Shown: piece by piece, positions 1-64,000 of the stretch
How positions within the stretch are numbered: the stretch's first letter is position 1
Layout: every line of letters starts with the position of its first letter
Origin: Pseudomonas sp. B6002
Lineage (GTDB): Bacteria; Pseudomonadota; Gammaproteobacteria; Pseudomonadales; Pseudomonadaceae
DNA: 64,000 bases
Direction: 5' to 3'
Assembly: GCF_013385985.1 (NCBI RefSeq)
Contig: NZ_JACAOY010000004.1
Location: 426 to 64,425, forward strand
Translations under genes and position numbers: made by a program
Notes under the pieces: model-generated
The model's input: the letters and a program-made list of their open reading frames with translations, nothing else
What the model was told of the DNA's origin: nothing
Databases searched by the model: none

Positions 1-16
1 GCTCTATCAAAAGTGA

Positions 17-67
17 GCCGCCGTAAGGGCGGAACCCATATCAGCCGTTACCGCAGCAACGGATATG
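17..67. repeat. Two tandem stem-loops downstream of wspR
   Basis: The first hairpin pairs CCGCC (18-22) with GGCGG (28-32). The second pairs CATAT (37-41) and CCGTT (45-49) with AACGG (58-62) and ATATG (63-67). They begin 15 nt after the wspR stop. On the wsp-coding strand the first hairpin is followed by a short T-run (CTCACTTTT), so it may end wsp transcription. I have an impression, not checked, that this block recurs in Pseudomonas genomes. Confidence 0.5.
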
Positions 68-81
68 TACTCAAAGGCGCC

Positions 82-1083
82 CTACTCAATCCCCACCTGA
101 TTACGCCCATTATGCTTGGCCGTATACAACCCCTTATCCGCCGCCATGATCAGTTGCCGGCAATCGGTCCCCTGCTGCGGGGTCACCGTCGACAAGCCAA
201 TGCTGATAGTCAGGCTGGAACCCTCGGCCGGGGCAATATGCGGAATCTTCAACGCCGCCACCGCCATGCGCAGTTTCTCGGCGACCAACCGCGCACCACC
301 CGGCGAGGTGTTCGGCAATACCAGGGCAAACTCTTCACCACCATAACGCGCCGGCAGATCCGAAGGCCGGCTGCTGGCTTCACGGATGGTCGCCGCGACC
401 TTGCGCAGCGCCTCATCACCTTCGACGTGGCCGAAGCTGTCGTTGTAGGTCTTGAAGAAGTCCACATCGATCATCAGCAGCGACAACTGGGTCTGGTCAC
501 GCATGGCACGACGCCACTCCAGCTCCAGGTACTCGTCAAAGTGGCGACGGTTGGACAGCCCGGTCAGGCCATCGGAGTTCATCAGGCGTTGCAGCACCAG
601 GTTGGTGTCGAGCAGTTGCTGCTGGCTGACCCGCAACGCACGGTAAGCCGCGTCACGCTGCAACAGGGTCATGTAGGAGCGCGAGTGATAGCGAATGCGC
701 GCCACCAGCTCGATGTTGTCCGGCAACTTCACCAGGTAATCGTTGGCCCCGGCCGAGAACGCCGCGCTCTTGATCAGCGGGTCTTCCTTGGTGGACAGCA
801 CGATGATCGGGATATTGGCCGTGGCCGGGTGGTTGCGGTACTCGCGCACCAGCGTCAGGCCGTCCAGGCCGGGCATCACCAGGTCCTGCAGGATCACGGT
901 CGGCTTGATGCGGATCGCCTGGGCAATCGCCTGGTGCGGGTCGGCGCAGAAGTGGAAGTCGATGTTTTCTTCGTGGGCCAGGCCACGCCGCACGGCTTCG
1001 CCGATCATGGCCTGGTCGTCGACCAGCAACACCATGGCGGCGTTTTCGTCGGTCTTGATGTCGTCGATCTGTAAATCATTCAT
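82..1083 (-). CDS. wspR: WspR, response regulator diguanylate cyclase
   Basis: This 333-aa protein makes cyclic di-GMP from two GTP when phosphorylated by WspE. An N-terminal receiver domain (about residues 17-135) carries the phospho-acceptor Asp67 in [11 protein letters not shown] linker leads to a GGDEF domain with the active motif GGEEF at 248-252. RPSD at 239-242, five residues upstream, is an intact RxxD inhibitory site, so product inhibition is expected. It is the last gene of the wsp operon, 51 nt after wspF, with a weak ribosome site (CAGGTGAC). Known family role: surface sensing, cellulose and other exopolysaccharide control, and wrinkly-spreader colonies. Confidence 0.96.
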
Positions 1084-1134
1084 GTGCAGTCACCTGAATT
1101 ACTACCAGCAAGCCAGCACTGCGGGAGGTCGCGT

Positions 1135-2145
1135 TCATTTTGCAAAGACCTCCATCAGTCGGGGCGCAATTCTATCCAGTGGGCGAATTTCAACAGCAGC
1201 GTCAATCGCCGCCGCCGCTTTGGGCATGCCATACACCGCCGAGCTCTGCTGATCCTGGGCGATGGTCAAATATCCTTGTTCACGCAGCAACTTGAGGCCC
1301 TGGGCACCGTCGCGCCCCATGCCCGTCAGCAGTACGCCGACGGCGTCACCGTCCCAATGGCTGGCGACGCTCTCGAAAAACACGTCGATGGACGGCCGGT
1401 AAATCTCGTTCACCGGCTCTGCGGTATAGGCTAGCGTGCCATTTTTCAACAGGCGAATATGATGGTTGGTGCCGGCCAGCAACACTACGCCGCTTTGTGG
1501 CGGTTCGCCTTCGCGGGCCAGGCGTACCGGCAGGCCGGAGGCGCTGCCCAGCCACTCGGCCATGCCCGCAGCGAACACCTGGTCCACATGCTGCACCAGC
1601 ACAATGGCGGCCGGAAAGTCCCGGGGCAACCCCTTGAGCAGGATTTCCAGGGCAGCCGGGCCGCCCGCCGAAGAACCAATGGCCACCAGGCGCTGGCGTT
1701 TGCCGCCGGTGCGCTGAGGCGCGGTTTCGGCGCGCACGCGGCTGCCACGCTGGCCGATCAGCCAGCCAATATTGAGGATCTTGCGCAACAACGGCGCCGC
1801 CGCATCCTTGGGGTTGCCCACGCCGAGCGCCGGGGTGTCCACCACGTCCAGCGCGCCGTGGCCCATGGCCTCGAATACCCGGCTCATATTGGCCTGGCGG
1901 TCGACCGTCACCAACAGAATGGCGCACGGCGTCTCGGCCATGATCTGTCGGGTGGCCTCCACACCATCCATCACCGGCATGATCAGGTCCATCAGGATCA
2001 GATCCGGGGTCAGTTCAGCGCAGCGTTGCACGGCCTCCAGGCCATTATTGGCCACCCAGGCCACCTCGTGCGCGGGCTCGAAACTCAGGGCACGACGCAA
2101 CGCCTCTACTGCCAGGGGCATGTCATTGACGATCGCAATCCTCAT
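1135..2145 (-). CDS. wspF: WspF, CheB-type methylesterase response regulator
   Basis: This 336-aa protein removes methyl groups from WspA and resets the Wsp pathway. The receiver domain has Asp53 in LMDLIMPVMDG. The C-terminal CheB domain has the nucleophile motif GSSAGG (157-162) and a conserved His near 186 (LVQHVDQ). The start overlaps the wspE stop (ATGA-type overlap). In this family, loss-of-function changes lock the system on and give constitutive c-di-GMP. No disabling change is visible here. Confidence 0.95.
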   Translation of the reverse strand: MRIAIVNDMPLAVEALRRALSFEPAHEVAWVANNGLEAVQRCAELTPDLILMDLIMPVMDGVEATRQIMAETPCAILLVTVDRQANMSRVFEAMGHGALDVVDTPALGVGNPKDAAAPLLRKILNIGWLIGQRGSRVRAETAPQRTGGKRQRLVAIGSSAGGPAALEILLKGLPRDFPAAIVLVQHVDQVFAAGMAEWLGSASGLPVRLAREGEPPQSGVVLLAGTNHHIRLLKNGTLAYTAEPVNEIYRPSIDVFFESVASHWDGDAVGVLLTGMGRDGAQGLKLLREQGYLTIAQDQQSSAVYGMPKAAAAIDAAVEIRPLDRIAPRLMEVFAK

Positions 2146-4427
2146 GCCCGGGCTCCTCCAATCAGCTCGACCACGGCGTCCAACAGGGCGTCATCGTGGA
2201 AACTGGCCTTGGCTAAATAATAGTCGGCACCGGCGTCCAGTCCACGGCGCCGGTCTTCTTCGCGATCCTTGTACGACACCACCATCACCGGCAACGATTG
2301 CAGGCGACTGTCACGGCGCAAGAGTGTGACCAATTCAATACCGTCCATACGAGGCATATCAATGTCAGTGATGAGCAGGTCGAAGTCTTCGGACCGCAAC
2401 GCGTTCCAGCCGTCCATGCCATCGACCGCAACGGCCACTTCATAACCACGATTAAGTAACAATTTGCGTTGCAGCTCGCGCACAGTCAGCGAGTCATCCA
2501 CCACCAGCACGCGTTTGCGCGGCGCCTCGGTGGCCTGCTGGCTACGCCGGGCGATGCGTTCCAGGCGCCCGGTGTTGAGCAGCTTATCCACCGAACGCAG
2601 CATATCTTCAACGTCGACGATCAACACCACCGAGCCGTCGTCCAGCAACGCCCCGGCAGAAATATCCTGGACCTTGCCCAGGCGATCATCCAGCGGCAAC
2701 ACCACCAACGTGCGTTCGCCGATAAAGCGCTCCACCGCAATGCCATACACCGCGTCGCGCTCGCGGATCACCACCACCTTCAGCGTTTCTTCATTGCTCT
2801 GCCCCGCCGGGCGCTGCAACAACTGGCTGGCGGCAACCAGGCCGACATGCCGGCCCTCATGCCAGAAGTGCTGGCGGCCTTCCAACTGCACAATGTCATC
2901 GGGTGCCAGGTCGCACATGCGTTCGATATGCGCCAGCGGGAAGGCATAGGCCTCTTCGCCGACTTCCACCACCAGGCTGCGCACCACCGACAAGGTCAGC
3001 GGCACCTCCAGGTGGAAGCGGCTGCCCTGCCCTGCCGTCTGCTCCAGCACCACGGCGCCGCGCAGCTGGCGGACCATATGCTGCACCGCATCCAGGCCCA
3101 CGCCACGCCCGGACACTTCGGTGACTTTGTCACGCAGGCTGAAGCCCGGCAGGAACAGGAACGTCAGCAGCTCCTCTTCGCTCAGGCGCAACGCCGTTTC
3201 CAGCGGTGACAAGTGCCGGTCGACGATAGTGCCGCGCAGGCGCTCAAGGTCGACACCATTGCCATCGTCGCTCAACTCCAGCACCAGCAAGCCGGCCTGG
3301 TGGGAGGCGCGCAGACGAATCAGGCCTTCCGCCGGCTTGCCCGCCAGTATCCGTTGCTCAGGCATTTCGATGCCATGGTCGACGGCATTGCGCAGCAAGT
3401 GGGTCAGCGGCGCTTCGAGCTTTTCCAGTACATCACGGTCGACCTGGGTCTTTTCGCCCTCGATCTCCAGGCGCACCTGCTTGCCCAGGCTGCGGCCGAG
3501 GTCGCGCACCATGCGCACTTGCCCGGCCAGCACATCGGCAAACGGGCGCATGCGACAGGCCAGCGCGGTGTCGTAAAGCACCTGGGCACGCTGCCCGGCC
3601 TGCCAGCCGAACTCATCCAGCTCGGCGGTTTTTTCCGCGAGCAAGGCCTGGGCCTCGCTCAACAGCCGACGGGTATCGGCCAGGGCTTCCTGGGCTTCCA
3701 GGTTCAGGTCCAGTGTCTTGAGCTGGCCATCCAGGGTGTCCAGGGCACGTACACCCTGGCTCTGGATACGCTTGAGGCGCTGCATGCTGGCCAGGTAAGG
3801 CTTGAGCCGTTGGGTTTCCACCAGGGACTTGCTGGACAAATCCAACAAGCTGTTCAAGCGCTCGGCAGTGACCCGCAACACCCGCTCGCCACCTTCGGTC
3901 ATGCGCTTGTTCTGGCGCGCCGGTTCGCTGCTGACCGGCGGCGCCGGTTCTGGCTCCGCGGGCAGCTCCTCAACAACAGGCGCCGAGACCGGCGCCGGCT
4001 CGGGCGGCGGGGGTGCAACGGTTGGCACCGGCGCCTGGGACGGGTCGAGCAAACGCTCCATCAGCGCGACATAGCCTTCAATGTCTGCCGGCCCCACATC
4101 GTTGCCGGGGGTGGCGATACGCATCAGCAGGTCGGTGCCTTGCAGCAGCGCATCGATATGTTCGGGTTGCAGGTACAGGCGGCTTTCCTGGGCACTGACC
4201 AGGCAGTCCTCCATCACGTGGGCCACGCTGACCCCGGCGTCCACCCCGACAATCCGCGCCGCGCCCTTGAGCGAGTGCGCCGCACGCATGCAGGCTTCAA
4301 GCTGGTCGGCCTGGGTGGGGTTGCGTTCCAGGGCCAGCAGACCCGCGCTCAACACCTGGGTCTGCGCATCGGCTTCCAGGCTGAACAGTTCCAGCAGCGA
4401 GGCGTCGCGCATCTGGTCGGGGGTCAT
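2142..4427 (-). CDS. wspE: WspE, hybrid CheA histidine kinase / receiver
   Basis: This 761-aa kinase takes signal from WspA and phosphorylates WspR and WspF. An N-terminal Hpt domain has His51 in AAHSLKGAAR. A proline- and glutamate-rich linker lies near residues 135-170. The catalytic domain shows the N-box (LLRNAVDHGIE) and a glycine box (GRGVGLDAV). A CheW-like domain follows, then a C-terminal receiver with Asp688 in ITDIDMPRMDG. Its 3' end overlaps wspF and its 5' end overlaps wspD by 4 nt, which points to translational coupling. Confidence 0.95.
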   Translation of the reverse strand: MTPDQMRDASLLELFSLEADAQTQVLSAGLLALERNPTQADQLEACMRAAHSLKGAARIVGVDAGVSVAHVMEDCLVSAQESRLYLQPEHIDALLQGTDLLMRIATPGNDVGPADIEGYVALMERLLDPSQAPVPTVAPPPPEPAPVSAPVVEELPAEPEPAPPVSSEPARQNKRMTEGGERVLRVTAERLNSLLDLSSKSLVETQRLKPYLASMQRLKRIQSQGVRALDTLDGQLKTLDLNLEAQEALADTRRLLSEAQALLAEKTAELDEFGWQAGQRAQVLYDTALACRMRPFADVLAGQVRMVRDLGRSLGKQVRLEIEGEKTQVDRDVLEKLEAPLTHLLRNAVDHGIEMPEQRILAGKPAEGLIRLRASHQAGLLVLELSDDGNGVDLERLRGTIVDRHLSPLETALRLSEEELLTFLFLPGFSLRDKVTEVSGRGVGLDAVQHMVRQLRGAVVLEQTAGQGSRFHLEVPLTLSVVRSLVVEVGEEAYAFPLAHIERMCDLAPDDIVQLEGRQHFWHEGRHVGLVAASQLLQRPAGQSNEETLKVVVIRERDAVYGIAVERFIGERTLVVLPLDDRLGKVQDISAGALLDDGSVVLIVDVEDMLRSVDKLLNTGRLERIARRSQQATEAPRKRVLVVDDSLTVRELQRKLLLNRGYEVAVAVDGMDGWNALRSEDFDLLITDIDMPRMDGIELVTLLRRDSRLQSLPVMVVSYKDREEDRRRGLDAGADYYLAKASFHDDALLDAVVELIGGARA

Positions 4428-5125
4428 GTGAGGCTCCGGGTCACGGCAGACAACAATTGCGCCTCATCCAGCCAGCGCAGGCTGCGGCCTTTCCACTGCA
4501 ACACACCCTGGGTGTAACGCGCACTGGCCTGGGTGCCCGAGGCCGATGCGGCTTTTAGTGTGCGTTCGTCGATGGCATGGATACCGTCGACTTCATCCAC
4601 TGGCACTACCACCGGGCCATCCTGCGCGGCGATGATCAACATGCGTGGCATGACGCGTCCGCCCGTGGTGCCGGGGCTGGTGCTGTCCAGGCCAAGCAAT
4701 TCCACCAGCGACAGGCACGCCACCAGCGCACCGCGCACGTTGGCCACGCCGAGCAAGGCACGGGAGCGTTGGTGCGGCAGGGAGTGAATCGGCTGCAACG
4801 GCGCCACTTCCACCAGGCAACGTGTGGCGATACCCAGCCACTCCTCGCCGAGGCGGAACATCAACAGGGAACGAGTGACCACATCCGTGGCCACTTCGGC
4901 CTCGGCCTGGGGGCGACGGTCGTCCTGTTGCAGGGCATAACGGTCCAGCAGGCGCGTGGCCGCCGCCGAATACACCGCGCAGTTACGGCAGTGAATGTGC
5001 TCCGCCAGCAACGGGCAGGACTTGTCACCGTGGATGCCGATGCGGTTCCAGCAGTCGTCGATGGCTTGGGTGTCGGCCAGGGTCAGGTCCAGGCCTGCGG
5101 TATCGAGCGCGTCGGGGCTACTCAT
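4424..5125 (-). CDS. wspD: WspD, CheW-like scaffold protein
   Basis: This 233-aa CheW-family coupling protein links WspA to WspE. The CheW fold occupies roughly residues 85-230 (RLGEEWLGIATRCLVEV ... GVANVRGALVACLSL). The N-terminal extension carries two nearby cysteines (CRNCAVYSAAA) of unknown role. It overlaps wspC upstream and wspE downstream by 4 nt each. It is one of two CheW paralogues in the operon and is distinct from WspB. Confidence 0.92.
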   Translation of the reverse strand: MSSPDALDTAGLDLTLADTQAIDDCWNRIGIHGDKSCPLLAEHIHCRNCAVYSAAATRLLDRYALQQDDRRPQAEAEVATDVVTRSLLMFRLGEEWLGIATRCLVEVAPLQPIHSLPHQRSRALLGVANVRGALVACLSLVELLGLDSTSPGTTGGRVMPRMLIIAAQDGPVVVPVDEVDGIHAIDERTLKAASASGTQASARYTQGVLQWKGRSLRWLDEAQLLSAVTRSLT

Positions 5126-6384
5126 CGTTTGGACTCACTGTCAGCTCGCTCGCTACGGGCGGCCCGCGCCTGCAGCCGGCGTGCCCCCGCACTGTCGCCC
5201 TGGGACTCGAGCAACGCAGCCAGGTGCATCAAGGCCTGCGGATGCTGGGGTTCCAGGTACAAGGCTTTTCGGTAATACCCCTGGGCTTCCAGGGCGCTAC
5301 CGGCCACATCGCTGAGCAGCCCGAGCCAGTAGAACACCTGGGCGGCAGGCGGGTGGTTGCTTAAATACTGTTCACACGCCGCACGGGCCTCGGCACTTTT
5401 GCCTTCGTTGGCCAGGGTGGCGATCTGGCTGAGCAGGTTACCCGCATCGGTTTGCGCGGTTTTGATCGGCGTCACGGGGGGCGTGACGAGGCTGAACGGT
5501 CGCGGCTTGGGCGCAATCGGCGCCGCACTGCGCTGCTGCGGCACCGGCGCGGGCATCGGCACGAACACCGGCTCGGCCTTGACCGGCTCCGCATGCCGGC
5601 TGAACGCGAAAGACTGCGGCACGCCAATCGAGCGCATGCCGTGGCGCCCCAGCAGGCTGCCCTCGGCCGGGCCGATAAACAGCACGCCGTCCACATGGGT
5701 CAGGCCCTTGAGCACGTCGAACACTTGTTTCTGGGTCGGCTGGTCGAAATAGATCAGCAGGTTGCGGCAGAACACAAAGTCGTAGGTGGGCTCATTGGCC
5801 AACAGGGTCGGATCCAGCAAGTTGCCGACTTGCAGGCGCACCTGCTCGCGCACGCGGTCGTCGATGCGATAGCCGTCGGCCTGTTCGGTGAAATGGCGCT
5901 CACGAAAGCCAATATCGCCACCGCGAAACGAATTCTTGCCGTACACCCCACGCCGGGCGCGCTCCACCGACAGCGGGCTGACGTCCAGGCCCAGCACCTT
6001 GAATTGGTGCGGCGCCATCCCGGCATCCAGCAACGCCATGGCGATCGAATAGGGTTCTTCGCCGGTGGAGCACGGCAGGCTCAAAATGCGCAAGGCGCGC
6101 ATCTGCTTGATCTCGGCCAGGCGCGCCACCGCGAGCCGGGCCAGGGTGGCAAATGATTCGGGGTAACGAAAGAACCAGGTCTCGGGGACGATCACCGCTT
6201 CGATCAGCGCTTGCTGTTCGTCATGGGAGCTTTGCAGGTGCTGCCAGTACTGGTCGGCCGTCTGCGCTTGCAGGGCCTGGCTGCGCTGGCGCACCGCACG
6301 GTCGATGATCGCTTCACCCACCGAGGCCACGTCCAGGCCGATGCGTTCCTTGAGGTAGGCCGAAAAGCGCGGGTCGCTGCTCAT
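5122..6384 (-). CDS. wspC: WspC, CheR-type methyltransferase with TPR tail
   Basis: This 420-aa protein methylates glutamates on WspA using S-adenosylmethionine. The N-terminal CheR domain shows LSLPCSTGEEPYSIAM (SAM-binding) and FCRNLLIYF. After a proline-rich linker come C-terminal tetratricopeptide-like repeats (AQVFYWLGLLSDVAG, LYLEPQHPQALMHLA). The start at 6384 was chosen because MSSDPRF forms a 4-nt ATGA overlap with the wspB stop. The reading frame stays open upstream, but the extra residues look random. Confidence 0.94.
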   Translation of the reverse strand: MSSDPRFSAYLKERIGLDVASVGEAIIDRAVRQRSQALQAQTADQYWQHLQSSHDEQQALIEAVIVPETWFFRYPESFATLARLAVARLAEIKQMRALRILSLPCSTGEEPYSIAMALLDAGMAPHQFKVLGLDVSPLSVERARRGVYGKNSFRGGDIGFRERHFTEQADGYRIDDRVREQVRLQVGNLLDPTLLANEPTYDFVFCRNLLIYFDQPTQKQVFDVLKGLTHVDGVLFIGPAEGSLLGRHGMRSIGVPQSFAFSRHAEPVKAEPVFVPMPAPVPQQRSAAPIAPKPRPFSLVTPPVTPIKTAQTDAGNLLSQIATLANEGKSAEARAACEQYLSNHPPAAQVFYWLGLLSDVAGSALEAQGYYRKALYLEPQHPQALMHLAALLESQGDSAGARRLQARAARSERADSESKR

Positions 6385-6893
6385 AGGCTCAGCTCGGCAG
6401 AAAACAACAGGGTACGCACGTCGTCGTTCAACAAGTCGTTGACGCCGATCCACTGCATCAAACCCTGGGCATCTTCGCGCACCGGGCCCAGGTACGGCGC
6501 CTGCGGGTTATCCAGGCCGTAGGGCTGGAACTCGGCGGGGTCGCAACGCAGGGTGTCAGTGGCTTGTTCCAGAATCAGCCCCAGCCAGCGGGCTTCGAGC
6601 CACGGTTGCGGCTGATAGTTGACCAGCACCAGGCGAGTGCTGGTGCGGGCCTGGGCGGCAGCACCGAACGTGAGGGCGCTGAGGTCGATGACCGGCACCA
6701 GCACGCCCCGGTGGGCAAAGATTCCCGCCACCCACACCGGCGCATGGGCGATGGGTTTGAGGGGCAGGCGAGGCAATACCTCGGCCACTTCCGTGGCCTT
6801 GAGGGCATAGCGCTCCTGGCCGATCCGAAACACCAGGTACAACGCCTTTTTCGCTGCCGGGACGGCGCCGCGTTTAGCCGCGAGGTCGCTCAT
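6381..6893 (-). CDS. wspB: WspB, CheW-like coupling protein
   Basis: A 170-aa CheW-domain protein (YLVFRIGQERYALKATEVAEVLP, then VAGIFAHRGVLVPVIDLSA). It is the second adaptor of the Wsp array. Its ATG shares one base with the wspA stop (TGATG), and its own stop overlaps wspC, so the whole operon is tightly coupled. Confidence 0.93.
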   Translation of the reverse strand: MSDLAAKRGAVPAAKKALYLVFRIGQERYALKATEVAEVLPRLPLKPIAHAPVWVAGIFAHRGVLVPVIDLSALTFGAAAQARTSTRLVLVNYQPQPWLEARWLGLILEQATDTLRCDPAEFQPYGLDNPQAPYLGPVREDAQGLMQWIGVNDLLNDDVRTLLFSAELSL

Positions 6894-8515
6894 CAGACTT
6901 TGAAACGCGACACGCCGCTGCGCAGACCGACCGCAACCTGGCTCAGTTCATCAATGGCAAAGCTGGCCTGGCGCAGCGACTCCACGGTCTGGCTGCTGGC
7001 ATCGCCCAACTGCACTAGCGCGTGGTTGATCTGCTCGGCACCGGTGGCCTGGGCCTGCATGCCCTCGTTGACCATCAACACCCGCGGCGCCAGCGCCTGG
7101 ACCTGGTGGATGATCTGCGACAGCTGTTCGCCCACTTGCTGCACTTCAAACATGCCACGGCGGACTTCTTCGGAGAACTTGTCCATGCCCATCACGCCCG
7201 CCGAGACCGCCGACTGGATCTCGCGCACCATTTGTTCAATATCGTAGGTGGCCACGGCGGTCTGGTCAGCCAGGCGGCGCACTTCGGTGGCCACCACGGC
7301 AAAGCCGCGCCCGTACTCACCGGCCTTCTCGGCCTCGATGGCCGCGTTGAGCGACAACAGGTTGGTCTGGTCGGCCACCTTCACGATGGTCACCACCACT
7401 TGGTTGATGTTGCCGGCCTTCTCGTTGAGGATCGCCAGCTTGGCGTTCACCAGGTCGGCGGCGCCCATCACCGAGTGCATGGTTTCTTCCATGCGGGCCA
7501 GGCCTTGCTGGCCGGAACCGGCGGCCACCGAGGCCTGGTCGGCGGCGGTCGACACTTCGGTCATGGTGCGCACCAGGTCCTTGGACGTGGCGGCAATCTC
7601 GCGGGACGTGGCACCAATTTCGGTGGTGGTGGCAGCGGTTTCAGTAGCGGTGGCCTGTTGCTGTTTGGAAGTGGCGGCAATCTCGGTGACCGAGGTGGTC
7701 ACCTGCACCGAGGAGCGCTGGGCCTGGGACACCAGTGCGGTCAGCTCGGTCATCATGTCGTTGAAGCCGGTTTCCACCGCGTTGAACTCGTCTTTGCGCT
7801 CCAGGTTCAAGCGCTTGCTCAGATCGCCGTCACGCATGGTGCCGAGGATCGACACGATGCGCTGCATCGGCGCCATGATTGCGCGCATCAGCAGCAGACC
7901 GCACAGGCCGGCAGCGAGGACGGCGAACGCCAGCGACACAAACATGCTGACCTTGGCGGCGGCCACAGCGTCATCAATGGCGTTGGTCGCACGGTCAGCG
8001 ACGTCCTTGTTTTCAGTGATGATGTCATTGAGCTTCATGCGCCCTGCCGTCCAGGCGGGCGTTAGAGTCGTGTTGAATTCCTTGCGCGCAGCGGCGAGGT
8101 CATTGCGCTGCAGGCTGTCGAGCACCACGGCCAGGCTCTTGTTGTAGGCCTGGTGCATGGCTTCGAATTTATCGAACTCGGCCTGATCGTCACGCCCGTT
8201 GATGGTTTTCTGGTAATTGGCCATCTGCGTCAGGATGCGCGCTTCGTAGGACTTGAAGTCGGCCTTGTCGGCGTCGGTCAGGCCCTTGTCGTCGCGCAGG
8301 CCGAGCAATTCCAGGGTTTGCAGGTAGCTGTCCACCCAGGCACTGCGGATCATCGAACTGAGATAAACCCCCGGCACGGCGTCATCGCGCACCGCCTCCT
8401 CACTGACCTCGATCTTGAGCAACCGTGAATAGGAGACCACAACCATTAACAGCATGATGGCGATAATGACCGCAAAGCTTGCCAAGATCCGTTGGCGCAA
8501 GGTCCAGTTCTTCAC
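6893..8515 (-). CDS. wspA: WspA, membrane methyl-accepting chemoreceptor
   Basis: A 540-aa transmembrane receptor. TM1 lies at about residues 10-30, followed by a periplasmic four-helix region (about 30-185), TM2 near 190-210 and a HAMP segment ([15 protein letters not shown]). The cytoplasmic signalling domain has the conserved hairpin tip [20 protein letters not shown]. The start is GTG, with a GAGG ribosome site 8 nt upstream. It is the first gene of the operon, so the promoter should lie in 8516-8610. Known role: senses surface contact and activates WspE. Confidence 0.95.
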
Positions 8516-8610
8516 AGTAATTCCTCGAAGGGCCGATCAAATGCCGGGGAGTATAGCTGAGCAGAAGCCCTCATTTATCAATGGGTTTTGATGTAGCGAT
8601 CACAGAAAGC

Positions 8611-8706
8611 AAATGTGGCAGCGGGCTTGCTCGCGAATGCGGTGGACCAGTCGGTAGATAGATGACTGATAAACCGCATTCGCGAGCAAGCCCGCTCCCA
8701 CATTTT
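8611..8706. repeat. REPIN (paired inverted REP)
   Basis: Two REP sequences in inverted orientation (GCGGGCTTGCTCGCGAATGC and its complement) flank about 40 nt of unrelated sequence. It sits between the wsp operon and the convergent end of the YebE-like gene. Nothing else gene-like is visible in 8516-8727. Confidence 0.9.
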
Positions 8707-8727
8707 TGATCGGCGCGAGTCTGGAGT

Positions 8728-9435
8728 TTACTGATTCAGGCGCACCTGTTTTTCCAGTTCGGTCTTGAGGCCGGGCTCAAGCCTGAGCTGGCGCGCCAAT
8801 TCGTCGAGGTAGGCCTTTTCCATGAAGTTTTCCTCATCCACCAGCATCACGCTGGCGATGTACATCTCGGCCGCCATTTCCGGGGTGCCCGCCGCTCGCG
8901 CCACGTCGGCCGGGTCCAGGGGCTTGTTCAGCTCGGCGTGCAGCCAGCTTTGCAGCTCACGGTCGTTATCCAGCTTGGTGAATTCGCCTTCGATCAGCGC
9001 ACGTTCACGTTCATCCACATGGCCGTCGGCCTTGGCTGCCGCCACCAGTGCCTTGAGGATCGCCTGGCTGTGCTGCTCAACCTGGGCCGGCGGCAGGCGG
9101 TCGAGGGTCTGCGGCTCGCCCTTCGGCGCATTCGCCTGCTGCGCCTGCCAGTTGCCATAGGCCTTGTAGGCAATCACGCCCAGCGCTGCCAGCCCCCCGT
9201 AGGTCAGGGCTTTTCCGCCAAACTTGCGGGCTTTTTTATTGCCCAGCAGCAGCCCCATGGCGCCCGCCGCCAGGGCCCCGCCACCGGCGCCGCCGAGCAG
9301 GCTGCCCAGCCCGCCACCGCCGAGCAAGCCGCCAAGGGCGCCTTTATCCTCCTGTTTACGCGAGTCCCCGGCCTTGTTCTGCAGCATGTCCTGACCGGAT
9401 TTGAGCAACTGATCGAGCAATCCACGGGTGTTCAT
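8728..9435 (-). CDS. YebE/TerB-like inner-membrane protein (DUF533)
   Basis: A 235-aa protein of unknown function. A glycine-rich segment (about residues 30-65) leads into a probable membrane helix (ALTYGGLAALGVIAYKAYG). A TerB-like all-helical domain fills the C-terminal half (ILKALVAAAKADGHVDERER). The start at 9435 has GGAGG 8 nt upstream; upstream in-frame residues look random. From memory, P. aeruginosa has a similar gene (PA3712) between wsp and spdH. Confidence 0.85.
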   Translation of the reverse strand: MNTRGLLDQLLKSGQDMLQNKAGDSRKQEDKGALGGLLGGGGLGSLLGGAGGGALAAGAMGLLLGNKKARKFGGKALTYGGLAALGVIAYKAYGNWQAQQANAPKGEPQTLDRLPPAQVEQHSQAILKALVAAAKADGHVDERERALIEGEFTKLDNDRELQSWLHAELNKPLDPADVARAAGTPEMAAEMYIASVMLVDEENFMEKAYLDELARQLRLEPGLKTELEKQVRLNQ

Positions 9436-9603
9436 AAGGAGCCTCCAGGCACTTGGGTACGTAGGACTAATAGGCCCCCAGCGTAAAACCAAGTGCCAAA
9501 AAGCCCCGATCTAGAGTGCTTCCAGATGTAACGCCACGGCCTTTCGATTAAAACGATATACACTCGAACAAATCTATAAAAATACCCCACTGGTAATTCC
9601 AGC

Positions 9604-10515
9604 ATGATGACCTTGCGTCAAATCCGGCACTTTATCGCCGTGGCCGAGACAGGCTCGATCTCCGCCGCCGCGCAGACCGCCTTCATTTCCCAGTCGACCC
9701 TGACCCTGGCGATCCAGCAACTGGAGCAGGAAATCGGCGTCAACCTGTTCAACCGCCACGCCAAGGGCATGACCCTGACCCACCAGGGCCACCAGTTCCT
9801 GCGCCAGGCGCACTTGATCCTCGCCACCGTCGACAACGCCAAACGCAGCCTGCAACAGAGCACCGACCAGGTAGCCGGGCAGTTGATCATCGGCGTGACC
9901 AGCCTGGTGGCCGGCTATTACCTGGCTGACTTGCTCACCCGCTTCCAGCGCGCCTACCCCAATGTGGAAATCCGCGTGATGGAAGACGAGCGCCCGTATA
10001 TCGAGCATTTGCTGGTCAGCGGCGAAATCGATGTGGGTGTGCTGATCCTCTCCAACCTCGAAGACCGCCACGCCCTGCAGACCGAAGTGCTCACCCACTC
10101 GCCCCACCGCCTATGGCTGCCGGCGCAGCACCCACTGCTGGAGCACGACAGCATCAACCTGGCCGACGTCGCCCGCGAGCCGCTGATCCAGCTGAACGTC
10201 GACGAAATGGGCCATAACGCCCAGCGCATGTGGGCCGGCGCCGGCCTGCAACCGCGCGTCACGTTGCGTACCGCCTCTACCGAAGCCGTACGAAGCCTGG
10301 TGGCGGCAGGGCTCGGCGTGTCGATCCAGCCGGACATGACTTACCGCCCGTGGTCGCTGGAGGGGGACATCATTGAAGCGCGACCGATTGCCGACCTCAG
10401 CCAGACCCTCGATGTAGGCTTGGCCTGGCGCCGTGGCACTGCGCGGCCGGCGCTGGTGGACCCGTTCCTGACGGTCGCCCGCGAACAGCCGCACCCACGC
10501 AAGCCATCTATTTAA
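9604..10515 (+). CDS. LysR-family transcriptional regulator
   Basis: A 303-aa LysR-type regulator. The N-terminal winged helix-turn-helix (residues 2-62: LRQIRHFIAVAETGSISAAA) is followed by a periplasmic-binding-like effector domain. It is the first plus-strand gene of the polyamine block, 103 nt before the first aldehyde dehydrogenase and in the same direction. It may control the spermidine genes. That is inferred from position only. Two adjacent ATGs (9604, 9607) are possible starts. Confidence 0.88.
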   Translation: MMTLRQIRHFIAVAETGSISAAAQTAFISQSTLTLAIQQLEQEIGVNLFNRHAKGMTLTHQGHQFLRQAHLILATVDNAKRSLQQSTDQVAGQLIIGVTSLVAGYYLADLLTRFQRAYPNVEIRVMEDERPYIEHLLVSGEIDVGVLILSNLEDRHALQTEVLTHSPHRLWLPAQHPLLEHDSINLADVAREPLIQLNVDEMGHNAQRMWAGAGLQPRVTLRTASTEAVRSLVAAGLGVSIQPDMTYRPWSLEGDIIEARPIADLSQTLDVGLAWRRGTARPALVDPFLTVAREQPHPRKPSI

Positions 10516-10618
10516 TCGAATGCTGCATTCAGTATTTAGTATTTGTTGACCTCGCGCCTGACCTCTAGTCTCTGCTTATCCCATAAGAGAAAGGTCAGGC
10601 GCTCGTAAGAGAACGCCC

Positions 10619-12106
10619 ATGGCCATACAAGAAAAGAGATCGCGAAAAATGTCCGGCGCGCCCACCCCGCTGCTCACTGCGTTGCTGATCGACGGCGAAC
10701 TGGTCCAGGGCCTGGGCTTTGCCGAGCCGATCCTCAACCCGGCCACCGGTGAAGTCCTCACCCAGATCGCCGAAGCCAGCACCGAACAGGTGGAAACCGC
10801 GATCCTCGCCGCCCACCGCGCCTTTGCCGGCTGGTCGCGCACCACGCCCCAACAACGTTCGAACATCCTGCTCGGCATCGCCGACGCCATCGAAAAACAA
10901 GCCGACTATTTGGCCCGCCTGGAATCCCTGAACTGCGGCAAGCCGTTGCACCTGGCGCGCCAGGATGACCTGAGCGCCACGGTCGACGTGTTCCGTTTTT
11001 TCGCCGGCGCCGTGCGCTGCCAGACCGGGCAACTGAGCGGCGAATACCTGCCGGGCTATACCAGCATGGTGCGCCGCGATCCTATCGGGGTGGTGGCGTC
11101 GATTGCGCCGTGGAACTACCCGTTGATGATGGCCGCATGGAAGATCGCGCCGGCCCTGGCCGCCGGCAATACCCTGGTGTTCAAGCCGTCGGAACATACG
11201 CCGCTGTCGATCCTGGCCCTGGCCCCCGCGCTTAAAGAGCTGTTGCCACGCGGCGTGATCAACATTCTGTGTGGCGGCGGCGAAGGCGTCGGCAGCCATC
11301 TGGTGAGCCACGCCAAAGTGCGCATGGTCTCGCTGACCGGCGATATCGTCACCGGGCAAAAGATCCTGCAAGCCGCGTCGAAAACCCTTAAACGCACGCA
11401 CCTGGAACTGGGCGGCAAGGCCCCGGTGATCGTGTGTAACGACGCCGACCTGCAAGCCGTGGTCGAGGGCGTGCGCGCCTACGGTTATTACAACGCCGGC
11501 CAGGACTGCACCGCCGCGTGCCGCATCTACGCCCAGGCGGGTATCCACGACAAGTTGGTCGCCGAACTCGGCGCCGCCGTGAGCAGCCTGCGCTTTGCCG
11601 GCAAACGCGACGCCGACAACGAACTGGGCCCGCTGATCAGCACACGCCAGCGCGACCGCGTGGCCAGTTTTGTCGAACGCGCCCTCGGCCAGCCGCATAT
11701 CGAACGCATCACCGGCGCCGCCGTGCATTCGGGCGCGGGCTTCTATTACCAGCCGACCCTGCTGGCCGGGTGCAAGCAGAACGATGAAATCGTGCAGCGC
11801 GAAGTGTTCGGCCCGGTGGTCACCGTGACCCGCTTCGACGAGCTGGAACAAGCCGTGGACTGGGCCAACGACTCCGAATACGGCCTGGCCTCGTCGGTGT
11901 GGACCCAGAACCTGGACAAGGCCATGCAAGTGGCCGCACGCCTGCAATACGGCTGCACCTGGATCAACAGCCATTTCATGCTGGTCAGCGAAATGCCCCA
12001 CGGCGGCTTGAAGCGCTCGGGGTACGGGAAAGATCTGTCCAGCGATTCGCTACAGGACTACAGCGTGGTGCGGCACATCATGGCCCGCCACGGCCAGCAT
12101 CTTTAA
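10619..12106 (+). CDS. Aldehyde dehydrogenase, probable gamma-aminobutyraldehyde type (copy 1)
   Basis: A 495-aa NAD-dependent aldehyde dehydrogenase. It shows the Rossmann region ([20 protein letters not shown]), the general-base Glu in LELGGKAP and the catalytic Cys in [11 protein letters not shown]. It is clearly paralogous to the dehydrogenase at 16460-17884, and the two flank the ABC transporter. With spermidine dehydrogenase nearby, oxidation of 4-aminobutyraldehyde or a related aminoaldehyde is likely. The start is uncertain: 10619 has a weak AAGAGA site, and an alternative ATG at 10649 would give 485 aa. Confidence 0.87.
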
Positions 12107-12177
12107 AACAACAACTAAGCTCATGCGTCACGGCTTCACACACTGCCCCGACCATAATTAAAGAAGAGGGAATCCCC

Positions 12178-13329
12178 ATGTCTGCGCACAAGACCGCACT
12201 GCTCAGTGCCCTGACCACCGCGCTGCTGGCCAGCGCCAGCCTCCAGGCCGCCGAACCGCTCAAGGCGGTCGGCGCTGGCGAAGGCCAACTGGATATCGTC
12301 GCCTGGCCCGGCTACATCGAACGTGGCGACAGCGACAAGGCCTACGACTGGGTCACCGGGTTCGAGAAGGAAACCGGCTGCAAGGTCAATGTGAAAACCG
12401 CCGCCACCTCTGACGAAATGGTCAGCCTGATGGCCAAGGGCGGTTATGACCTGGTCACCGCTTCGGGCGACGCGTCGTTGCGCTTGATCGGTGGCAAGCG
12501 TGTGCAGCCGATCAACACGGCGCTGATTCCCAACTGGAAGAACATCGACCCGCGCCTCAAGGATGCACCGTGGTACGTGGTCGGCCAGCAGACCTACGGC
12601 ACCCCGTACCAGTGGGGCCCGAACGTGTTGATGTACAACACCAACGTGTTCAAGACCGCGCCCACCAGCTGGAATGTGATTTTCGACGCGCAGAACCTGC
12701 CGGACGGCAAGCCGAACAAAGGTCGCGTGCAGGCCTATGACGGCCCGATCTACATCGCCGATGCGGCGCTCTACCTCAAGAGCACCAAGCCGGAGCTGGG
12801 TATCCAGAACCCCTATGAACTGACCGAAACCCAGTACAAGGCCGTGCTTGAACTGCTGCGTGCCCAGCAGCCGTTGATCCACCGCTACTGGCACGACACC
12901 ACCGTGCAAATGAGCGACTTCAAAAATGAAGGCGTGGTGGCCTCCAGCGCCTGGCCGTACCAGGTCAACGGCCTGGTCAACGAGAAGCAGCCGATTGCCT
13001 CGACCATTCCGAAGGAAGGCGCCACCGGCTGGGCGGACACCACCATGCTGCACACCGACGCCAAGCACCCGAACTGCGCCTACAAGTGGATGGACTGGTC
13101 GCTGCAGCCGAAGGTCCAGGGTGACGTCGCCGCCTGGTTCGGCTCGTTGCCGGCGGTACCGGCGGCCTGCAAGGAAAGCGAACTGCTGGGCGCCGAAGGC
13201 TGCAAAACCAACGGTTTCGACCAGTTCGACAAGATCGCTTTCTGGAAAACCCCGCAGGCTGAAGGCGGCAAGTTCGTGCCGTACAGCCGCTGGACCCAGG
13301 ATTACATCGCGATCATGGGCGGCCGCTAG
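12178..13329 (+). CDS. Polyamine ABC transporter substrate-binding protein (YdcS-like)
   Basis: A 383-aa periplasmic binding protein of the PotD/YdcS family. The signal peptide (about residues 1-23, ending SLQA-AEP) is followed by a solute-binding fold (IVAWPGYIERG ... YGTPYQWGPNVLMYNTN ... SSAWPYQVNGL). The start has AGAGGG about 8 nt upstream; the frame stays open upstream but lacks plausible protein. It is the first of four transporter genes. The E. coli ydcSTUV-ydcW (patD) order is the closest known parallel. The ligand is probably spermidine or putrescine, by inference. Confidence 0.88.
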   Translation: MSAHKTALLSALTTALLASASLQAAEPLKAVGAGEGQLDIVAWPGYIERGDSDKAYDWVTGFEKETGCKVNVKTAATSDEMVSLMAKGGYDLVTASGDASLRLIGGKRVQPINTALIPNWKNIDPRLKDAPWYVVGQQTYGTPYQWGPNVLMYNTNVFKTAPTSWNVIFDAQNLPDGKPNKGRVQAYDGPIYIADAALYLKSTKPELGIQNPYELTETQYKAVLELLRAQQPLIHRYWHDTTVQMSDFKNEGVVASSAWPYQVNGLVNEKQPIASTIPKEGATGWADTTMLHTDAKHPNCAYKWMDWSLQPKVQGDVAAWFGSLPAVPAACKESELLGAEGCKTNGFDQFDKIAFWKTPQAEGGKFVPYSRWTQDYIAIMGGR

Positions 13330-13357
13330 CTCCTGGCTCCCCTGTGGAAGCTGGCTT

Positions 13358-13447
13358 CTGTGGGAGCTGGCTTGCCTGCGATGGCATCACCTCGGTGTAA
13401 CAGACACACCGAGGCGCCTGCATCGCGGGCAAGCCCGGCTCCCACAG
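13358..13447. repeat. REPIN
   Basis: Inverted REP pair (CTGTGGGAGCTGGCTTGCC ... GGGCAAGCCCGGCTCCCACAG) between the binding-protein and ATPase genes. The loop contains a second short inverted repeat (CCTCGGTGT / ACACCGAGG). Confidence 0.9.
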
Positions 13448-13545
13448 AAAAGCACCCATATTTGAGTTGCGATTACAGATTTTGTTTTTTCAGAAGTCCA
13501 GGCCGGGCCGCTGCGACGACCCGCGCCTTTTTGGAGCACCGCACC

Positions 13546-14580
13546 ATGACGCTTGCAGTCCAATTCACCCACGTTTCCCGTCAGTTCGGCGAAGTGAAAG
13601 CCGTTGACCGGGTTTCCATCGATATCCAGGACGGCGAGTTCTTTTCCATGCTCGGCCCTTCCGGCTCCGGCAAGACCACTTGCCTGCGCCTGATTGCCGG
13701 TTTCGAGCAACCGAGCGCAGGCTCGATCCGTATTCATGGCGAGGAAGCCGCGGGCTTGCCGCCGTACCAGCGTGACGTGAACACCGTGTTCCAGGATTAC
13801 GCGCTGTTCCCCCACATGAACGTGCGCGACAACGTGGCCTACGGCCTCAAGGTCAAGGGCATCGGCAAGACCGAACGCCTGAACCGCGCCGAAGAAGCCC
13901 TCGGCATGGTCGCCCTCGGTGGCTACGGCGACCGCAAGCCGGTGCAACTGTCTGGTGGCCAACGCCAACGGGTCGCCCTGGCCCGCGCCCTGGTCAATCG
14001 TCCACGGGTGTTGCTGCTGGATGAGCCGCTGGGCGCCCTCGACCTCAAGCTGCGCGAACAAATGCAAAGCGAGCTGAAAAAGCTGCAGCGCCAGCTCGGT
14101 ATCACCTTTATTTTCGTGACCCACGACCAGACCGAAGCGCTGTCGATGTCCGACCGCGTGGCGGTGTTCAACAAGGGCCGCATCGAGCAGGTCGACACCC
14201 CGCGCAACCTGTACATGAAGCCCGCCACCGCGTTTGTGGCCGAGTTCGTCGGCACCTCCAACGTGATTCGCGGCGAACTGGCTCAACGCCTCAGTGGCAG
14301 CGCGCAAGCGTTCTCGATCCGCCCCGAGCACGTGCGTTTTGCCGAAGGCGCGCTGGGTGCCGGCGAAGTGGAAGTCAGCGGCCTGCTGCATGACATCCAG
14401 TACCAAGGCAGCGCCACCCGCTATGAACTCAAGCTGGAAAACGGCCAGGCGCTGAACATCAGCCAGGCCAACAACCAGTGGCTGGACACCAGCAGCGGCT
14501 ACCAGGTGGGCCAGTCCATCACTGCACGCTGGGCACGGGAAGCAATGACGACCCTGACCGACAGCGCAGGTGAGGTGTGA
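13546..14580 (+). CDS. Polyamine ABC transporter ATPase (PotA/YdcT-like)
   Basis: A 344-aa ABC ATPase that drives uptake. It has Walker A (GPSGSGKTT, about residue 40), Q-loop (VFQDYALFPHM), signature LSGGQRQRVALARAL, Walker B LLLDEPLGALDL and the H-loop THDQTEAL. A C-terminal TOBE-like regulatory region follows residue 250. The ATG at 13546 has GGAG 9 nt upstream; codons before it come from the REPIN and are not protein-like. The downstream permease gene starts 1 nt after the stop. Confidence 0.92.
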   Translation: MTLAVQFTHVSRQFGEVKAVDRVSIDIQDGEFFSMLGPSGSGKTTCLRLIAGFEQPSAGSIRIHGEEAAGLPPYQRDVNTVFQDYALFPHMNVRDNVAYGLKVKGIGKTERLNRAEEALGMVALGGYGDRKPVQLSGGQRQRVALARALVNRPRVLLLDEPLGALDLKLREQMQSELKKLQRQLGITFIFVTHDQTEALSMSDRVAVFNKGRIEQVDTPRNLYMKPATAFVAEFVGTSNVIRGELAQRLSGSAQAFSIRPEHVRFAEGALGAGEVEVSGLLHDIQYQGSATRYELKLENGQALNISQANNQWLDTSSGYQVGQSITARWAREAMTTLTDSAGEV

Positions 14581-14581
14581 C

Positions 14582-15511
14582 ATGAGCCTGGCCCTTTCCC
14601 AACCGCCGATGCGCAGGTTTTCCAACCTGCTGTACCGCAAGCCCAACCTGTACCTGGCGATGTTGCTGGTGCCGCCGCTGATCTGGTTCGGCGCCATTTA
14701 CCTGGGCTCGTTGCTGACCCTGCTGTGGCAAGGTTTCTACACCTTCGACGACTTCACCATGGCGGTCACGCCGGACCTGACCCTGGCCAACTTCGCCGCG
14801 CTGTTCCAGCCGTCGAACTTCGACATCATCGTGCGCACCTTGAGCATGGCGATCGTTGTATCGATCGCCAGCGCCGTGGTCGCCTTCCCGATCGCCTACT
14901 ACATGGCGCGCTACACCACGGGCAAGACCAAGGCGTTTTTCTACATCGCGGTGATGATGCCGATGTGGGCCAGCTACATCGTCAAGGCCTATGCCTGGAC
15001 CTTGCTGCTGGCCAAAGGCGGTGTGGCGCAGTGGTTCGTGCAGCACCTGGGCCTGGAGCCGGTGTTGCAGTTCGTGCTGGGCATTCCGGGTGTGGGCGGC
15101 AGCACCTTGAGCACTTCGCACCTGGGGCGGTTCATGGTGTTCGTCTACATCTGGTTGCCGTTTATGATCTTGCCGATCCAGGCCTCCCTGGAGCGCCTGC
15201 CACCCTCCTTGCTGCAGGCTTCGGCCGACCTGGGCGCCAAGCCGCGTCAAACCTTCATGCAGGTGATTCTGCCGCTGTCGGTGCCGGGAATTGCGGCCGG
15301 TTCGATCTTCACCTTCTCGCTGACCTTGGGCGACTTCATCGTGCCGCAGCTGGTGGGCCCGCCCGGCTATTTCGTCGGTGGCATGGTGTACGCCCAGCAA
15401 GGCGCCATCGGCAACATGCCCATGGCCGCAGCGTTCACCCTGGTGCCCATCGTGCTGATCGCGGTTTACCTCTCCATCGTCAAACGCCTGGGGGCCTTCG
15501 ATGCACTCTGA
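14582..15511 (+). CDS. Polyamine ABC transporter permease (PotB/YdcU-like)
   Basis: A 309-aa inner-membrane permease with about six hydrophobic helices ([20 protein letters not shown] first). The cytoplasmic EAA-like loop reads [26 protein letters not shown]. It starts 1 nt after the ATPase stop and overlaps the next permease by 11 nt. Confidence 0.92.
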
Positions 15512-16310
15512 GAAATCATCATTAGGCCTGAAGATCGCAGCCTGGGGCGGCTTGGTGTTCTTGCACTTCCCGATCCTGATCATCTTCCTCTACGCCTTCA
15601 ACACCGAAGAAGCCGCGTTCAGCTTTCCGCCCCAGGGCTTCACCCTGAAGTGGTTCAGCGTGGCCTTTGCCCGGCCGGACGTGCTGGACGCGATCAAGTT
15701 GTCGCTGCAGATCGCGGCGATTGCCACGCTGATCGCCATGGTGCTCGGTACCCTGGCCTCAGCGGCGCTGTATCGCCGTGAGTTCTTCGGCAAACAAGGC
15801 GTGTCGTTGATGCTGATCCTGCCGATTGCATTGCCGGGGATCATCACCGGTATCGCACTGCTGGCAACGTTCAAGACGCTGGGCATCGAGCCCGGGATGT
15901 TCACCATCATCGTCGGCCACGCGACCTTCTGCGTGGTGATCGTCTACAACAACGTGATCGCGCGTTTGCGCCGCACCTCCCACAGCCTGATCGAAGCCTC
16001 GATGGACCTGGGCGCCGACGGCTGGCAGACCTTCCGCTACATCATCATGCCCAACCTGGGCTCGGCACTGCTGGCCGGCGGCATGCTCGCCTTTGCGCTG
16101 TCGTTCGACGAAATCATCGTCACCACCTTCACCGCCGGCCACGAGCGCACCTTGCCGCTGTGGCTGCTCAACCAGCTGAGCCGCCCACGGGATGTGCCGG
16201 TGACCAACGTGGTGGCGATGCTGGTGATGCTGGTCACGATGTTCCCGATTCTCGGTGCCTATTACCTGACACGCGGTGGTGAAAGCGTGGCGGGGAGTGG
16301 CGGTAAATAA
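15501..16310 (+). CDS. Polyamine ABC transporter permease (PotC/YdcV-like)
   Basis: A 269-aa second permease subunit with about six membrane helices. The coupling loop is [29 protein letters not shown]. The 11-nt overlap with the upstream permease indicates translational coupling. It completes the binding protein, ATPase and two-permease set. Confidence 0.92.
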
Positions 16311-16345
16311 CGGACAACACATAGCCACTGTTGAAACACGGTCAT

Positions 16346-16417
16346 TGTAGGAGCCGGCTTGCCGGCGATCGCGGTGGGTCAATTGAAACCGCCATCGCTG
16401 GCAAGCCAGCTCCTACA
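16346..16417. repeat. REPIN
   Basis: Inverted REP pair (TGTAGGAGCCGGCTTGCCGG ... GGCAAGCCAGCTCCTACA) between the second permease and the second aldehyde dehydrogenase. Confidence 0.88.
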
Positions 16418-16459
16418 GGTGAACCGGTTTCTTCAGGGAATTTTGAGGAGGATTGAACC

Positions 16460-17884
16460 ATGCAAACCAAATTACTGATCAACGGCCACCTGGTCGCAGG
16501 CGAAGGCCCGGCCCAAGCCGTCTTCAACCCGGCACTCGGCCGTGTGCTGGTAGAAATCAACGAAGCCAGCGAAGCCCAGGTCGACGCCGCCGTGCGTGCT
16601 GCCGATGCGGCGTTTGAAAGCTGGTCGCAAACCGCGCCCAAGGACCGTTCGCTGTTGCTGCTGAAACTGGCGGACGTGATCGAAGCCCACGGCGAAGAGC
16701 TGGCCAAGCTGGAGTCGGACAACTGCGGCAAGCCCTACAGCGCCGCGCTGAACGATGAGATCCCGGCAATTGCCGACGTGTTCCGCTTCTTCGCCGGTGC
16801 CAGCCGTTGCATGAGTGGCTCGGCCGGTGGGGAATACCTGCCGGGGCACACCTCGATGATCCGCCGCGACCCGGTGGGCGTGATCGCCTCCATCGCGCCG
16901 TGGAACTACCCCCTGATGATGGTCGCCTGGAAAATCGCCCCCGCCCTCGCAGCCGGTAATACCGTGGTGCTCAAACCGTCGGAACAAACCCCGCTGACTG
17001 CGCTGCGCATGGTCGAGTTGGCCGCTGAAATCTTCCCGGCCGGCGTCCTCAACCTGGTGTTCGGCCGTGGGCCAACCGTGGGCAGCCCGCTGGTGAACCA
17101 CCCGAAAGTGCGCATGGTGTCGCTGACCGGCTCCATTGCCACCGGTGCGAACATCATCTCCAGCACCGCCGACAGCGTGAAGCGCATGCACATGGAACTG
17201 GGCGGCAAGGCGCCGGTGATCATCTTCAACGACGCGGACATCGACGCTGCCGTGGAAGGTATTCGCACCTTCGGTTTCTACAACGCCGGCCAGGATTGCA
17301 CCGCGGCGTGCCGCATCTATGCCCAAGCCGATATCTACGACGCGTTTGTCGAGAAGCTTGGCGCAGCGGTCGCCAGCATCCAGTACGGCTTGCAGGATGA
17401 TCCGGCCTCCGAGTTGGGCCCGCTGATCACCGCGCAACACCGCGACCGCGTGGCCGGTTTTGTCGAGCGCGCGGTGGCGCAACCGCACATTCGCCTGGTC
17501 ACCGGGGGCAAGGCGGTGGAAGGCAATGGCTTCTTCTTTGAACCCACTGTATTGGCCGATGCGCAGCAGGACGACGAAATCGTACGTCGCGAGGTGTTCG
17601 GGCCAGTGGTGTCGGTCACCAAGTTCAATGACGAAGCACAGGTGCTCGGCTGGGCCAACGATTCGGACTACGGTTTGGCGTCGTCCGTCTGGACCGCCGA
17701 TGTCGGCCGTGCCCACCGCTTGGCCGCACGCCTGCAATACGGCTGCACGTGGGTGAACACCCACTTCATGCTCGTCAGCGAAATGCCTCACGGCGGTCAG
17801 AAACTGTCGGGCTATGGCAAGGACATGTCCATGTACGGGCTGGAGGACTACACCACCGTTCGCCATGTGATGTTCAAGCACTGA
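16460..17884 (+). CDS. Gamma-aminobutyraldehyde dehydrogenase (PatD/YdcW-like, copy 2)
   Basis: A 474-aa NAD-dependent aldehyde dehydrogenase that would oxidise 4-aminobutyraldehyde to GABA. Catalytic Cys sits in [11 protein letters not shown] and the general-base Glu in MELGGKAP. It has a strong ribosome site (GAGGAGG). Its position just after the transporter genes matches ydcW/patD in the E. coli ydcSTUVW cluster. It is highly similar along its whole length to copy 1 at 10619. Confidence 0.9.
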
Positions 17885-17899
17885 CCCGCAAAACGCCCT

Positions 17900-17984
17900 T
17901 GTAGGAGCCCGGCTTGCCGGCGATGAGGCCCTTGAGCCTTGTGGTGTTCTTGCGAATGCCATCGCCGGCAAGCCGGGCTCCTAC
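17900..17984. repeat. REPIN
   Basis: Inverted REP pair (TGTAGGAGCCCGGCTTGCCG ... CGGCAAGCCGGGCTCCTAC) in the gap before spdH. Confidence 0.88.
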
Positions 17985-18019
17985 GGGCTCACATAACAAT
18001 AAAATTCAGGTTCTTCCCC

Positions 18020-19882
18020 ATGGATATCACCCGCCGCGACTTCCTCAACGGCGTCGCCATTACCGTTGCCGCCGGCATGACCCCGCTGCAACTCTTGCAA
18101 GCCGCGCCCGATGGACGCTACTACCCTCCCGCCCTTACCGGCCTGCGCGGCAGCCATGTCGGCTCGTTCGAGGTGGCGCACCAGATGGGCTGGGAAAAGA
18201 AGGTGTTCGATACCGAGAAACTGCCGATCACCGAGGACTATGACCTGGTGGTGGTCGGCGGCGGCTTGAGCGGTTTGTCGGCGGCGTGGTTCTACCGCGA
18301 GAAGCACCCCAAGGCGAAGATCCTGATCCTGGAAAACCACGACGACTTCGGCGGCCACGCCAAGCGCAATGAATTCCAGGCCGGTGGTCGCATGATCATC
18401 GGCTACGGCGGCAGCGAGGCGTTCCAGTCGCCGAACCATCTGTACAGCAAGCAAGTGAATGGCCTGCTGAAAAAACTCGGGGTGAACATCAAGCGCTTTG
18501 AAACCGCCTTCGACCGCCAATTCTATCCGGGCCTGGGGCTGTCGCGCGGGGTGTTCTTCGACAAGGAAAACTTCGGCGAAGACAAGCTGGTGACCGGCGA
18601 CCCCACGCCGATGGTGGCCGACGATATCGCGCCAGACCAACTGAACGCGCGCGCCCTCCGCGACTTCATCAATGACTTCCCATTGCCACAGGCCGATCGC
18701 CAGGCCTTGATCGAGCTGCACACGGCGCCCAAGGACTACCTGCCGGGCAAGACCGCCGAGGAAAAGGCCAGCTACCTCGCGGCCACCAGCTACCGGGATT
18801 TCCTGCTGAAAAACGTGGGCTTGTCGGAAGGTGCGGTGAAGTACTTCCAGAGCCGTACCAACGACTTCATGGCCCTGAGCATTGATGCCGTGGCGTCGGC
18901 TGACGCCTACAACGTGGGCTTCCCAGGCTTTGGCGGGATGAACCTGGCGCCGATCAGCGAAGAAGCCGCTGCGGAAATGGAAGAACCCTACATCTATCAC
19001 TTCCCGGATGGCAATGCGTCGGTGGCGCGCTTGCTGGTGCGCAGCCTGATCCCAGGCGTGGCGCCGGGGCACACCATGGACGATATCGTGCTGGCGGCCT
19101 TTGACTACGCCAAGCTGGACCAGCCCAAGGCCTCCGTGCGGTTGCGCTTGAACAGCACCGCCGTCAGCGTGCGCAACGTCGGCGACGGCGTGCATATCGG
19201 CTACAGCCGTGGTGGACAACTCGCACAGGTGCGCGGCAAACGCTGCATCCTGGCCTGCTACAACATGATGATCCCCTACCTGCTCAAGGACTTGCCGGCG
19301 CCCCAGGCCCACGCTCTGAGCCAGAACGTGAAATACCCGCTGGTGTACACCAAGGTGGTGATCCGCAACTGGCAGTCGTTCCAGAAACTGGGGGTGCATG
19401 AGATTTATGCAGCGACCCAGCCCTACAGCCGGATCAAGCTGGATTACCCGGTGAGCATGGGCGGCTACGACCACCCCCGCGACCCGACGCAGCCAATCGG
19501 TTTACACATGGTCTACGTGCCCACCAGCCCCAACAGCGGCATGAACGCCCGCGACCAGGCCCGCGCCGGGCGGGGCAAGTTATATGGGCAGACCTTCGAG
19601 CAACTGGAAGCACAGCTGCGCGACCAGTTGCAGCGCATGCTGGGCCCGGGCGGTTTCAACCATGAGCGCGATATTCTGGCGATCACTGTCAACCGCTGGT
19701 CACACGGTTATGCGAGCTTCTCCAACAGTTTGTATGACGATGCGGATCAGACCGAAGCGTGGATGAAACTGGCGAAAAAACCGCTGGGGCATGTGAGCAT
19801 CGCCAACTCGGATGCCGCATGGAGCGCGTATGCCCATGCGGCGATTGATGAGGCTTACCGGGCAGTCGGCGAAATCGCCTAA
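18020..19882 (+). CDS. spdH: Spermidine dehydrogenase-like flavoprotein
   Basis: A 620-aa protein likely to oxidise spermidine to 1,3-diaminopropane and 4-aminobutyraldehyde. A twin-arginine-like N-terminus (DITRRDFLNGVAITVAAG) precedes an FAD-binding dinucleotide fold near residue 75 (LVVVGGGLSGLSAAWF). From memory, P. aeruginosa SpdH (PA3713) has the same length and a similar start. The adjacent transporter and two aminoaldehyde dehydrogenases supply both import and the next enzymatic step. The start at 18020 was chosen for the Tat-type signal; no strong Shine-Dalgarno is seen. Confidence 0.87.
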   Translation: MDITRRDFLNGVAITVAAGMTPLQLLQAAPDGRYYPPALTGLRGSHVGSFEVAHQMGWEKKVFDTEKLPITEDYDLVVVGGGLSGLSAAWFYREKHPKAKILILENHDDFGGHAKRNEFQAGGRMIIGYGGSEAFQSPNHLYSKQVNGLLKKLGVNIKRFETAFDRQFYPGLGLSRGVFFDKENFGEDKLVTGDPTPMVADDIAPDQLNARALRDFINDFPLPQADRQALIELHTAPKDYLPGKTAEEKASYLAATSYRDFLLKNVGLSEGAVKYFQSRTNDFMALSIDAVASADAYNVGFPGFGGMNLAPISEEAAAEMEEPYIYHFPDGNASVARLLVRSLIPGVAPGHTMDDIVLAAFDYAKLDQPKASVRLRLNSTAVSVRNVGDGVHIGYSRGGQLAQVRGKRCILACYNMMIPYLLKDLPAPQAHALSQNVKYPLVYTKVVIRNWQSFQKLGVHEIYAATQPYSRIKLDYPVSMGGYDHPRDPTQPIGLHMVYVPTSPNSGMNARDQARAGRGKLYGQTFEQLEAQLRDQLQRMLGPGGFNHERDILAITVNRWSHGYASFSNSLYDDADQTEAWMKLAKKPLGHVSIANSDAAWSAYAHAAIDEAYRAVGEIA

Positions 19883-19886
19883 CCCT

Positions 19887-19970
19887 TGTAGGAGCCGGCT
19901 TGCCGGCGATGGCGACCTTGAATGTTGCGCTGACGTCAAGGGCCTCATCGCCGGCAAGCCGGCTCCTACA
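19887..19970. repeat. REPIN
   Basis: Inverted REP pair (TGTAGGAGCCGGCTTGCCGG ... CCGGCAAGCCGGCTCCTACA) after spdH. The remaining intergenic DNA to 20178 holds no gene that I can see. Confidence 0.9.
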
Positions 19971-20178
19971 GTGGAATTGTGTCAGTTGGAAATGTCTTGT
20001 CGCACTTGCAACGCCATCGTCCCGCCATCAATCATTTTTCCTACGTCACCGAACCGCTTAAGCTATCCGGCGTCTGTTTATTGTTCGTTGCGTTTGGTCG
20101 AAGGCATGTCCGAACCGTAATTTCTGATCCAGTACGTGCCAGGAACGGCGCAGGATTTGCTCACGACAGGTTGTCTCT

Positions 20179-21804
20179 ATGCACCGCAGGAATTTGCTCA
20201 AAGCGTCCATGGCCATTGCGGCTTACACCGGTTTATCGGCCAGCGGCCTGCTCGCTGCGCAAGCCTGGGCCGGCAACCGCGCCGCCGACGGCAAGGCCAT
20301 CGCTTTCGATTTTGAATCGCTCAAGGCCCAGGCCAAGCAATTGGCCGGCACGCCTTACAAAGACACCAAACAGGTGCTGCCGCCGACCCTGGCGACCATG
20401 ACCCCGCAGAATTTCAACGCCATCGGCTACGACGGCAAGCACTCGCTGTGGAAGGAATTGAACGGCCAACTGGACGTGCAGTTCTTCCACGTCGGCATGG
20501 GTTTCAAGACGCCGGTGCGCATGCACAGCGTCGACCCCAAGACCCGTGAAGCCCGCGAGGTGCATTTCCGCCCGTCGCTGTTCAACTATGAAAAAACCAC
20601 CGTCGACACCAAGCAACTGACGGGCGACCTGGGTTTCTCCGGCTTCAAGCTGTTCAAGGCGCCTGAGCTGGACCGCCATGACGTGCTGTCGTTTCTGGGC
20701 GCCAGCTACTTCCGTGCCGTGGATTCCACCGGCCAGTACGGCCTTTCTGCCCGTGGCCTGGCCATCGATACCTACGCGAAAAAACGCGAGGAATTCCCTG
20801 ACTTCACGCAGTTCTGGTTCGAAACCCCGGACAAGGACGCGACCCGCTTTGTGGTCTACGCCTTGCTCGACTCGCCAAGCGCCACCGGTGCCTACCGCTT
20901 CGACATCGACTGCCAGGCCAACCAGGTGGTGATGGCCATCGACGCGCACATCAATGCGCGTACCGCCATCGAACAACTGGGCATCGCGCCGATGACCAGC
21001 ATGTTCAGCTGTGGCACCCATGAACGCCGCATGTGCGACACCATCCACCCGCAGATCCACGATTCCGACCGCTTGGCCATGTGGCGCGGCAACGGCGAGT
21101 GGATCTGCCGCCCGCTCAACAACCCGGCCAAGCTGCAATTCAACGCCTTTGCCGACAAAGACCCGAAAGGCTTTGGCCTGGTGCAGACCGACCATGAGTT
21201 CGCCAGCTACCAGGACACCGTGGACTGGTACAGCAAGCGTCCAAGCCTGTGGGTAGAACCAACGACGGCGTGGGGCGAAGGCTCGATCGACCTGCTGGAA
21301 ATCCCGACTACCGGCGAAACCCTGGACAACATCGTGGCCTTCTGGACCCCGAAAACGCCGGTGGCTGCCGGTGACTCGCTGAACTACGGCTACAAGCTGT
21401 ACTGGAGCGCCCTGCCGCCTGTGAGCACGCCGCTGGCACAGGTCGATGCAACCCGTTCCGGCATGGGTGGCTTTACCGAAGGTTGGGCACCGGGCGAACA
21501 CTACCCTGAGGTGTGGGCACGTCGCTTTGCCGTGGACTTCAAGGGGGGCGGCCTCGACCGCCTGCCGGCCGGCACCGGGATTGAGCCGGTAGTGACCTGC
21601 TCCCACGGCCAGGTGAAGGATTTCAGCGTGCTGGTGCTCGACAACATCAAGGGCTACCGCATCCTGTTCGACTGGTACCCGACCAGCGACAGCGTGGAAC
21701 CGGTGGAACTGCGGCTGTTCATCCGCACCCAGGACCGCACCTTGAGCGAGACCTGGTTGTATCAATACTTCCCGCCAGCGCCAGAGGCGCGTAAATACAC
21801 CTGA
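20179..21804 (+). CDS. opgD: Periplasmic glucan biosynthesis protein D
   Basis: A 541-aa periplasmic protein of the OpgD/OpgG family, involved in osmoregulated periplasmic glucan synthesis. The N-terminus is a Tat-type signal ([18 protein letters not shown], cleavage near residue 31). The body has the family pattern ([62 protein letters not shown]). It is a single-gene unit with REPINs on both sides. Confidence 0.93.
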
Positions 21805-21811
21805 TACCCCC

Positions 21812-21900
21812 TTGTAGGAGCTGGCTTGCCAGCGATGCAGACACCTCGGTTTCTCGGCTGTACCGAGGCGATGCTATCGCGGGCAAGCCCGCTCCCACAG
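21812..21900. repeat. REPIN
   Basis: Inverted REP pair (TGTAGGAGCTGGCTTGCCAG ... GGGCAAGCCCGCTCCCACAG) between opgD and the convergent small gene. The loop holds CCTCGGT / ACCGAGG. Confidence 0.9.
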
Positions 21901-21914
21901 TGATGCCCCTTCAT

Positions 21915-22100
21915 CTAGAACCGCGAAACACTCTTCATCGCCCCAATCAAATAGCGCATCGCCACCTGATCGTTTTCGGTCAACGCCCGGTACTGCGCCA
22001 GCAATTCAGCTTCATCGGAACTCAGCCTTCGCCCCCACAACGACAACCTGCGACCCACATAAGCCGCCACCGCACCCGCTACACCATAGGACTTGGCCAT
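21915..22100 (-). CDS. Small conserved-type hypothetical protein
   Basis: A 61-aa protein with no recognised domain. It starts with AGGAGT 8 nt upstream of the ATG. An alanine- and glycine-rich N-terminus (SYGVAGAVAAYVGRRLSL) is followed by a charged helix (SSDEAELLAQYRALTEND). It could be a small membrane-associated protein. The good ribosome site and coherent composition support a real gene. DNA from 22101 to 22295 shows no gene. Confidence 0.6.
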   Translation of the reverse strand: MAKSYGVAGAVAAYVGRRLSLWGRRLSSDEAELLAQYRALTENDQVAMRYLIGAMKSVSRF

Positions 22101-22295
22101 GGACCGTTACTCCTGATATCGATCAAATACTGTCGGTGCCCATCACCCGCCTCCCGCAAAGCGCAATGCCTGCGTGAACAAACCGACTGACTCCCTGGGC
22201 CAGAAATCAGACTTACCCTAAGCGTAGAAACTATCTCGCCAGACGTGGGATTTTTTTAGAGTATTAACTTAAAAAAATTCAGCGGTAACAAAGAC

Positions 22296-22841
22296 CTACA
22301 GCCCTTTCTCACGCAATGGCCGATACAGGTGAATGTCGTGGGGTTCCTGTGCAAACAGTCCGGGGTCGGGGTGTTGCAGCCTCTGGCAGCCATGACGCAG
22401 GTAAAAGTCCACGGTATTGCGCGACTCCGTAGCCGATACATACAGGCCATCGATGCCAGCCTTTCGCCCCTGCTCACACGCCAGGGCAAACAACCGCCCT
22501 CCCAGCCCGCGCCCTCGCGCCCGATGGCTGACGTGCAGGAACTTCAACTGCTGCAGGAGCAAGCCCCGGTTGTGGATGGGGCGATTGTCCACCACCACTG
22601 CAGCCACCAGGATGGGCCCGTCGAACACACCCCATAACCACCCGCCCCGCTCAAGGCAGGCGAGCAGTGCAATGGCGTCCTGTTCAGCCTCGCCTTCGGG
22701 CCAGCCGCGCATGTCGTGGAAGTCGGGGTACAGCACCAGCTCGCCGTCCTCGACGCGGTAGCACTCGTGTACAAGTTCCGTGCGGTCGATGGTGGCCAGC
22801 AAAGGGATATCGTTTTTAGTTAACGCTCGTTCGACCGACAT
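22296..22841 (-). CDS. GNAT-family N-acetyltransferase
   Basis: A 181-aa GCN5-like acetyltransferase. The acetyl-CoA loop reads HRARGRGLGGRLF, followed by AGIDGLYVSATESRNTVDFYLRHG, typical of the family's C-terminal half. The start at 22841 has AGGAGG 5 nt upstream; codons above it are not used. The substrate is unknown. Confidence 0.85.
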   Translation of the reverse strand: MSVERALTKNDIPLLATIDRTELVHECYRVEDGELVLYPDFHDMRGWPEGEAEQDAIALLACLERGGWLWGVFDGPILVAAVVVDNRPIHNRGLLLQQLKFLHVSHRARGRGLGGRLFALACEQGRKAGIDGLYVSATESRNTVDFYLRHGCQRLQHPDPGLFAQEPHDIHLYRPLREKGL

Positions 22842-22894
22842 GGTGGCCTCCTGCTTTTGAGCGCCAAGCATCGGGGTTGCGTGAACCGCGGGCA

Positions 22895-22924
22895 AGAAAA
22901 AACCCACCGGGCCAGGGTGGGTTT
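22895..22924 (-). terminator. Rho-independent terminator after the XenA-like gene
   Basis: A 9-bp stem AAACCCACC (22900-22908) / GGTGGGTTT (22916-22924). On the minus strand it is followed by a run of T (complement of AAGAAAAAA). It lies 20 nt past the stop of the oxidoreductase gene. Confidence 0.85.
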
Positions 22925-22943
22925 GTATTAAGCGACTGTAGGA

Positions 22944-24050
22944 TCAATCCCTGAGATCGGACTCGTGAATCGGCTGGTCGCGATGGGTCGCCCGTTGGTA
23001 CTGCGCTGGCCAGATGGCCTTGCGCCCGCCCAGGTCGTCGTCGGCATGCAGCGGCCAGTACGGGTCGCGCAGCAGTTCACGAGCCAGGAAAATGATATCG
23101 GCCTGGCACGTGCGCAGGATGTGCTCGGCCTGGGCCGGCTCGGTGATCATGCCGACGGTACCGGTGGCCATGCCGGACTCCTTGCGCACACGCTCGGCAA
23201 AGCGCGTCTGGTAGCCGGGGCCGGTGGGGATCTCGGCGTTGGCGGCGGTGCCACCGGAGGACACGTCGATCAGGTCTACGCCCAAGTCCTTCAGGCGGCG
23301 TGCCAGCTCCACCGTTTCGTCGGGGTTCCAGCCGTCTTCCACCCAGTCGGTGGCCGATACGCGCACGAACAACGGCAGCTCCTGGGGCCAGACGTCGCGC
23401 ACGGCCTTCGTCACTTCCAGCACCAGGCGGATGCGGTTTTCAAAGGAGCCGCCATATTGATCCTGGCGCTGGTTACTGATGGGCGAGAGGAATTGATGCA
23501 ACAGGTAACCGTGGGCCGCGTGGATCTCCACCACTTCGAAACCCGCCGTGAGTGCGCGTTTGGCGGCGGCGACAAAGTCGGCGATAACCTGCTGGATCTG
23601 CGCGTCATCGAGTGGCTTGGGTTGCGTGTGGTTGGGGTCAAAGGCAATCGGTGACGGCCCCACCGGCACCCAGCCACCGTCTTCGGGTTTGACGCTGCCA
23701 TGCTTGCCGATCCAGGGCCGATGGGTGCTGGCCTTGCGCCCGGCGTGGGCAAGTTGAATACCTGCGACCGCCCCCTGGGCCGCAATAAACCGGGTGATGC
23801 GTTGCAGCGGTTCGATCTGTGCGTCGTTCCACAGGCCCAGGTCCTGGGCGGTGATGCGGCCATCGGCGGTCACGGCGGTGGCTTCGGTGAAAATCAGCCC
23901 GGCGCCCCCCACCGCGCGACTGCCCAGGTGGACCAGATGCCAGTCATTGGCCAGGCCATCATCCGCAGAGTACTGGCACATCGGCGAGACGGCGATGCGG
24001 TTAAGCAGGGTCAATTGACGGAGGGTATAGGGTTCGAGCAGCTGACTCAT
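22944..24050 (-). CDS. xenA: XenA-like NADPH:flavin oxidoreductase (Old Yellow Enzyme)
   Basis: A 368-aa FMN-dependent ene-reductase of the XenA/YqjM branch, reducing activated alkenes and nitro compounds. Visible features are RIAVSPMCQYSADDG (with the Cys that tunes FMN), IQLAHAGRKAS, EIHAAHGYLLHQFLSP with the substrate-binding His, DQYGGSFENRIR and DIIFLARELLRDPYWPL. The start at 24050 has AGAGGT upstream. It is monocistronic, with its own terminator. Confidence 0.88.
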   Translation of the reverse strand: MSQLLEPYTLRQLTLLNRIAVSPMCQYSADDGLANDWHLVHLGSRAVGGAGLIFTEATAVTADGRITAQDLGLWNDAQIEPLQRITRFIAAQGAVAGIQLAHAGRKASTHRPWIGKHGSVKPEDGGWVPVGPSPIAFDPNHTQPKPLDDAQIQQVIADFVAAAKRALTAGFEVVEIHAAHGYLLHQFLSPISNQRQDQYGGSFENRIRLVLEVTKAVRDVWPQELPLFVRVSATDWVEDGWNPDETVELARRLKDLGVDLIDVSSGGTAANAEIPTGPGYQTRFAERVRKESGMATGTVGMITEPAQAEHILRTCQADIIFLARELLRDPYWPLHADDDLGGRKAIWPAQYQRATHRDQPIHESDLRD

Positions 24051-24173
24051 GGCGCACCTCTTCTGGGTTCTATGGGCACTCAACGGTGCTTAGAGCCTAG
24101 TCGACAACGCGCGATTGCACAGGGTTCAGAATGGAACACGGGAGCCGATTGCCGGCTCCCGTCTTGCAGCCGC

Positions 24174-26075
24174 TTACATTTCGACCTGGGTGCCCAGCTC
24201 GATCACGCGGTTGACCGGTAGCTTGAAGAAACGCAGGTTGCCGTTGGCGTTCTTCAACATGAACGCGAACAACGCCTCGCGCCAGCGCGCCATGCCCTTG
24301 ATCCGGGAGGCGATGACGGTCTCACGGCTAAGGAAGTAGGTGGTGCGCATCGGGCTGAAGTCCAGATCGTCCAGATGGCACAGCTTCAGGGCTTCGGGCA
24401 CGTCCGGCTCGTCGGCAAAACCAAAGTGCAGGATCACCCGGAAGAAGCCTTCGCCGTAGGCATCCACTTCGAAGCGACGCGAGGTGGGCACCCGTGGAAT
24501 GTCTTCGTAGACCACCGTCAGCATCACCACCTGCTCATGCAACACCTGGTTATGCAGCAGGTTGTGCAACAGCGCGTGGGGCACCGCGTCAGGCCGCGCG
24601 GTGAGGAACACGGCGGTGCCCTGCACACGGTGCGGCGGCTGCACGCGGATACTGCCAATAAAGATCGGTAGCGGCAGGCCGCCTTCGTCGAGGCGATCCA
24701 CCAGCAATTGCTTGCCGCGCTTCCAGGTGGTCATCAGCACGAACAACACGATCCCCGCCAATACCGGGAAGGCACCGCCCTGGATGATTTTCGGCACGTT
24801 GGCCGCAAAGTACAGGCCGTCGACCAACAGGCAGCAGACCAGTACCGGCACTGCCAGGATCGGCGGCCATTTCCACAGCAGCAACATCACCGCCGACACC
24901 AGGATAGTGGTCATCAGCATGGTGCCGGTCACCGCCACACCGTAGGCCGAGGCCAGGGCGTTAGAGGACTCGAAGCCCAGCACCAGCAGGATCACGCCGA
25001 CCATCAACGACCAGTTCACCGCACCGATATAGATCTGGCCCTGCTCGGCGCTGGAGGTGTGCTGAATGTGCATGCGCGGGATGTAGCCCAACTGGATCGC
25101 CTGGCGCGTCAACGAGAACGCACCGGAAATCACCGCTTGGGACGCAATCACGGTCGCCAGGGTGGACAGCACCACCAGCGGGATCAACGCCCAGCTCGGC
25201 GCCAGCAGGTAGAACGGGTTGCGCGCCGCTTCCGGATCACCCAGCAGCATGGCGCCCTGGCCGAAATAGTTCAGCACCAGCGCCGGCAGCACCAGCATGA
25301 ACCAGGCGCGGGCGATGGGCTTGCGGCCAAAGTGGCCCATGTCGGCGTACAACGCCTCGGCCCCGGTCAATGCCAGGACCACGGCGCCGAGAATGGCCAC
25401 GCCAATCCCCGGGTGGGCCTGGAAGAAACGCACGCCCCACAGCGGATTCAACGCGCTGAGCACTTCAGGGTGCAGCGTGATGCCATACACCCCCAGGCCG
25501 CCCAGCACCAGGAACCAGGTGACCATCACCGGCCCGAACAGCTTGCCGATGCGGTCGGTGCCGTGTTTCTGGATCAGGAACAACGCCACCAGCACGATCA
25601 ACGCGATGGGCACGACCCATTTTTCAAGGCCGTCGAACGCCAACTCCAGGCCTTCGATAGCCGACAACACGGAAATGGCCGGGGTGATCATGCTGTCGCC
25701 GTAGAACAGCGCCGCACCGCACAACCCACACACCACCAGGAAACTGCGCAGTTTCTTGCGCTCCCCTGCCGCCCGACGCGCCAGTGCCGTCAGGGCCATG
25801 ATGCCGCCCTCGCCCTGGTTGTCGGCGCGCAGCACGAACAGCATGTACTTGATCGACACGACCCAGATCAGCGACCAGAAGATCAGCGCCAGGATCCCCA
25901 GCACCCCATCATGGTTGACCTGAACCCCGTAACCGCCAGTGAACACTTCTTTTAGGGTATAGAGCGGGCTGGTACCGATATCGCCGTAAACCACCCCGAC
26001 CGCCGCCACCAGCATGCCAATCGGCTTTGCGTTGGAATGCTCGGCACCTGCTGCCTGACTACTTGCCTGACCCAT
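24174..26075 (-). CDS. kup: Kup-type low-affinity potassium transporter
   Basis: A 633-aa inner-membrane K+/H+ symporter. The N-terminal signature [20 protein letters not shown] is clear, with about 12 hydrophobic helices to residue 430 and a cytoplasmic C-terminal domain ([22 protein letters not shown]). The start was set at the ATG at 26075 (AGGAG about 7 nt upstream); the frame also opens with TTG three bases earlier. It is divergent from rimO across a 289-nt gap in which no further gene is seen. Confidence 0.93.
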
Positions 26076-26364
26076 CAACCACTCCTGCCCTTTGACCTGA
26101 GGTCTTTTATAAACAGCGCGTCTAAGCTGACCCTAGCATGCGCTGTTTTACTTCTCGTAACAGACGTTTTATTGACCTCGGGGTTTTACCCGTGTGCAAC
26201 GGCGCGAAGCATAGCGCAGCACTCGTCGTATTTCCCTGCATAAAGCTGGTCAAGTGCGTTGCCCGTCGCTAGAATTGCGCACTTTTTGATCAGAGGCGCA
26301 CCAAGCGCCCGTCTACCGCCTTGTCGTGCCCGACTGGCGGCGTCATTCAATACCGAGGTTAGAC

Positions 26365-27705
26365 ATGTCCACCACTCCCGCGACGGCCAATCCCAAGGTC
26401 GGCTTTGTATCCCTGGGCTGCCCCAAGGCCCTGGTCGATTCCGAACGCATCCTTACGCAATTGCGTATGGAAGGCTACGACGTCGTGTCCACCTACCAGG
26501 ACGCGGACGTGGTGGTGGTCAACACCTGCGGCTTCATTGACTCGGCCAAGGCTGAGTCCCTGGAAGTGATCGGCGAAGCGATCAAGGAAAACGGCAAGGT
26601 CATCGTGACCGGTTGCATGGGTGTGGAAGAAGGCAATATCCGCAACGTGCACCCAAGCGTGCTGGCCGTGACCGGCCCGCAGCAGTACGAGCAGGTGGTC
26701 AACGCCGTGCACGAAGTGGTGCCACCGCGCCAGGATCACAACCCGCTGATCGACCTGGTGCCGCCGCAAGGCATCAAGCTGACCCCGCGTCACTACGCGT
26801 ACTTGAAGATTTCCGAAGGCTGCAACCACAGCTGCAGCTTCTGCATCATCCCGTCGATGCGCGGCAAGCTGGTCAGCCGCCCGGTGGGTGACGTGCTGGA
26901 CGAGGCCCAGCGCCTAGTCAAATCCGGTGTGAAAGAGCTGCTGGTGATCTCCCAGGACACCAGCGCCTACGGCGTTGACGTGAAATACCGCACCGGTTTC
27001 TGGAACGGCGCGCCGGTGAAAACCCGCATGACCGAGCTGTGCGAAGCCTTGAGCAGCCTGGGCGTGTGGGTGCGCCTGCACTACGTGTACCCGTACCCGC
27101 ACGTGGACGAGCTGATCCCGCTGATGGCTGCCGGCAAGATCCTGCCGTACCTGGACATCCCGTTCCAGCACGCCAGCCCGAAAGTCCTGAAAGCCATGAA
27201 ACGCCCGGCCTTTGAAGACAAGACCCTGGCGCGCATCAAGAACTGGCGCGAGATCTGCCCGGAGCTGATCATCCGTTCCACCTTCATCGTCGGCTTCCCT
27301 GGCGAAACCGAAGAAGACTTCCAGTACCTGCTGGACTGGCTGACTGAAGCCCAACTGGACCGCGTCGGCTGCTTCCAGTACTCGCCGGTAGAAGGCGCCC
27401 CCGCCAACCTGCTGGACCTGGCCGTGGTGCCGGATGACGTCAAGCAAGACCGTTGGGAGCGTTTCATGGCGCACCAACAAGCGATCAGCTCGGCGCGCCT
27501 GCAACTGCGCATCGGCAAGGAAATCGAAGTGCTGATCGACGAAGTCGACGAGCAAGGCGCCGTTGGCCGTTGCTTCTTCGACGCGCCGGAAATCGACGGT
27601 AACGTGTTCATCGACGATGCCAGCGGTTTGAAGCCAGGTGACAAGGTGTGGTGCACCGTGACCGACGCCGACGAGTACGACTTGTGGGCTGAAAAGCGCG
27701 ACTGA
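26365..27705 (+). CDS. rimO: Ribosomal protein uS12 methylthiotransferase RimO
   Basis: A 446-aa radical-SAM enzyme that methylthiolates an Asp of ribosomal protein uS12. The N-terminal cluster cysteines lie in [14 protein letters not shown] and VTGCMG. The radical-SAM cluster is CNHSCSFC, and a C-terminal TRAM domain ([16 protein letters not shown]) ends the protein. The start at 26365 is preceded by CGAGGTTAGAC. Confidence 0.95.
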
Positions 27706-27727
27706 ATCGCGCCTGCGTAATAATTTG

Positions 27728-27765
27728 AAAAAGCCCCGCCTCTGGACAAGATGCGGGGCTTTTTT
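27728..27765 (+). terminator. Rho-independent terminator after rimO
   Basis: Stem GCCCCGC (27733-27739) / GCGGGGC (27753-27759), extended by flanking A-run and T-run (AAAAA / TTTTTT). It lies 22 nt past the rimO stop. Confidence 0.93.
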
Positions 27766-27815
27766 CGGTCTATCGTTTGCCCATCGGCGCCATTCATCGG
27801 CAAGGGGCAGCGGGC

Positions 27816-28310
27816 ATGCGTCAGCGTTCGGTCATCCACACACCTAAAACCAGCGACTACGCGGAGTTGGCGCGCCTTTGGGAGGCCTCGGTGCGGGCGA
27901 CCCATGACTTTCTGCCGGACAGTTACATCCTGTTGTTGAAAAACCTGGTGCTGACCCGCTATCTGGATGCCGTGATGCTGATCTGTACGAAGGACGCGCG
28001 TCAGAACATTACCGGATTTGCCGGGGTGGCGGCGGGCAAGGTCGAGATGCTGTTTATTGATCCGCAGCACCGGGGTGAAGGTTTGGGCCGGCAATTGCTG
28101 AAGTATGCGATCGAGCATTTGAACGCCGATGAGCTGGATGTGAACGAACAGAACCCCCAGGCGCTTGGTTTCTACTTCAAGCAGGGGTTCGAGGTTATCG
28201 GGCGTACGGAGCATGATGGCCTCGGCCAGCCTTACCCACTGCTGCACATGCGCTTGCGCGCTTCTGTAGGAGCTGGCTTGCCGGCGATGCAGGCACCTCG
28301 GTCTGCCTGA
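27816..28310 (+). CDS. GNAT-family N-acetyltransferase with REP-derived C-terminus
   Basis: A 164-aa acetyltransferase. The acetyl-CoA site is PQHRGEGLGRQLLKYAIEHL, followed by NEQNPQALGFYFKQGFEVIGRTEHD. The natural family end is near LLHMRLR. The last residues (SVGAGLPAMQAPRSA) are translated from the REP element that starts at 28265, which also provides the stop. The start at 27816 has AAGGGG upstream. Confidence 0.83.
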   Translation: MRQRSVIHTPKTSDYAELARLWEASVRATHDFLPDSYILLLKNLVLTRYLDAVMLICTKDARQNITGFAGVAAGKVEMLFIDPQHRGEGLGRQLLKYAIEHLNADELDVNEQNPQALGFYFKQGFEVIGRTEHDGLGQPYPLLHMRLRASVGAGLPAMQAPRSA

Positions 28311-28365
28311 TGTACCGCGTGGAGGCAATCGCAGGCAAGCCAGCTCCCACACAAGCCAGCTCCCA
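28265..28365. repeat. REPIN with extra half-copy, overlapping a CDS end
   Basis: Inverted REP pair (TGTAGGAGCTGGCTTGCCGG ... GCAAGCCAGCTCCCACA) plus a further partial copy AAGCCAGCTCCCA on the right. Its left arm is coding for the preceding acetyltransferase. Confidence 0.88.
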
Positions 28366-28469
28366 GCAAAGCCAGAGCCCCCACAAAAAACACCCGCACT
28401 GAAATGGAGCCGGGATTAACCGGCGCCAGGCAGGTACAATAGCCGCCCCCTTTTGTTACGGCCCTTGTC

Positions 28470-29180
28470 ATGACTGACCCCATACGCCTCTCCAAACGCC
28501 TTATCGAACTGGTCGGTTGCTCCCGTCGGGAGGCTGAGCTGTTCATCGAAGGCGGCTGGGTCTCGGTGGACGGTGAAGTGATCGACGAGCCGCAGTTCAA
28601 GGTCACCACCCAGAAGGTCGAGTTGGACCCGGAGGCCAAGGCCACCGCGCCCGAGCCGGTGACTATCCTGCTGCACGCGCCGGCTGGCGTGGACGCCGAA
28701 ACGGCCATGGCCTCGATCAGCGCCGAAACGCTCTCGGAAGAACACCGCTTCGGCAAGCGACCGCTCAAGGGCCACTTCCTGCGCCTGACCGCCAGCGCCG
28801 ACCTGCAAGCCAAGGCCAGCGGCCTGCTGGTGTTCACCCAGGATTGGAAGATTCTGCGCAAGTTGACCGCCGATGCCGCCAAGATCGAGCAAGAATACGT
28901 GGTCGAGGTCGAAGGCGACATGGTTGCCCACGGCCTCAACCGCCTGAATCACGGCCTGACCTACAAAGGCAAAGAGCTGCCGCCCGTCAAAGCCAGCTGG
29001 CAGAACGAAAACCGCCTGCGCTTTGCGATGAAAAATCCGCAGCCCGGCGTGATCGCCCTGTTCTGCGAAGCGGTTGGCCTCAAGGTCATCGCCATACGCC
29101 GTATTCGTATCGGCGGCGTGTCCATCGGCAAGGTGCCGGTCGGCCAATGGCGTTACCTGTCCGGCAAAGAGAAGTTCTAA
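28470..29180 (+). CDS. RsuA/RluF-like pseudouridine synthase, atypical active site
   Basis: A 236-aa protein with an N-terminal S4 RNA-binding domain (IRLSKRLIELVGCSRREAELFIEGGWVSVDG) and a pseudouridine-synthase-like body (SGLLVFTQDWKILRKLT, KIEQEYVVEVEG, VGLKVIAIRRIRIGGVSIG). Where RsuA-type enzymes have GRLDxxTSGLL, this protein reads ADLQAKASGLL, so the catalytic Asp position appears to be Gln. It may be an inactive or RNA-binding homologue. The target is unknown. Confidence 0.8.
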   Translation: MTDPIRLSKRLIELVGCSRREAELFIEGGWVSVDGEVIDEPQFKVTTQKVELDPEAKATAPEPVTILLHAPAGVDAETAMASISAETLSEEHRFGKRPLKGHFLRLTASADLQAKASGLLVFTQDWKILRKLTADAAKIEQEYVVEVEGDMVAHGLNRLNHGLTYKGKELPPVKASWQNENRLRFAMKNPQPGVIALFCEAVGLKVIAIRRIRIGGVSIGKVPVGQWRYLSGKEKF

Positions 29181-29250
29181 GCCGCCACCCTTTTTCTCGA
29201 CACTGCCGGGTTTCGGCGGTGTCCTCAGTTGAATACCAGGATTGCCCACC

Positions 29251-29712
29251 ATGATTCACAACGACGTACTGCGCAGCGTGCGCTACATGCTCGACATCAG
29301 CGACAACAAGATGGTCGAGATCATCAAGCTCGGCGGCATGGACGTGACCAAGGACGATCTGCTGACTTACCTCAAGAAAGACGAGGAAGAAGGCTTCGTG
29401 TTCTGCCCGGATGAAGTCATGGCGCACTTCCTCGATGGCCTGGTGATCTTCAAGCGCGGCAAGGACGAAAGCCGTCCGCCGCAGCCGATCGAGACGCCGG
29501 TGACCAACAACATCATCCTCAAGAAACTGCGCGTGGCCTTCGAACTGAAGGAAGACGACATGCACGCCATCCTCAAGGCCGCTGAGTTCCCGGTGTCCAA
29601 GCCGGAGCTGAGCGCACTGTTCCGCAAATTCGGCCACACCAACTACCGCCCGTGCGGCGACCAGTTGCTGCGCAACTTCCTCAAGGGCCTGACCCTGCGG
29701 GTTCGCACCTAA
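29251..29712 (+). CDS. DUF1456 (YehS-like) protein
   Basis: A 153-aa cytoplasmic protein with two similar halves (NDVLRSVRYMLDISDNKMVEIIKLGG and NNIILKKLRVAFELKEDDMHAILKAA), as expected for DUF1456. Function is unknown. A TTG nine bases upstream is an alternative start. The downstream trmO begins 3 nt after the stop, so the two are probably cotranscribed. Confidence 0.88.
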   Translation: MIHNDVLRSVRYMLDISDNKMVEIIKLGGMDVTKDDLLTYLKKDEEEGFVFCPDEVMAHFLDGLVIFKRGKDESRPPQPIETPVTNNIILKKLRVAFELKEDDMHAILKAAEFPVSKPELSALFRKFGHTNYRPCGDQLLRNFLKGLTLRVRT

Positions 29713-29715
29713 GCC

Positions 29716-30411
29716 ATGAGCTACAACGTCTCTCCCGTCGGTTTCGTGCGTTCCTGCTTCAAGGAGAAGTTCGCCATCCCGCGCCAACCGCAACTGGCGC
29801 CCGCCGCCCGTGGCGTACTGGAGCTGGTGGCGCCGTTCGACGGCGGCGAGGCGGTGCAGGGCCTGGAGCAGGTCAGCCATGTGTGGCTGTTGTTTTTGTT
29901 CCACCAGGCCCTGGAAGACAAGCCCCGCCTGAAAGTGCGCCCGCCCCGCCTGGGCGGCAATGCATCCATGGGCGTGTTCGCCACCCGCGCCACCCACCGA
30001 CCCAACGGCATCGGCCAGTCGGTGGTGAAGCTGGACAAGGTGGAACCCGGCAAGCTGTGGATTTCCGGGATCGACCTGCTCGATGGCACGCCGGTGCTGG
30101 ATATCAAGCCGTACGTGCCGTATGCCGACATTGTCGACATCGCCACCAACGGCATCGCCAGCGCCGCGCCGCAGCTGATTCCGGTGCAGTGGCTTAAGAC
30201 CGCCCTGCAACAGGCTCAAAGCCATGCCGAACGCCTTGGCGAACCCTTGGTGGCGTTGATTGATCAATGCCTGGCGCAGGACCCACGGCCGGCGTACCAG
30301 ACACCAGGGCCGGAGCGTGAATACGGCGCGCAGTTCTGGGATGTGGATGTGCGCTGGCACTATCCCGAGGCTGGGGTGATTTGTGTGTTGGAAGTGCTCG
30401 CGGCGAAATAA
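29716..30411 (+). CDS. trmO: tRNA N6-methyltransferase TrmO
   Basis: A 231-aa SAM-dependent enzyme that methylates threonylcarbamoyladenosine at tRNA position 37. The N-terminal beta-barrel shows PVGFVRSCFKEKFAIPRQP, GLEQVSHVWLLFLFH and GVFATRATHRPNGIGQSVV. The C-terminal region ends with the family's PEREYGAQFWDVDVRWH-type strand. It follows DUF1456 by 3 nt. Confidence 0.92.
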   Translation: MSYNVSPVGFVRSCFKEKFAIPRQPQLAPAARGVLELVAPFDGGEAVQGLEQVSHVWLLFLFHQALEDKPRLKVRPPRLGGNASMGVFATRATHRPNGIGQSVVKLDKVEPGKLWISGIDLLDGTPVLDIKPYVPYADIVDIATNGIASAAPQLIPVQWLKTALQQAQSHAERLGEPLVALIDQCLAQDPRPAYQTPGPEREYGAQFWDVDVRWHYPEAGVICVLEVLAAK

Positions 30412-30424
30412 ACGCTGAAACGAC

Positions 30425-30557
30425 TGTGGGAGCTGCTTGTGTGGGAGCTGGCTTGTCGGATCGCCGCACCGCTGCGATAGCATCACCTCGGTTCAACTGA
30501 ATGACCGCGGCGTCTGCATCGCAGGCAAGCCAGCTCCCACACAAGCCAGCTCCCACA
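30425..30557. repeat. Double-ended REPIN
   Basis: Both arms carry two tandem REP cores: TGTGGGAGCTGCTTG then TGTGGGAGCTGGCTTG on the left, mirrored by CAAGCCAGCTCCCACA twice on the right. It lies between convergent trmO and fpr. Confidence 0.9.
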
Positions 30558-30574
30558 ATTTTTTGTATCGGTGT

Positions 30575-31354
30575 TTATTTTTCGACGAACGCGCGTTCGA
30601 TCAGGTAGTCACCTGGCTCACGCATGCGCGGCGAAACCTTCAGGCCGAAGCTGTTCAGCACTTCGCTGGTTTCGTCCAGCATGCTTGGGCTGCCGCACAG
30701 CATGGCGCGGTCGTCTTCAGGGTTGATCGGCGGCAGACCGATGTCGCTGAACAGCTTGCCGCTGCGCATCAGGTCGGTCAGGCGGCCTTCGTTTTCGAAC
30801 GGCTCGCGGGTCACGGTCGGGTAGTAGATCAACTTGTCACGCAGGGCCTCGCCGAAGAATTCGTTCTGCGGCAGGTGCTCGGTGATGAACTCGCGGTAGG
30901 CGACTTCGTTGACGTAACGCACGCCGTGGCACAGGATCACTTTTTCAAAGCGCTCGTAGGTTTCCGGGTCCTGGATCACGCTCATGAACGGCGCCAGGCC
31001 AGTACCGGTGCTGAGCAGGTACAGGTGCTTGCCCGGCTTCAAATCGTCAAGCACCAGGGTGCCTGTCGGTTTTTTGCTGATAATGATCTCGTCGCCTTCC
31101 TTTAAGTGCTGCAATTGGGAAGTCAGCGGGCCATCCGGGACCTTGATGCTGAAGAACTCCAGATGCTCCTCCCAGTTCGGGCTGGCAATGGAGTAAGCAC
31201 GCATGAGCGGGCGGCCGTTGGGCTGTTGCAGGCCGATCATCACGAACTGACCGTTCTCGAAGCGCAGGCCCGGATCGCGGGTGCACTTGAAGCTGAACAG
31301 AGTGTCGTTCCAGTGATGAACACTGAGGACACGCTCGTGGTTCATGTTGCTCAT
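30575..31354 (-). CDS. fpr: Ferredoxin--NADP reductase
   Basis: A 259-aa FAD enzyme shuttling electrons between NADPH and ferredoxin or flavodoxin. The FAD motif RAYSIASP, the NADP motif STGTGLAPFMSVI and the C-terminal AFVEK fit bacterial subclass I. The start at 31354 has AGGAG upstream. It is divergent from finR, its known superoxide-responsive activator in Pseudomonas. Confidence 0.93.
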   Translation of the reverse strand: MSNMNHERVLSVHHWNDTLFSFKCTRDPGLRFENGQFVMIGLQQPNGRPLMRAYSIASPNWEEHLEFFSIKVPDGPLTSQLQHLKEGDEIIISKKPTGTLVLDDLKPGKHLYLLSTGTGLAPFMSVIQDPETYERFEKVILCHGVRYVNEVAYREFITEHLPQNEFFGEALRDKLIYYPTVTREPFENEGRLTDLMRSGKLFSDIGLPPINPEDDRAMLCGSPSMLDETSEVLNSFGLKVSPRMREPGDYLIERAFVEK

Positions 31355-31478
31355 GTACGGGGGACTCCTGGAAATGGGTCTGCGCCAAAGATGGGATGCG
31401 CAATTGCACAGCATTCTAATGGCGGCGACAATATCTGTTAACTGGATTATTAAGATAAGGGTTATCGGTTATATCGAT

Positions 31479-32405
31479 ATGCGATTTACTCTCCGTCAAC
31501 TGCAAGTTTTCGTCGCCGTCGCCCAGCAGGAAAGCGTCTCCCGCGCTGCTGGCCTTCTGGCATTATCTCAATCCGCCGCCAGCACGTCGATCACCGAGCT
31601 GGAGCGTCAATCCAGCTGCCAATTATTCGACCGCGCGGGCAAGCGCCTCAGCCTCAACGCCCTCGGCCATCAGCTGTTACCCCAGGCGGTGGCGCTGCTG
31701 GACCAGGCCAAGGAGATCGAGGACCTGCTCAACGGCAAGTCCGGCTTCGGTTCCCTGGCAGTCGGGGCCACGCTGACCATCGGCAACTACCTGGCGACCC
31801 TGCTGATCGGCAGTTTCATGCAGCAGCACCCCGAGAGCCAGGTGAAGCTGCATGTGCAGAACACTGCCCATATCGTGCACCAGGTGGCGCACTACGAAAT
31901 TGACCTGGGTCTAATCGAAGGTGACTGCAGCCACCCGGACATCGAAGTGCAAACCTGGGTGGAGGACGAGCTGGTGGTGTTCTGCGCGCCGCAGCATCAC
32001 CTGGCCAAGCGGGGTGTGGCGAGCATGGACGAGTTGACCCATGAGGCGTGGATCCTGCGGGAACAAGGCTCGGGCACGCGCCTGACGTTTGACCAAGCCA
32101 TGCGCCATCACCGCAGCGCGCTGAATATCCGCCTGGAGCTGGAACACACCGAGGCGATCAAGCGGGCGGTGGAGTCCGGTTTGGGGATTGGCTGCATCTC
32201 CCGGCTGGCGCTGCGCGATGCATTCCGCCGTGGCAGCCTGGTGCCGGTGGAAACCCCGGACCTGGACCTGGCCCGGCAGTTCTACTTCATCTGGCATAAA
32301 CAGAAGTACCAGACCTCGGCGATGCGTGAGTTCCTGGAGCTGTGCCGCGCCTTTACCGCCGGGGTTCAGCGCAGCGACGAAATCGTGTTGCCGAGCATCG
32401 CCTGA
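31479..32405 (+). CDS. finR: FinR, LysR-type regulator of fpr
   Basis: A 308-aa LysR regulator. The N-terminal helix-turn-helix reads LRQLQVFVAVAQQESVSRAA, and the effector domain follows residue 90. Divergence from fpr across a 124-nt gap supports the FinR identity; in P. putida FinR activates fprA under superoxide stress. The start at 31479 gives the standard MRFTLRQLQ N-terminus. In-frame codons upstream are not conserved-looking. Confidence 0.88.
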   Translation: MRFTLRQLQVFVAVAQQESVSRAAGLLALSQSAASTSITELERQSSCQLFDRAGKRLSLNALGHQLLPQAVALLDQAKEIEDLLNGKSGFGSLAVGATLTIGNYLATLLIGSFMQQHPESQVKLHVQNTAHIVHQVAHYEIDLGLIEGDCSHPDIEVQTWVEDELVVFCAPQHHLAKRGVASMDELTHEAWILREQGSGTRLTFDQAMRHHRSALNIRLELEHTEAIKRAVESGLGIGCISRLALRDAFRRGSLVPVETPDLDLARQFYFIWHKQKYQTSAMREFLELCRAFTAGVQRSDEIVLPSIA

Positions 32406-32408
32406 GGC

Positions 32409-32771
32409 TTAGATCAGGATAACGGCCCAGACCAGGGTGATCATGGTCAGTGCCACAAATTGTGCGGCGCTGCCCATGTCCTTTGCGTTCTTGGACAAGG
32501 GGTGGCGGTCCAGGGAAATACGGTCGATCGCCGCTTCCACCGCTGAGTTGAGCAGCTCGACGATCAGGGCCAGCAGGCACACCGCGATGAGCAACGCGCG
32601 CTCGACGCGACTGACGTGCAGGAAAAAGCTCAGCGGGATCAGGATGACATTCAGCAACACCAACTGACGAAATGCCGCCTCGCCGGTGAAAGCCGCACGC
32701 AGACCATCCAGGGAATAGCCCCCTGCGTTGAAGATACGTTTGATACCGGTTTGACCCTTGAAAGGCGACAT
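32409..32771 (-). CDS. dgkA: Diacylglycerol kinase DgkA
   Basis: A 120-aa integral membrane kinase that phosphorylates diacylglycerol, recycling lipid from membrane-derived oligosaccharide synthesis. It has three membrane helices and the catalytic segment ELLNSAVEAAIDRIS ... KNAKDMGSAAQF. Length is normal. The start at 32771 gives the expected SPFKGQTGIKRI N-terminus; the ribosome site is weak. Confidence 0.93.
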   Translation of the reverse strand: MSPFKGQTGIKRIFNAGGYSLDGLRAAFTGEAAFRQLVLLNVILIPLSFFLHVSRVERALLIAVCLLALIVELLNSAVEAAIDRISLDRHPLSKNAKDMGSAAQFVALTMITLVWAVILI

Positions 32772-32846
32772 AGATGTAGGCAACTGAACCAAAGGAGTGG
32801 GGAAACTAGTTCACGCAAAGTCAAAAAAGCGTGAACCGGTGACATC

Positions 32847-33497
32847 TTAATGCTGCGAAATTGACTCAAGTTGTTGCAAGAGCAGCGCCGCCTGGGTGCG
32901 CGTGCGTACGCCGAGCTTGCGGAAGATCGCCGTCACGTGGGCCTTGATGGTCGCTTCCGACACGTTCAACTCGTAGGCAATCTGCTTGTTCAACAAGCCT
33001 TCGCACACCATGGTGAGCACGCGGAACTGCTGGGGCGTGAGGCTGGCCAGGCCATCACGGGCGGCCTTGGCTTCGTCGGACACATTGATTTCTTCAAACG
33101 CCTGGGGCGGCCAAGACACGTCGCCGTCGAGTACCGTGCGCACGGCGTTCTGGATATCTTCCATGGCGCTGGACTTTGGAATGAAACCGCTGGCGCCAAA
33201 CTCCTTGGAGCGCACCACCACGTCGGCCTCTTCCTGGGCCGAGACCATCACCACGGGGATCTGCGGGTATTGACCGCGCAGCAGCACCAGCCCGGAAAAA
33301 CCGTAGGCACCGGGCATGTTGAGGTCGAGCAGCACCAGGTCCCAGTCGGATTTTTCGGTGAGGCGGGCTTCCAGCTCGGCAATGCTGGCCACTTCGACCA
33401 GGCGCACGTCCGGGCCGAGGCCCAGGGTCACCGCCTGGTGCAGCGCACTGCGAAACAGCGGGTGGTCATCGGCTATCAGGATGTCGTATGTGGCCAT
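32847..33497 (-). CDS. erdR: LuxR/NarL-type response regulator, ErdR-like
   Basis: A 216-aa response regulator. The receiver domain has the phospho-acceptor in LVLLDLNMPGAYG. The C-terminal LuxR helix-turn-helix reads LTPQQFRVLTMVCEGLLNKQIAYELNVSEATIKAHV. From memory, erdR lies next to dgkA in P. aeruginosa (PA3604-PA3603), which is the basis for the name. ErdR controls ethanol and acetate metabolism there. DNA from 33498 to 33749 shows no gene. Confidence 0.8.
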   Translation of the reverse strand: MATYDILIADDHPLFRSALHQAVTLGLGPDVRLVEVASIAELEARLTEKSDWDLVLLDLNMPGAYGFSGLVLLRGQYPQIPVVMVSAQEEADVVVRSKEFGASGFIPKSSAMEDIQNAVRTVLDGDVSWPPQAFEEINVSDEAKAARDGLASLTPQQFRVLTMVCEGLLNKQIAYELNVSEATIKAHVTAIFRKLGVRTRTQAALLLQQLESISQH

Positions 33498-33749
33498 TGA
33501 TTAAATGATCCTGTTTTTTATGGGAGCCCTGATGGGTTCAGGGTTCGCCAGTACACAAGGCGACGGCCAGGCAGCCATCGCCACAGGGCACACTCAGCGT
33601 CAAAAACACCTGGAACGACGCTGAAAATTCACGGTTACGCCCCAATCGGCGCCCAGCATGCCCAGCGTAGCCTGGGGGGTCAAGCACTACGCCCGTGGGC
33701 ATTTTAGCGGGTTACCGGTTTGCTTTGCCATCATGCAAACGTCGTCTGG

Positions 33750-34469
33750 TTATACCGCCGGGATATAGGGTGCAAGACGAGTATGGACGATGTCCGCAGG
33801 GTCCAGCGGCAGTTGGAACTTGGCCGCCAGGTAGTGGGTGCTGAACACATCAAGGTAGGCATCCAGCACTTCACTGGCGGTTTGGTCGTCGGCCAACTCC
33901 AGGCACAGCGCTGCCACTTCAGCGGTACAGAAATGATCATCGCGCTTCGATCGGCGCAGCTTGTACCGCGACAGCTGTTCCGAGGCCAGGCTCAGAACCG
34001 GCAAGTGCTCCAGGTACGGGCTCTTGCGAAACATCTTGCGCGCTTCGCTCCAGGTGCCGTCCAGCAGGATGAACAGCGGGCGCTTGCCCGTCTCCACCGT
34101 GACCTCGCTGACCACCCGCTCCGGCGCAACAAATTCGCCGGGAAACACGATGTAGGGTTGCCACTGCGAGTCGGCCAGCAAGGTCAGCAGCTCAGGGTCG
34201 ACCTCGGTGCGGGACCAGGCGAACGCGGTGGTGTCATCGATCACATCGGCGATCAGCCAGCCGGTGTTGCTGGGTTTCATGGGTTCCACGTCATGCATCA
34301 GCAGGCACATCGCGGACCGCGCCTGAACCTTGGGGCGCCAGACACACAGGCAATACTCGGGGATGACCCGACAGCCGGGGCAACGTTCGGCGCGGGAGCC
34401 ACGGTTGAGGAACGGCCGGACGGCACGGGCCAGGCGCTGGGCGCGCAGGCGGGAGACGGCGTGGCTCAT
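33750..34469 (-). CDS. DTW-domain tRNA aminocarboxypropyltransferase-like protein
   Basis: A 239-aa protein of the DTW (TapT/YfiP) family, which adds a 3-amino-3-carboxypropyl group to tRNA uridine using SAM. It has the family motif LLDGTWSEARKM and N-terminal metal-binding-like cysteines (RCPGCRVIPEYCLC). tRNA U47 is the target of the E. coli homologue; here this is inferred. Confidence 0.85.
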   Translation of the reverse strand: MSHAVSRLRAQRLARAVRPFLNRGSRAERCPGCRVIPEYCLCVWRPKVQARSAMCLLMHDVEPMKPSNTGWLIADVIDDTTAFAWSRTEVDPELLTLLADSQWQPYIVFPGEFVAPERVVSEVTVETGKRPLFILLDGTWSEARKMFRKSPYLEHLPVLSLASEQLSRYKLRRSKRDDHFCTAEVAALCLELADDQTASEVLDAYLDVFSTHYLAAKFQLPLDPADIVHTRLAPYIPAV

Positions 34470-34648
34470 CGGATGCGCCGTTGGGACGGGTAAATCGACA
34501 CGGTGAAAACTCGTGGAGGGCTTAAGTGGCCGCAGTTTACCAGCGATACGCCTGGCTGTAGTGGCAAGGGGTCACCTATAATTGCGCGCCACTGAACGCA
34601 CAGCGCAGTGGCTGGTCTATGCACCAGTAACCGAATCAGGAGAGTTTC

Positions 34649-35089
34649 ATGCTGCGTTCCATGCTGCGCCTTGTTGTTCCATCCGTCGCCTTGGCGCTGG
34701 TCTTGCCCATGGGCGCCCAGGCTGCCTCGTTGCTGGAGGCCCAAATGAACCGCAAGCTGCAAAGCGTTGCGGCTGAGAGCAACAAGGACCTGCCCCGGGA
34801 AATCGATGAAAAGACACTGGAAGTGGCCTACACCGTCGAAGGCATGCAGCTGATCGACCACCTCAGCGTGCAGCCTGATCGGGCCGAACAGATGCGCGCC
34901 AACCCCAAGGCTGTGTATTTCCAGCTGGGCCAGAGCGTGTGCCTGAACAAGGGCTACCGCGAGCTGATGGCCAAGGGCGCAGTGATGCGCTACGACATCA
35001 CCGAGAACAAGACCAACCGCCCCGTGGCGTCGGTAAAGTTCATCGAGGCTGACTGCCCGGCACCGGCTGCAGCGAAGAAGAAAAAGTAA
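34649..35089 (+). CDS. PA3611-like secreted/periplasmic protein
   Basis: A 146-aa exported protein. The signal peptide (LRSMLRLVVPSVALALVLPMGAQA, cleavage near residue 25) precedes a small domain with two cysteines (SVCLNKGYRELM, IEADCPAP) that may pair. It ends in a lysine tail. It resembles Pseudomonas PA3611, annotated as a quorum-sensing-regulated factor; that is recall, not a search. AGGAGA lies 6 nt upstream of the start. Confidence 0.78.
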   Translation: MLRSMLRLVVPSVALALVLPMGAQAASLLEAQMNRKLQSVAAESNKDLPREIDEKTLEVAYTVEGMQLIDHLSVQPDRAEQMRANPKAVYFQLGQSVCLNKGYRELMAKGAVMRYDITENKTNRPVASVKFIEADCPAPAAAKKKK

Positions 35090-35289
35090 CCTCGTGACCT
35101 GCGCGCACTGCCGTCCGGCGGTGCGCACGCCCCCCCGCTTCAAGTCCTCTCCAGCAGCTAGACTCCCTATCAAGCGGCCAATTAAGTGGTTGCCAGCCAA
35201 GGGTTTTCCGGCCCATGATCAAGTCATCCCAACCGTTCAATCACAGCGCTTTTCATGCTGTTCTGTAACATTTTCAGGGCAAAAGAAGG

Positions 35290-35339
35290 TTGCCCCCTGC
35301 GGCAAGCAACGACACATGCAGTGTCGTCGCCTCCGGCGA
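35290..35339 (+). other. Cluster of short stem-loops in the leader of the LOG gene
   Basis: Three adjacent hairpins: TTGCC/GGCAA (35290-35305), ACGACAC-ATGCA-GTGTCGT (35309-35327) and TCGCC-TCC-GGCGA (35327-35339). They end about 30 nt before the ribosome site of the next gene. The rest of 35090-35382 holds no gene that I can see. Confidence 0.45.
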
Positions 35340-35382
35340 ATGGCTCGTCGGCCACCCGGGCCCTGCAAAAAGGAGAAGTTGA

Positions 35383-36495
35383 ATGCCTTACGAATCGAAT
35401 GACCGCCTATTACGGCACTTTGAAGAAAACGGGGCCGACCTCACGCAGCAGGTCGACGCACAACTCCAGCTGATCGCCCCCAACAGCCCGAACATCCCCC
35501 TTTATCGCGACATGATCCTGACTGTGCTGCGCATGGCCCAGGACGACCGCAACCGCTGGAACGCCAAGATCACCCTGCAAGCGATCCGCGAGTTGGATAA
35601 CGCTTTCCGCGTCCTGGAGCAATTCAAGGATCGCCGCAAGGTCACGGTGTTCGGCTCAGCACGCACCCCCGTCGAAAGCCCACTGTATGCCCTGGCCCGG
35701 GAAGTGGGCGCCATGCTGGCGCAATCGGACCTGATGGTGATCACGGGCGGCGGTGGCGGCATCATGGCCGCTGCACATGAAGGTGCGGGCCTGGAACACA
35801 GTTTGGGGTTCAACATCACCCTGCCGTTCGAGCAACACGCCAACCCGACCATCGATGGCACCGACAACCTGTTGTCGTTCCACTTCTTCTTTACTCGTAA
35901 GCTGTTCTTCGTCAAGGAAGCCGATGCGTTGGTGCTGTGCCCGGGTGGCTTTGGCACCCTGGACGAAGCGCTGGAGGTGCTGACGCTGATCCAGACCGGC
36001 AAGAGCCCGCTGGTACCGGTGGTATTGCTGGACGCACCGGGTGGAGGTTTCTGGCAAGGCGCCCTGGACTTCATCCGTAGCCAGTTGGAGGCCAATCGCT
36101 ACATCTTGCCCACCGACCTCAAGCTGGTACGGCTGGTGTACAGCGCACAAGAAGCGGTGGAGGAGATCAACCGGTTTTATGCCAACTTCCACTCCACTCG
36201 CTGGCTGAAACGTGAGTTTGTGGTGCGCATGAATCATCCGCTCAGTGATCGGGCATTGGCTCATCTGCAGAGCGAGTTTGCCAGCCTGCGATTGAGTGGG
36301 GAGTTCCAGCAGCTGGCGTATACGGGTGAGGAGCATGATGAAGCGCGCTTCAGCCATTTGACGCGGTTGGTGTTCAACTTCAATGGACGGGATCAGGGGC
36401 GGTTGCGGGAGTTGGTGGATTACATCAATTTGCCGGAGAACTGGGCGCAGGCTCAGGGGAAGGCGCAGCAGCGGGTGGCGCCGGAGACGGCGTGA
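35383..36495 (+). CDS. LOG-family (TIGR00730-like) protein
   Basis: A 370-aa protein with a Rossmann-like LOG domain (about residues 85-270). It shows FGSARTPVESP, the glycine loop VITGGGGGIMAAAHEGA and the hallmark PGGFGTLDEALEVLT. LOG proteins release cytokinin-type bases from nucleoside monophosphates; the physiological substrate in Pseudomonas is not known. The extra N-terminal 80 and C-terminal 100 residues place it in the longer subgroup. It has a good ribosome site (AAGGAG). Confidence 0.87.
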   Translation: MPYESNDRLLRHFEENGADLTQQVDAQLQLIAPNSPNIPLYRDMILTVLRMAQDDRNRWNAKITLQAIRELDNAFRVLEQFKDRRKVTVFGSARTPVESPLYALAREVGAMLAQSDLMVITGGGGGIMAAAHEGAGLEHSLGFNITLPFEQHANPTIDGTDNLLSFHFFFTRKLFFVKEADALVLCPGGFGTLDEALEVLTLIQTGKSPLVPVVLLDAPGGGFWQGALDFIRSQLEANRYILPTDLKLVRLVYSAQEAVEEINRFYANFHSTRWLKREFVVRMNHPLSDRALAHLQSEFASLRLSGEFQQLAYTGEEHDEARFSHLTRLVFNFNGRDQGRLRELVDYINLPENWAQAQGKAQQRVAPETA

Positions 36496-36510
36496 CTTTT
36501 TGAAAGCCGA

Positions 36511-36550
36511 AAAAAAAGGCCCACTATTTTCATAGTGGGCCTTTGTTTTT
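36511..36550. terminator. Bidirectional terminator between the LOG gene and recX
   Basis: A 13-bp perfect stem AAAGGCCCACTAT (36515-36527) / ATAGTGGGCCTTT (36532-36544) with a TTTC loop. It has A-run on the left and T-run on the right, so it can serve both convergent genes. Confidence 0.95.
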
Positions 36551-36558
36551 TGGTTTGC

Positions 36559-37026
36559 TCAGTCGTCCAGATCTCGGCCGCTCAAGAGGCGGTTGATCAT
36601 TTCCATCGAGAAACCGCGATAACTCAGGAAGCGCCCTTGTTTGGCGCGCTCCTTGGCATCGATCGGCAGATGGCCGGAAAACTTGCGACGCCAAGTGTCT
36701 TCCAACTGCGCCTGCCAGCTGATACCGCACTCACGCAGGGCAAGGTCGATATCGGCACGCTGCAGGCCACGCTGGCTCAGCTCTTCACGAATTCGCGCAG
36801 GGCCGTAGCCAGAGCGCGCTCGGTAGGAAACGAAACTTTCGAGATAACGGGCTTCCGACAGCAGCCCCTCTTCCGTCAAACGGTCGAGGGCACTTTCGAT
36901 CATCTCAGGCTCTGCGCCGCGCTGACGCAGCTTACGCGTCAGCTCGACTCGACCATGCTCGCGGCGAGCGAGCAGGTCCATTGCAGTGCGCCGAACGGCG
37001 ACGAGTGTATCCAGTACAACGGTCAT
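36559..37026 (-). CDS. recX: RecX, RecA regulatory protein
   Basis: A 155-aa helical-repeat protein that caps and limits RecA filaments. It shows [47 protein letters not shown] and [28 protein letters not shown]. It starts 8 nt after the recA stop, so it is expressed with recA. Confidence 0.94.
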
Positions 37027-37034
37027 CGTTTGCT

Positions 37035-38093
37035 TCAGATATCAGTGTCGACTTCTTCCATCTCGTCAACCGGCTCACGGTTGGCGGCCGCTTTCACGTC
37101 TGGTGCGGCGGTCAGCAGCTTGTCGCGGATCTGCTTCTCAAGCGTGGCAGCGATATCCGGGTTGTCTGCCAGGAACTTGGCCGAGTTGGCCTTGCCCTGA
37201 CCGATCTTGCTGCCGTTGTAGGCATACCAGGCACCGGACTTCTCGACGAAACCGTGCAGCACGCCCAGGTCGATCATCTCGCCGTTCAGGTAGATACCCT
37301 TGCCATAGAGAATCTGGAACTCGGCCTGACGGAAAGGCGGGGCCACTTTGTTCTTCACGACTTTAACGCGGGTTTCGCTACCGACAACCTCGTCACCTTC
37401 CTTCACCGCGCCAGTACGGCGGATATCCAGACGGACCGAAGCATAGAACTTCAACGCGTTACCACCGGTGGTGGTTTCCGGGCTGCCGAACATTACGCCG
37501 ATCTTCATACGGATCTGGTTGATGAAGATCACCAGGCAGTTGGCGTTCTTGATGTTACCGGTGATTTTACGCAGCGCCTGGGACATCAGACGGGCTTGCA
37601 GGCCCACGTGCATGTCACCCATTTCGCCTTCGATTTCAGCCTTGGGTACCAGGGCCGCCACGGAGTCGACCACGATCACGTCGATGGCGTTGGAGCGCAC
37701 CAGCATGTCGGTGATTTCCAGGGCTTGCTCACCGGTGTCCGGCTGCGAAACCAGCAGGTCGTCAACGTTGACGCCCAGCTTGCCGGCGTACTCGGGGTCC
37801 AGGGCGTGCTCGGCGTCGACGAACGCACAGGTGGCGCCCATTTTCTGCGCCTGGGCGATCACCGACAGGGTCAGGGTCGTTTTACCGGAAGATTCAGGAC
37901 CGTAGATTTCAACGATACGGCCTTTTGGCAGGCCGCCAATGCCGAGCGCGATGTCCAGACCCAGAGAGCCAGTGGAAATAGCCGGGATCGCCTGACGGTC
38001 GTGATCGCCCATACGCATTACGGCACCCTTGCCGAATTGACGTTCGATCTGACCCAGGGCCGCAGCCAAGGCTTTCTTCTTGTTGTCGTCCAT
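37035..38093 (-). CDS. recA: RecA recombinase
   Basis: A 352-aa recombinase and SOS coprotease. Walker A is GPESSGKTT, Walker B is [10 protein letters not shown], and the C-terminus is acidic (EEVDTDI). The start at 38093 ([13 protein letters not shown]) has GAGGA 8 nt upstream. A LexA-type box lies 42 nt upstream. RecA* would also trigger self-cleavage of the S24 repressor at 62705-63439, linking both ends of the tailocin locus. Confidence 0.98.
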
Positions 38094-38134
38094 TAAAGTC
38101 CTCACGTAATCAATAAGGCCTGGTCGGCCAACAC

Positions 38135-38150
38135 CTGTATAAGTAGACAG
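38135..38150 (-). promoter_or_regulatory. LexA (SOS) box upstream of recA
   Basis: CTGTATAAGTAGACAG matches the CTGT-N8-ACAG LexA consensus exactly at the outer eight bases. It lies 42 nt upstream of the recA ATG, as expected for SOS control. Confidence 0.92.
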
Positions 38151-38177
38151 TATTGTTCCACAAAGATCCGGGATCGC

Positions 38178-38678
38178 CTACCCCTGATTTTCGATTTCTG
38201 CTGCAGCTCGTCGCAACAAGCCCTCCAGGGCGGCCTTTACCGTTTGTCGGCGGACCTCGTCGCGGTTGCCGGTGAAGTGCTCACGCTCAGCCGTCACCTC
38301 ATCACCCACGCCAAAAGCCAGCCATACGGTGCCCACCGGTTTGTCCGGCGAACCACCGTCCGGCCCCGCTACACCGCTGACTGCCACGGCAAAACGCGCC
38401 AGGCTTTTCTCCTGGGCGCCACGGACCATCGCTTCCACCACTTCCTGGCTGACGGCGCCCACTTTTGGAAACAACGTTTCCGGCACATTCAATTGCCGGG
38501 TCTTCTGGCGATTGGAGTAAGTGACATAGCCCGCCTCGAACCACGCCGAACTCCCTGGAATCCGCGTGATGGCTTCGGCAATACCGCCACCGGTGCAGGA
38601 CTCGGCAGTGGTGACATGGGCATTGAGCACCTGCAAGCGGCGACCCAGTTCAGCGGCCAGTTGAGTGATTTCCTTCAC
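38178..38678 (-). CDS. pncC: Nicotinamide-nucleotide amidohydrolase PncC (CinA C-terminal type)
   Basis: A 166-aa enzyme that deamidates nicotinamide mononucleotide. It has the catalytic region AESCTGGGIAEAITRIPGSSAWF, SNRQKTRQL and VSGVAGPDGGSPDKPVGTVW. It corresponds to the gene often called cinA next to recA, and it marks the left border of the tailocin insertion. Confidence 0.94.
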   Translation of the reverse strand: MKEITQLAAELGRRLQVLNAHVTTAESCTGGGIAEAITRIPGSSAWFEAGYVTYSNRQKTRQLNVPETLFPKVGAVSQEVVEAMVRGAQEKSLARFAVAVSGVAGPDGGSPDKPVGTVWLAFGVGDEVTAEREHFTGNRDEVRRQTVKAALEGLLRRAAAEIENQG

Positions 38679-38759
38679 GGTCGTCTCCAGGAATGGGCGG
38701 GGGTTCGACTACCCTACAGGAGCCCATTGGCCATGCAAGTTACAGAGTGCATCAAGACG

Positions 38760-39260
38760 CTAATGCGCGACGGCCTGCACATATGCCTGGCAGGCACGCA
38801 GGGCGATCAGCGCACTGTCGCCGTCGTCGGTGATGGCGAGAATTCGTTGAGCATGCGCCGGGTCAAGTTGGGCTCGCGGGGCTGCATGAACCACGCCGCC
38901 GGCGGGGGTGGCGGCTGGCACTGCGCAACCACGGGAGGTGTCGGCGGTGTCGAGAAGGACTGACAACCGCACATCAGCAGTGGCCAGGCGGTCACGCAGA
39001 GCCGCCTGATGACGTTGGGCATCGTTCAATTCCTGGGCATGTTGTTGGTCGCTGGCACTGAGCTGTTGCTCCAGCGCCAGCCGTTTTTCCTGCTGTATCT
39101 GTTGCTGGTGCAGGGCAGACGCAGATTGCTGACTAAGCGCCTGCACCTGTGCAGCCGCTTGCTGCTCAAGCTGCGCGCCATAACGCCAGGCCTGGATTTG
39201 CCACACAACGGCCATCAGCAGGCAAACGCCGACCACGCGACAACCGACTAGGAAACGCAT
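38760..39260 (-). CDS. i-spanin (Rz/LysB-like)
   Basis: A 166-aa inner-membrane spanin. One N-terminal membrane helix (residues 3-22) precedes a long Gln/Ala-rich coiled coil (residues 30-95). It would join the o-spanin to disrupt the outer membrane at lysis. It overlaps the endolysin end by 13 nt and contains the Rz1-type gene in another frame. It is the last gene of the tailocin unit. Confidence 0.85.
   Translation of the reverse strand: MRFLVGCRVVGVCLLMAVVWQIQAWRYGAQLEQQAAAQVQALSQQSASALHQQQIQQEKRLALEQQLSASDQQHAQELNDAQRHQAALRDRLATADVRLSVLLDTADTSRGCAVPAATPAGGVVHAAPRAQLDPAHAQRILAITDDGDSALIALRACQAYVQAVAH
38807..39022 (-). CDS. o-spanin lipoprotein (Rz1-like), nested inside Rz
   Basis: A 71-aa reading frame wholly inside the i-spanin gene in another frame. 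The signal peptide ends in a lipobox (LLMCGC, lipidated Cys20 likely), and the mature peptide is proline-rich (STPPTPPVVAQCQPPPPPAAW). That architecture is diagnostic of Rz1/LysC outer-membrane spanins. Internal nesting is the classic lambda-like arrangement. Confidence 0.85.
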   Translation of the reverse strand: MPNVIRRLCVTAWPLLMCGCQSFSTPPTPPVVAQCQPPPPPAAWFMQPREPNLTRRMLNEFSPSPTTATVR

Positions 39261-39799
39261 AGCACCGCCTTCGCCCGCGCCCACCGTTGCAGGCGATCCT
39301 CCAAGCCATTGAGCCCGCCATTGATCCGCCGCGTGATCGTGGTGAACTGGTCCTTGTCGGCCAATTCATTCAAGCCGTTGCTTTGCCAGAACCAGGCGGC
39401 GGACTCGCAGGCCCATTGCGGTTGCTCCAGCAGCTCGGGCTGTCGCAGCAAGCGATCATCACCGAACAACGCCTGGCTGCACGCCAGGTAATTACGCCGA
39501 CCGGTAATCTGTATCAGCCCCCTGCCCCGGTACAGCTGGCCATCGCCGTCGGCTTGCGGGGTATTACCCAGACGTATGGCCAAGGTGCCGGTGTCGTATT
39601 TGCTCAGGTATTGATCACTGCCCAGCTCACGCACATAGCGCAACTCGCCGGACTCGTGGCCGATTTGGGCGAGGAAGGCGGCGATGCGTTTGGGGGTAGT
39701 GATTTGATAGTGGGCAATGGCCGCGTTCAGGGCAGATATGAAAACGCCGGCTCGTGGGCCGGCGTTAAGCAATATTGCCTGGAGTTGCGAGATCTGCAT
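39248..39799 (-). CDS. Endolysin, glycoside hydrolase family 19-like
   Basis: A 183-aa muralytic enzyme. The catalytic region shows FLAQIGHESGELRYVREL (general acid Glu) and YRGRGLIQITGRRNYLACSQAL. It lacks a signal peptide, so it needs the holin encoded 22 kb upstream at 61761-62105. This is the only endolysin seen in the tailocin locus. A strong GC hairpin lies in its first codons. Confidence 0.9.
   Translation of the reverse strand: MQISQLQAILLNAGPRAGVFISALNAAIAHYQITTPKRIAAFLAQIGHESGELRYVRELGSDQYLSKYDTGTLAIRLGNTPQADGDGQLYRGRGLIQITGRRNYLACSQALFGDDRLLRQPELLEQPQWACESAAWFWQSNGLNELADKDQFTTITRRINGGLNGLEDRLQRWARAKAVLCVS
39743..39766 (-). other. GC-rich hairpin inside the endolysin 5' coding region
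   Basis: A perfect 9-bp stem AACGCCGGC / GCCGGCGTT with a 6-nt loop. On the transcribed strand it is followed by TTTTC. It begins 33 nt into the endolysin gene. It could attenuate lysis-gene expression. Confidence 0.5.
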
Positions 39800-39817
39800 G
39801 AGGAGCTCCTTCAGGCA

Positions 39818-40195
39818 CTATTTAACTTGCAGTGCAATCCAACCCGGAGCCGCTGGGCGCTTGTCCATTGATGGGAACTCTGCCGCTTGGGGCCAATCTC
39901 GAAGCTGTTGCAAATAGACAAGCAACTCAGAAAACTGTGCGTCGTTCAACTTCGTGTTGAGAGCCATATCGGCCTCATCGCGGTGGCGCTCGCGAAGCCA
40001 CTTTACACTTTCAATCTGAACGTCACGCCATTCACGCTCCAATCTCTGGGGGTCAGGCCCATCCAGGGGCAAAGGAATACCACCCTGCGACAACCATTCT
40101 TCGTATTCAGACCAGTAGCGATGAGCACGCGGGACAGTTGCTTTATCTAGCAAACGTAAAACAGTATCGGGATCGTGTGTCAGTTGATAGCTCAT
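39818..40195 (-). CDS. Tail fibre assembly chaperone, Mu-type cluster
   Basis: A 125-aa protein directly after the tail fibre gene, in the position of Mu gpU. It is charged and tryptophan-rich (RYWSEYEEWLSQGG, LERERHRDEAD-type helix, QLRDWPQAAEFPSMDKRP). The C-terminal pattern fits phage tail-assembly chaperones. Identity rests mostly on position. Confidence 0.7.
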   Translation of the reverse strand: MSYQLTHDPDTVLRLLDKATVPRAHRYWSEYEEWLSQGGIPLPLDGPDPQRLEREWRDVQIESVKWLRERHRDEADMALNTKLNDAQFSELLVYLQQLRDWPQAAEFPSMDKRPAAPGWIALQVK

Positions 40196-40203
40196 AAAAC
40201 CTC

Positions 40204-41418
40204 CTAAAGTTCGGCATCAGCCGTTGCATGGATATAGTAGGTCTGCACAGTAAGCGCAGTATCCGAGTTATCAACCCAAAGCCCGCGGGTAGACGTGGTT
40301 AGTGTTCGAGCACTGACCGATGAATACTGATCGCTGCCTGAACGCCATTGCCCTATGGGACCATTATTGTTGACGCGATAAAGTGTGACGCTCGGAATAG
40401 CGCGCTTTTCAACTTTAAAAGGCCAGTGAGCTAACGGCTGAGCCGTATAAGCAGCCTGACCTTGTTTCACTGTGGAAATAAGAGACCCTACGTAAGTGTT
40501 GGCTGAGTCACTCGGTATCACATCATAATTAAACGTTTTCTCATAAAATCGTTGGCACAAAATCAACTCTTCTGCGATTGGACGCCGCTCAAAGATTGTG
40601 GCAGCAGGTCCTTCTTCCAACTGAATCTGTGCTAAATCGATAGTCTGCAGAGTATTAAGCGGTAGATCGATTTCAATCCGCAAACAGTCATTGTCTGCGG
40701 TGCCTAATGTTTTTCCAGCGATGGACGGAATCTGAAATGTTGCCTGACACCGTGACCAGCCGCTCGTTAACAGAAACGAGTTGATCAACGTAGTAACAGG
40801 GGCAGAACCACCACTGCCGAAGTTCTGCGTGATAGAACAAGATACACGGCGTGTTGCATCCCCACGTGCCCAAAAGGAAATCGTCGCAACTTTGCCAGCT
40901 AACGACCTTACCGACTCGATTTTTTGTGACACTTTATGGATTGTTGATCCGGCCCCAGTCGAGACCTGCTGCCAACGAAAGAAGAACCGCGGCTCATTCG
41001 GCACATCAGTCTGGCCGAGTGCAAAGCTCTGCCGGGAAATATTCACTCCCGCGGCACCATCCCAATCAGAGCGAAATCGATCGGCAAGAAAACCACCGAC
41101 GGAAGGGCTTACATTGACACCCCCCCTTTGCCATATATCAAACCCGCCATTGATGACTAAGTTCTTGCGATACACCTGAGCAGGAAAACTCTGCTGCGGA
41201 TCGAGCTTGGCCAGCTCTTTAATCGCCTGGGTGAGCTGATTATTCTGAGATTCATTTGGCACCATCCCAGCGGCAGTAATCGCATTGATTATTTCCTGCG
41301 TCACCCCATTCCCCCAACTCGCCGGCACCAGGCTTCCTGGCGTCCCGGTCACGGGGTTCTCGTCCACAAACTTGCCATTTACCAGCCCAACGCTGGGCAC
41401 ACTTTTTGGGTAATCCAC
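40204..41418 (-). CDS. Tail fibre (receptor-binding), Mu-type cluster
   Basis: A 404-aa fibre. The N-terminal 75 residues (PKSVPSVGLVNGKFVDENP, WGNGVTQEIINAITAAG) form the conserved virion-attachment part. From residue 85 a different, lower-GC region begins (NLVINGGFDIWQRGGV) that resembles carbohydrate-binding modules of other fibres. The composition change near 41150 suggests swapping of the receptor-binding end. It would set the killing spectrum. Confidence 0.82.
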   Translation of the reverse strand: MDYPKSVPSVGLVNGKFVDENPVTGTPGSLVPASWGNGVTQEIINAITAAGMVPNESQNNQLTQAIKELAKLDPQQSFPAQVYRKNLVINGGFDIWQRGGVNVSPSVGGFLADRFRSDWDGAAGVNISRQSFALGQTDVPNEPRFFFRWQQVSTGAGSTIHKVSQKIESVRSLAGKVATISFWARGDATRRVSCSITQNFGSGGSAPVTTLINSFLLTSGWSRCQATFQIPSIAGKTLGTADNDCLRIEIDLPLNTLQTIDLAQIQLEEGPAATIFERRPIAEELILCQRFYEKTFNYDVIPSDSANTYVGSLISTVKQGQAAYTAQPLAHWPFKVEKRAIPSVTLYRVNNNGPIGQWRSGSDQYSSVSARTLTTSTRGLWVDNSDTALTVQTYYIHATADAEL

Positions 41419-41429
41419 TGTTTTATCCC

Positions 41430-42029
41430 CTAGTCATAATTAATGTTCACCTGCGTGTGTGCAGGTGCGCTGCGATGGATCAGGCATTCCAGGGCACTGC
41501 CCGGGTCGGCGCCGAAGCGTTCGCCCCAATAGCTCGCGCCGAACCGACGGCCCAGGTGTTGTCGCCCGCCCGTGTTAAGGGTCCACATGAAGTGAGCGCG
41601 CCAGGTGCCGAAGCACGCGGCGCCAAAGCGGGCGTGGCCCATGCGCGGTGCGCGCAGTTCGGTGACGCTGGCGTCGGGGTAGCCCTGACTGCGGGCGATG
41701 TCGATGTAGTACGCGGCACGCTGGTTGCCCACGGCCAGCAAGCGTCGACGTACTGCCAGGCGTCGGTCGTCGTAGAGCGGGCTGAGGCCCAGGCACGGGT
41801 CAGGCAGTTGCATCACCTGTTCCCATTCGGGCACCAGTTCGCTGACGTTGGCCGGGTCCATTTCGTTTTGCAGGGCCCAGGCACGGGCGTCGACGCGGGC
41901 CAACTCCTCGGCAAGCCCGCTGAGCACCTGGCCCAGTTGCGGCACCGTCTCCAGGTCCCAGGCCGGGCCGCTGGGCAGCAGGTCGACCAGTTGCTGCCGA
42001 TACTGTTCCGCCGTTCTCATCCCACCCAT
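41430..42029 (-). CDS. Baseplate protein, Mu gp48-like (DUF2313)
   Basis: A 199-aa baseplate component (RTAEQYRQQLVDLLPSGPAWDLE, MDPANVSELVPEWEQVMQLPD). GGAGG lies 6 nt before the ATG at 42029, which favours that start. An ATG at 42020 would make a 4-nt overlap with the gp47 stop. It links the baseplate wedge to the fibre in Mu-like tails. Confidence 0.85.
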   Translation of the reverse strand: MGGMRTAEQYRQQLVDLLPSGPAWDLETVPQLGQVLSGLAEELARVDARAWALQNEMDPANVSELVPEWEQVMQLPDPCLGLSPLYDDRRLAVRRRLLAVGNQRAAYYIDIARSQGYPDASVTELRAPRMGHARFGAACFGTWRAHFMWTLNTGGRQHLGRRFGASYWGERFGADPGSALECLIHRSAPAHTQVNINYD

Positions 42030-43057
42030 GTGATACCTCCAAACACCAGCAGTTGGTTATTGGCAGCGGTCACATCCGCCACGGGGCTCGCCAGTCGATG
42101 ATCGGTCTCGCCGGTCGCGCTGCTGATGGCTTCTGCGATGTGGCTGAGCAACAGGGTGTCGCCCAACCCCGCCTCGCGGCTGTGCAGGTCGCGCAACTGG
42201 GCTTCCACCGCCGCGCGCACCGCCGTCGTGTCCGGGGTCAGCCGCAGTTGGTAGCTCACCGGTTTCATCACCGGCGCCAGCACATACACATCTGCCGTCA
42301 CCGGGCGCAGGGGTTCGATATGGGCCTGTACCGCTGCCAGTTGGGCTGCATTGGGGATGGGCTGCGCATCGTCATCACGCATCACGAAGACACCTACCGT
42401 GCCCGGTCCCAAATAATTGCCTTGGCACCAGGCTCGGGTGACGCCGGGCACTTCCAGCGCCCAGGTCTCGTAGTCCTGGGCCGAGCCCCCTTGGGGAATC
42501 ACGCGGTAGGAACGAATCACCCGAGTGCGCAGCGCCTCCAGGCTTTCCCGTGCAACACCGCCGGTCAGCCCCGGCGCCAGCACGGTGAAGGTCGAGCCAA
42601 TGCCTTGCAGCGGCTGCACCGCCACCAGGTTCAACCCGGCGTCAGCGTTGCCAAGAAGGCCCGCGTCCACCGCCTGCACGGTGGTGGTGTTGAGCCCGGC
42701 CTGGGTCGTCACCGCAGCCGTCACGACGTAACCGCGCCCGTCGCTGGCTTGCAATACGCGGCCCACGTCCAGCACCGCACCGGCCGCGGCGGTAAAGCTC
42801 ACGCTGCCGCTGGCGGCCGTCGCAGCCTTGCGTGGCTGGCTCAAACGCAGTACGGCCATGCGCTCCAGGGTCGCTTCGTCGGCGGTGTCCGGCAGGATCT
42901 GCTCGGCGATCCAATCGAGGTAGCCATACAGGCCAAACGCGGCACCGCTGAGGGTGCGCGCCAACACCTGGGCATCGGACTGGCGCAGCGAATCGCTGGC
43001 CAGGTCGCTTTGGGTGCGGTTGATCAGCACCGGCAGCGAAGGGGTTTCAAAGGGCAT
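42017..43057 (-). CDS. Baseplate J-like wedge protein, Mu gp47-like
   Basis: A 346-aa baseplate wedge protein with the family pattern SLPVLINRTQSDLASDSL and ARESLEALRTRVIRSYRVIPQGGSAQDYETWALEVPGV. It overlaps gp46 by 11 nt and gp48 by 13 nt. Confidence 0.9.
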   Translation of the reverse strand: MPFETPSLPVLINRTQSDLASDSLRQSDAQVLARTLSGAAFGLYGYLDWIAEQILPDTADEATLERMAVLRLSQPRKAATAASGSVSFTAAAGAVLDVGRVLQASDGRGYVVTAAVTTQAGLNTTTVQAVDAGLLGNADAGLNLVAVQPLQGIGSTFTVLAPGLTGGVARESLEALRTRVIRSYRVIPQGGSAQDYETWALEVPGVTRAWCQGNYLGPGTVGVFVMRDDDAQPIPNAAQLAAVQAHIEPLRPVTADVYVLAPVMKPVSYQLRLTPDTTAVRAAVEAQLRDLHSREAGLGDTLLLSHIAEAISSATGETDHRLASPVADVTAANNQLLVFGGITWVG

Positions 43058-43448
43058 AGATCACCTGCCAACTGTTATCAGGGTTGATGTCCAGGCGCTC
43101 GCCGTCGGCCAGGGTCAATTGCGTGCGCAGGTTGAGGCGCTGGGCGTCGATGCGTTCGCTGAGGACCTCAATGGCGCGGCAATGACCGTCGTCGATCAGC
43201 CATTGCAGCGCCTCGCGGGCATAGAATTCAGCATCCAGACGGGTTTGGCGGGTCAACTTGACCCGCCTGAGCAACCACAGCCTGGAGCCAATGCGGTCAT
43301 CGGCCACACTGGGGAAACTGTCGCCCCACCAGCCGAAGCGTTCGTCGTCTTCAACCGGGTCATCGGGTGCCGCACGGCGCCAGGTGAACAGGCTGATCAG
43401 CACCGCCCGGGTCAGGGCATTTTTCAAGGTGTCGGATACAAACATCAC
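43047..43448 (-). CDS. Baseplate protein, Mu gp46-like
   Basis: A 133-aa baseplate wedge component (LKNALTRAVLISLFTWRRAAPDD, GWWGDSFP, SRLWLLRRVKLT). The GWWGD motif is typical of gp46. It overlaps both neighbours. Confidence 0.88.
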   Translation of the reverse strand: MMFVSDTLKNALTRAVLISLFTWRRAAPDDPVEDDERFGWWGDSFPSVADDRIGSRLWLLRRVKLTRQTRLDAEFYAREALQWLIDDGHCRAIEVLSERIDAQRLNLRTQLTLADGERLDINPDNSWQVIYAL

Positions 43449-43954
43449 GGCCCTCCTACCGGCGCACCGGTCTGGCCGTTGCCGGGTTGCACGCCGGGAT
43501 GCAGGTGCTGGATCTGGCTGATACCGCCCGCCACCTGGTCGCCCTTGGAAACGATCTGCCCACTCTGGGTCAGCGTCGGCGTATCAATGTTCACCGCCGT
43601 GCTCGCGCGGATATTCAAAGTGCCGGTCTCAATGTCGATCACCCGCCCACGCTTGAAGTGAATGCGATCACCTTCGTCGGTGTAGATCGCCACTTCGCCC
43701 GCGGCCAGCGACTGCAAGCGATAGCGACGGTCGGCCACCACCAGCACCACCGCATGGGAGCGATCCCCCCCGAGAAAGGTGGCGATTCCCTCGGCACCTG
43801 CCAGCGGGTTGCTGGTGAAACCGTAGGGTTCGAAATGCTCCATGTCGTCATTCACTTCGCCTGCGGTCAGGCGCATCTGCAGGGTTTGCAGCTTGGAAGC
43901 CGACTGGGCGAGCACGACGGTGCCGCGCGCCAGCAGGCGTGTCAGTAGGCTCAT
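43445..43954 (-). CDS. Baseplate spike, Mu gp45-like (gpV family)
   Basis: A 169-aa central spike protein that would pierce the outer membrane. The N-terminal OB-like part (LQMRLTAGEVNDDMEHFEPYGFTSNPLAG) is followed by a beta-helical C-terminal region (GDRIHFKRGRVIDIETGTLNIRAS). It ends in a proline/glycine tail. Confidence 0.88.
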   Translation of the reverse strand: MSLLTRLLARGTVVLAQSASKLQTLQMRLTAGEVNDDMEHFEPYGFTSNPLAGAEGIATFLGGDRSHAVVLVVADRRYRLQSLAAGEVAIYTDEGDRIHFKRGRVIDIETGTLNIRASTAVNIDTPTLTQSGQIVSKGDQVAGGISQIQHLHPGVQPGNGQTGAPVGGP

Positions 43955-43970
43955 ACAGGTTCCTTGAAGG

Positions 43971-45008
43971 TCAGGCAGGTGGCGCCGGGTTGGCGTCGAA
44001 GGTGGAAGGCGGCGCCACCTGCAGGGTGGTGATCGAGCCGCTGTCGGACAGCGAGTAAGTGACCTTTGAAATCAGCAGGTCCCTGTCGAACCCCAGCACC
44101 GGATCGATCACGCGCACCAGTCGGTTGTGTCGCCAGAGTTCCCCGTTGGATTGGCGCCAGCCCTGCACCCGATAGGTGGTGGTCAGGGCTTTTCCGGTCC
44201 GCGTGGCACGCTCCCAGTTCGCACGTTGCTGGGCCATTTCCGGGGTGATCTGCGTGGCTTCGCTGATGACCGTGATGCGTTTGCGCGCGGCCTTGTCGTC
44301 CACCGAAACGCCATACACTTCGCTGATCGCCGCCGCACTTTTCTGGTCGTCACCCTTGTGCTGACCAATCACCCGGTATTCGGAAAACACACCGCCAAAG
44401 TCCCGGGGCGCATCGGCCGAGAGAATATTCTTGCCCAGCGCCAATGCGTCACTGGCGCGTCCGCCGCTGCCCGGTTGCGCCAGCACCAGGCGGCCTTGTT
44501 CGTCATCGGTGGAGAACAGCCGGTACAACGTCAGCAAGCGATCAATAGACTGAAACACCGTCTCACCGGGCACCACGCTGTGGGTATGCAGGCGTGGGGT
44601 TTCAGGGATTTCGCTGCGCACCTCGATGCCATAAGGCGCGGCCAGGGCGCGAACAATGCTCGGCAAGGTTTGCCCGCGCCATTGGCCGGGCGTGTTGATG
44701 GCCGCGCAATCGACCAGGTCCTGGGTCAGCGAACTGCCCTCAAGGGCCAGGCTGATGCTGTTGCCGTCGTAGGTGACCGGCGCCTTGAACACATAACCGC
44801 TCAGCACCAGGTCACAGCCGATGCGCACCTGGCAACGTGCGCCAGGCTGGATCGGCACCTCCAGGGTTTGCCCCGGCCATTGCCAGGTGATGCTCAGGTT
44901 GAAGGTGCGGAACTGGCGCTCCAGGTCCGCGGTGATTTCCACGCTTTTCCAGCCACCGTACTCCAGGCCGTCAACGGTCAAGGTGACGGCATTGTCCAGG
45001 TCATTCAT
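43971..45008 (-). CDS. Tail hub / baseplate protein, Mu gpP-like (gp44)
   Basis: A 345-aa hub protein equivalent to P2 gpD. It shows VTLTVDGLEYGGWKSVEITADLERQFRTFNLS and DFGGVFSEYRVIGQHKGDDQ. GGGAG sits just before the ATG, overlapping the upstream stop region. It sits between gpN-like and gp45-like genes as in Mu. Confidence 0.9.
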   Translation of the reverse strand: MNDLDNAVTLTVDGLEYGGWKSVEITADLERQFRTFNLSITWQWPGQTLEVPIQPGARCQVRIGCDLVLSGYVFKAPVTYDGNSISLALEGSSLTQDLVDCAAINTPGQWRGQTLPSIVRALAAPYGIEVRSEIPETPRLHTHSVVPGETVFQSIDRLLTLYRLFSTDDEQGRLVLAQPGSGGRASDALALGKNILSADAPRDFGGVFSEYRVIGQHKGDDQKSAAAISEVYGVSVDDKAARKRITVISEATQITPEMAQQRANWERATRTGKALTTTYRVQGWRQSNGELWRHNRLVRVIDPVLGFDRDLLISKVTYSLSDSGSITTLQVAPPSTFDANPAPPA

Positions 45009-45011
45009 GGC

Positions 45012-46250
45012 TTACTCCCGAACCACTTGCAGGTCCGCCGGTGGTAGGAACCCCGGGTGAGCCACCCGGTTGCGCTGCACCACTTCACCCACGCGGGTGG
45101 CATCGCCGAAGCGCTGATACGCCAGCACCAAAGCCGGCATGCTGCGCATCGGCGTGAGATTGACCAGGCGCACACCGGACGATGCCACCGCGTTGAGGTG
45201 GGCAAACAGTTGCTGGCGCAGGTCATTGAGCGCCACGTAATGCCCGGCATCGGCCTTGAGCGCGGCGTGCCACAGGGCTTCGTTGAGTTGATCACGCAGC
45301 GCCAGCACATCGTCGGCCACCGGTACTTCGCGACGTTGCACCGGCTGCGTCGCCTGTTGCGCCAGTGTCGGCGTGGTGGTGAGGGTGACGGCCTTGGTTG
45401 CGACCGGGGTGTCCGCCAGCCAATGGGCTATTTGCACCCAGAGCGCGTCCTGCACCAGGTTGGCCGTCGCTTGCACGGCGGCAACACTGTCCTTGCCGGT
45501 GGTCAGTTTCGGCGCATCAATGCGCCGCGCTGCCTCCACCTGCTGCGAAACGTTGGCCAGCATGCCGCGATAGCCACTGCGGGCAAACTCGCCCAGTTCC
45601 TTCACATCGCCGAGCAGGCCCTTGAACTCGGCACTCAGTTCCCGAGGCAGTTCCTTGATGCCTTTGACCAGCGCATTCACATCCCCGTACAACTCGATCA
45701 GCGGCGCGAATTGATGCTCGATCACCTGGTAGACATCGGCCAAGCCATTGCGCAGCGCTTGTATGCCGACACGCGCCTGCTGAACAAGCGCCGTCGCCTG
45801 CTCAAAACGCAGCATGGCTGAACCCAACAGGCTGTCGGCCGACACCAGCAATTGCTGGCGGGTATTCACGGCAGCGGTGGGAAACTTGAGGGGCGCGTCG
45901 GGGTAGAACTTCAGTGCAAACGTCACCAGCCCGCCATCCTGTCGGGTCTGGGTCATCTCGCACTCGCCCACCTTGACCTGCAAGCGTCCCAGCCACGGGT
46001 GTACCAGTTCACCCGCGCCTTCTTCCAGCGCCTTGAGCAGCTTGTCGCGCTGCTCCAGGCAATCCTCACCCACCACAAACGCGGTCAGTTCATGCACCCG
46101 CGACTGCTGCCCCAGGCGCTCGAAAAACGGTTCGTCGCGCTGGGGGTATTCGTGCAACTGGCCCTTCTTGCCGACCGGGGTTTTCGCCTGGTCGACCCAA
46201 AACCCGACGCCGCGAAACGACGCCGGCAACAAACGATCACGCCAGCTCAT
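45012..46250 (-). CDS. DNA circularisation / tail protein, Mu gpN-like (gp43)
   Basis: A 412-aa protein with the N-terminal DNA-circularisation-type domain (WRDRLLPASFRGVGFWVDQAK, GQLHEYPQRDEPFFERLGQQ). The rest is helical. In a tailocin, which carries no DNA, its role is structural in the baseplate and tail. The start at 46250 overlaps the tape measure stop by 14 nt. Confidence 0.9.
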   Translation of the reverse strand: MSWRDRLLPASFRGVGFWVDQAKTPVGKKGQLHEYPQRDEPFFERLGQQSRVHELTAFVVGEDCLEQRDKLLKALEEGAGELVHPWLGRLQVKVGECEMTQTRQDGGLVTFALKFYPDAPLKFPTAAVNTRQQLLVSADSLLGSAMLRFEQATALVQQARVGIQALRNGLADVYQVIEHQFAPLIELYGDVNALVKGIKELPRELSAEFKGLLGDVKELGEFARSGYRGMLANVSQQVEAARRIDAPKLTTGKDSVAAVQATANLVQDALWVQIAHWLADTPVATKAVTLTTTPTLAQQATQPVQRREVPVADDVLALRDQLNEALWHAALKADAGHYVALNDLRQQLFAHLNAVASSGVRLVNLTPMRSMPALVLAYQRFGDATRVGEVVQRNRVAHPGFLPPADLQVVRE

Positions 46251-47412
46251 TGGAGCCTCCAAGGGACAGCGAGCGGTAGCCGACGCGCGGCGTCACGCTC
46301 AAGCCCGGTTGATTGGTCTGCGGCGGGCTGACCCGCAGGTCCGCCGGCGCATTGTCGAAGCTCACCCGCAGGTCGCCGTTGAGTTGGGTACGGTTATTCG
46401 CGGCGCTCTGCTGCAGCAACGAATGGGAGGTCGATGCCAAGTGCGTTGAGGTCAGCGAATGGCTGTTGGATACCCGGCTCGACGACGTCATCGCCACCGC
46501 AGCCGGCGGCAGCAACGAAGCGCCCTGCTCACCCGCCAGCCCCGGCCGCGCAGCGTTGTGCGTGACCTGCACGTCACCGCCCGTGAACAGCGCCATCCAA
46601 CTGCCCAGGGTTTGCGAAAAGGCTTGTCGGATCGGCTCGAGGATCGCCTTGAGCTTTTCCCAGAGCGCCGAAAACCACCCCAGCACCGGTTCCCAGACTT
46701 GGGCGAGCGTTTCCAGCGGCGATTGGCTGAATATCGTCTGGAAGAACTCGACGGCGGGCATCGCTGCCGCCTGCAAGCTGCCCCACAGGTTGGAGAAGAA
46801 CGCCGAGATCGGTGTCCAGTTGGCGACAATCAGGCCGGCCGCCACCGCAAAGGCCACGGCAACCAGCGCAATGGGGTTGGCCGCCAGCACCAGGTTCATG
46901 AAGGCCAGGGCTTTAGAGGCCCCGGTGACCGCCGCCTGAACCACGGAAAACGCCGCGGCACCGGCTGCCAGACCCTGCACCAGTTGCGGGTTGTCAGTCA
47001 GCACCTGCGTGACCTTGCCAAGCAACGGCTCCAGCCCAACCGTGACCGCCCCCACCGCCGGCAATAACGCCGTGCCAATGGTCACCGAAACCTTGTCCAT
47101 CGACGCGCTGAAATCCTTGAGGTTCTGCGCAGCCACTTGCGGCACACTCGGCAGCACGGTGGCCTTGGCCTTGGAACTGACCGAAGCCACTTGTTCCTTG
47201 AACGCCACTGCCGACTTGATGCCGCTGACAAAGGGGGCCGCCAACCCGCCACCCTTGACCAACCCGGACACATCCAGGCTACCCAGCCCGCTTTTCGTCT
47301 GGTTCTGCTTGAAGCGCTCTACGGTGGCACGCAGCCCGGCGAGTTTGGGCGACAGTTCATCAACACCGGTCAGGCGCACCGCCTTGGTTTTTTTCTTGCG
47401 AGATTTGGCCAT
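46237..47412 (-). CDS. Tape measure protein, Mu-type cluster
   Basis: A 391-aa tape measure. The lysine-rich start (AKSRKKKTKAVRLTGVDELSP) is followed by long hydrophobic helices (FMNLVLAANPIALVAVAFAVAAGLIVANW). It sets tail length. At about 0.15 nm per residue it predicts a tube near 59 nm. The ATG at 47412 shares its A with the TGA of the frameshift extension upstream. Confidence 0.88.
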   Translation of the reverse strand: MAKSRKKKTKAVRLTGVDELSPKLAGLRATVERFKQNQTKSGLGSLDVSGLVKGGGLAAPFVSGIKSAVAFKEQVASVSSKAKATVLPSVPQVAAQNLKDFSASMDKVSVTIGTALLPAVGAVTVGLEPLLGKVTQVLTDNPQLVQGLAAGAAAFSVVQAAVTGASKALAFMNLVLAANPIALVAVAFAVAAGLIVANWTPISAFFSNLWGSLQAAAMPAVEFFQTIFSQSPLETLAQVWEPVLGWFSALWEKLKAILEPIRQAFSQTLGSWMALFTGGDVQVTHNAARPGLAGEQGASLLPPAAVAMTSSSRVSNSHSLTSTHLASTSHSLLQQSAANNRTQLNGDLRVSFDNAPADLRVSPPQTNQPGLSVTPRVGYRSLSLGGSNELA

Positions 47413-47839
47413 CACTGCACCTGCTGCGTCGCGTTGATTCGTTGCGCATGCTCCAGGCATTCCCGGAGCACATCCAAAGGCCTGGCCAGCATCTGTTCGG
47501 GGTCAACCTTCCAGAACCAGGCCAGGTCATAGGCCACCGCAATCAGCTCGGCGACGGTGCCTGCGCCGCACTCATGAAAAAACCGGCGACCGCCCAGCTC
47601 AGGGTGTTGAAGTCCACCAGATCCAACTGGTTGACCGACGATGGCGGGATGCCGGCGCACACGGCGATGTATTTGGCCGCCACGTCGAGGTCCAGGCTGA
47701 CGTCCTCGCCCTTGTCGATCTTGTACGGCAGCGCCTTGATCGCCCGCACTTCCTGCACCGTCGGGCGGCGCAGAGTGAGTTCACGCAGGGGCTCGCCGTG
47801 GGCCTCGATGGCCACTTGCAGGGTTACCGTGTCAGTCAT
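47412..47839 (-). CDS. Tail assembly chaperone, -1 frameshift long form (Mu gp41/42 type)
   Basis: Predicted 142-aa fusion. The first 88 codons are those of the short form. At 47582-47576 the sequence TTTTTTC forms a -1 slippery heptamer (GGT TTT TTC in zero frame). Slippage leads into an open frame of 54 residues (HECGAGTVAELIAVAYDL ...) that has no start of its own upstream and ends at the tape measure ATG. This position and layout match the conserved frameshift of phage tail chaperones. Confidence 0.8.
47543..47839 (-). CDS. Tail assembly chaperone, short form (Mu gp41-like)
   Basis: A 98-aa zero-frame product (TVTLQVAIEAHGEPLRELTLRRPTVQEVRAIKAL). It is expected to coat the tape measure during assembly with a minor amount of the frameshifted long form. 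The ATG overlaps the tube gene stop by 4 nt. Confidence 0.88.
   Translation of the reverse strand: MTDTVTLQVAIEAHGEPLRELTLRRPTVQEVRAIKALPYKIDKGEDVSLDLDVAAKYIAVCAGIPPSSVNQLDLVDFNTLSWAVAGFFMSAAQAPSPS
47576..47582 (-). other. -1 programmed frameshift slippery site (TTTTTTC)
   Basis: Read as GGT TTT TTC in the chaperone frame. Both tRNAs can re-pair one base back. The -1 frame is open for 54 codons downstream and its product fits the gp42-type extension. Confidence 0.78.
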
Positions 47840-48183
47840 TGCCAGGTCCCCTTGATGCCTTCGAATTTCAGCTCGATCACTGCGTCGTCGCCCTTGGCCA
47901 CCGGCTCCTCCACCAGGTAGGCGCCGGCCAGCACGTAGACTTTGCCGTTGCTGAATTCGCAGGTGACGGTCATGTCGGTACCGGCGACCAGTTGCTTCAA
48001 CGGGAAGTCCGGCGTGTGCAATGCACTGACCTTGAACGAGGGGGCGATGTCGGTTTCCTTGTAGAAACCCGGTACCACGGTTTCCCGCTTGATGCTCAAC
48101 AGCGGTGCTTCACAGCCGCCGCTGATGGTCAGTTGAGCGCCGTCCACTTTGACGTAGCAGGTGCCCGCAATCAGTTGACCCAT
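47836..48183 (-). CDS. Tail tube protein, Mu gpM-like
   Basis: A 115-aa tube subunit (GQLIAGTCYVKVDGAQLTISGGCEAPLLSIKRETVVPG). This is the inner tube that contraction drives through the target envelope. It lies between the sheath and chaperone genes as in Mu. Confidence 0.92.
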   Translation of the reverse strand: MGQLIAGTCYVKVDGAQLTISGGCEAPLLSIKRETVVPGFYKETDIAPSFKVSALHTPDFPLKQLVAGTDMTVTCEFSNGKVYVLAGAYLVEEPVAKGDDAVIELKFEGIKGTWQ

Positions 48184-48202
48184 GATGTTTCTCCCAAAAA
48201 TA

Positions 48203-48221
48203 AGCCCGCACGCGGCGGGCT
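48203..48221 (-). terminator. Terminator-like hairpin between sheath and tube genes, Mu-type cluster
   Basis: Stem AGCCCGC (48203-48209) / GCGGGCT (48215-48221). On the transcribed strand TTATTTTT follows. It sits in the 64-nt gap of an otherwise gap-free operon, so it may reduce downstream transcription. Confidence 0.6.
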
Positions 48222-48247
48222 GGAATCAGTTGCGAAAAGCGCGGGGC

Positions 48248-49744
48248 TTAGAGCGCCGCGTCGTACTGCAAGCGGAATTGGTTGAGCAGCGCAAACACCC
48301 GCAGCCCATTGATGTAGTCCGGCGGGAACAGCACGTTGACCCGGCTCGGATCCTGGCTGTCGCGCTCCACGATCAGGTGTTCGGCGAACAGCTCGGCGTT
48401 CTCCACATGACCTTCCAGCTCCAGCTTGGCGTACTGGGCGATCAACTCACCGCGGATCGTGCTCGGGGTCACGATCGGCTGGCCGGCACCGAACCGCGTG
48501 CCGTCGCTGGCCAGTTTGTGGCGCCCGTATTTGCTGGTGATCACGCTTTGCAGGCGGCGCACGATAAAGGCCGACTGGTGCAGGGTCTCGCTGTCCAGGT
48601 AGGAGTTGTCGGCCTGGCCGAACGCGTTCTTCTGGTAGGTGGTGATTGCCCGCTGGATACGCACATAACCGCCTTCGTAGTAGGCGGTGGCGATGCCGTA
48701 GTTGAGCAGCGACTGACGCTCGGTCAGGGTGAAACGCTCGCTCGCAGCGGCCGGATCAAGGCCAGGCAGGCTACCGCTCTGGGTCGGGCGGCTGGCGTCT
48801 GCCGAGATAAACACTGCGGTGCGTGCGGCCAGGGCGGCGGCTTGTACCCAGACCGGTTGCGGCACACCCGGCTCCATGGCCTGGAGGGTCACGTGCTGAT
48901 CGTTGCGGGCCTGGCCAGCCGCTACCAGCGTGCCGACCGTGCCGCGCTTGGCGGTGTACACGTGACCGAACAGTTGCTTGGCCCAGGACCAGCGACCCGT
49001 GTTGTCATCCATCACCGCCTGCCAGGCATTCAGGCTGGCGGTGTCAGCCCACGGCATGCAGATGAATTCAAACGGTTCATCGCCCAGGGCTGCCAGCGCC
49101 GCCAGTTGATCAGGTACACCGGTGCCCGTCGCCATTTTGCCCAGGGTCGCCGTCAAGCCGTCGGGGATCTGCTCCCCATTGCTCTGGCCCAGGCGGTTGA
49201 GTTGCAGGCTGATGTCGTTGCCGCTGTCGCCAGTCCATTTCGCCGCCAGTGCGACGGTGCCGTCCACGGCGACCGCTGTCACCGGCAGGTCGTTACTGGC
49301 GTTGATTTTCACCGCCAGCGCACTGGCCGCGACGGCGGCGGTCGCCCCATTGATGACGCTGGCCTGCACGCGCACACCGCCGACATACAGGTTGAGCACG
49401 CCGCCCTGGGTGGCGGTGCCGGCGAGCTTGAGCTCGGCCTTGGCCACGCTGCCTTCCGTGCTGTGCAGGGGCAGGCACCAGATCTCTCCCACCGGATCGC
49501 TTTTGCGAAAGGTCTCGTACATCGCCGCCAGCATCGAGCCCGAGCCGCCAATACGCTTAGCCATCGCCGCGCTGGACACCAGCACCAGGCTGCCGACTTC
49601 GGCGCTGGTCACGTTGTCGTTGACCTGGCCCACGATCAACCGGCGCAAGGCCGAGCGGGCACTGTTGGCTGCCGAATTGTCCATCTCGGCGTAGAACAGC
49701 GGCACACGAATGTCCGCTGGAATTTGACTGAATCCAATCGCCAT
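48248..49744 (-). CDS. Tail sheath protein, Mu gpL-like
   Basis: A 498-aa contractile sheath subunit. It shows AIGFSQIPADIRVPLFYAEMDNSAA at the start and FAGQPIVTPSTIRGELIAQY-type and NVLFPPDYINGLRVFALLNQFRL near the end, typical of Mu gpL. The ATG shares a base with the upstream small gene's stop. Confidence 0.94.
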   Translation of the reverse strand: MAIGFSQIPADIRVPLFYAEMDNSAANSARSALRRLIVGQVNDNVTSAEVGSLVLVSSAAMAKRIGGSGSMLAAMYETFRKSDPVGEIWCLPLHSTEGSVAKAELKLAGTATQGGVLNLYVGGVRVQASVINGATAAVAASALAVKINASNDLPVTAVAVDGTVALAAKWTGDSGNDISLQLNRLGQSNGEQIPDGLTATLGKMATGTGVPDQLAALAALGDEPFEFICMPWADTASLNAWQAVMDDNTGRWSWAKQLFGHVYTAKRGTVGTLVAAGQARNDQHVTLQAMEPGVPQPVWVQAAALAARTAVFISADASRPTQSGSLPGLDPAAASERFTLTERQSLLNYGIATAYYEGGYVRIQRAITTYQKNAFGQADNSYLDSETLHQSAFIVRRLQSVITSKYGRHKLASDGTRFGAGQPIVTPSTIRGELIAQYAKLELEGHVENAELFAEHLIVERDSQDPSRVNVLFPPDYINGLRVFALLNQFRLQYDAAL

Positions 49745-49926
49745 TATTTGGCTCCCTTTGGTTTTGCCGCCTTGGCGGCTTTGGTGATGATGTCGCCATC
49801 AGCCAGACGTCGACGCCACCAGGCGTTGTCCGGGACTTCACGACCCTCGGCCGGCAACAAGTCGCCAGCCTGCGGGTCGGGTACGGCACGGCCGGCAACC
49901 GGCAGTACGGTGATACGTGTGCTCAT
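49744..49926 (-). CDS. Small tail protein, Mu gp38-like (DUF2635)
   Basis: A 60-aa basic protein (TRITVLPVAGRAVPDPQAGDLLPAEGREV ... KAAKAAKPKGAK) just upstream of the sheath gene, the Mu gp38 position. It overlaps both neighbours. Function unknown. Confidence 0.82.
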   Translation of the reverse strand: MSTRITVLPVAGRAVPDPQAGDLLPAEGREVPDNAWWRRRLADGDIITKAAKAAKPKGAK

Positions 49927-50507
49927 GGTGTTACCTCGGCAGAAAACGTCAGTTCCAGGCGCCCGTCGGGGCCTGGGCGTTGCAGGTTGGGGTCGGCCGG
50001 GTCAATCGCATCGACCCGCACCGTGGCCCCGTTGAAGGACGGCAAAGCGTCCAGCTCAAGCTCGTGCCAGGTTTCCGCCGGCTGCGTGCTGAGGTTACGG
50101 CCGAGCTGGAACCCGGCAGAAAAACGCAGGCGATACAGGCCCCGCGTCTTGTTCAACAGCAGCCAGTGGCCGCCGTCATACCGGATGGGCTCGTAGAAAC
50201 GTTCCGGTTTGAACCCCACCAGCGCGCGCCAGACTTCGGCGCGCAGGGTATGCAGTTGGTCCATCGCCTGGGCCTGTTGGCCGTCCACCAGGTCGATCAC
50301 CAGCACCACGCCAAAACGCTCGCGAATCACTTGGCGCAGGGTGTTCTGTGAATGGCTGGGGGCAGCTGCATCGGCGATAGGGGTCACCACCGCTGCCGGC
50401 GTGCCGACCAGCGCTTGCAGGCTTTCGAGGTCGAGGCCGGCATGAAGATGCGGGGTGAGGCTGGGGCAGTGGTCGTGCAGGTGGGTGAGTAAGGGCGTGA
50501 TTTTCAT
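49923..50507 (-). CDS. Tail terminator-like protein, Mu gp37-like
   Basis: A 194-aa protein at the head of the Mu-type cluster (ITPLLTHLHDHCPSLTPHLHAGLDLESLQAL, VWRALVGFKPERFYEPIRYDGGHWLLLN). gp37-type proteins occupy the tail-terminus position. The start at 50507 lies 18 nt after the terminator that ends the R-type cluster; no separate promoter is seen in that gap. Confidence 0.85.
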   Translation of the reverse strand: MKITPLLTHLHDHCPSLTPHLHAGLDLESLQALVGTPAAVVTPIADAAAPSHSQNTLRQVIRERFGVVLVIDLVDGQQAQAMDQLHTLRAEVWRALVGFKPERFYEPIRYDGGHWLLLNKTRGLYRLRFSAGFQLGRNLSTQPAETWHELELDALPSFNGATVRVDAIDPADPNLQRPGPDGRLELTFSAEVTP

Positions 50508-50524
50508 GGGACTTTCCAGGCAAT

Positions 50525-50550
50525 AAAAAGCCCGCTCGTGAGCGGGCCTT
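50525..50550 (-). terminator. Terminator between R-type and Mu-type tail clusters
   Basis: Stem GCCCGCT (50530-50536) / AGCGGGC (50541-50547) with TTTTTATTG following on the transcribed strand. It ends the R-type cluster after the gpD-like gene. The Mu-type cluster starts immediately after it, so its expression requires readthrough or an unseen promoter. Confidence 0.85.
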
Positions 50551-50570
50551 GGGGGCGACACCAATACCAA

Positions 50571-51578
50571 CTAAAGCGCCAGGCCACTGGCGGTGATCGT
50601 GCTTCGGTAGCCCTTTGCGTCACTGCTATGGACCACCTTGTCGATTGACCAGCGCCCTCGCATATACACCGGCCAGGACTCATCCAGCAGCACCAGGCCT
50701 TCGGCAGACAGCAGCGGATTGCCGGGACAATCGATGGCCATCGTCAGCCCTTGCTGGCCGACTCGGCGCAATTCGCCTTCGGCCACCGCTCGTGCTTCCG
50801 CTTCGTTCTGATAGCGTTGGCGCAGGGTCTTGAAAGGAGCGATACCTACCTGTACCACCCGCTGCTTACAGGCGGCGCCATCCCACCAGTTGACCCGGCA
50901 CCCCTGGTATTTTGACCGGGCCTTTTCGTCGATCTTGGCCGTGGTAAACGCCTGGCTTCCCGGCCGATTGTCTTGGGTCACCGACAGGCTGACATCGGGC
51001 AACTGCTGACCAGACAGCGACTTGACTTGCCCGCTTTGAGCCAGCACATACAACTCGTTGATCGGCTTGCACACGGCGTTGTAACGACTCGCGAGCCGTG
51101 TGATAAAGCCCATGTCAGTCTCGTTGGACTGGTCGATATGAGGGATCGAAATACCTTCCAGGGCGGGCGCAACGCGAGGTGAATAGCCATGACGCGTTGC
51201 CAGTTGACGAAACAGCGCGCCCAACGTCGTAGGGCCATGGCTGACAGAGCGTCGCTGGCGATAGCCACTGGCATCCAACACACTGAATGGCGCGGCAGAG
51301 GCCACGATGTGCAGGCGCATGGGAAACAGCACCGGCGTGCGCTGGGTCACCACAAACTCGCCCTTCTCCACCAACCCGGATTCCAGGTAGCCGACCCGCA
51401 GGCCGATTTTGCCACCCAGGCTCGGCAACCCGTCCAGCCCCTCGATGTTGATCGTCAGTTCCAAGCGGTCAGACTCGATACCGGCCGCATCGGTATGGGT
51501 CCAGCTCATCACCCGTTGATTGAGCAGCGCCGCATTGGCGCCGTAAAACTCCACGCTCGGCGTAAATCCAAAGGGCAT
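50571..51578 (-). CDS. Tail hub protein, P2 gpD-like
   Basis: A 335-aa late-control-D-type hub protein (FTPSVEFYGANAALLNQRVMSWTHTDAAG, DQSNETDMGFITRLASRYNAVCKP). It connects the tube to the spike. It is the last gene of the R-type set and lies 9 nt after gpX. Confidence 0.9.
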   Translation of the reverse strand: MPFGFTPSVEFYGANAALLNQRVMSWTHTDAAGIESDRLELTINIEGLDGLPSLGGKIGLRVGYLESGLVEKGEFVVTQRTPVLFPMRLHIVASAAPFSVLDASGYRQRRSVSHGPTTLGALFRQLATRHGYSPRVAPALEGISIPHIDQSNETDMGFITRLASRYNAVCKPINELYVLAQSGQVKSLSGQQLPDVSLSVTQDNRPGSQAFTTAKIDEKARSKYQGCRVNWWDGAACKQRVVQVGIAPFKTLRQRYQNEAEARAVAEGELRRVGQQGLTMAIDCPGNPLLSAEGLVLLDESWPVYMRGRWSIDKVVHSSDAKGYRSTITASGLAL

Positions 51579-51587
51579 GTCGCCTCC

Positions 51588-51800
51588 TTAATCCCAGGCA
51601 GTAACAGGGCGCGCAGCGGCCGGCTGCGGCGGCACTTCGGGCACGCTTATCCAGACGCCCGCCGGCAATACCGGGCCTTGCTCCGCAAGGTCGGGGTTCA
51701 AGCGCCAGAGGAGTTCTTCAGCGGTATCGTCACAACGACCCAGCTCCCGATAGAGCAACAGGTTGACCGAATCACCGGCAATACTTCGTGCTCTACGCAT
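51588..51800 (-). CDS. Tail protein X-like (LysM-type)
   Basis: A 70-aa LysM-like tail protein (IAGDSVNLLLYRELGR ... LLWRLNPDLAEQGPVLPAGVWISVPE). It overlaps the gpU-like gene by 8 nt. In P2-type tails it lies beside gpD. Confidence 0.87.
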   Translation of the reverse strand: MRRARSIAGDSVNLLLYRELGRCDDTAEELLWRLNPDLAEQGPVLPAGVWISVPEVPPQPAAARPVTAWD

Positions 51801-52176
51801 TGACGAACTCCTCTAACGTGAGTGTCCAGCCGATGAGCATGGCCGTGCCGTCATCGATCACGGCGCTCTGGCTTTCTGCAATCGTATTGATACGCCACAG
51901 GCCCCAGTTACGGCCAATACCATCAACCAAGGGCAATGGCCGGCGTTCGTTTTGCAACGCCCGCAACTCATCCAGGCGCTGCATGCCGGTGCCGTACATG
52001 GCTTTGCCAGTGAAGGTCAGGGTTTCAGCCTTTTGCCCGGATTGCCGCGTTTGGGGTTTGCTGGCAATGATCTCCAGGCTGGTCCAGCCGCCATCAGAAT
52101 TGCGCGTGAGCGTGTCATAGGAAAACTCGCGGGAGAGTCCGAAAATAAAATTGCCTAACACCATTTGTTGTCGCAT
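51793..52176 (-). CDS. Tail protein, P2 gpU-like
   Basis: A 127-aa tail protein (VLGNFIFGLSREFSYDTLTRNSDGGW, WRINTIAESQSAVIDDGTAMLIGWTLTLEEF). gpU is needed for tail completion. Its ATG shares one base with the tape measure stop. Confidence 0.9.
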   Translation of the reverse strand: MRQQMVLGNFIFGLSREFSYDTLTRNSDGGWTSLEIIASKPQTRQSGQKAETLTFTGKAMYGTGMQRLDELRALQNERRPLPLVDGIGRNWGLWRINTIAESQSAVIDDGTAMLIGWTLTLEEFVNA

Positions 52177-53453
52177 CAGACCCTCACATCGTTCATGGCA
52201 GCACCGCTGCGCGTACCTAACAGATCACTCATCGACAGCGGGTTGAACTGCGCTTCGATCTGCTGAACCACCAGGGTGGCGAGTTCTTGGTGGCTGGCCT
52301 GTTCAGGCGCGTTGATCGTGATCTGGGGCGCGAAATTGATTGCGCCGCTGTTGGTTTGCGCGCCATTGAGACCTTTGCTGACGTCCGCAGGCGTGGGCAG
52401 CCGATCGGGTGTGCCGATAAATTTTTCGCTCAGCCATACGCCGAGGTCACTGCCAACAAAATTGCCGACGGCGCCACCAACAGTCTTACCCACTGCGTTG
52501 CCCAGCACACTGCCCAACACCCCACCTAGTAATGTCCCGGCACCGGGAATGATTGAACCGAGGGCAGCACCGGCGAGCCCGCCAATCCTTGCCCCAACGA
52601 CTGAACCAACAGCACTGCCCGTGTAACCGCCTGCCACGGCACCGCCCGCTGAGGCCACACCGGCACCGACAGTTTTCATGTCACCTGACGCAAGCCCACG
52701 GCCAATATCAGCACTTGCGCTGACCAGCAGTAGCGGCAATGCAGCTTTACTCACTGCACTCCCAACCCTGGCCACCTTACCGAACAAGCCCCGGCGGCCC
52801 GGCGCTATCGAGGCGCCTTTGTTATCACCCGGCTTGTTTTCAGCCGTTTTGCCTGCCGCCCCGGGGCTCGCCGATGAGGCACCACCGCCCAGCACCTTCT
52901 CGGCAACTTTTTCGTAAACCTTGTCCGTGACAGCACCGAAAACGCCAGAAACAAGAGGCGCCAACGCTGCACCGGCCAAGCTGATCGCGGCAGTGGTTTT
53001 GGGCAAAACCCCAGCCAGTGCAGTCAAACCATCGATCACCTCGGTCAGGATCATCAACGAAGTATCCACCACCGGCGCCTGTGCTTTATCGACAGCAGTG
53101 GAAAGGCGCGTGGTACTCGCCTCATACGCTTGACGCCTAGCTTGTGTAGATTCCGGCTCCGTGGAGGCCTTTTTCTCGGCGGGGCTGCCATCGGTCGTCT
53201 GCCGCAGATCATTCAGCTTGAGTAACGAGGCATTGAACGTTTCAAGCGTTCCCCTGAGCAGCACCTGCTCCACTGCCAAGCGATCAATCACAATACTGGC
53301 GTTGGCCAGCGCAAGGCTCAGGCTCGAGAACGGCAGTTGCGCGGCATCCAGAGATGAAGGCCCTGTGAGACTTTGCTGCTGGGGTGGTGCGTCATCCATG
53401 ACACTCGCGCTGTACATCAGCCCGGCCGACGCCAGCGAATAATTGATTTGCAT
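52176..53453 (-). CDS. Tape measure protein, R-type cluster (P2 gpT-like position)
   Basis: A 425-aa tape measure, much shorter than P2 gpT (815 aa). The central segment (residues 220-340) is rich in small residues (GGYTGSAVGSVVGARIGGLAG, glycine zipper). At about 0.15 nm per residue it predicts a tube near 64 nm. CAGGAG lies 9 nt before the ATG. Confidence 0.85.
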   Translation of the reverse strand: MQINYSLASAGLMYSASVMDDAPPQQQSLTGPSSLDAAQLPFSSLSLALANASIVIDRLAVEQVLLRGTLETFNASLLKLNDLRQTTDGSPAEKKASTEPESTQARRQAYEASTTRLSTAVDKAQAPVVDTSLMILTEVIDGLTALAGVLPKTTAAISLAGAALAPLVSGVFGAVTDKVYEKVAEKVLGGGASSASPGAAGKTAENKPGDNKGASIAPGRRGLFGKVARVGSAVSKAALPLLLVSASADIGRGLASGDMKTVGAGVASAGGAVAGGYTGSAVGSVVGARIGGLAGAALGSIIPGAGTLLGGVLGSVLGNAVGKTVGGAVGNFVGSDLGVWLSEKFIGTPDRLPTPADVSKGLNGAQTNSGAINFAPQITINAPEQASHQELATLVVQQIEAQFNPLSMSDLLGTRSGAAMNDVRV

Positions 53454-53459
53454 ACCGCT

Positions 53460-54154
53460 CTACTCCTGTTTAACGCCAAGGCGAGTCATCGCGATGTCGT
53501 AGCGGCGCAATGCTTTTGCGGCATCCCATTCCAGGATCTCCGCTTCGGTTACCGAGTAAACCAGCGGCACCACATCGAGGATTACGTCGATGTCGCGTTG
53601 CGAAAGAAGGCCGCCGGTTGATTTAAAAAATCGTCGATGCGCTCCTGCAGTTCGGTCCAGTCGGGCACGGTCAGCTGGGCGAGGTCGGGGATCATCAGGC
53701 CGGTGCAGTGAGCAGTGATGAACTCGGCGCGCTCTTTGTTGGTGGTGAGTTTTTTCATCACCTTGGTAGCACGCAGGGCGGGCATTTCCAGGGGCAGTTC
53801 GGTGAGGGTACGGCCAGCAGCGTCGAGGGGCAGCAGCAGCTTGACCTGTTCGTGGGAGGACGCCTCTTCCGCTTCGCCGAGGAAGAACGACGCAGGGCGG
53901 GTAGACATCTCGTGTACGTAGTGGGCGATGGTCACGTAGTCCGGGCGCTTGAGTTGGTCGAGTTCTTTTTCCGACAGGCCGGTGGCGAGTTTCGCCAGTT
54001 CGAAGAACTGGTCGTCCTCGTCATCACCGGCCCGGGCCAACGCGTCTTTTTGCGCGGCGTAGTGCAGCGGTTTGAGCTGGACCTGCTCGATCGTCGCGCC
54101 GGTGTCGGCGGTGATCGGCGAGAGCAGGCGGTGCAGCGGTGGCATCCAGGCCAT
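53460..54154 (-). CDS. Tail assembly chaperone, -1 frameshift long form (P2 gpE+E' type)
   Basis: Predicted 231-aa fusion. 177 codons of the zero frame run to TTTTTTA (53630-53624), read GAT TTT TTA, a classic -1 heptamer. Slippage opens a frame of 54 residues (KSTGGLLSQRDIDVILDVV ...) that lacks its own start and ends 6 nt before the tape measure ATG. This is the same device as in P2 (E+E'), in the same genomic position. Confidence 0.83.
53582..54154 (-). CDS. Tail assembly chaperone, short form (P2 gpE-like)
   Basis: A 190-aa zero-frame product (AWMPPLHRLLSPITADTGATIEQVQLKPLHYAAQ, LRATKVMKKLTTNKERAEFITAHCTGL). Its C-terminal residues after the slip site are replaced in the long form. It precedes the tape measure gene as in R-pyocins. 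Confidence 0.87.
   Translation of the reverse strand: MAWMPPLHRLLSPITADTGATIEQVQLKPLHYAAQKDALARAGDDEDDQFFELAKLATGLSEKELDQLKRPDYVTIAHYVHEMSTRPASFFLGEAEEASSHEQVKLLLPLDAAGRTLTELPLEMPALRATKVMKKLTTNKERAEFITAHCTGLMIPDLAQLTVPDWTELQERIDDFLNQPAAFFRNATST
53624..53630 (-). other. -1 programmed frameshift slippery site (TTTTTTA)
   Basis: Zero-frame reading GAT TTT TTA AAT fits X XXY YYZ with X=Y=T. The -1 frame stays open for 54 codons beyond it. Confidence 0.82.
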
Positions 54155-54211
54155 GGGGCAATTCCTTGGTCAGCAACTGTTGAAGAAAACGCAGATAAAA
54201 AGATGAGCGCA

Positions 54212-54308
54212 GTCAATGTGGGAGCCGGGCTTGCCCGCGAAGGCATCACCGCGGTGTAGCAGGTAAACCGAGTCGCCTGTATCGCAGGCAAGCCAGCTCC
54301 CACATTGA
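54212..54308. repeat. REPIN inside the tailocin operon
   Basis: Inverted REP pair with matching outer ends (GTCAATGTGGGAGCC ... GCTCCCACATTGAC). It occupies the 181-nt gap between the tube and chaperone genes of the R-type cluster. All other junctions in this cluster are tight. Confidence 0.92.
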
Positions 54309-54335
54309 CCGTGCCCACCTCAGATCGCGGGGTCT

Positions 54336-54842
54336 TTAAGGCATGAGTACGGCGCGGCGGGCGTCGCCGAGAATGTCGACGCCGTTGAGTACAAACTTCT
54401 GGGTGCGCACGTCGATGTCGATCACCGAGATGCCATTTTCCAGGCGGTTGTAGGTGCGGCAGGACAGCTCCAGGGTGGTGGTGGGCTTGGCGTTCATCGT
54501 CAACGCTGTCTCGGTCAACGATTTGAGCTTGCCGCCGACGGTGTGGTAGGTGAAGTAGGTCTTGCCGTCCTGGTCCTGGCCGGCTTCCCGCACGTTCAAC
54601 AGAATGTCGTCACCGAGGCGCACGCCCAGGGCCAGCATGATTTCCGGACCGACACCTTGCAGGGCCAACGTGGCGGTCAAGGGCTTGCCGCTCTTGGCCA
54701 TTTCTTCGGCGATGAAGCGGCCACCGGTCATGGCCTCCATCTCGAACTCGACCTTGGGCGGCGTGAAGGAATCCACCGTCGCGGACAACGGCAGGCCTTG
54801 CAGGGTGGCCGCAATGGCCTGTCTTACACGGTTGGTAAACAT
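54336..54842 (-). CDS. Tail tube protein, P2 FII-like
   Basis: A 168-aa tube subunit (FTNRVRQAIAATLQGLPLSATVDSFTPPKVEFEMEAM, LELSCRTYNRLENGISVIDIDVRTQKFVLNG). Its length is that expected of R-pyocin tube protein. The ATG shares an A with the sheath stop. Confidence 0.93.
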   Translation of the reverse strand: MFTNRVRQAIAATLQGLPLSATVDSFTPPKVEFEMEAMTGGRFIAEEMAKSGKPLTATLALQGVGPEIMLALGVRLGDDILLNVREAGQDQDGKTYFTYHTVGGKLKSLTETALTMNAKPTTTLELSCRTYNRLENGISVIDIDVRTQKFVLNGVDILGDARRAVLMP

Positions 54843-56008
54843 TAGAGAACGTCCTCCAGGAACTGCTCGATGATTTCATCGCGGGCATTGAGTTGATAAA
54901 TCATGTGTTCGTTCGGCGCGTAGCGGCCGTAGTCGATGACGATGTACCAGGTGCCGTTCTTGTACTTCTCGACACTGTTGAGTTCCGGGTGCAGGTACAC
55001 GCTGCCGCCCGGGATGGTTTCGTCGGCCACCAGGGTTTGCAGCCAATCGTTGATGCGCTTGACCTCCTGGTCCATGAAGGACTTGGTGAGGTTCTTGGCC
55101 ATGGCTTTCTGGCCGGCCTTGACCAGCTTGCGGCTGATGGCGTCCTCCAGGCCGACGTAGCTGATGAACTTGCCGGTGATGGAACGGTTACCCAGCAGTG
55201 AAAAACCGCCAAGGATAGTGCGGGCGTAGTAGCTCACGCCGTAGCGGTTGAGCAGGTCGCCTTCGGTGGAGGTGTCGAGGATGTTGTACTCGACGACGCG
55301 GGATACGTCCTCGGCGAACGTCACCTGGTTGCCCGGGCTTTCCCACTGCTTGACCTTGGCCAGTGCGGCGATGGCCAGGGACGACGGCGACAGGAACACG
55401 TTTTTCTTGGCGGCCTTGGAGTACACCGACGGCATGTTGTGCACCAGCAGGCAACGGTCGAAACCGAGGTCGGCACCGCCCAGTTCACCGCTGTAGGTCA
55501 CCTGGTCGGCGACGCTGGCGTCTTTGCCGTCCAGCACCACACGGGCCTTGATGCGTTTGCCAAAGGCAGCGAACTCACCGGCTACAGCCTTGGTGCCGGT
55601 GAAGCCCGGGGCGCCGATGATGGTCAGGTCTTCCGGCACGCTGGCCAATGCCGCCAGGCCGAGCTTGCGACCGGTGACCGGCTCGTCGCCGCCGATCACG
55701 TTGTTGATCGTGTCAGCCGGGGTCGTGCCCTCTTCGACGATCACCACGTAGACCGGCACCTTGACCACTTTGAGGATCTGGTAAACGGCGTGGAACAGCG
55801 TGCCCGACTCAGTGCCGGTCGGGTCCAGCAGCGCCTGGGTGGTGAAACTGTTGATGCGGAACGGCGCATTCTTCGGGATCGACGCATGGGCCTTCGGCGC
55901 AGTGCCGACCAGGCCGATCACGTTATCACCGAGGCCACCCATGGCCTCGGGGGATTCGGTGGCATTCACAGTGATGCCGTTGTGCTCGAAGTTCAAAACC
56001 TCAGCCAT
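54842..56008 (-). CDS. Tail sheath protein, P2 FI / R-pyocin-like
   Basis: A 388-aa contractile sheath subunit (NVIGLVGTAPKAHASIPKNAPFRINS, WESPGNQVTFAEDVSRVVEYNILDTSTEGDLLNRYGVSYYART, ending RDEIIEQFLEDVL). Length and motifs fit R-type pyocin sheath, distinct from the 498-aa Mu-type sheath in the neighbouring cluster. Confidence 0.94.
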   Translation of the reverse strand: MAEVLNFEHNGITVNATESPEAMGGLGDNVIGLVGTAPKAHASIPKNAPFRINSFTTQALLDPTGTESGTLFHAVYQILKVVKVPVYVVIVEEGTTPADTINNVIGGDEPVTGRKLGLAALASVPEDLTIIGAPGFTGTKAVAGEFAAFGKRIKARVVLDGKDASVADQVTYSGELGGADLGFDRCLLVHNMPSVYSKAAKKNVFLSPSSLAIAALAKVKQWESPGNQVTFAEDVSRVVEYNILDTSTEGDLLNRYGVSYYARTILGGFSLLGNRSITGKFISYVGLEDAISRKLVKAGQKAMAKNLTKSFMDQEVKRINDWLQTLVADETIPGGSVYLHPELNSVEKYKNGTWYIVIDYGRYAPNEHMIYQLNARDEIIEQFLEDVL

Positions 56009-56010
56009 GA

Positions 56011-56202
56011 TTAGTCAGCCTTCTTGGTGGTGGCCTTTTTGGCCGGGGTGGCGTTGAGGACGCTGGTGAGTTCCAAGCGGCCAGCGGTGCGCAGGGCGGA
56101 TGCTTCGACGTCCAGCAGCTCCAGCTCCTGGCCGACGGTGGACCAATGGCCGGCGCCGATAGGGAATGGGGTTAGGACGGTGTAGGTTTGGCGGGTGGGC
56201 AT
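56011..56202 (-). CDS. Small tail-associated protein upstream of the sheath
   Basis: A 63-aa protein (YTVLTPFPIGAGHWSTVGQELELLDVEASALRTAG) with a Lys/Ala tail (AKKATTKKAD). GGAG lies 9 nt before the ATG. It is 2 nt from the sheath gene, the same position as the DUF2635 protein in the Mu-type cluster. Function unknown. Confidence 0.72.
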   Translation of the reverse strand: MPTRQTYTVLTPFPIGAGHWSTVGQELELLDVEASALRTAGRLELTSVLNATPAKKATTKKAD

Positions 56203-56220
56203 AAGTAGGATCTCCAGGCG

Positions 56221-56243
56221 AAAAAAAACCGCTCAAGGCGGTT
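56221..56243 (-). terminator. Terminator-like hairpin after the fibre chaperone gene
   Basis: Stem AACCGC (56227-56232) / GCGGTT (56238-56243) followed on the transcribed strand by a run of T (the stem extends into an A8 tract on the plus strand). It lies between the fibre chaperone and the sheath block, within the operon. Confidence 0.7.
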
Positions 56244-56259
56244 GGGATGGTTGGTGTTT

Positions 56260-56649
56260 TTAGGCCGGAGGCGCAGGCCATTCGATTTCCATGGGGTAGC
56301 CAACTTGAGCTGAGACTCGGCTAATATCCACACGGTATTTTTTCCATTTTCTAAGCTGTTCAATCTCTGCTGGCAAGGCCTCGTCAAGATCTTCGGCATC
56401 TTGCAATGGAGCAATTTTGGTCGTCGCTACTGCAAGCAAGACGTCTGCTTTTGCGGCTGCTTGCGCTAGGAGCTCCTCCTGTGTCTTTTGCTGCACGTCT
56501 AAACGAGGCTTTCCATCTGAATCAACAGTAATTACACCGCCTTCAGATTGGCCATTGATCAAAACCCAATAGCTTTCATCAGTGAGCGCTACAGCGCCTT
56601 CAAATGTTTGCAAATAGAACCCTGATGTTCGCGGATCAAAGTAATACAT
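56260..56649 (-). CDS. Tail fibre assembly chaperone, R-type cluster
   Basis: A 129-aa protein. The start YYFDPRTSGFYLQTFEG and the C-terminal KYRVDISRVSAQVGYPMEIEWPAPP are typical of Caudovirales tail-fibre assembly proteins. It lies 9 nt after the fibre gene and has lower GC than its neighbours. It probably co-evolves with the fibre tip. Confidence 0.87.
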   Translation of the reverse strand: MYYFDPRTSGFYLQTFEGAVALTDESYWVLINGQSEGGVITVDSDGKPRLDVQQKTQEELLAQAAAKADVLLAVATTKIAPLQDAEDLDEALPAEIEQLRKWKKYRVDISRVSAQVGYPMEIEWPAPPA

Positions 56650-56658
56650 AGAAAACCC

Positions 56659-58659
56659 TCAGTAACCGAATGCCAACCACCTAACAGGGACACCATTTAC
56701 CGTCCCCGTTCGAATTTTGAATTGTGCGTTCGATACAACAACGCCCATCGTCATATACTCCGTGCTACCGCCTCCCGAGTTGCCATCAACGTTAACGGTT
56801 GCGCCCAGATAAGCGCAGTTCGTAGCGAATGCTATAGGGAAGCTCAATGTTGCAGTCGACGAATTGATACTGCCCCATTGAATGGTCAAGCCACCTAGCC
56901 AAGAAGGGAATATGAGGTAACCGTTTGCGGTTAGAGAAGCAGCAAAGCCGAAGCGTAACTTTTTCGGGCTAACAAAAACTGAGTCGCTGGCGCCATCATT
57001 CACTTGGCCTTGCGTACCCACTTTCGCAGTGCCTTGGTTACTCTCGGTTGCCTGCGATGCGAGCGCAGCCAGAGCCGCGATATCAATATTTCCCTGATTT
57101 ACTGGTGAGTTCCAGGCCTTGATGCACCACATGACGGCCAGGTTTCGAGGACGTGTAACCCCAAAATTATTACCTTCGGCCGCCATCGTGCCGCCGCTAC
57201 CGCTAATGCCACCATACGCAGCACCTGGGTAATCCCCCGCGCTACCGATATCCAACCCGTATGCAGCACGAGCGTTCGATTCCGGCGTTACGGTCGCGTT
57301 GTACAGCCCCGTGATAGTGACGGTTGTGATCGTCGAATCTATCGTCTGAAGGCTACCCTTCTGTGCGCTCCCAAGCTCCCGTCCGGCATCCACTCCGCGA
57401 CCATGGTCCCAACCACGCAAGAACTCTCCACGCGACTCAGGCAATCGGAAGTACCCGGCAGGTTCGCCCCCCGTGTTGAACGTAGTACCGAGGTATGCCG
57501 CCAGATCGGGGTAGGTCGCAATGCTCTTTACACTGCCGTCCAACTCCAGGTAGCCGGGCGGTACGGCAGTTTTGGGGAATGGAACGATCGAGCCGACGGG
57601 AACGGCGGATTTCAACGTATCGAGTTCACTGACAAGTGCGGCGACATCGATGCTTCCCTGATTGATCGGAGCGTTCCAAGCCTTGATGCAGTACATCACG
57701 GCAATACTGCGCGGGCGTGTTTCACTCGCGATACGGGGATCGCCGTTCACGCCATCATTAATAGGGGTGACAACTGTAGGGCCAAGAACCGTATCACCTA
57801 CTTTGTTTGATACGAATGGCCCGTTCGACGTTTCACTGATAACGCCCGCTCTACCACGCAATTCATGACCATGACCTTGAAAAGAGTCCGCGCGCCAACT
57901 ACCGATGCCACGGCCTAGGTCAACGCCCCGCCCATGATCCCACCCACGCAAAAACTCCCCACGCGACTCCGGCAGTCGGAAATTCCCAACCCCCTCATCG
58001 CCCTTATTGAACGCAGTCCCCAGGAACTTCGCCAAATCCGGGTACGCCGCAGCGCTCTTCACACTGCCGTCAATTTCCAGGAACCCAACCGGTACCTTAT
58101 CCACCGGAAACGCCACCATCGAACCCACGGGCAGCGCCGAAGATTGAGCAATCAGCGCCTCAATCTCAGCCTTCGAATACGTCCCCTGCTTCAGGTAATC
58201 CATCACCCAAGCCCGAGTCGCTTTTACCACCGTGTCATCAATCAACAACGTGACAATCGAGGCATTGCTCGTCTCGAAAATCGAGCGGATATAAAACTCC
58301 TTACCCGACCCGGACGTAGCCAGCACCGGCTTGTACGACTCCGGATATTTCACGATGGCGTACAGAATCCCGGTGTCGGTCCACAGCCCGGCCTCTCGCA
58401 CGTACCAGCCACCAACATCCGAAGGAATGGTGACTTCGGCCATCAGCCAGTTGGCGTTTTTTTCATCTTGAAACAGCGCATTCAACGGCCCGCGCCAGAC
58501 TTCGCGTTTCAGCGCTTTTGCGTTGGCATCCGGGTTGTAGACGGCGCCGTTGCCGTCGCCGACGGAGATCTGCGCCAGTTTGATCGGCACGCCCGCCGCC
58601 TTGCAGGCGGTTTCGTAGGCGATCCCCGCATTCGTGAGCAGGGTGTAATAGTCAGCCAT
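56659..58659 (-). CDS. Tail fibre (receptor-binding), R-type cluster
   Basis: A 666-aa fibre. Residues 1-150 form the attachment domain (ADYYTLLTNAGIAYETACKAAG). Two collar-type modules follow in tandem (about 175-340 and 352-525), sharing NFRLPESRGEFLRGWDHGRGVD / YFRLPESRGEFLRGWDHGRGVD and TRPRSIAVMYCIKAWN / TRPRNLAVMWCIKAWN. The C-terminal 90 residues (NGYLIFPSWLGGLTIQWGS ... GVPVRWLAFGY) match the gp53-like fibre tip. The tip region is poorer in GC. It sets target specificity. Confidence 0.9.
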   Translation of the reverse strand: MADYYTLLTNAGIAYETACKAAGVPIKLAQISVGDGNGAVYNPDANAKALKREVWRGPLNALFQDEKNANWLMAEVTIPSDVGGWYVREAGLWTDTGILYAIVKYPESYKPVLATSGSGKEFYIRSIFETSNASIVTLLIDDTVVKATRAWVMDYLKQGTYSKAEIEALIAQSSALPVGSMVAFPVDKVPVGFLEIDGSVKSAAAYPDLAKFLGTAFNKGDEGVGNFRLPESRGEFLRGWDHGRGVDLGRGIGSWRADSFQGHGHELRGRAGVISETSNGPFVSNKVGDTVLGPTVVTPINDGVNGDPRIASETRPRSIAVMYCIKAWNAPINQGSIDVAALVSELDTLKSAVPVGSIVPFPKTAVPPGYLELDGSVKSIATYPDLAAYLGTTFNTGGEPAGYFRLPESRGEFLRGWDHGRGVDAGRELGSAQKGSLQTIDSTITTVTITGLYNATVTPESNARAAYGLDIGSAGDYPGAAYGGISGSGGTMAAEGNNFGVTRPRNLAVMWCIKAWNSPVNQGNIDIAALAALASQATESNQGTAKVGTQGQVNDGASDSVFVSPKKLRFGFAASLTANGYLIFPSWLGGLTIQWGSINSSTATLSFPIAFATNCAYLGATVNVDGNSGGGSTEYMTMGVVVSNAQFKIRTGTVNGVPVRWLAFGY

Positions 58660-59289
58660 TTAGTGCTCCTGTGGATAAAGGGTGGTGGTTTCGACGGTGT
58701 ACAGCCCGGCCGCCATAAAAGCGCGGCCCGTGGCCTCGACTCCTGCCAGCACGTTGGGGTAGATCGTGGTCAGTTCGCCGCACAACGTGGCGGCGCCGAT
58801 GAAGTGACGGCCCGAAGCACTCAGGCCTACGGAGATCGACAAAATGTCGCGCTCGCTCTTGGCGTCAGCCAGGCGGCGATCGAGTCGGGCGTCGATGATT
58901 TCGCTGTAGGGCAATTCGGTGTAGGCCCGTACGGAAAAGCTGTAGGGCACGCCAGGCGGTGTTTGTTCGTACCAGGCACGCACCTCTGGGGTGAGTTGCA
59001 GACCTTTGGCCGCGTTTTCCAAAGCCTGTCGCGTGCCAGCCTGGCGAGCAGTGGGCCAGGCGAGTTTGACGGTCAGGCGTTTCTCGGCCTCGGGGGCCGT
59101 GGAACTCCATTCGTTCACCGCGCGGTCTGCCGCCAGGTAAGGCAAAAACGACGCCGGTGTGCGATCCGGGTCCATCAATTGCGGGAACGGTGGAGTCACC
59201 CGCTCCAGCAACTGGCCAAAGCCCAGATCCAGCGCCTTTTCCAGCGGTGAGCTGTTGGCGGGCAACAGGCTCGCTTTGGGTTCACTCAT
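58660..59289 (-). CDS. Baseplate protein, P2 gpI-like
   Basis: A 209-aa baseplate wedge protein (LLPANSSPLEKALDLGFGQLLERVTPPFPQLMDPDRTP, FLPYLAADRAVNEWSSTAPEAEKR). The start at 59289 gives a 4-nt ATGA overlap with the gpJ stop. It connects baseplate to fibre. Confidence 0.92.
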   Translation of the reverse strand: MSEPKASLLPANSSPLEKALDLGFGQLLERVTPPFPQLMDPDRTPASFLPYLAADRAVNEWSSTAPEAEKRLTVKLAWPTARQAGTRQALENAAKGLQLTPEVRAWYEQTPPGVPYSFSVRAYTELPYSEIIDARLDRRLADAKSERDILSISVGLSASGRHFIGAATLCGELTTIYPNVLAGVEATGRAFMAAGLYTVETTTLYPQEH

Positions 59290-60281
59290 AGCGTGCGCAC
59301 CTCCACCTCGACGCCCGTGCAATACGGGGCCTGGAACGCGCTGCTGATGATCGGTTCCAGAGGCTCGAGAATCTGCAACTGGGCGGCGCCGGCACTGTGG
59401 ATGGCGTAGTCGATCCAGCTTGGATCGACGCGACCTTCCAGGCGGTGGCAGGAATCGGCGTAGGTTTGCAGCAGTTTTTGCGCCGCGACTTGGGTCAATC
59501 CCGAATCGGGGCCGGCGTTGATCTTGGCCACCACGCGAATTTTGTAGCGCTGGATCTGCGCGCCCTGGACGGTCACTCGATCAGTTTCCGGTCGCACATC
59601 GGGCCGCGCGAAATGTCGACGCACACCGTCAAGCAAATCGGCAGAGGCCGTGCCATCGCCATCCCGTGAAAGCACGGTGACCATCACCTCGCCGGGGGCG
59701 GTGCGCCGGCCATTGCCGTCCTTGACCTGTGCCGCATAACCATCCGGGTCGAAGGTGTAGCTGACGGTGACCACGCCTGGTGTAGCGCTTTGCACCTTCA
59801 CCGACGGCCGTTCACCGAGGGTGAAGACTTCGCGGCGATACTGCATCCGCGAGCCCGCTGCCGGCGCATGGGGCGCCAGGTAATAACGCAGGCGGGCGTC
59901 ATCATCGCTTTCCAGAATCGGCGGCACCGGCGGGAATGCAGCCGGGTCGCCGGGGTCGAGTACCTGGCGCTCCAGGCCCATGTCGGCCAGGCGGGCATCC
60001 AGGTTGCTACCAGTGGCCCACCACGCCAGCATCTGCTTGATGCGGGCGTTGTATTTGCGTTCATGGGTTTGCAGGCGCACGCAAAAGGCTTCCAGGGCCA
60101 GGGTCAGCAGCTCACTTTCGTTGTCGAGGCTGACCTTGAGTTTGGCCGCGCTTTGCGGCGCACGGGTGGCGACGTAATCGACGACGAAGGCTTTGAACTC
60201 GGCCAATAGAGGTTCGAACTCATCGACAGCGATGATCGCCGGTTCTGCCAGTTGGTTCTGGCCAGGGATCAGCATGCTCAT
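59286..60281 (-). CDS. Baseplate wedge protein, P2 gpJ-like
   Basis: A 331-aa wedge protein (AEPAIIAVDEFEPLLAEFKAFVVDYVATRAP, NARIKQMLAWWATGSNLDARLADMGLERQ, DDARLRYYLAPHAPAAGSRMQYRREVF). The ATG overlaps the gpW stop by 4 nt. Confidence 0.93.
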   Translation of the reverse strand: MSMLIPGQNQLAEPAIIAVDEFEPLLAEFKAFVVDYVATRAPQSAAKLKVSLDNESELLTLALEAFCVRLQTHERKYNARIKQMLAWWATGSNLDARLADMGLERQVLDPGDPAAFPPVPPILESDDDARLRYYLAPHAPAAGSRMQYRREVFTLGERPSVKVQSATPGVVTVSYTFDPDGYAAQVKDGNGRRTAPGEVMVTVLSRDGDGTASADLLDGVRRHFARPDVRPETDRVTVQGAQIQRYKIRVVAKINAGPDSGLTQVAAQKLLQTYADSCHRLEGRVDPSWIDYAIHSAGAAQLQILEPLEPIISSAFQAPYCTGVEVEVRTL

Positions 60282-60610
60282 GTGACAACCTCGAAGGATT
60301 GTTGGCGGTTTTTCCAGGTGCCGGCAAAACGCAGCAACAAACCTGCGCCCTGGCGGGTGGCGACAATGACCTGGGGTTGAAAATCAGCAATGCCGTTCTG
60401 GGTGTTGTAAAACGCTTGAGCCGCGTGGCTCTGGGCGAGAAGCAGCAAATCGTCGCCCAGGTTCTGGCCGAGCAGTTGGGGGATGAGCGAGCCGTACAAC
60501 GGCCGCTTCTGACGCGTGCCCACAGGGGTGGTCAGCGCTCGGGTGGCACGCTGCACAAATTGCAGCCAGTCATCGACGGCTGCCCCGGTGTTCCTATCGA
60601 TTCCGATCAT
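60278..60610 (-). CDS. Baseplate protein, P2 gpW-like (gp25 family)
   Basis: A 110-aa gp25-like wedge protein (IGIDRNTGAAVDDWLQFVQRATRALTTPVGTRQKRPLYGS). The TTP.GTR...PxYG pattern is diagnostic of the family. It lies between gpV and gpJ as in P2. Confidence 0.93.
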   Translation of the reverse strand: MIGIDRNTGAAVDDWLQFVQRATRALTTPVGTRQKRPLYGSLIPQLLGQNLGDDLLLLAQSHAAQAFYNTQNGIADFQPQVIVATRQGAGLLLRFAGTWKNRQQSFEVVT

Positions 60611-60619
60611 GGCAAATCC

Positions 60620-61231
60620 TTATGCGCTGCTGATCACTCGGCCTTGGTGATCCACCACCGGGCCGCTCAAATGCACGCCGGCCGCATCCAGCAACACGCC
60701 GCTGGCGCCGAGTTGCAGGGTGATGCTCTGGGCCGTCATCGTCAGGCTGGCGGCACCGACCTTGACCTCGACCTGTTCGCGGGAGCCGCTGAACGTGGTA
60801 GGGCCGTTAATCCAATTGAAGGTGTGGCTGACGTCGTCGTAGTCGCTTTGGGTGCCGTCCTGATGGCGGCGACGTGTTAGCGAAGCAACACTCGATACAG
60901 GCGGAAACAGACTACTGTTGAGGCCGAACAAAGCCACGGACTGCGCGCCCCCTTCCCCGCTGCCATAGTTGAGCAACAGGCATTGCTCGCCGATTGACGG
61001 GATGCGGGTTTCGGTCTGTGCCCCCGCGCTGGGGTTGAAGAACCGGATGGCCGGGGTAAGCAACTCGCCGTGGCTGATCTTGCAGGTATTGCTGACAGCG
61101 TCCACTTCCTGGCACACACCGATGCGGCAGAAGCTTTCGGCGCGGCGGTAGAGGTCTTCGAGTTGGGCTTCCATTTCAGCCAGGCGCTCGACGATCGGCC
61201 CCAGTTGCATGCGTAGCAATGCATCGAACAT
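60620..61231 (-). CDS. Baseplate spike, P2 gpV-like
   Basis: A 203-aa spike protein. An N-terminal helical part (LGPIVERLAEMEAQLEDLYRRAESF) precedes an OB-fold (RIGVCQEVDAVSNTCKISHGELLTPAIRFFNPSAG, GEQCLLLNYGSGEGGAQSVALFGL) and a C-terminal beta-helix. It forms the membrane-piercing tip. Confidence 0.92.
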   Translation of the reverse strand: MFDALLRMQLGPIVERLAEMEAQLEDLYRRAESFCRIGVCQEVDAVSNTCKISHGELLTPAIRFFNPSAGAQTETRIPSIGEQCLLLNYGSGEGGAQSVALFGLNSSLFPPVSSVASLTRRRHQDGTQSDYDDVSHTFNWINGPTTFSGSREQVEVKVGAASLTMTAQSITLQLGASGVLLDAAGVHLSGPVVDHQGRVISSA

Positions 61232-61234
61232 GGA

Positions 61235-61738
61235 CTACTCCAGCAAGGGGCGATATTGGTCAGGGTCATCGATGTTCGAAACTTCCCACGTGCGGGCAAA
61301 CAGCGGTGTGCCGGTAGGATCTTCGAGCAGCGACGGGCCGAGGTAGAGGGTTTGGGTGAAGGACACGGTCCAGGTGTCGTAGTCCGTTTCTGCAATGGAT
61401 GAAGTCGACGGCGCCGCGACAATGTTGGTGGGCAAGTCGCATTGGTCTGGCGGCAGGCCCCAGCGATTATCCAGGGCCAGGTCCATCACTTGGCTGGCCA
61501 GATCGCAGGCGTCGAAAGGGGCTGAGCCGGCAGGTACATTGACCTTGAGCAAAACCGTGAGGGCATGAGCCTTGCGCCCGTCCATGGAGCGAAAACCAGG
61601 CCCATTGCGTTCAATGCTGATCAAGACGCCGGGGCCTTGAGCGTCCAGGTGTGTTCCCAAGCTCAGCTGTGGGAAAGCGTTCTTCAACGCCAGCCCAATG
61701 GCTTCGGGAAGCCGGGAAGGTTTTTCAATAAGTGTCAT
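61235..61738 (-). CDS. PA0615-like tailocin protein
   Basis: A 167-aa protein between the holin and gpV genes, the position of PA0615 in the R2-pyocin cluster (from memory). It resembles phage gp37-type or tail-completion proteins (LPEAIGLALKNAFPQLSLGTHLDAQGPGVLISIE, WTVSFTQTLYLGPSLLEDPTG). The start at 61738 was chosen as the first ATG before recognisable protein. Confidence 0.8.
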   Translation of the reverse strand: MTLIEKPSRLPEAIGLALKNAFPQLSLGTHLDAQGPGVLISIERNGPGFRSMDGRKAHALTVLLKVNVPAGSAPFDACDLASQVMDLALDNRWGLPPDQCDLPTNIVAAPSTSSIAETDYDTWTVSFTQTLYLGPSLLEDPTGTPLFARTWEVSNIDDPDQYRPLLE

Positions 61739-61760
61739 TGGGTCGCGTCCTTGCAGCGGG

Positions 61761-62105
61761 TTACGGCTGATCCGGGCGAGACGTCGGGGTCTCGTTGACC
61801 CCGATGCGCTTGGCCGCCCAGCGTTCATAAAGGCCGATGGCGACGTCCGCGCCGGCCATGGCGGTGAGGCAACCAATGGCACCCGCGGTCCAGATCGACA
61901 TGCCGGCGGCGTAGCACAGCATCAACGCCGAAACCCCGCAGACCATGCACGCCCCGGACCGCAGGGCCAGGCGCCGTATTAGCGACCAGCCACGGGCGCC
62001 CTCTTTGTCGGCGCGCCACATTTCGCCGGACACCCCGCCGATCAGGGCCAGTGCGATCACCAGCCAGATCGGCATTTCCGCTAACGCTTGCTGCTCGTTT
62101 GTCAT
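61761..62105 (-). CDS. Holin, R-pyocin type
   Basis: A 114-aa membrane protein (TNEQQALAEMPIWLVIALALIGGVSGEMWRADKEGARGW, then CMVCGVSALMLCYAAGMSIWTAGAIGCLTAMAGADVAIG). It has about three membrane helices and closely resembles the P. aeruginosa pyocin holin PA0614 from memory. AGGAGG lies 6 nt before the ATG. It is the first structural-operon gene and the only holin seen; its partner endolysin is 22 kb downstream. Confidence 0.92.
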   Translation of the reverse strand: MTNEQQALAEMPIWLVIALALIGGVSGEMWRADKEGARGWSLIRRLALRSGACMVCGVSALMLCYAAGMSIWTAGAIGCLTAMAGADVAIGLYERWAAKRIGVNETPTSRPDQP

Positions 62106-62178
62106 GTCACGCCTCCTGGCTGAGCACTGCCGGCAACGTGCCGGTTTCCTTGGTAAATCCATACAGTGGTAGGCATTC

Positions 62179-62204
62179 CAAAAAGCCCGGTCGCCCGGGC
62201 TTTT
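62179..62204 (-). terminator. Terminator-like hairpin in the tailocin leader
   Basis: AAAAAGCCCGG-TCG-CCCGGGCTTTT forms a strong hairpin with T-run on the transcribed strand. It lies about 330 nt downstream of the predicted promoter and 74 nt before the holin ATG, so transcription must pass it to reach the structural genes. Confidence 0.8.
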
Positions 62205-62368
62205 CAGTAATGATGTCCTCGGTCTTTCGGCGCTACTGGCGCGGTACGGACCTTTCCTCGATGTTTTTCCGACCACGATCCCTGTCTGCCGGATAACTGC
62301 TTCTGGTGCTTTACGCTGCACACCCGGGCCAGTTGCCAACCCTCTGAACCGTTATGAGGCCGGTTCAT
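62204..62368 (-). CDS. Possible small basic leader protein
   Basis: A 54-aa open frame (NRPHNGSEGWQLARVCSVKHQ ... GKVRTAPVAPKDRGHHY). Its stop falls at the edge of the leader terminator hairpin. It is strongly basic. The ribosome site is poor (AGG only). No family is recognised, and it may be non-coding. Confidence 0.3.
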   Translation of the reverse strand: MNRPHNGSEGWQLARVCSVKHQKQLSGRQGSWSEKHRGKVRTAPVAPKDRGHHY

Positions 62369-62397
62369 CGCTGCCTGTTCTTGAAGCGGTGGTGAAA

Positions 62398-62502
62398 CTA
62401 AAGAGCGTCGGCATCCTTGCCGGTGTTGCCTGGCATCCCTGCCATCGCTTCGATGGCGTCCATGCCGGTGTTGCATGCCTTCCTTGTCTTCCTTGGCAGC
62501 AT
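62398..62502 (-). CDS. Possible 34-aa leader peptide
   Basis: A short open frame (LPRKTRKACNTGMDAIEAMAG ...) with GGAGG 8 nt before the ATG, about 35 nt after the predicted transcription start. Too short for family assignment. It could be a translated leader peptide. Confidence 0.35.
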   Translation of the reverse strand: MLPRKTRKACNTGMDAIEAMAGMPGNTGKDADAL

Positions 62503-62519
62503 CCTTGCCGCCTCCACCA
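62411..62519. repeat. Short direct repeats in the tailocin leader
   Basis: TGCCGGTGTTGC occurs at 62418-62429 and 62463-62474 (45 nt apart). GCATCCTTGCC occurs at 62411-62421 and 62509-62519. Together they fill the low-complexity central leader. Confidence 0.55.
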
Positions 62520-62544
62520 GGCCTTATTGGCTGGCTTGAGATGA

Positions 62545-62573
62545 AGAATATGCATGTATGCATATACAGTCAA
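62545..62573 (-). promoter_or_regulatory. Predicted sigma70 promoter of the tailocin operon
   Basis: On the minus strand TTGACT (62573-62568), a 17-nt spacer and TATTCT (62550-62545) form a near-consensus promoter. Transcription would start near 62538 and run to the holin and tail genes. One palindromic operator lies in the spacer and another covers the -35. Confidence 0.75.
62549..62564. promoter_or_regulatory. Operator-like site A (promoter spacer)
   Basis: TATGCATGTATGCATA, a near-perfect 16-bp palindrome. It overlaps the spacer and first bases of the -10 of the predicted tailocin promoter. Consensus of the four sites: WATGCAnnWWTGCATW. Confidence 0.75.
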
Positions 62574-62587
62574 TGCACAAATGCATT
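62572..62587. promoter_or_regulatory. Operator-like site B (-35 region)
   Basis: AATGCACAAATGCATT. It is centred 23 nt from site A and overlaps the predicted -35 box. Confidence 0.72.
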
Positions 62588-62602
62588 TATTTTTCCTGAT
62601 GA

Positions 62603-62618
62603 AATGCACGAATGCATT
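62603..62618. promoter_or_regulatory. Operator-like site C (upstream)
   Basis: AATGCACGAATGCATT. It differs from site B at one base and lies 31 nt further upstream of the promoter, a spacing of about three helical turns. Confidence 0.7.
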
Positions 62619-62660
62619 TTCAGCCTTGTGGGCAGCGGGATTGGTGGTTTTTTGCAGACG

Positions 62661-62690
62661 AAAAAAAGCCCGCTCGTGGGCGGGCTTTTT
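62661..62690 (-). terminator. Terminator of the repressor gene
   Basis: Stem GCCCGC (62668-62673) / GCGGGC (62680-62685) flanked by A7 and T5. It begins 14 nt after the repressor stop and insulates it from the tailocin promoter. Confidence 0.9.
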
Positions 62691-62704
62691 CTTACGGAGG
62701 AAGG

Positions 62705-63439
62705 TTATCGGGCGTACATGCCCCACCAGAATACATGGCCGAGGATGCTGATCTGCTCATCCTGGATTTCCTGGAAGCTGTAGTCTTCGTCCGGGTGCTC
62801 ATCGCGATTGAAACTGCGCAGGCGAATCCCGGAAGGCAGGCGGTAGAGCTGTTTCACGCGCAACTGGCCATTGTGATTGATGGCATACAAGTCGCCATCC
62901 ACGATGTCGCCGATGCCGCTCTTGCCCGCGTTCACCCCGACCGTGGCGCCGTCACGCAGCACCGGCAACATGCTGTTGCCACGTACCGTTACGCACTTGG
63001 CCTGGTCGAACTGCACACCGTTGTGGCGAAGGCTGCGCTTGCCAAACCGCAGGCTGGCTTTCTCGCTTTCCTCGATGACGAATCTTCCTGATCCAGCAGC
63101 CAATTCAACCTCGCGCAAAAAGGGGATCGACACCTCGTCATCATTAACGGGCGTGTCGTCGTCCCACAGGCTTATGTCCTTGAGTTCGGAATGCATCGGG
63201 TCACGCCCCTCCTCCCGCGAAACGCCCACCGCCACGCGCCCGCGCAGTTGATCGGTGCTCACGCGAAAGTACTCGGCGATGCGGGAAATATGCTTGTCCG
63301 ACGGATCCACGATCTTGCCGCTGAGGATCCGTGACAGCGTGGATTGAGGCACGCCGGTACGCCGGTGAAGCTCCGTGGGGGAGATCCGGTCGCGGTCCAG
63401 CAGTTCTCTTAATACGGTTGAAACGTTGCGTTTTTGCAT
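62705..63439 (-). CDS. LexA-like (S24) tailocin repressor
   Basis: A 244-aa regulator. The N-terminal helix-turn-helix ([22 protein letters not shown]) binds DNA. The C-terminal S24 peptidase has the self-cleavage site Ala-Gly in ELAAGSGRF, nucleophile Ser in [13 protein letters not shown] and the base Lys in [11 protein letters not shown]. Like PrtR and CI repressors it should be inactivated by RecA* after DNA damage. The start at 63439 (MQKRNVS) gives a normal N-terminus, though no clear ribosome site is seen; the frame also opens 19 codons earlier at 63496, across site D. Confidence 0.9.
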
Positions 63440-63474
63440 AACGGGGATGATGACGGGGGATTTAGGGGTTGGCA

Positions 63475-63490
63475 AATGCAAATTTGCATA
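63475..63490. promoter_or_regulatory. Operator-like site D upstream of the repressor
   Basis: AATGCAAATTTGCATA contains a perfect 14-bp palindrome (63476-63489). It lies 36 nt before the repressor ATG and fits the pattern of sites A-C, so autoregulation is likely. A further half-site TGCAT follows at 63496-63500. Confidence 0.72.
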
Positions 63491-63638
63491 TTTCATGCAT
63501 TTACCTTGCCGGGATACCTATCCGTTTGCGAACTGCGTAGCCACGACCTCGCGTGTTAACCTTGCCGCCATCGCAAAATCGCAGGGCCGAATGCCCCACC
63601 TTTGCCCCACTCCTTTCAACGAATTTGCCTACGACCCA

Positions 63639-64000
63639 ATGAGTAAAGCCACTTCAGATCTGTCCTCCCACACCCCGATGATGCAGCAGTACTGGCGCCT
63701 CAAGAACCAGCACCCTGATCAGTTGATGTTCTATCGCATGGGCGACTTCTACGAGATCTTCTATGAAGACGCGAAGAAGGCCGCCAAGTTGCTGGACATC
63801 ACCCTCACCGCGCGCGGGCAGTCGGCGGGGCAGTCGATTCCGATGTGTGGCATTCCTTACCACTCGTTGGAAGGCTACCTGGTCAAGCTGGTGAAGCTGG
63901 GCGAGTCGGTGGTGATTTGTGAGCAGATCGGCGACCCGGCGACGAGCAAGGGGCCGGTGGAACGGCAGGTGGTGCGCATTATTACGCCGGGGACGGTGAG
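63639..64000 (+). CDS. mutS: DNA mismatch repair protein MutS (5' part)
   Basis: The first 120 codons of MutS; the gene runs off the window. The N-terminal mismatch-recognition domain is intact, with the Phe-X-Glu motif in [12 protein letters not shown] and the conserved LDITLTARG and [17 protein letters not shown]. The ATG at 63639 gives [18 protein letters not shown]. An in-frame ATG at 63591 with AGGG upstream would add 16 residues. It marks the right border of the tailocin insertion. Confidence 0.95.

Follow-up and report, generated by a model that had tools for sequence, protein, structure and literature searches.

In a twin tailocin locus of Pseudomonas sp. B6002 we found, between the predicted promoter and the holin gene, a leader RNA of ~110 nt that is a real conserved, covarying structure and is apparently undescribed so far. 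The twin tailocin with its shared lysis set is a further example of a known system, and the leader RNA is the new part. The reading that we cautiously favor, and consider somewhat probable, is that this mutS-cinA twin tailocin has one PrtR-repressed promoter and a shared lysis frame, and that its leader is a put-like antiterminator acting in cis.

The window (the whole stretch of 64,000 nucleotides that was analysed) has the gene order mutS, prtR, holin, P2-type R tail, Mu-type tail, GH19 endolysin, Rz/Rz1 and cinA, with all tailocin genes on the minus strand (Table 1); gene assignments are Pfam and PHROGs profile matches. These matches bear out the first-pass annotation in its mutS-cinA island and in its pair of contractile tail modules, which differ in ancestry and each have a sheath, tube, tape, baseplate and fibre. 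The annotation had listed no head, terminase or integrase gene, and among the window proteins scanned we likewise found no match to terminase, integrase or capsid families. The sole "head closure" label (phrog_55) is on the P2-type tube. The "chaperone pair" named for each module is a fitting label, because each TAC gene leads into a T6 slippery stretch that is followed by an open second frame. The lysis genes found within the window are one holin, one GH19 endolysin and one Rz with a nested Rz1-type frame, the single set that had been claimed. The site between mutS and cinA and the PrtR-like regulator, by which twin R-tailocin loci are recognized, are both present, and on gene content we class the locus as a twin R-tailocin at mutS-cinA like those of P. 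chlororaphis and CHA0, with two particle types predicted.

Table 1. Features of the twin tailocin locus and its flanks, in window positions.
Feature	Position	Strand	Evidence
mutS (5' part), upstream flank	63639..63998	+	PF01624 E 2.8e-44
PrtR/CI-like repressor, HTH + S24 peptidase	62705..63496	-	PF00717, PF01381, phrog_4
Palindromes near promoter	62551-62562 (spacer), 62574-62585 (directly upstream), 62605-62616		exact TGCATNNRTGCA
Promoter-like TTGACT-17-TATTCT	62573-62545	-	sigma70 consensus only
Structured leader RNA, helices P1-P4 and probable P2-loop pseudoknot	62266..62377	-	cmsearch 118.5 bits, covariation
Leader P5, GGUC..GACC hairpin	62221..62252	-	compensatory variants among tailocin copies, by eye
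Leader P6, distal hairpin CAUU-ACUG-AAAAGCCCGG..CCGGGCUUUU-UGG-AAUG	62172..62214	-	
Holin	61761..62105	-	PF16085 E 5e-53 on longer frame; phrog_785
P2-type (R) module, first of two	50571..61738	-	Pfam/PHROGs
P2-type phrog_1072 (unknown function)	61235-61738	-	
P2-type V-like	60620	-	
P2-type W	60278	-	
P2-type J	59286	-	
P2-type I	58660	-	
P2-type fibre	56659	-	
P2-type fibre chaperone	56260	-	
Terminator-like hairpin with U8, after fibre chaperone	56227..56243	-	hairpin scan
P2-type sheath	54842	-	phrog_23; no Pfam match
P2-type tube	54336	-	PF04985
P2-type TAC	53582	-	
P2-type tape	52176	-	
P2-type U	51793	-	
P2-type D	50571	-	
Terminator-like hairpin, R/Mu module boundary	50527..50550	-	hairpin scan
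Mu-type module, second of two	39818..50507	-	Pfam/PHROGs
Mu-type terminator	49923	-	PF23840
Mu-type DUF2635	49747	-	
Mu-type sheath	48248	-	PF04984
Terminator-like hairpin, between Mu sheath and tube	48203..48221	-	looser scan
Mu-type tube	47836	-	PF10618
Mu-type TAC	47543	-	
Mu-type tape	46237	-	
Mu-type DNA_circ_N	45012	-	
Mu-type gp44-like hub	43971	-	
Mu-type gp45	43445	-	
Mu-type GP46	43047	-	
Mu-type J	42017	-	
Mu-type gp48	41430	-	
Mu-type fibre	40204	-	
Mu-type fibre chaperone	39818	-	
GH19-type endolysin	39248..39799	-	PF00182, phrog_181
Rz1-type frame nested in Rz	stop-to-stop 38807-39025	-	lipobox judged by eye
Rz spanin	38760..39260	-	PF03245, phrog_2466
cinA, downstream flank	38178..38678	-	PF02464 E 8.9e-53

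The R and F pyocins of P. aeruginosa are two particles with common lysis genes, under PrtR and with PrtN as activator; their locus is unlike the window in its site, in its flexible second particle and in the PrtN activator. According to the available part of PMC10598620, that site is trpE-trpG, and plant-associated pseudomonads have prtR and no prtN activator gene for tailocins, so the leader RNA bears on how one promoter expresses 24 kb. P. chlororaphis has two contractile tailocins of different ancestry, as in the window, and one shared lysis cassette, as predicted there (Dorosky 2017, per the accessible text of the 2024 review PMC12090994, which does not mention a leader RNA). In P. protegens CHA0, the available text of PMC7815802 places twins at mutS-cinA, and tailocins #1 and #2 share with the window this site, a PrtR-like regulator, two tape genes, a holin and spanins; the difference is that CHA0 is reported with two endolysins, where we found one. 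Two particle types of CHA0 were seen by TEM, and two are predicted here from the genes.

The 118.5-bit score of the leader belongs to a training sequence of our model R1, and such scores are high by construction. In 14 diverse copies, 18 of the 28 pairs have double changes, a number reached by 0/500 shuffles, and the covariation score is 0.588 vs 0.200 (alignment A3, which was fitted to the model). With 53 sequences, 15/28 pairs have double changes (shuffles 7.4 +/- 1.2, 0/500), and 99.3% of the cells are paired vs 24-51% in slid controls. The pseudoknot of the P2 loop, which we had folded with G-U pairs before the pseudoknot model, is probable: double changes occur in two sequences, and the last pair is broken in 3/53. 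A search of 61700-62750 against Rfam 15 produced 19 weak matches, of which none exceeded the gathering cut-off of its family or overlapped 62266-62377; those to rsmX and RsmZ are among these weak ones. The first-pass annotation did not include this RNA, and it is unmentioned in the titles and abstract openings among the literature matches listed, a coverage outside which most subscription journals fall, as well as in the accessible portions of PMC10305613, PMC12894663, PMC8545117 and PMC7204214.

Of the 59 cinA-locus holins, 53 have the leader RNA upstream on their own strand and 6 are without it. It is present in 58/100 genus genomes, while a class-level search of 274 genomes found it only in the window's own genome and a model R1 search of stretches L090-L092 (contigs 48 and 8) gave no match. 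It also occurs in phages and plasmids of Pseudomonas, where repressor genes precede or adjoin it. Where 1.2 kb or more was available upstream of a viral-contig copy (137 copies), a PrtR/cI-like repressor was found upstream on the same strand in 110 and elsewhere in 0. This holds for all copies with a tailocin-type holin behind (76/76) and for 34/61 of the others; at the other 27 of these 61, our four repressor queries found none. The repressor-like gene annotated in phage Orimi01 is divergent, as is the regulator adjoining the plasmid copy in L238. The first genes 3' of the element differ between copies; early genes such as RecT, RecE, SSB and sigma-like ones follow it in phages.

A scan of 38100-64000 for sigma70-like sites on the sense strand gave only the one upstream of the leader and another at 63475-63447, at the 5' end of prtR. 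Exact TGCATNNRTGCA palindromes are confined to 62551-62616 (4 rows in the scan, one palindrome being counted on both strands; chance mean 0.5, and 1/100 shuffles reaches 4), and by inference we regard them as candidate PrtR operators. A single sense promoter candidate supports the prediction, already made in the first-pass annotation, that the tailocin genes form one transcription unit; the terminator-like hairpins inside the unit tell against it. With a stricter scan, most of the other twin loci (12/16) were found to have a hairpin comparable to that between the Mu sheath and tube, and in these 16 loci terminator-like hairpins number 18 on the sense strand vs 5 antisense. Counted on both strands of the window, there is no overall excess of terminator-like sites in either scan (27 vs 21.6 +/- 5.0; 8 vs 10.9 +/- 3.7). 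Behind 49 phage-type copies we counted 19 sense vs 11 antisense terminators in 183 kb, with none at most loci, a weak excess.

Put-type RNAs bring about terminator read-through via the zinc-binding domain of RNA polymerase with no added protein, and the EAR element of Bacillus exopolysaccharide operons, like our leader a structured leader-type RNA of a very long operon, gives antitermination; the hosts of EAR and of our leader are unrelated. As given in the available part of PMC9378689, put RNAs follow the early promoters, still act at a distance of 10 kb or more and require no protein of their own. HK022 put is like the leader in being a structured RNA with a long operon on the same strand; it lies directly behind a repressor-controlled early promoter, as the leader is predicted to do. 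We do not assign the leader to the put family, because HK022 put is ~70 nt with two stem-loops, whereas the leader has a ~110-nt core with four helices and a probable pseudoknot, and further hairpins behind.

In the favored model, a PrtR-repressed promoter, presumably opened by the SOS response, would drive one long unit in the order holin, P2-type tail, Mu-type tail, endolysin and spanins. The leader RNA would act in cis on elongating RNA polymerase, which would read through the hairpins after the fibre chaperone (56243), the R/Mu boundary (50547) and the Mu sheath/tube junction (48221) and thereby reach the endolysin ~23 kb downstream. With a repressor upstream of most viral copies and, in phages, early genes behind it, the leader has the position of HK022 putL, and there are internal sense hairpins inside the tailocin unit. 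Against antitermination stand the lack of an overall excess of terminator-like sites, the absence of terminators behind most phage-type copies, the greater length of the leader compared with HK022 put, the holins without the element, the non-holin viral copies without a found repressor, and the divergent regulators of Orimi01 and L238. If the model is true, this would be one more RNA class among the few known processive antiterminators, and repressor plus leader RNA would be a control module common to phages and tailocins. We hold more tentatively, as a possibility somewhat short of probable, that the leader represents a large and hitherto undescribed class of antiterminator RNAs that act in cis in Pseudomonadaceae mobile elements, and is the first of them to be found. 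Such RNAs would lie behind CI/PrtR-type promoters of phage early, tailocin and some plasmid or transfer operons, have a pseudoknotted ~110-nt core with distal hairpins, and enable host RNA polymerase to continue for tens of kilobases with no antiterminator protein dedicated to the task.

The leader could instead be a regulated attenuator, with P6 (62204-62181) as a true terminator in tailocins that the upstream RNA turns on or off in response to a ligand, a host protein or a Q-like factor. P6 was found in 169/217 copies (a biased count, since the finder demands pairing), and in the window and most tailocin copies it resembles an intrinsic terminator ahead of the first gene, in tailocins usually AAAAGCC..GGCUUUU followed by U. 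The phage counterpart (AUGCGCC..GGGCGCAU) retains the ACUG/UGG internal loop but is without the U tract; we dropped on this ground the notion of P6 as simply a terminator, and we consider attenuation unlikely. Equally unlikely, in our judgment, is that the leader acts elsewhere than on RNA polymerase, either on the message (stability or translation) or as a small RNA in trans. A stable 5' structure can protect an mRNA, and 62398-62530 has GGA repeats and an RsmZ-like match (E 0.014; 21.5 bits, below the cut-off of 44), but this stretch precedes the element and is absent from many of 36 aligned leaders. A switch for the translation of a single gene is unlikely because the first genes behind the element differ.

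That the two modules are separate units, the first (R) ending at the boundary hairpin (50547) and the second (Mu) starting from a hidden promoter of its own, we consider improbable. The hairpin is there, and G048 has a similar one at position 4393 of its 7100-base junction stretch, but a sigma70-type consensus scan gave no sense-strand promoter-like site at the boundary, no exact palindrome lies there, and strict sense hairpins are found solely near the Mu tube in 12/16 other twins.

The first-pass annotation took the one holin, one endolysin and one spanin pair as a split cassette by which two particles depend on each other in a novel way. This is very improbable, as the same frame occurs in at least 30 single-module loci among 100 genus genomes, so that the split is not specific to twins, and sharing of the lysis set has already been published for P. 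chlororaphis (accessible text of PMC12090994). Where a genus genome has a tail tube, a holin and an endolysin near cinA, the holin stands before and the endolysin behind every tube (50/50 genomes), with one tail module or two. In the 100 genomes, which include the window's own, the frame encloses R alone in at least 10, another P2-type module alone in at least 8, Mu alone in at least 12 and two modules in at least 16; these counts derive from 81 endolysins among the matches listed, in a view of 75 kb around cinA; of the listed endolysins omitted, only that of G002 (67 kb from cinA) falls in this view, and G002 is in the 50/50 count. Because the frame also encloses single modules, one-particle strains carry the same split. 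Judging from gene order, the holin and the endolysin/spanins are a frame that accepts one or two tail modules; any particle would therefore be released by the same lysis set, and the dependence of both particles on one frame is its default use. By analogy with the published relatives (PMC12090994, as far as its text is available), we infer that one lysis set serves both particles.

That a small gene accounts for the conserved leader is hardly credible, and we rejected this idea: in the window the leader is traversed by an open frame, and Orf3 of phage DVM-2008 (annotated translational regulator Com) starts at 2025, inside the match 1903-2102, but 2-nt indels, compensatory helices and conserved loops rule out a conserved reading frame. 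The window's own copy has 2 extra bases in the P1 loop.

The tailocin locus of Pseudomonas sp. B6002 lies on contig 34 of a 6.68 Mb genome. The first-pass annotation proposed two tail sets in this locus, and gene families bear it out: the P2-type and Mu-type modules are both complete, each with a separate sheath, tube, tape, frameshifted chaperone pair, baseplate, fibre and fibre chaperone. Its further proposal of twin tailocins sharing one split lysis set holds as an observation but not as a novelty. Two tailocins with one common lysis cassette are described in P. chlororaphis (available portion of PMC12090994), and in P. protegens CHA0 a tailocin locus flanked by mutS and cinA/recA has two types of particle (available portion of PMC7815802), so a twin system with common lysis genes is already known. 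The part that deserves tests is a structured leader RNA of about 110 nt between the promoter and the holin.

Features of the tailocin locus and of other loci carrying the leader RNA
Feature	Position	Strand	Remark
mutS			one flank; domain search
PrtR/CI-like repressor, S24 peptidase domain		minus	between mutS and cinA
Promoter-like site	62573-62545
GGA-rich stretch	62398-62530	minus
Leader RNA	62266-62377	minus	helices P1-P4
P6 hairpin	62172-62214	minus
Holin		minus	between mutS and cinA; PF16085
P2-type tail module		minus	between mutS and cinA
Mu-type tail module		minus	between mutS and cinA
Terminator-like hairpins	56243, 50547, 48221		inside tailocin unit
GH19 endolysin		minus	between mutS and cinA
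Rz with nested Rz1-type frame		minus	between mutS and cinA
cinA			other flank; domain search
Leader RNA, L342 (G056)	2314-2422	minus
Leader RNA, L339	3972-4082	minus	divergent copy
Gene region near the leader RNA, L234 (phage DVM-2008)	2025-4436

Contigs 8 and 48 of the genome carry two more sheaths, which have 24-26% identity to the P2-type sheath and adjoin strong PF04985 tubes; the contig 48 region also has holin and endolysin relatives of its own. These are loci apart from the tailocin described here, probably prophages.

Near-invariant blocks are seen in the listed part of the leader alignment (36 of 54 leaders), and 41 of the 54, sampled at 1.1 kb each, contain the core pattern exactly. 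A model search placed the element 1.1-2.3 kb upstream in 11 of the 13 leaders without the pattern, where, by eye, coding sequence separates it from the holin. It lies at most 2.3 kb upstream, on the same strand, of 53/59 cinA-locus holins, and was not found before the other six (two in G045, one each in G051, G086, G021 and G014). The pattern matched 222 times in the loci retrieved; for 53 representatives of these matches, RNAalifold gives four helices with 28 pairs, and covariation support is very strong against shuffles and slid partners. When a probable pseudoknot that joins the P2 loop (AACUG) to CAGUU behind P3 is included, 17/30 pairs show double changes. A diverse 14-copy set, which was aligned by fitting to the model and includes five copies scoring 45-77 bits (two other genera supply three of them), has double changes in 18/28 pairs and a covariation score of 0.588 vs 0.200. 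Rfam 15 gave no match above its cut-off and none overlapping the element. The distal hairpin P6 has an ACUG/UGG internal loop and is terminator-like in most tailocin copies, while phage copies have no U tract; the finder, which itself demands pairing, matched 169/217. The leader is almost certainly a real conserved RNA.

In L067, L081, L051, L072, L047 and L074 (the leaders of G062, G097, G034, G074, G029 and G084), the coding sequence between leader RNA and holin resembles, by eye, fibre assembly chaperones or fibre-type proteins, and in some of them P6 is repeated before the holin. Possibly these are extra fibre cassettes entering at P6.

Within 38100-64000, a consensus scan found sense-strand sigma70-like sites only at the promoter-like site, some 440 nt from the holin, and at the 5' end of prtR. 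Three palindromes, TGCATNNRTGCA, lie within or adjoin the former, and a search for this palindrome returned 4 rows against a chance mean of 0.5; we infer that they are putative PrtR operators. The GGA-rich stretch, found in only some leaders, has a weak likeness to RsmZ (21.5 bits, where the cut-off is 44).

With strict filters the element is present in 58/100 genus genomes, 10/119 family genomes (3/19 genera) and 1/274 class genomes, the last being the window's own. Among the matches listed, a tailocin-type holin follows 109 of 182 viral-contig copies, which makes tailocins of many of the contigs. Of the listed viral copies with 1.2 kb or more of sequence before them, 110/137 have a PrtR/cI-like repressor upstream on the same strand, 76/76 with the holin vs 34/61 without, the remaining 27 giving no match to four repressor queries. 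Contig 48 carries a second copy in this genome, and it too is preceded by a gene for a PrtR-like repressor in the same orientation. In phage Orimi01 the repressor-like gene close to the element points the other way (divergent). Phage genes behind the element include RecT, RecE, SSB and sigma-like early genes, and many have no assigned function (27 loci with 150 ORFs, of which 52 proteins were selected by length). The element is also on P. syringae-group plasmids (27 records), with regulators adjoining it in the 2 examined. By eye, a putative VirB1-VirB2-VirB3 transfer operon follows the L342 copy, and a putative csrA is the first gene behind the L339 copy. In phage DVM-2008, a Com-annotated gene and a hypothetical gene separate the leader from the holin, which is followed by a gene for a colicin M-like bacteriocin.

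A gene-order survey of the 100 genus genomes, the window's own among them, mapped cinA, the holin, the endolysin and tubes of two families.

Gene order within 75 kb upstream of cinA (R, window-like P2-type tube; P2type, other P2-type tube; Mu, Mu-type tube; lysin, endolysin)
Arrangement	Genomes of 100
nothing near cinA	37
holin-R-Mu-lysin	13
holin-Mu-lysin	12
holin-R-lysin	10
holin-P2type-lysin	8
holin only	4
holin-P2type-Mu-lysin	3
holin-lysin, tube not found	3
two tandem frames	2
Mu tube only	2
odd single arrangements	6

Loci cut by contig breaks, and endolysins that do not resemble the query, would escape the survey, and F-type modules are outside its scope. In all 50 genomes with a tube and both lysis genes in view, every tube was enclosed by a holin before it and an endolysin after it, all on one strand; 46 of the 50 (45 counting a distant endolysin in G002) have one holin and one endolysin only, and the others have extra lysis genes. 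The Mu module is second in 17/17 loci with two modules per frame (16 plus G010, where no endolysin was detected). In the cinA loci of G059 and G005 (L065, L087), holin and endolysin lie just 3.1-3.6 kb before cinA and no tube was detected between the two, apparently an empty lysis frame. The endolysin match contains a single TGA within its aligned part in the cinA loci of G007, G009, G024, G025, G045, G065, G076, G077, G089 and G096, with a P2-type tube in 9/10 and a Mu tube in G045; the alignment may merely overrun the true stop.

A structured RNA that stands behind a repressor-controlled promoter with differing downstream genes is consistent with action in cis on the transcription complex. 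The put RNAs of phage HK022 act in cis at distances of at least 10 kb, need no protein of their own, and have the position that the leader RNA probably has, behind a repressor-controlled promoter (available portion of PMC9378689). By definition put has two stems; the leader RNA does not fit this and is therefore not filed as put. If the tailocin unit is one transcript and its three internal hairpins terminate, read-through is needed, and the leader RNA, acting in cis, would let RNA polymerase read through them. Scans of the window and behind phage-type copies gave no clear excess of terminator-like sites. We give antitermination, on this analysis, roughly an even chance. A hairpin similar to the internal ones lies shortly before the Mu tube gene in 12/16 other twins (L094-L100, L102, L103, L107-L109), as a near-identical AGCCCAC..GTGGGCT with a T-rich tail, which may set the sheath to tube ratio.
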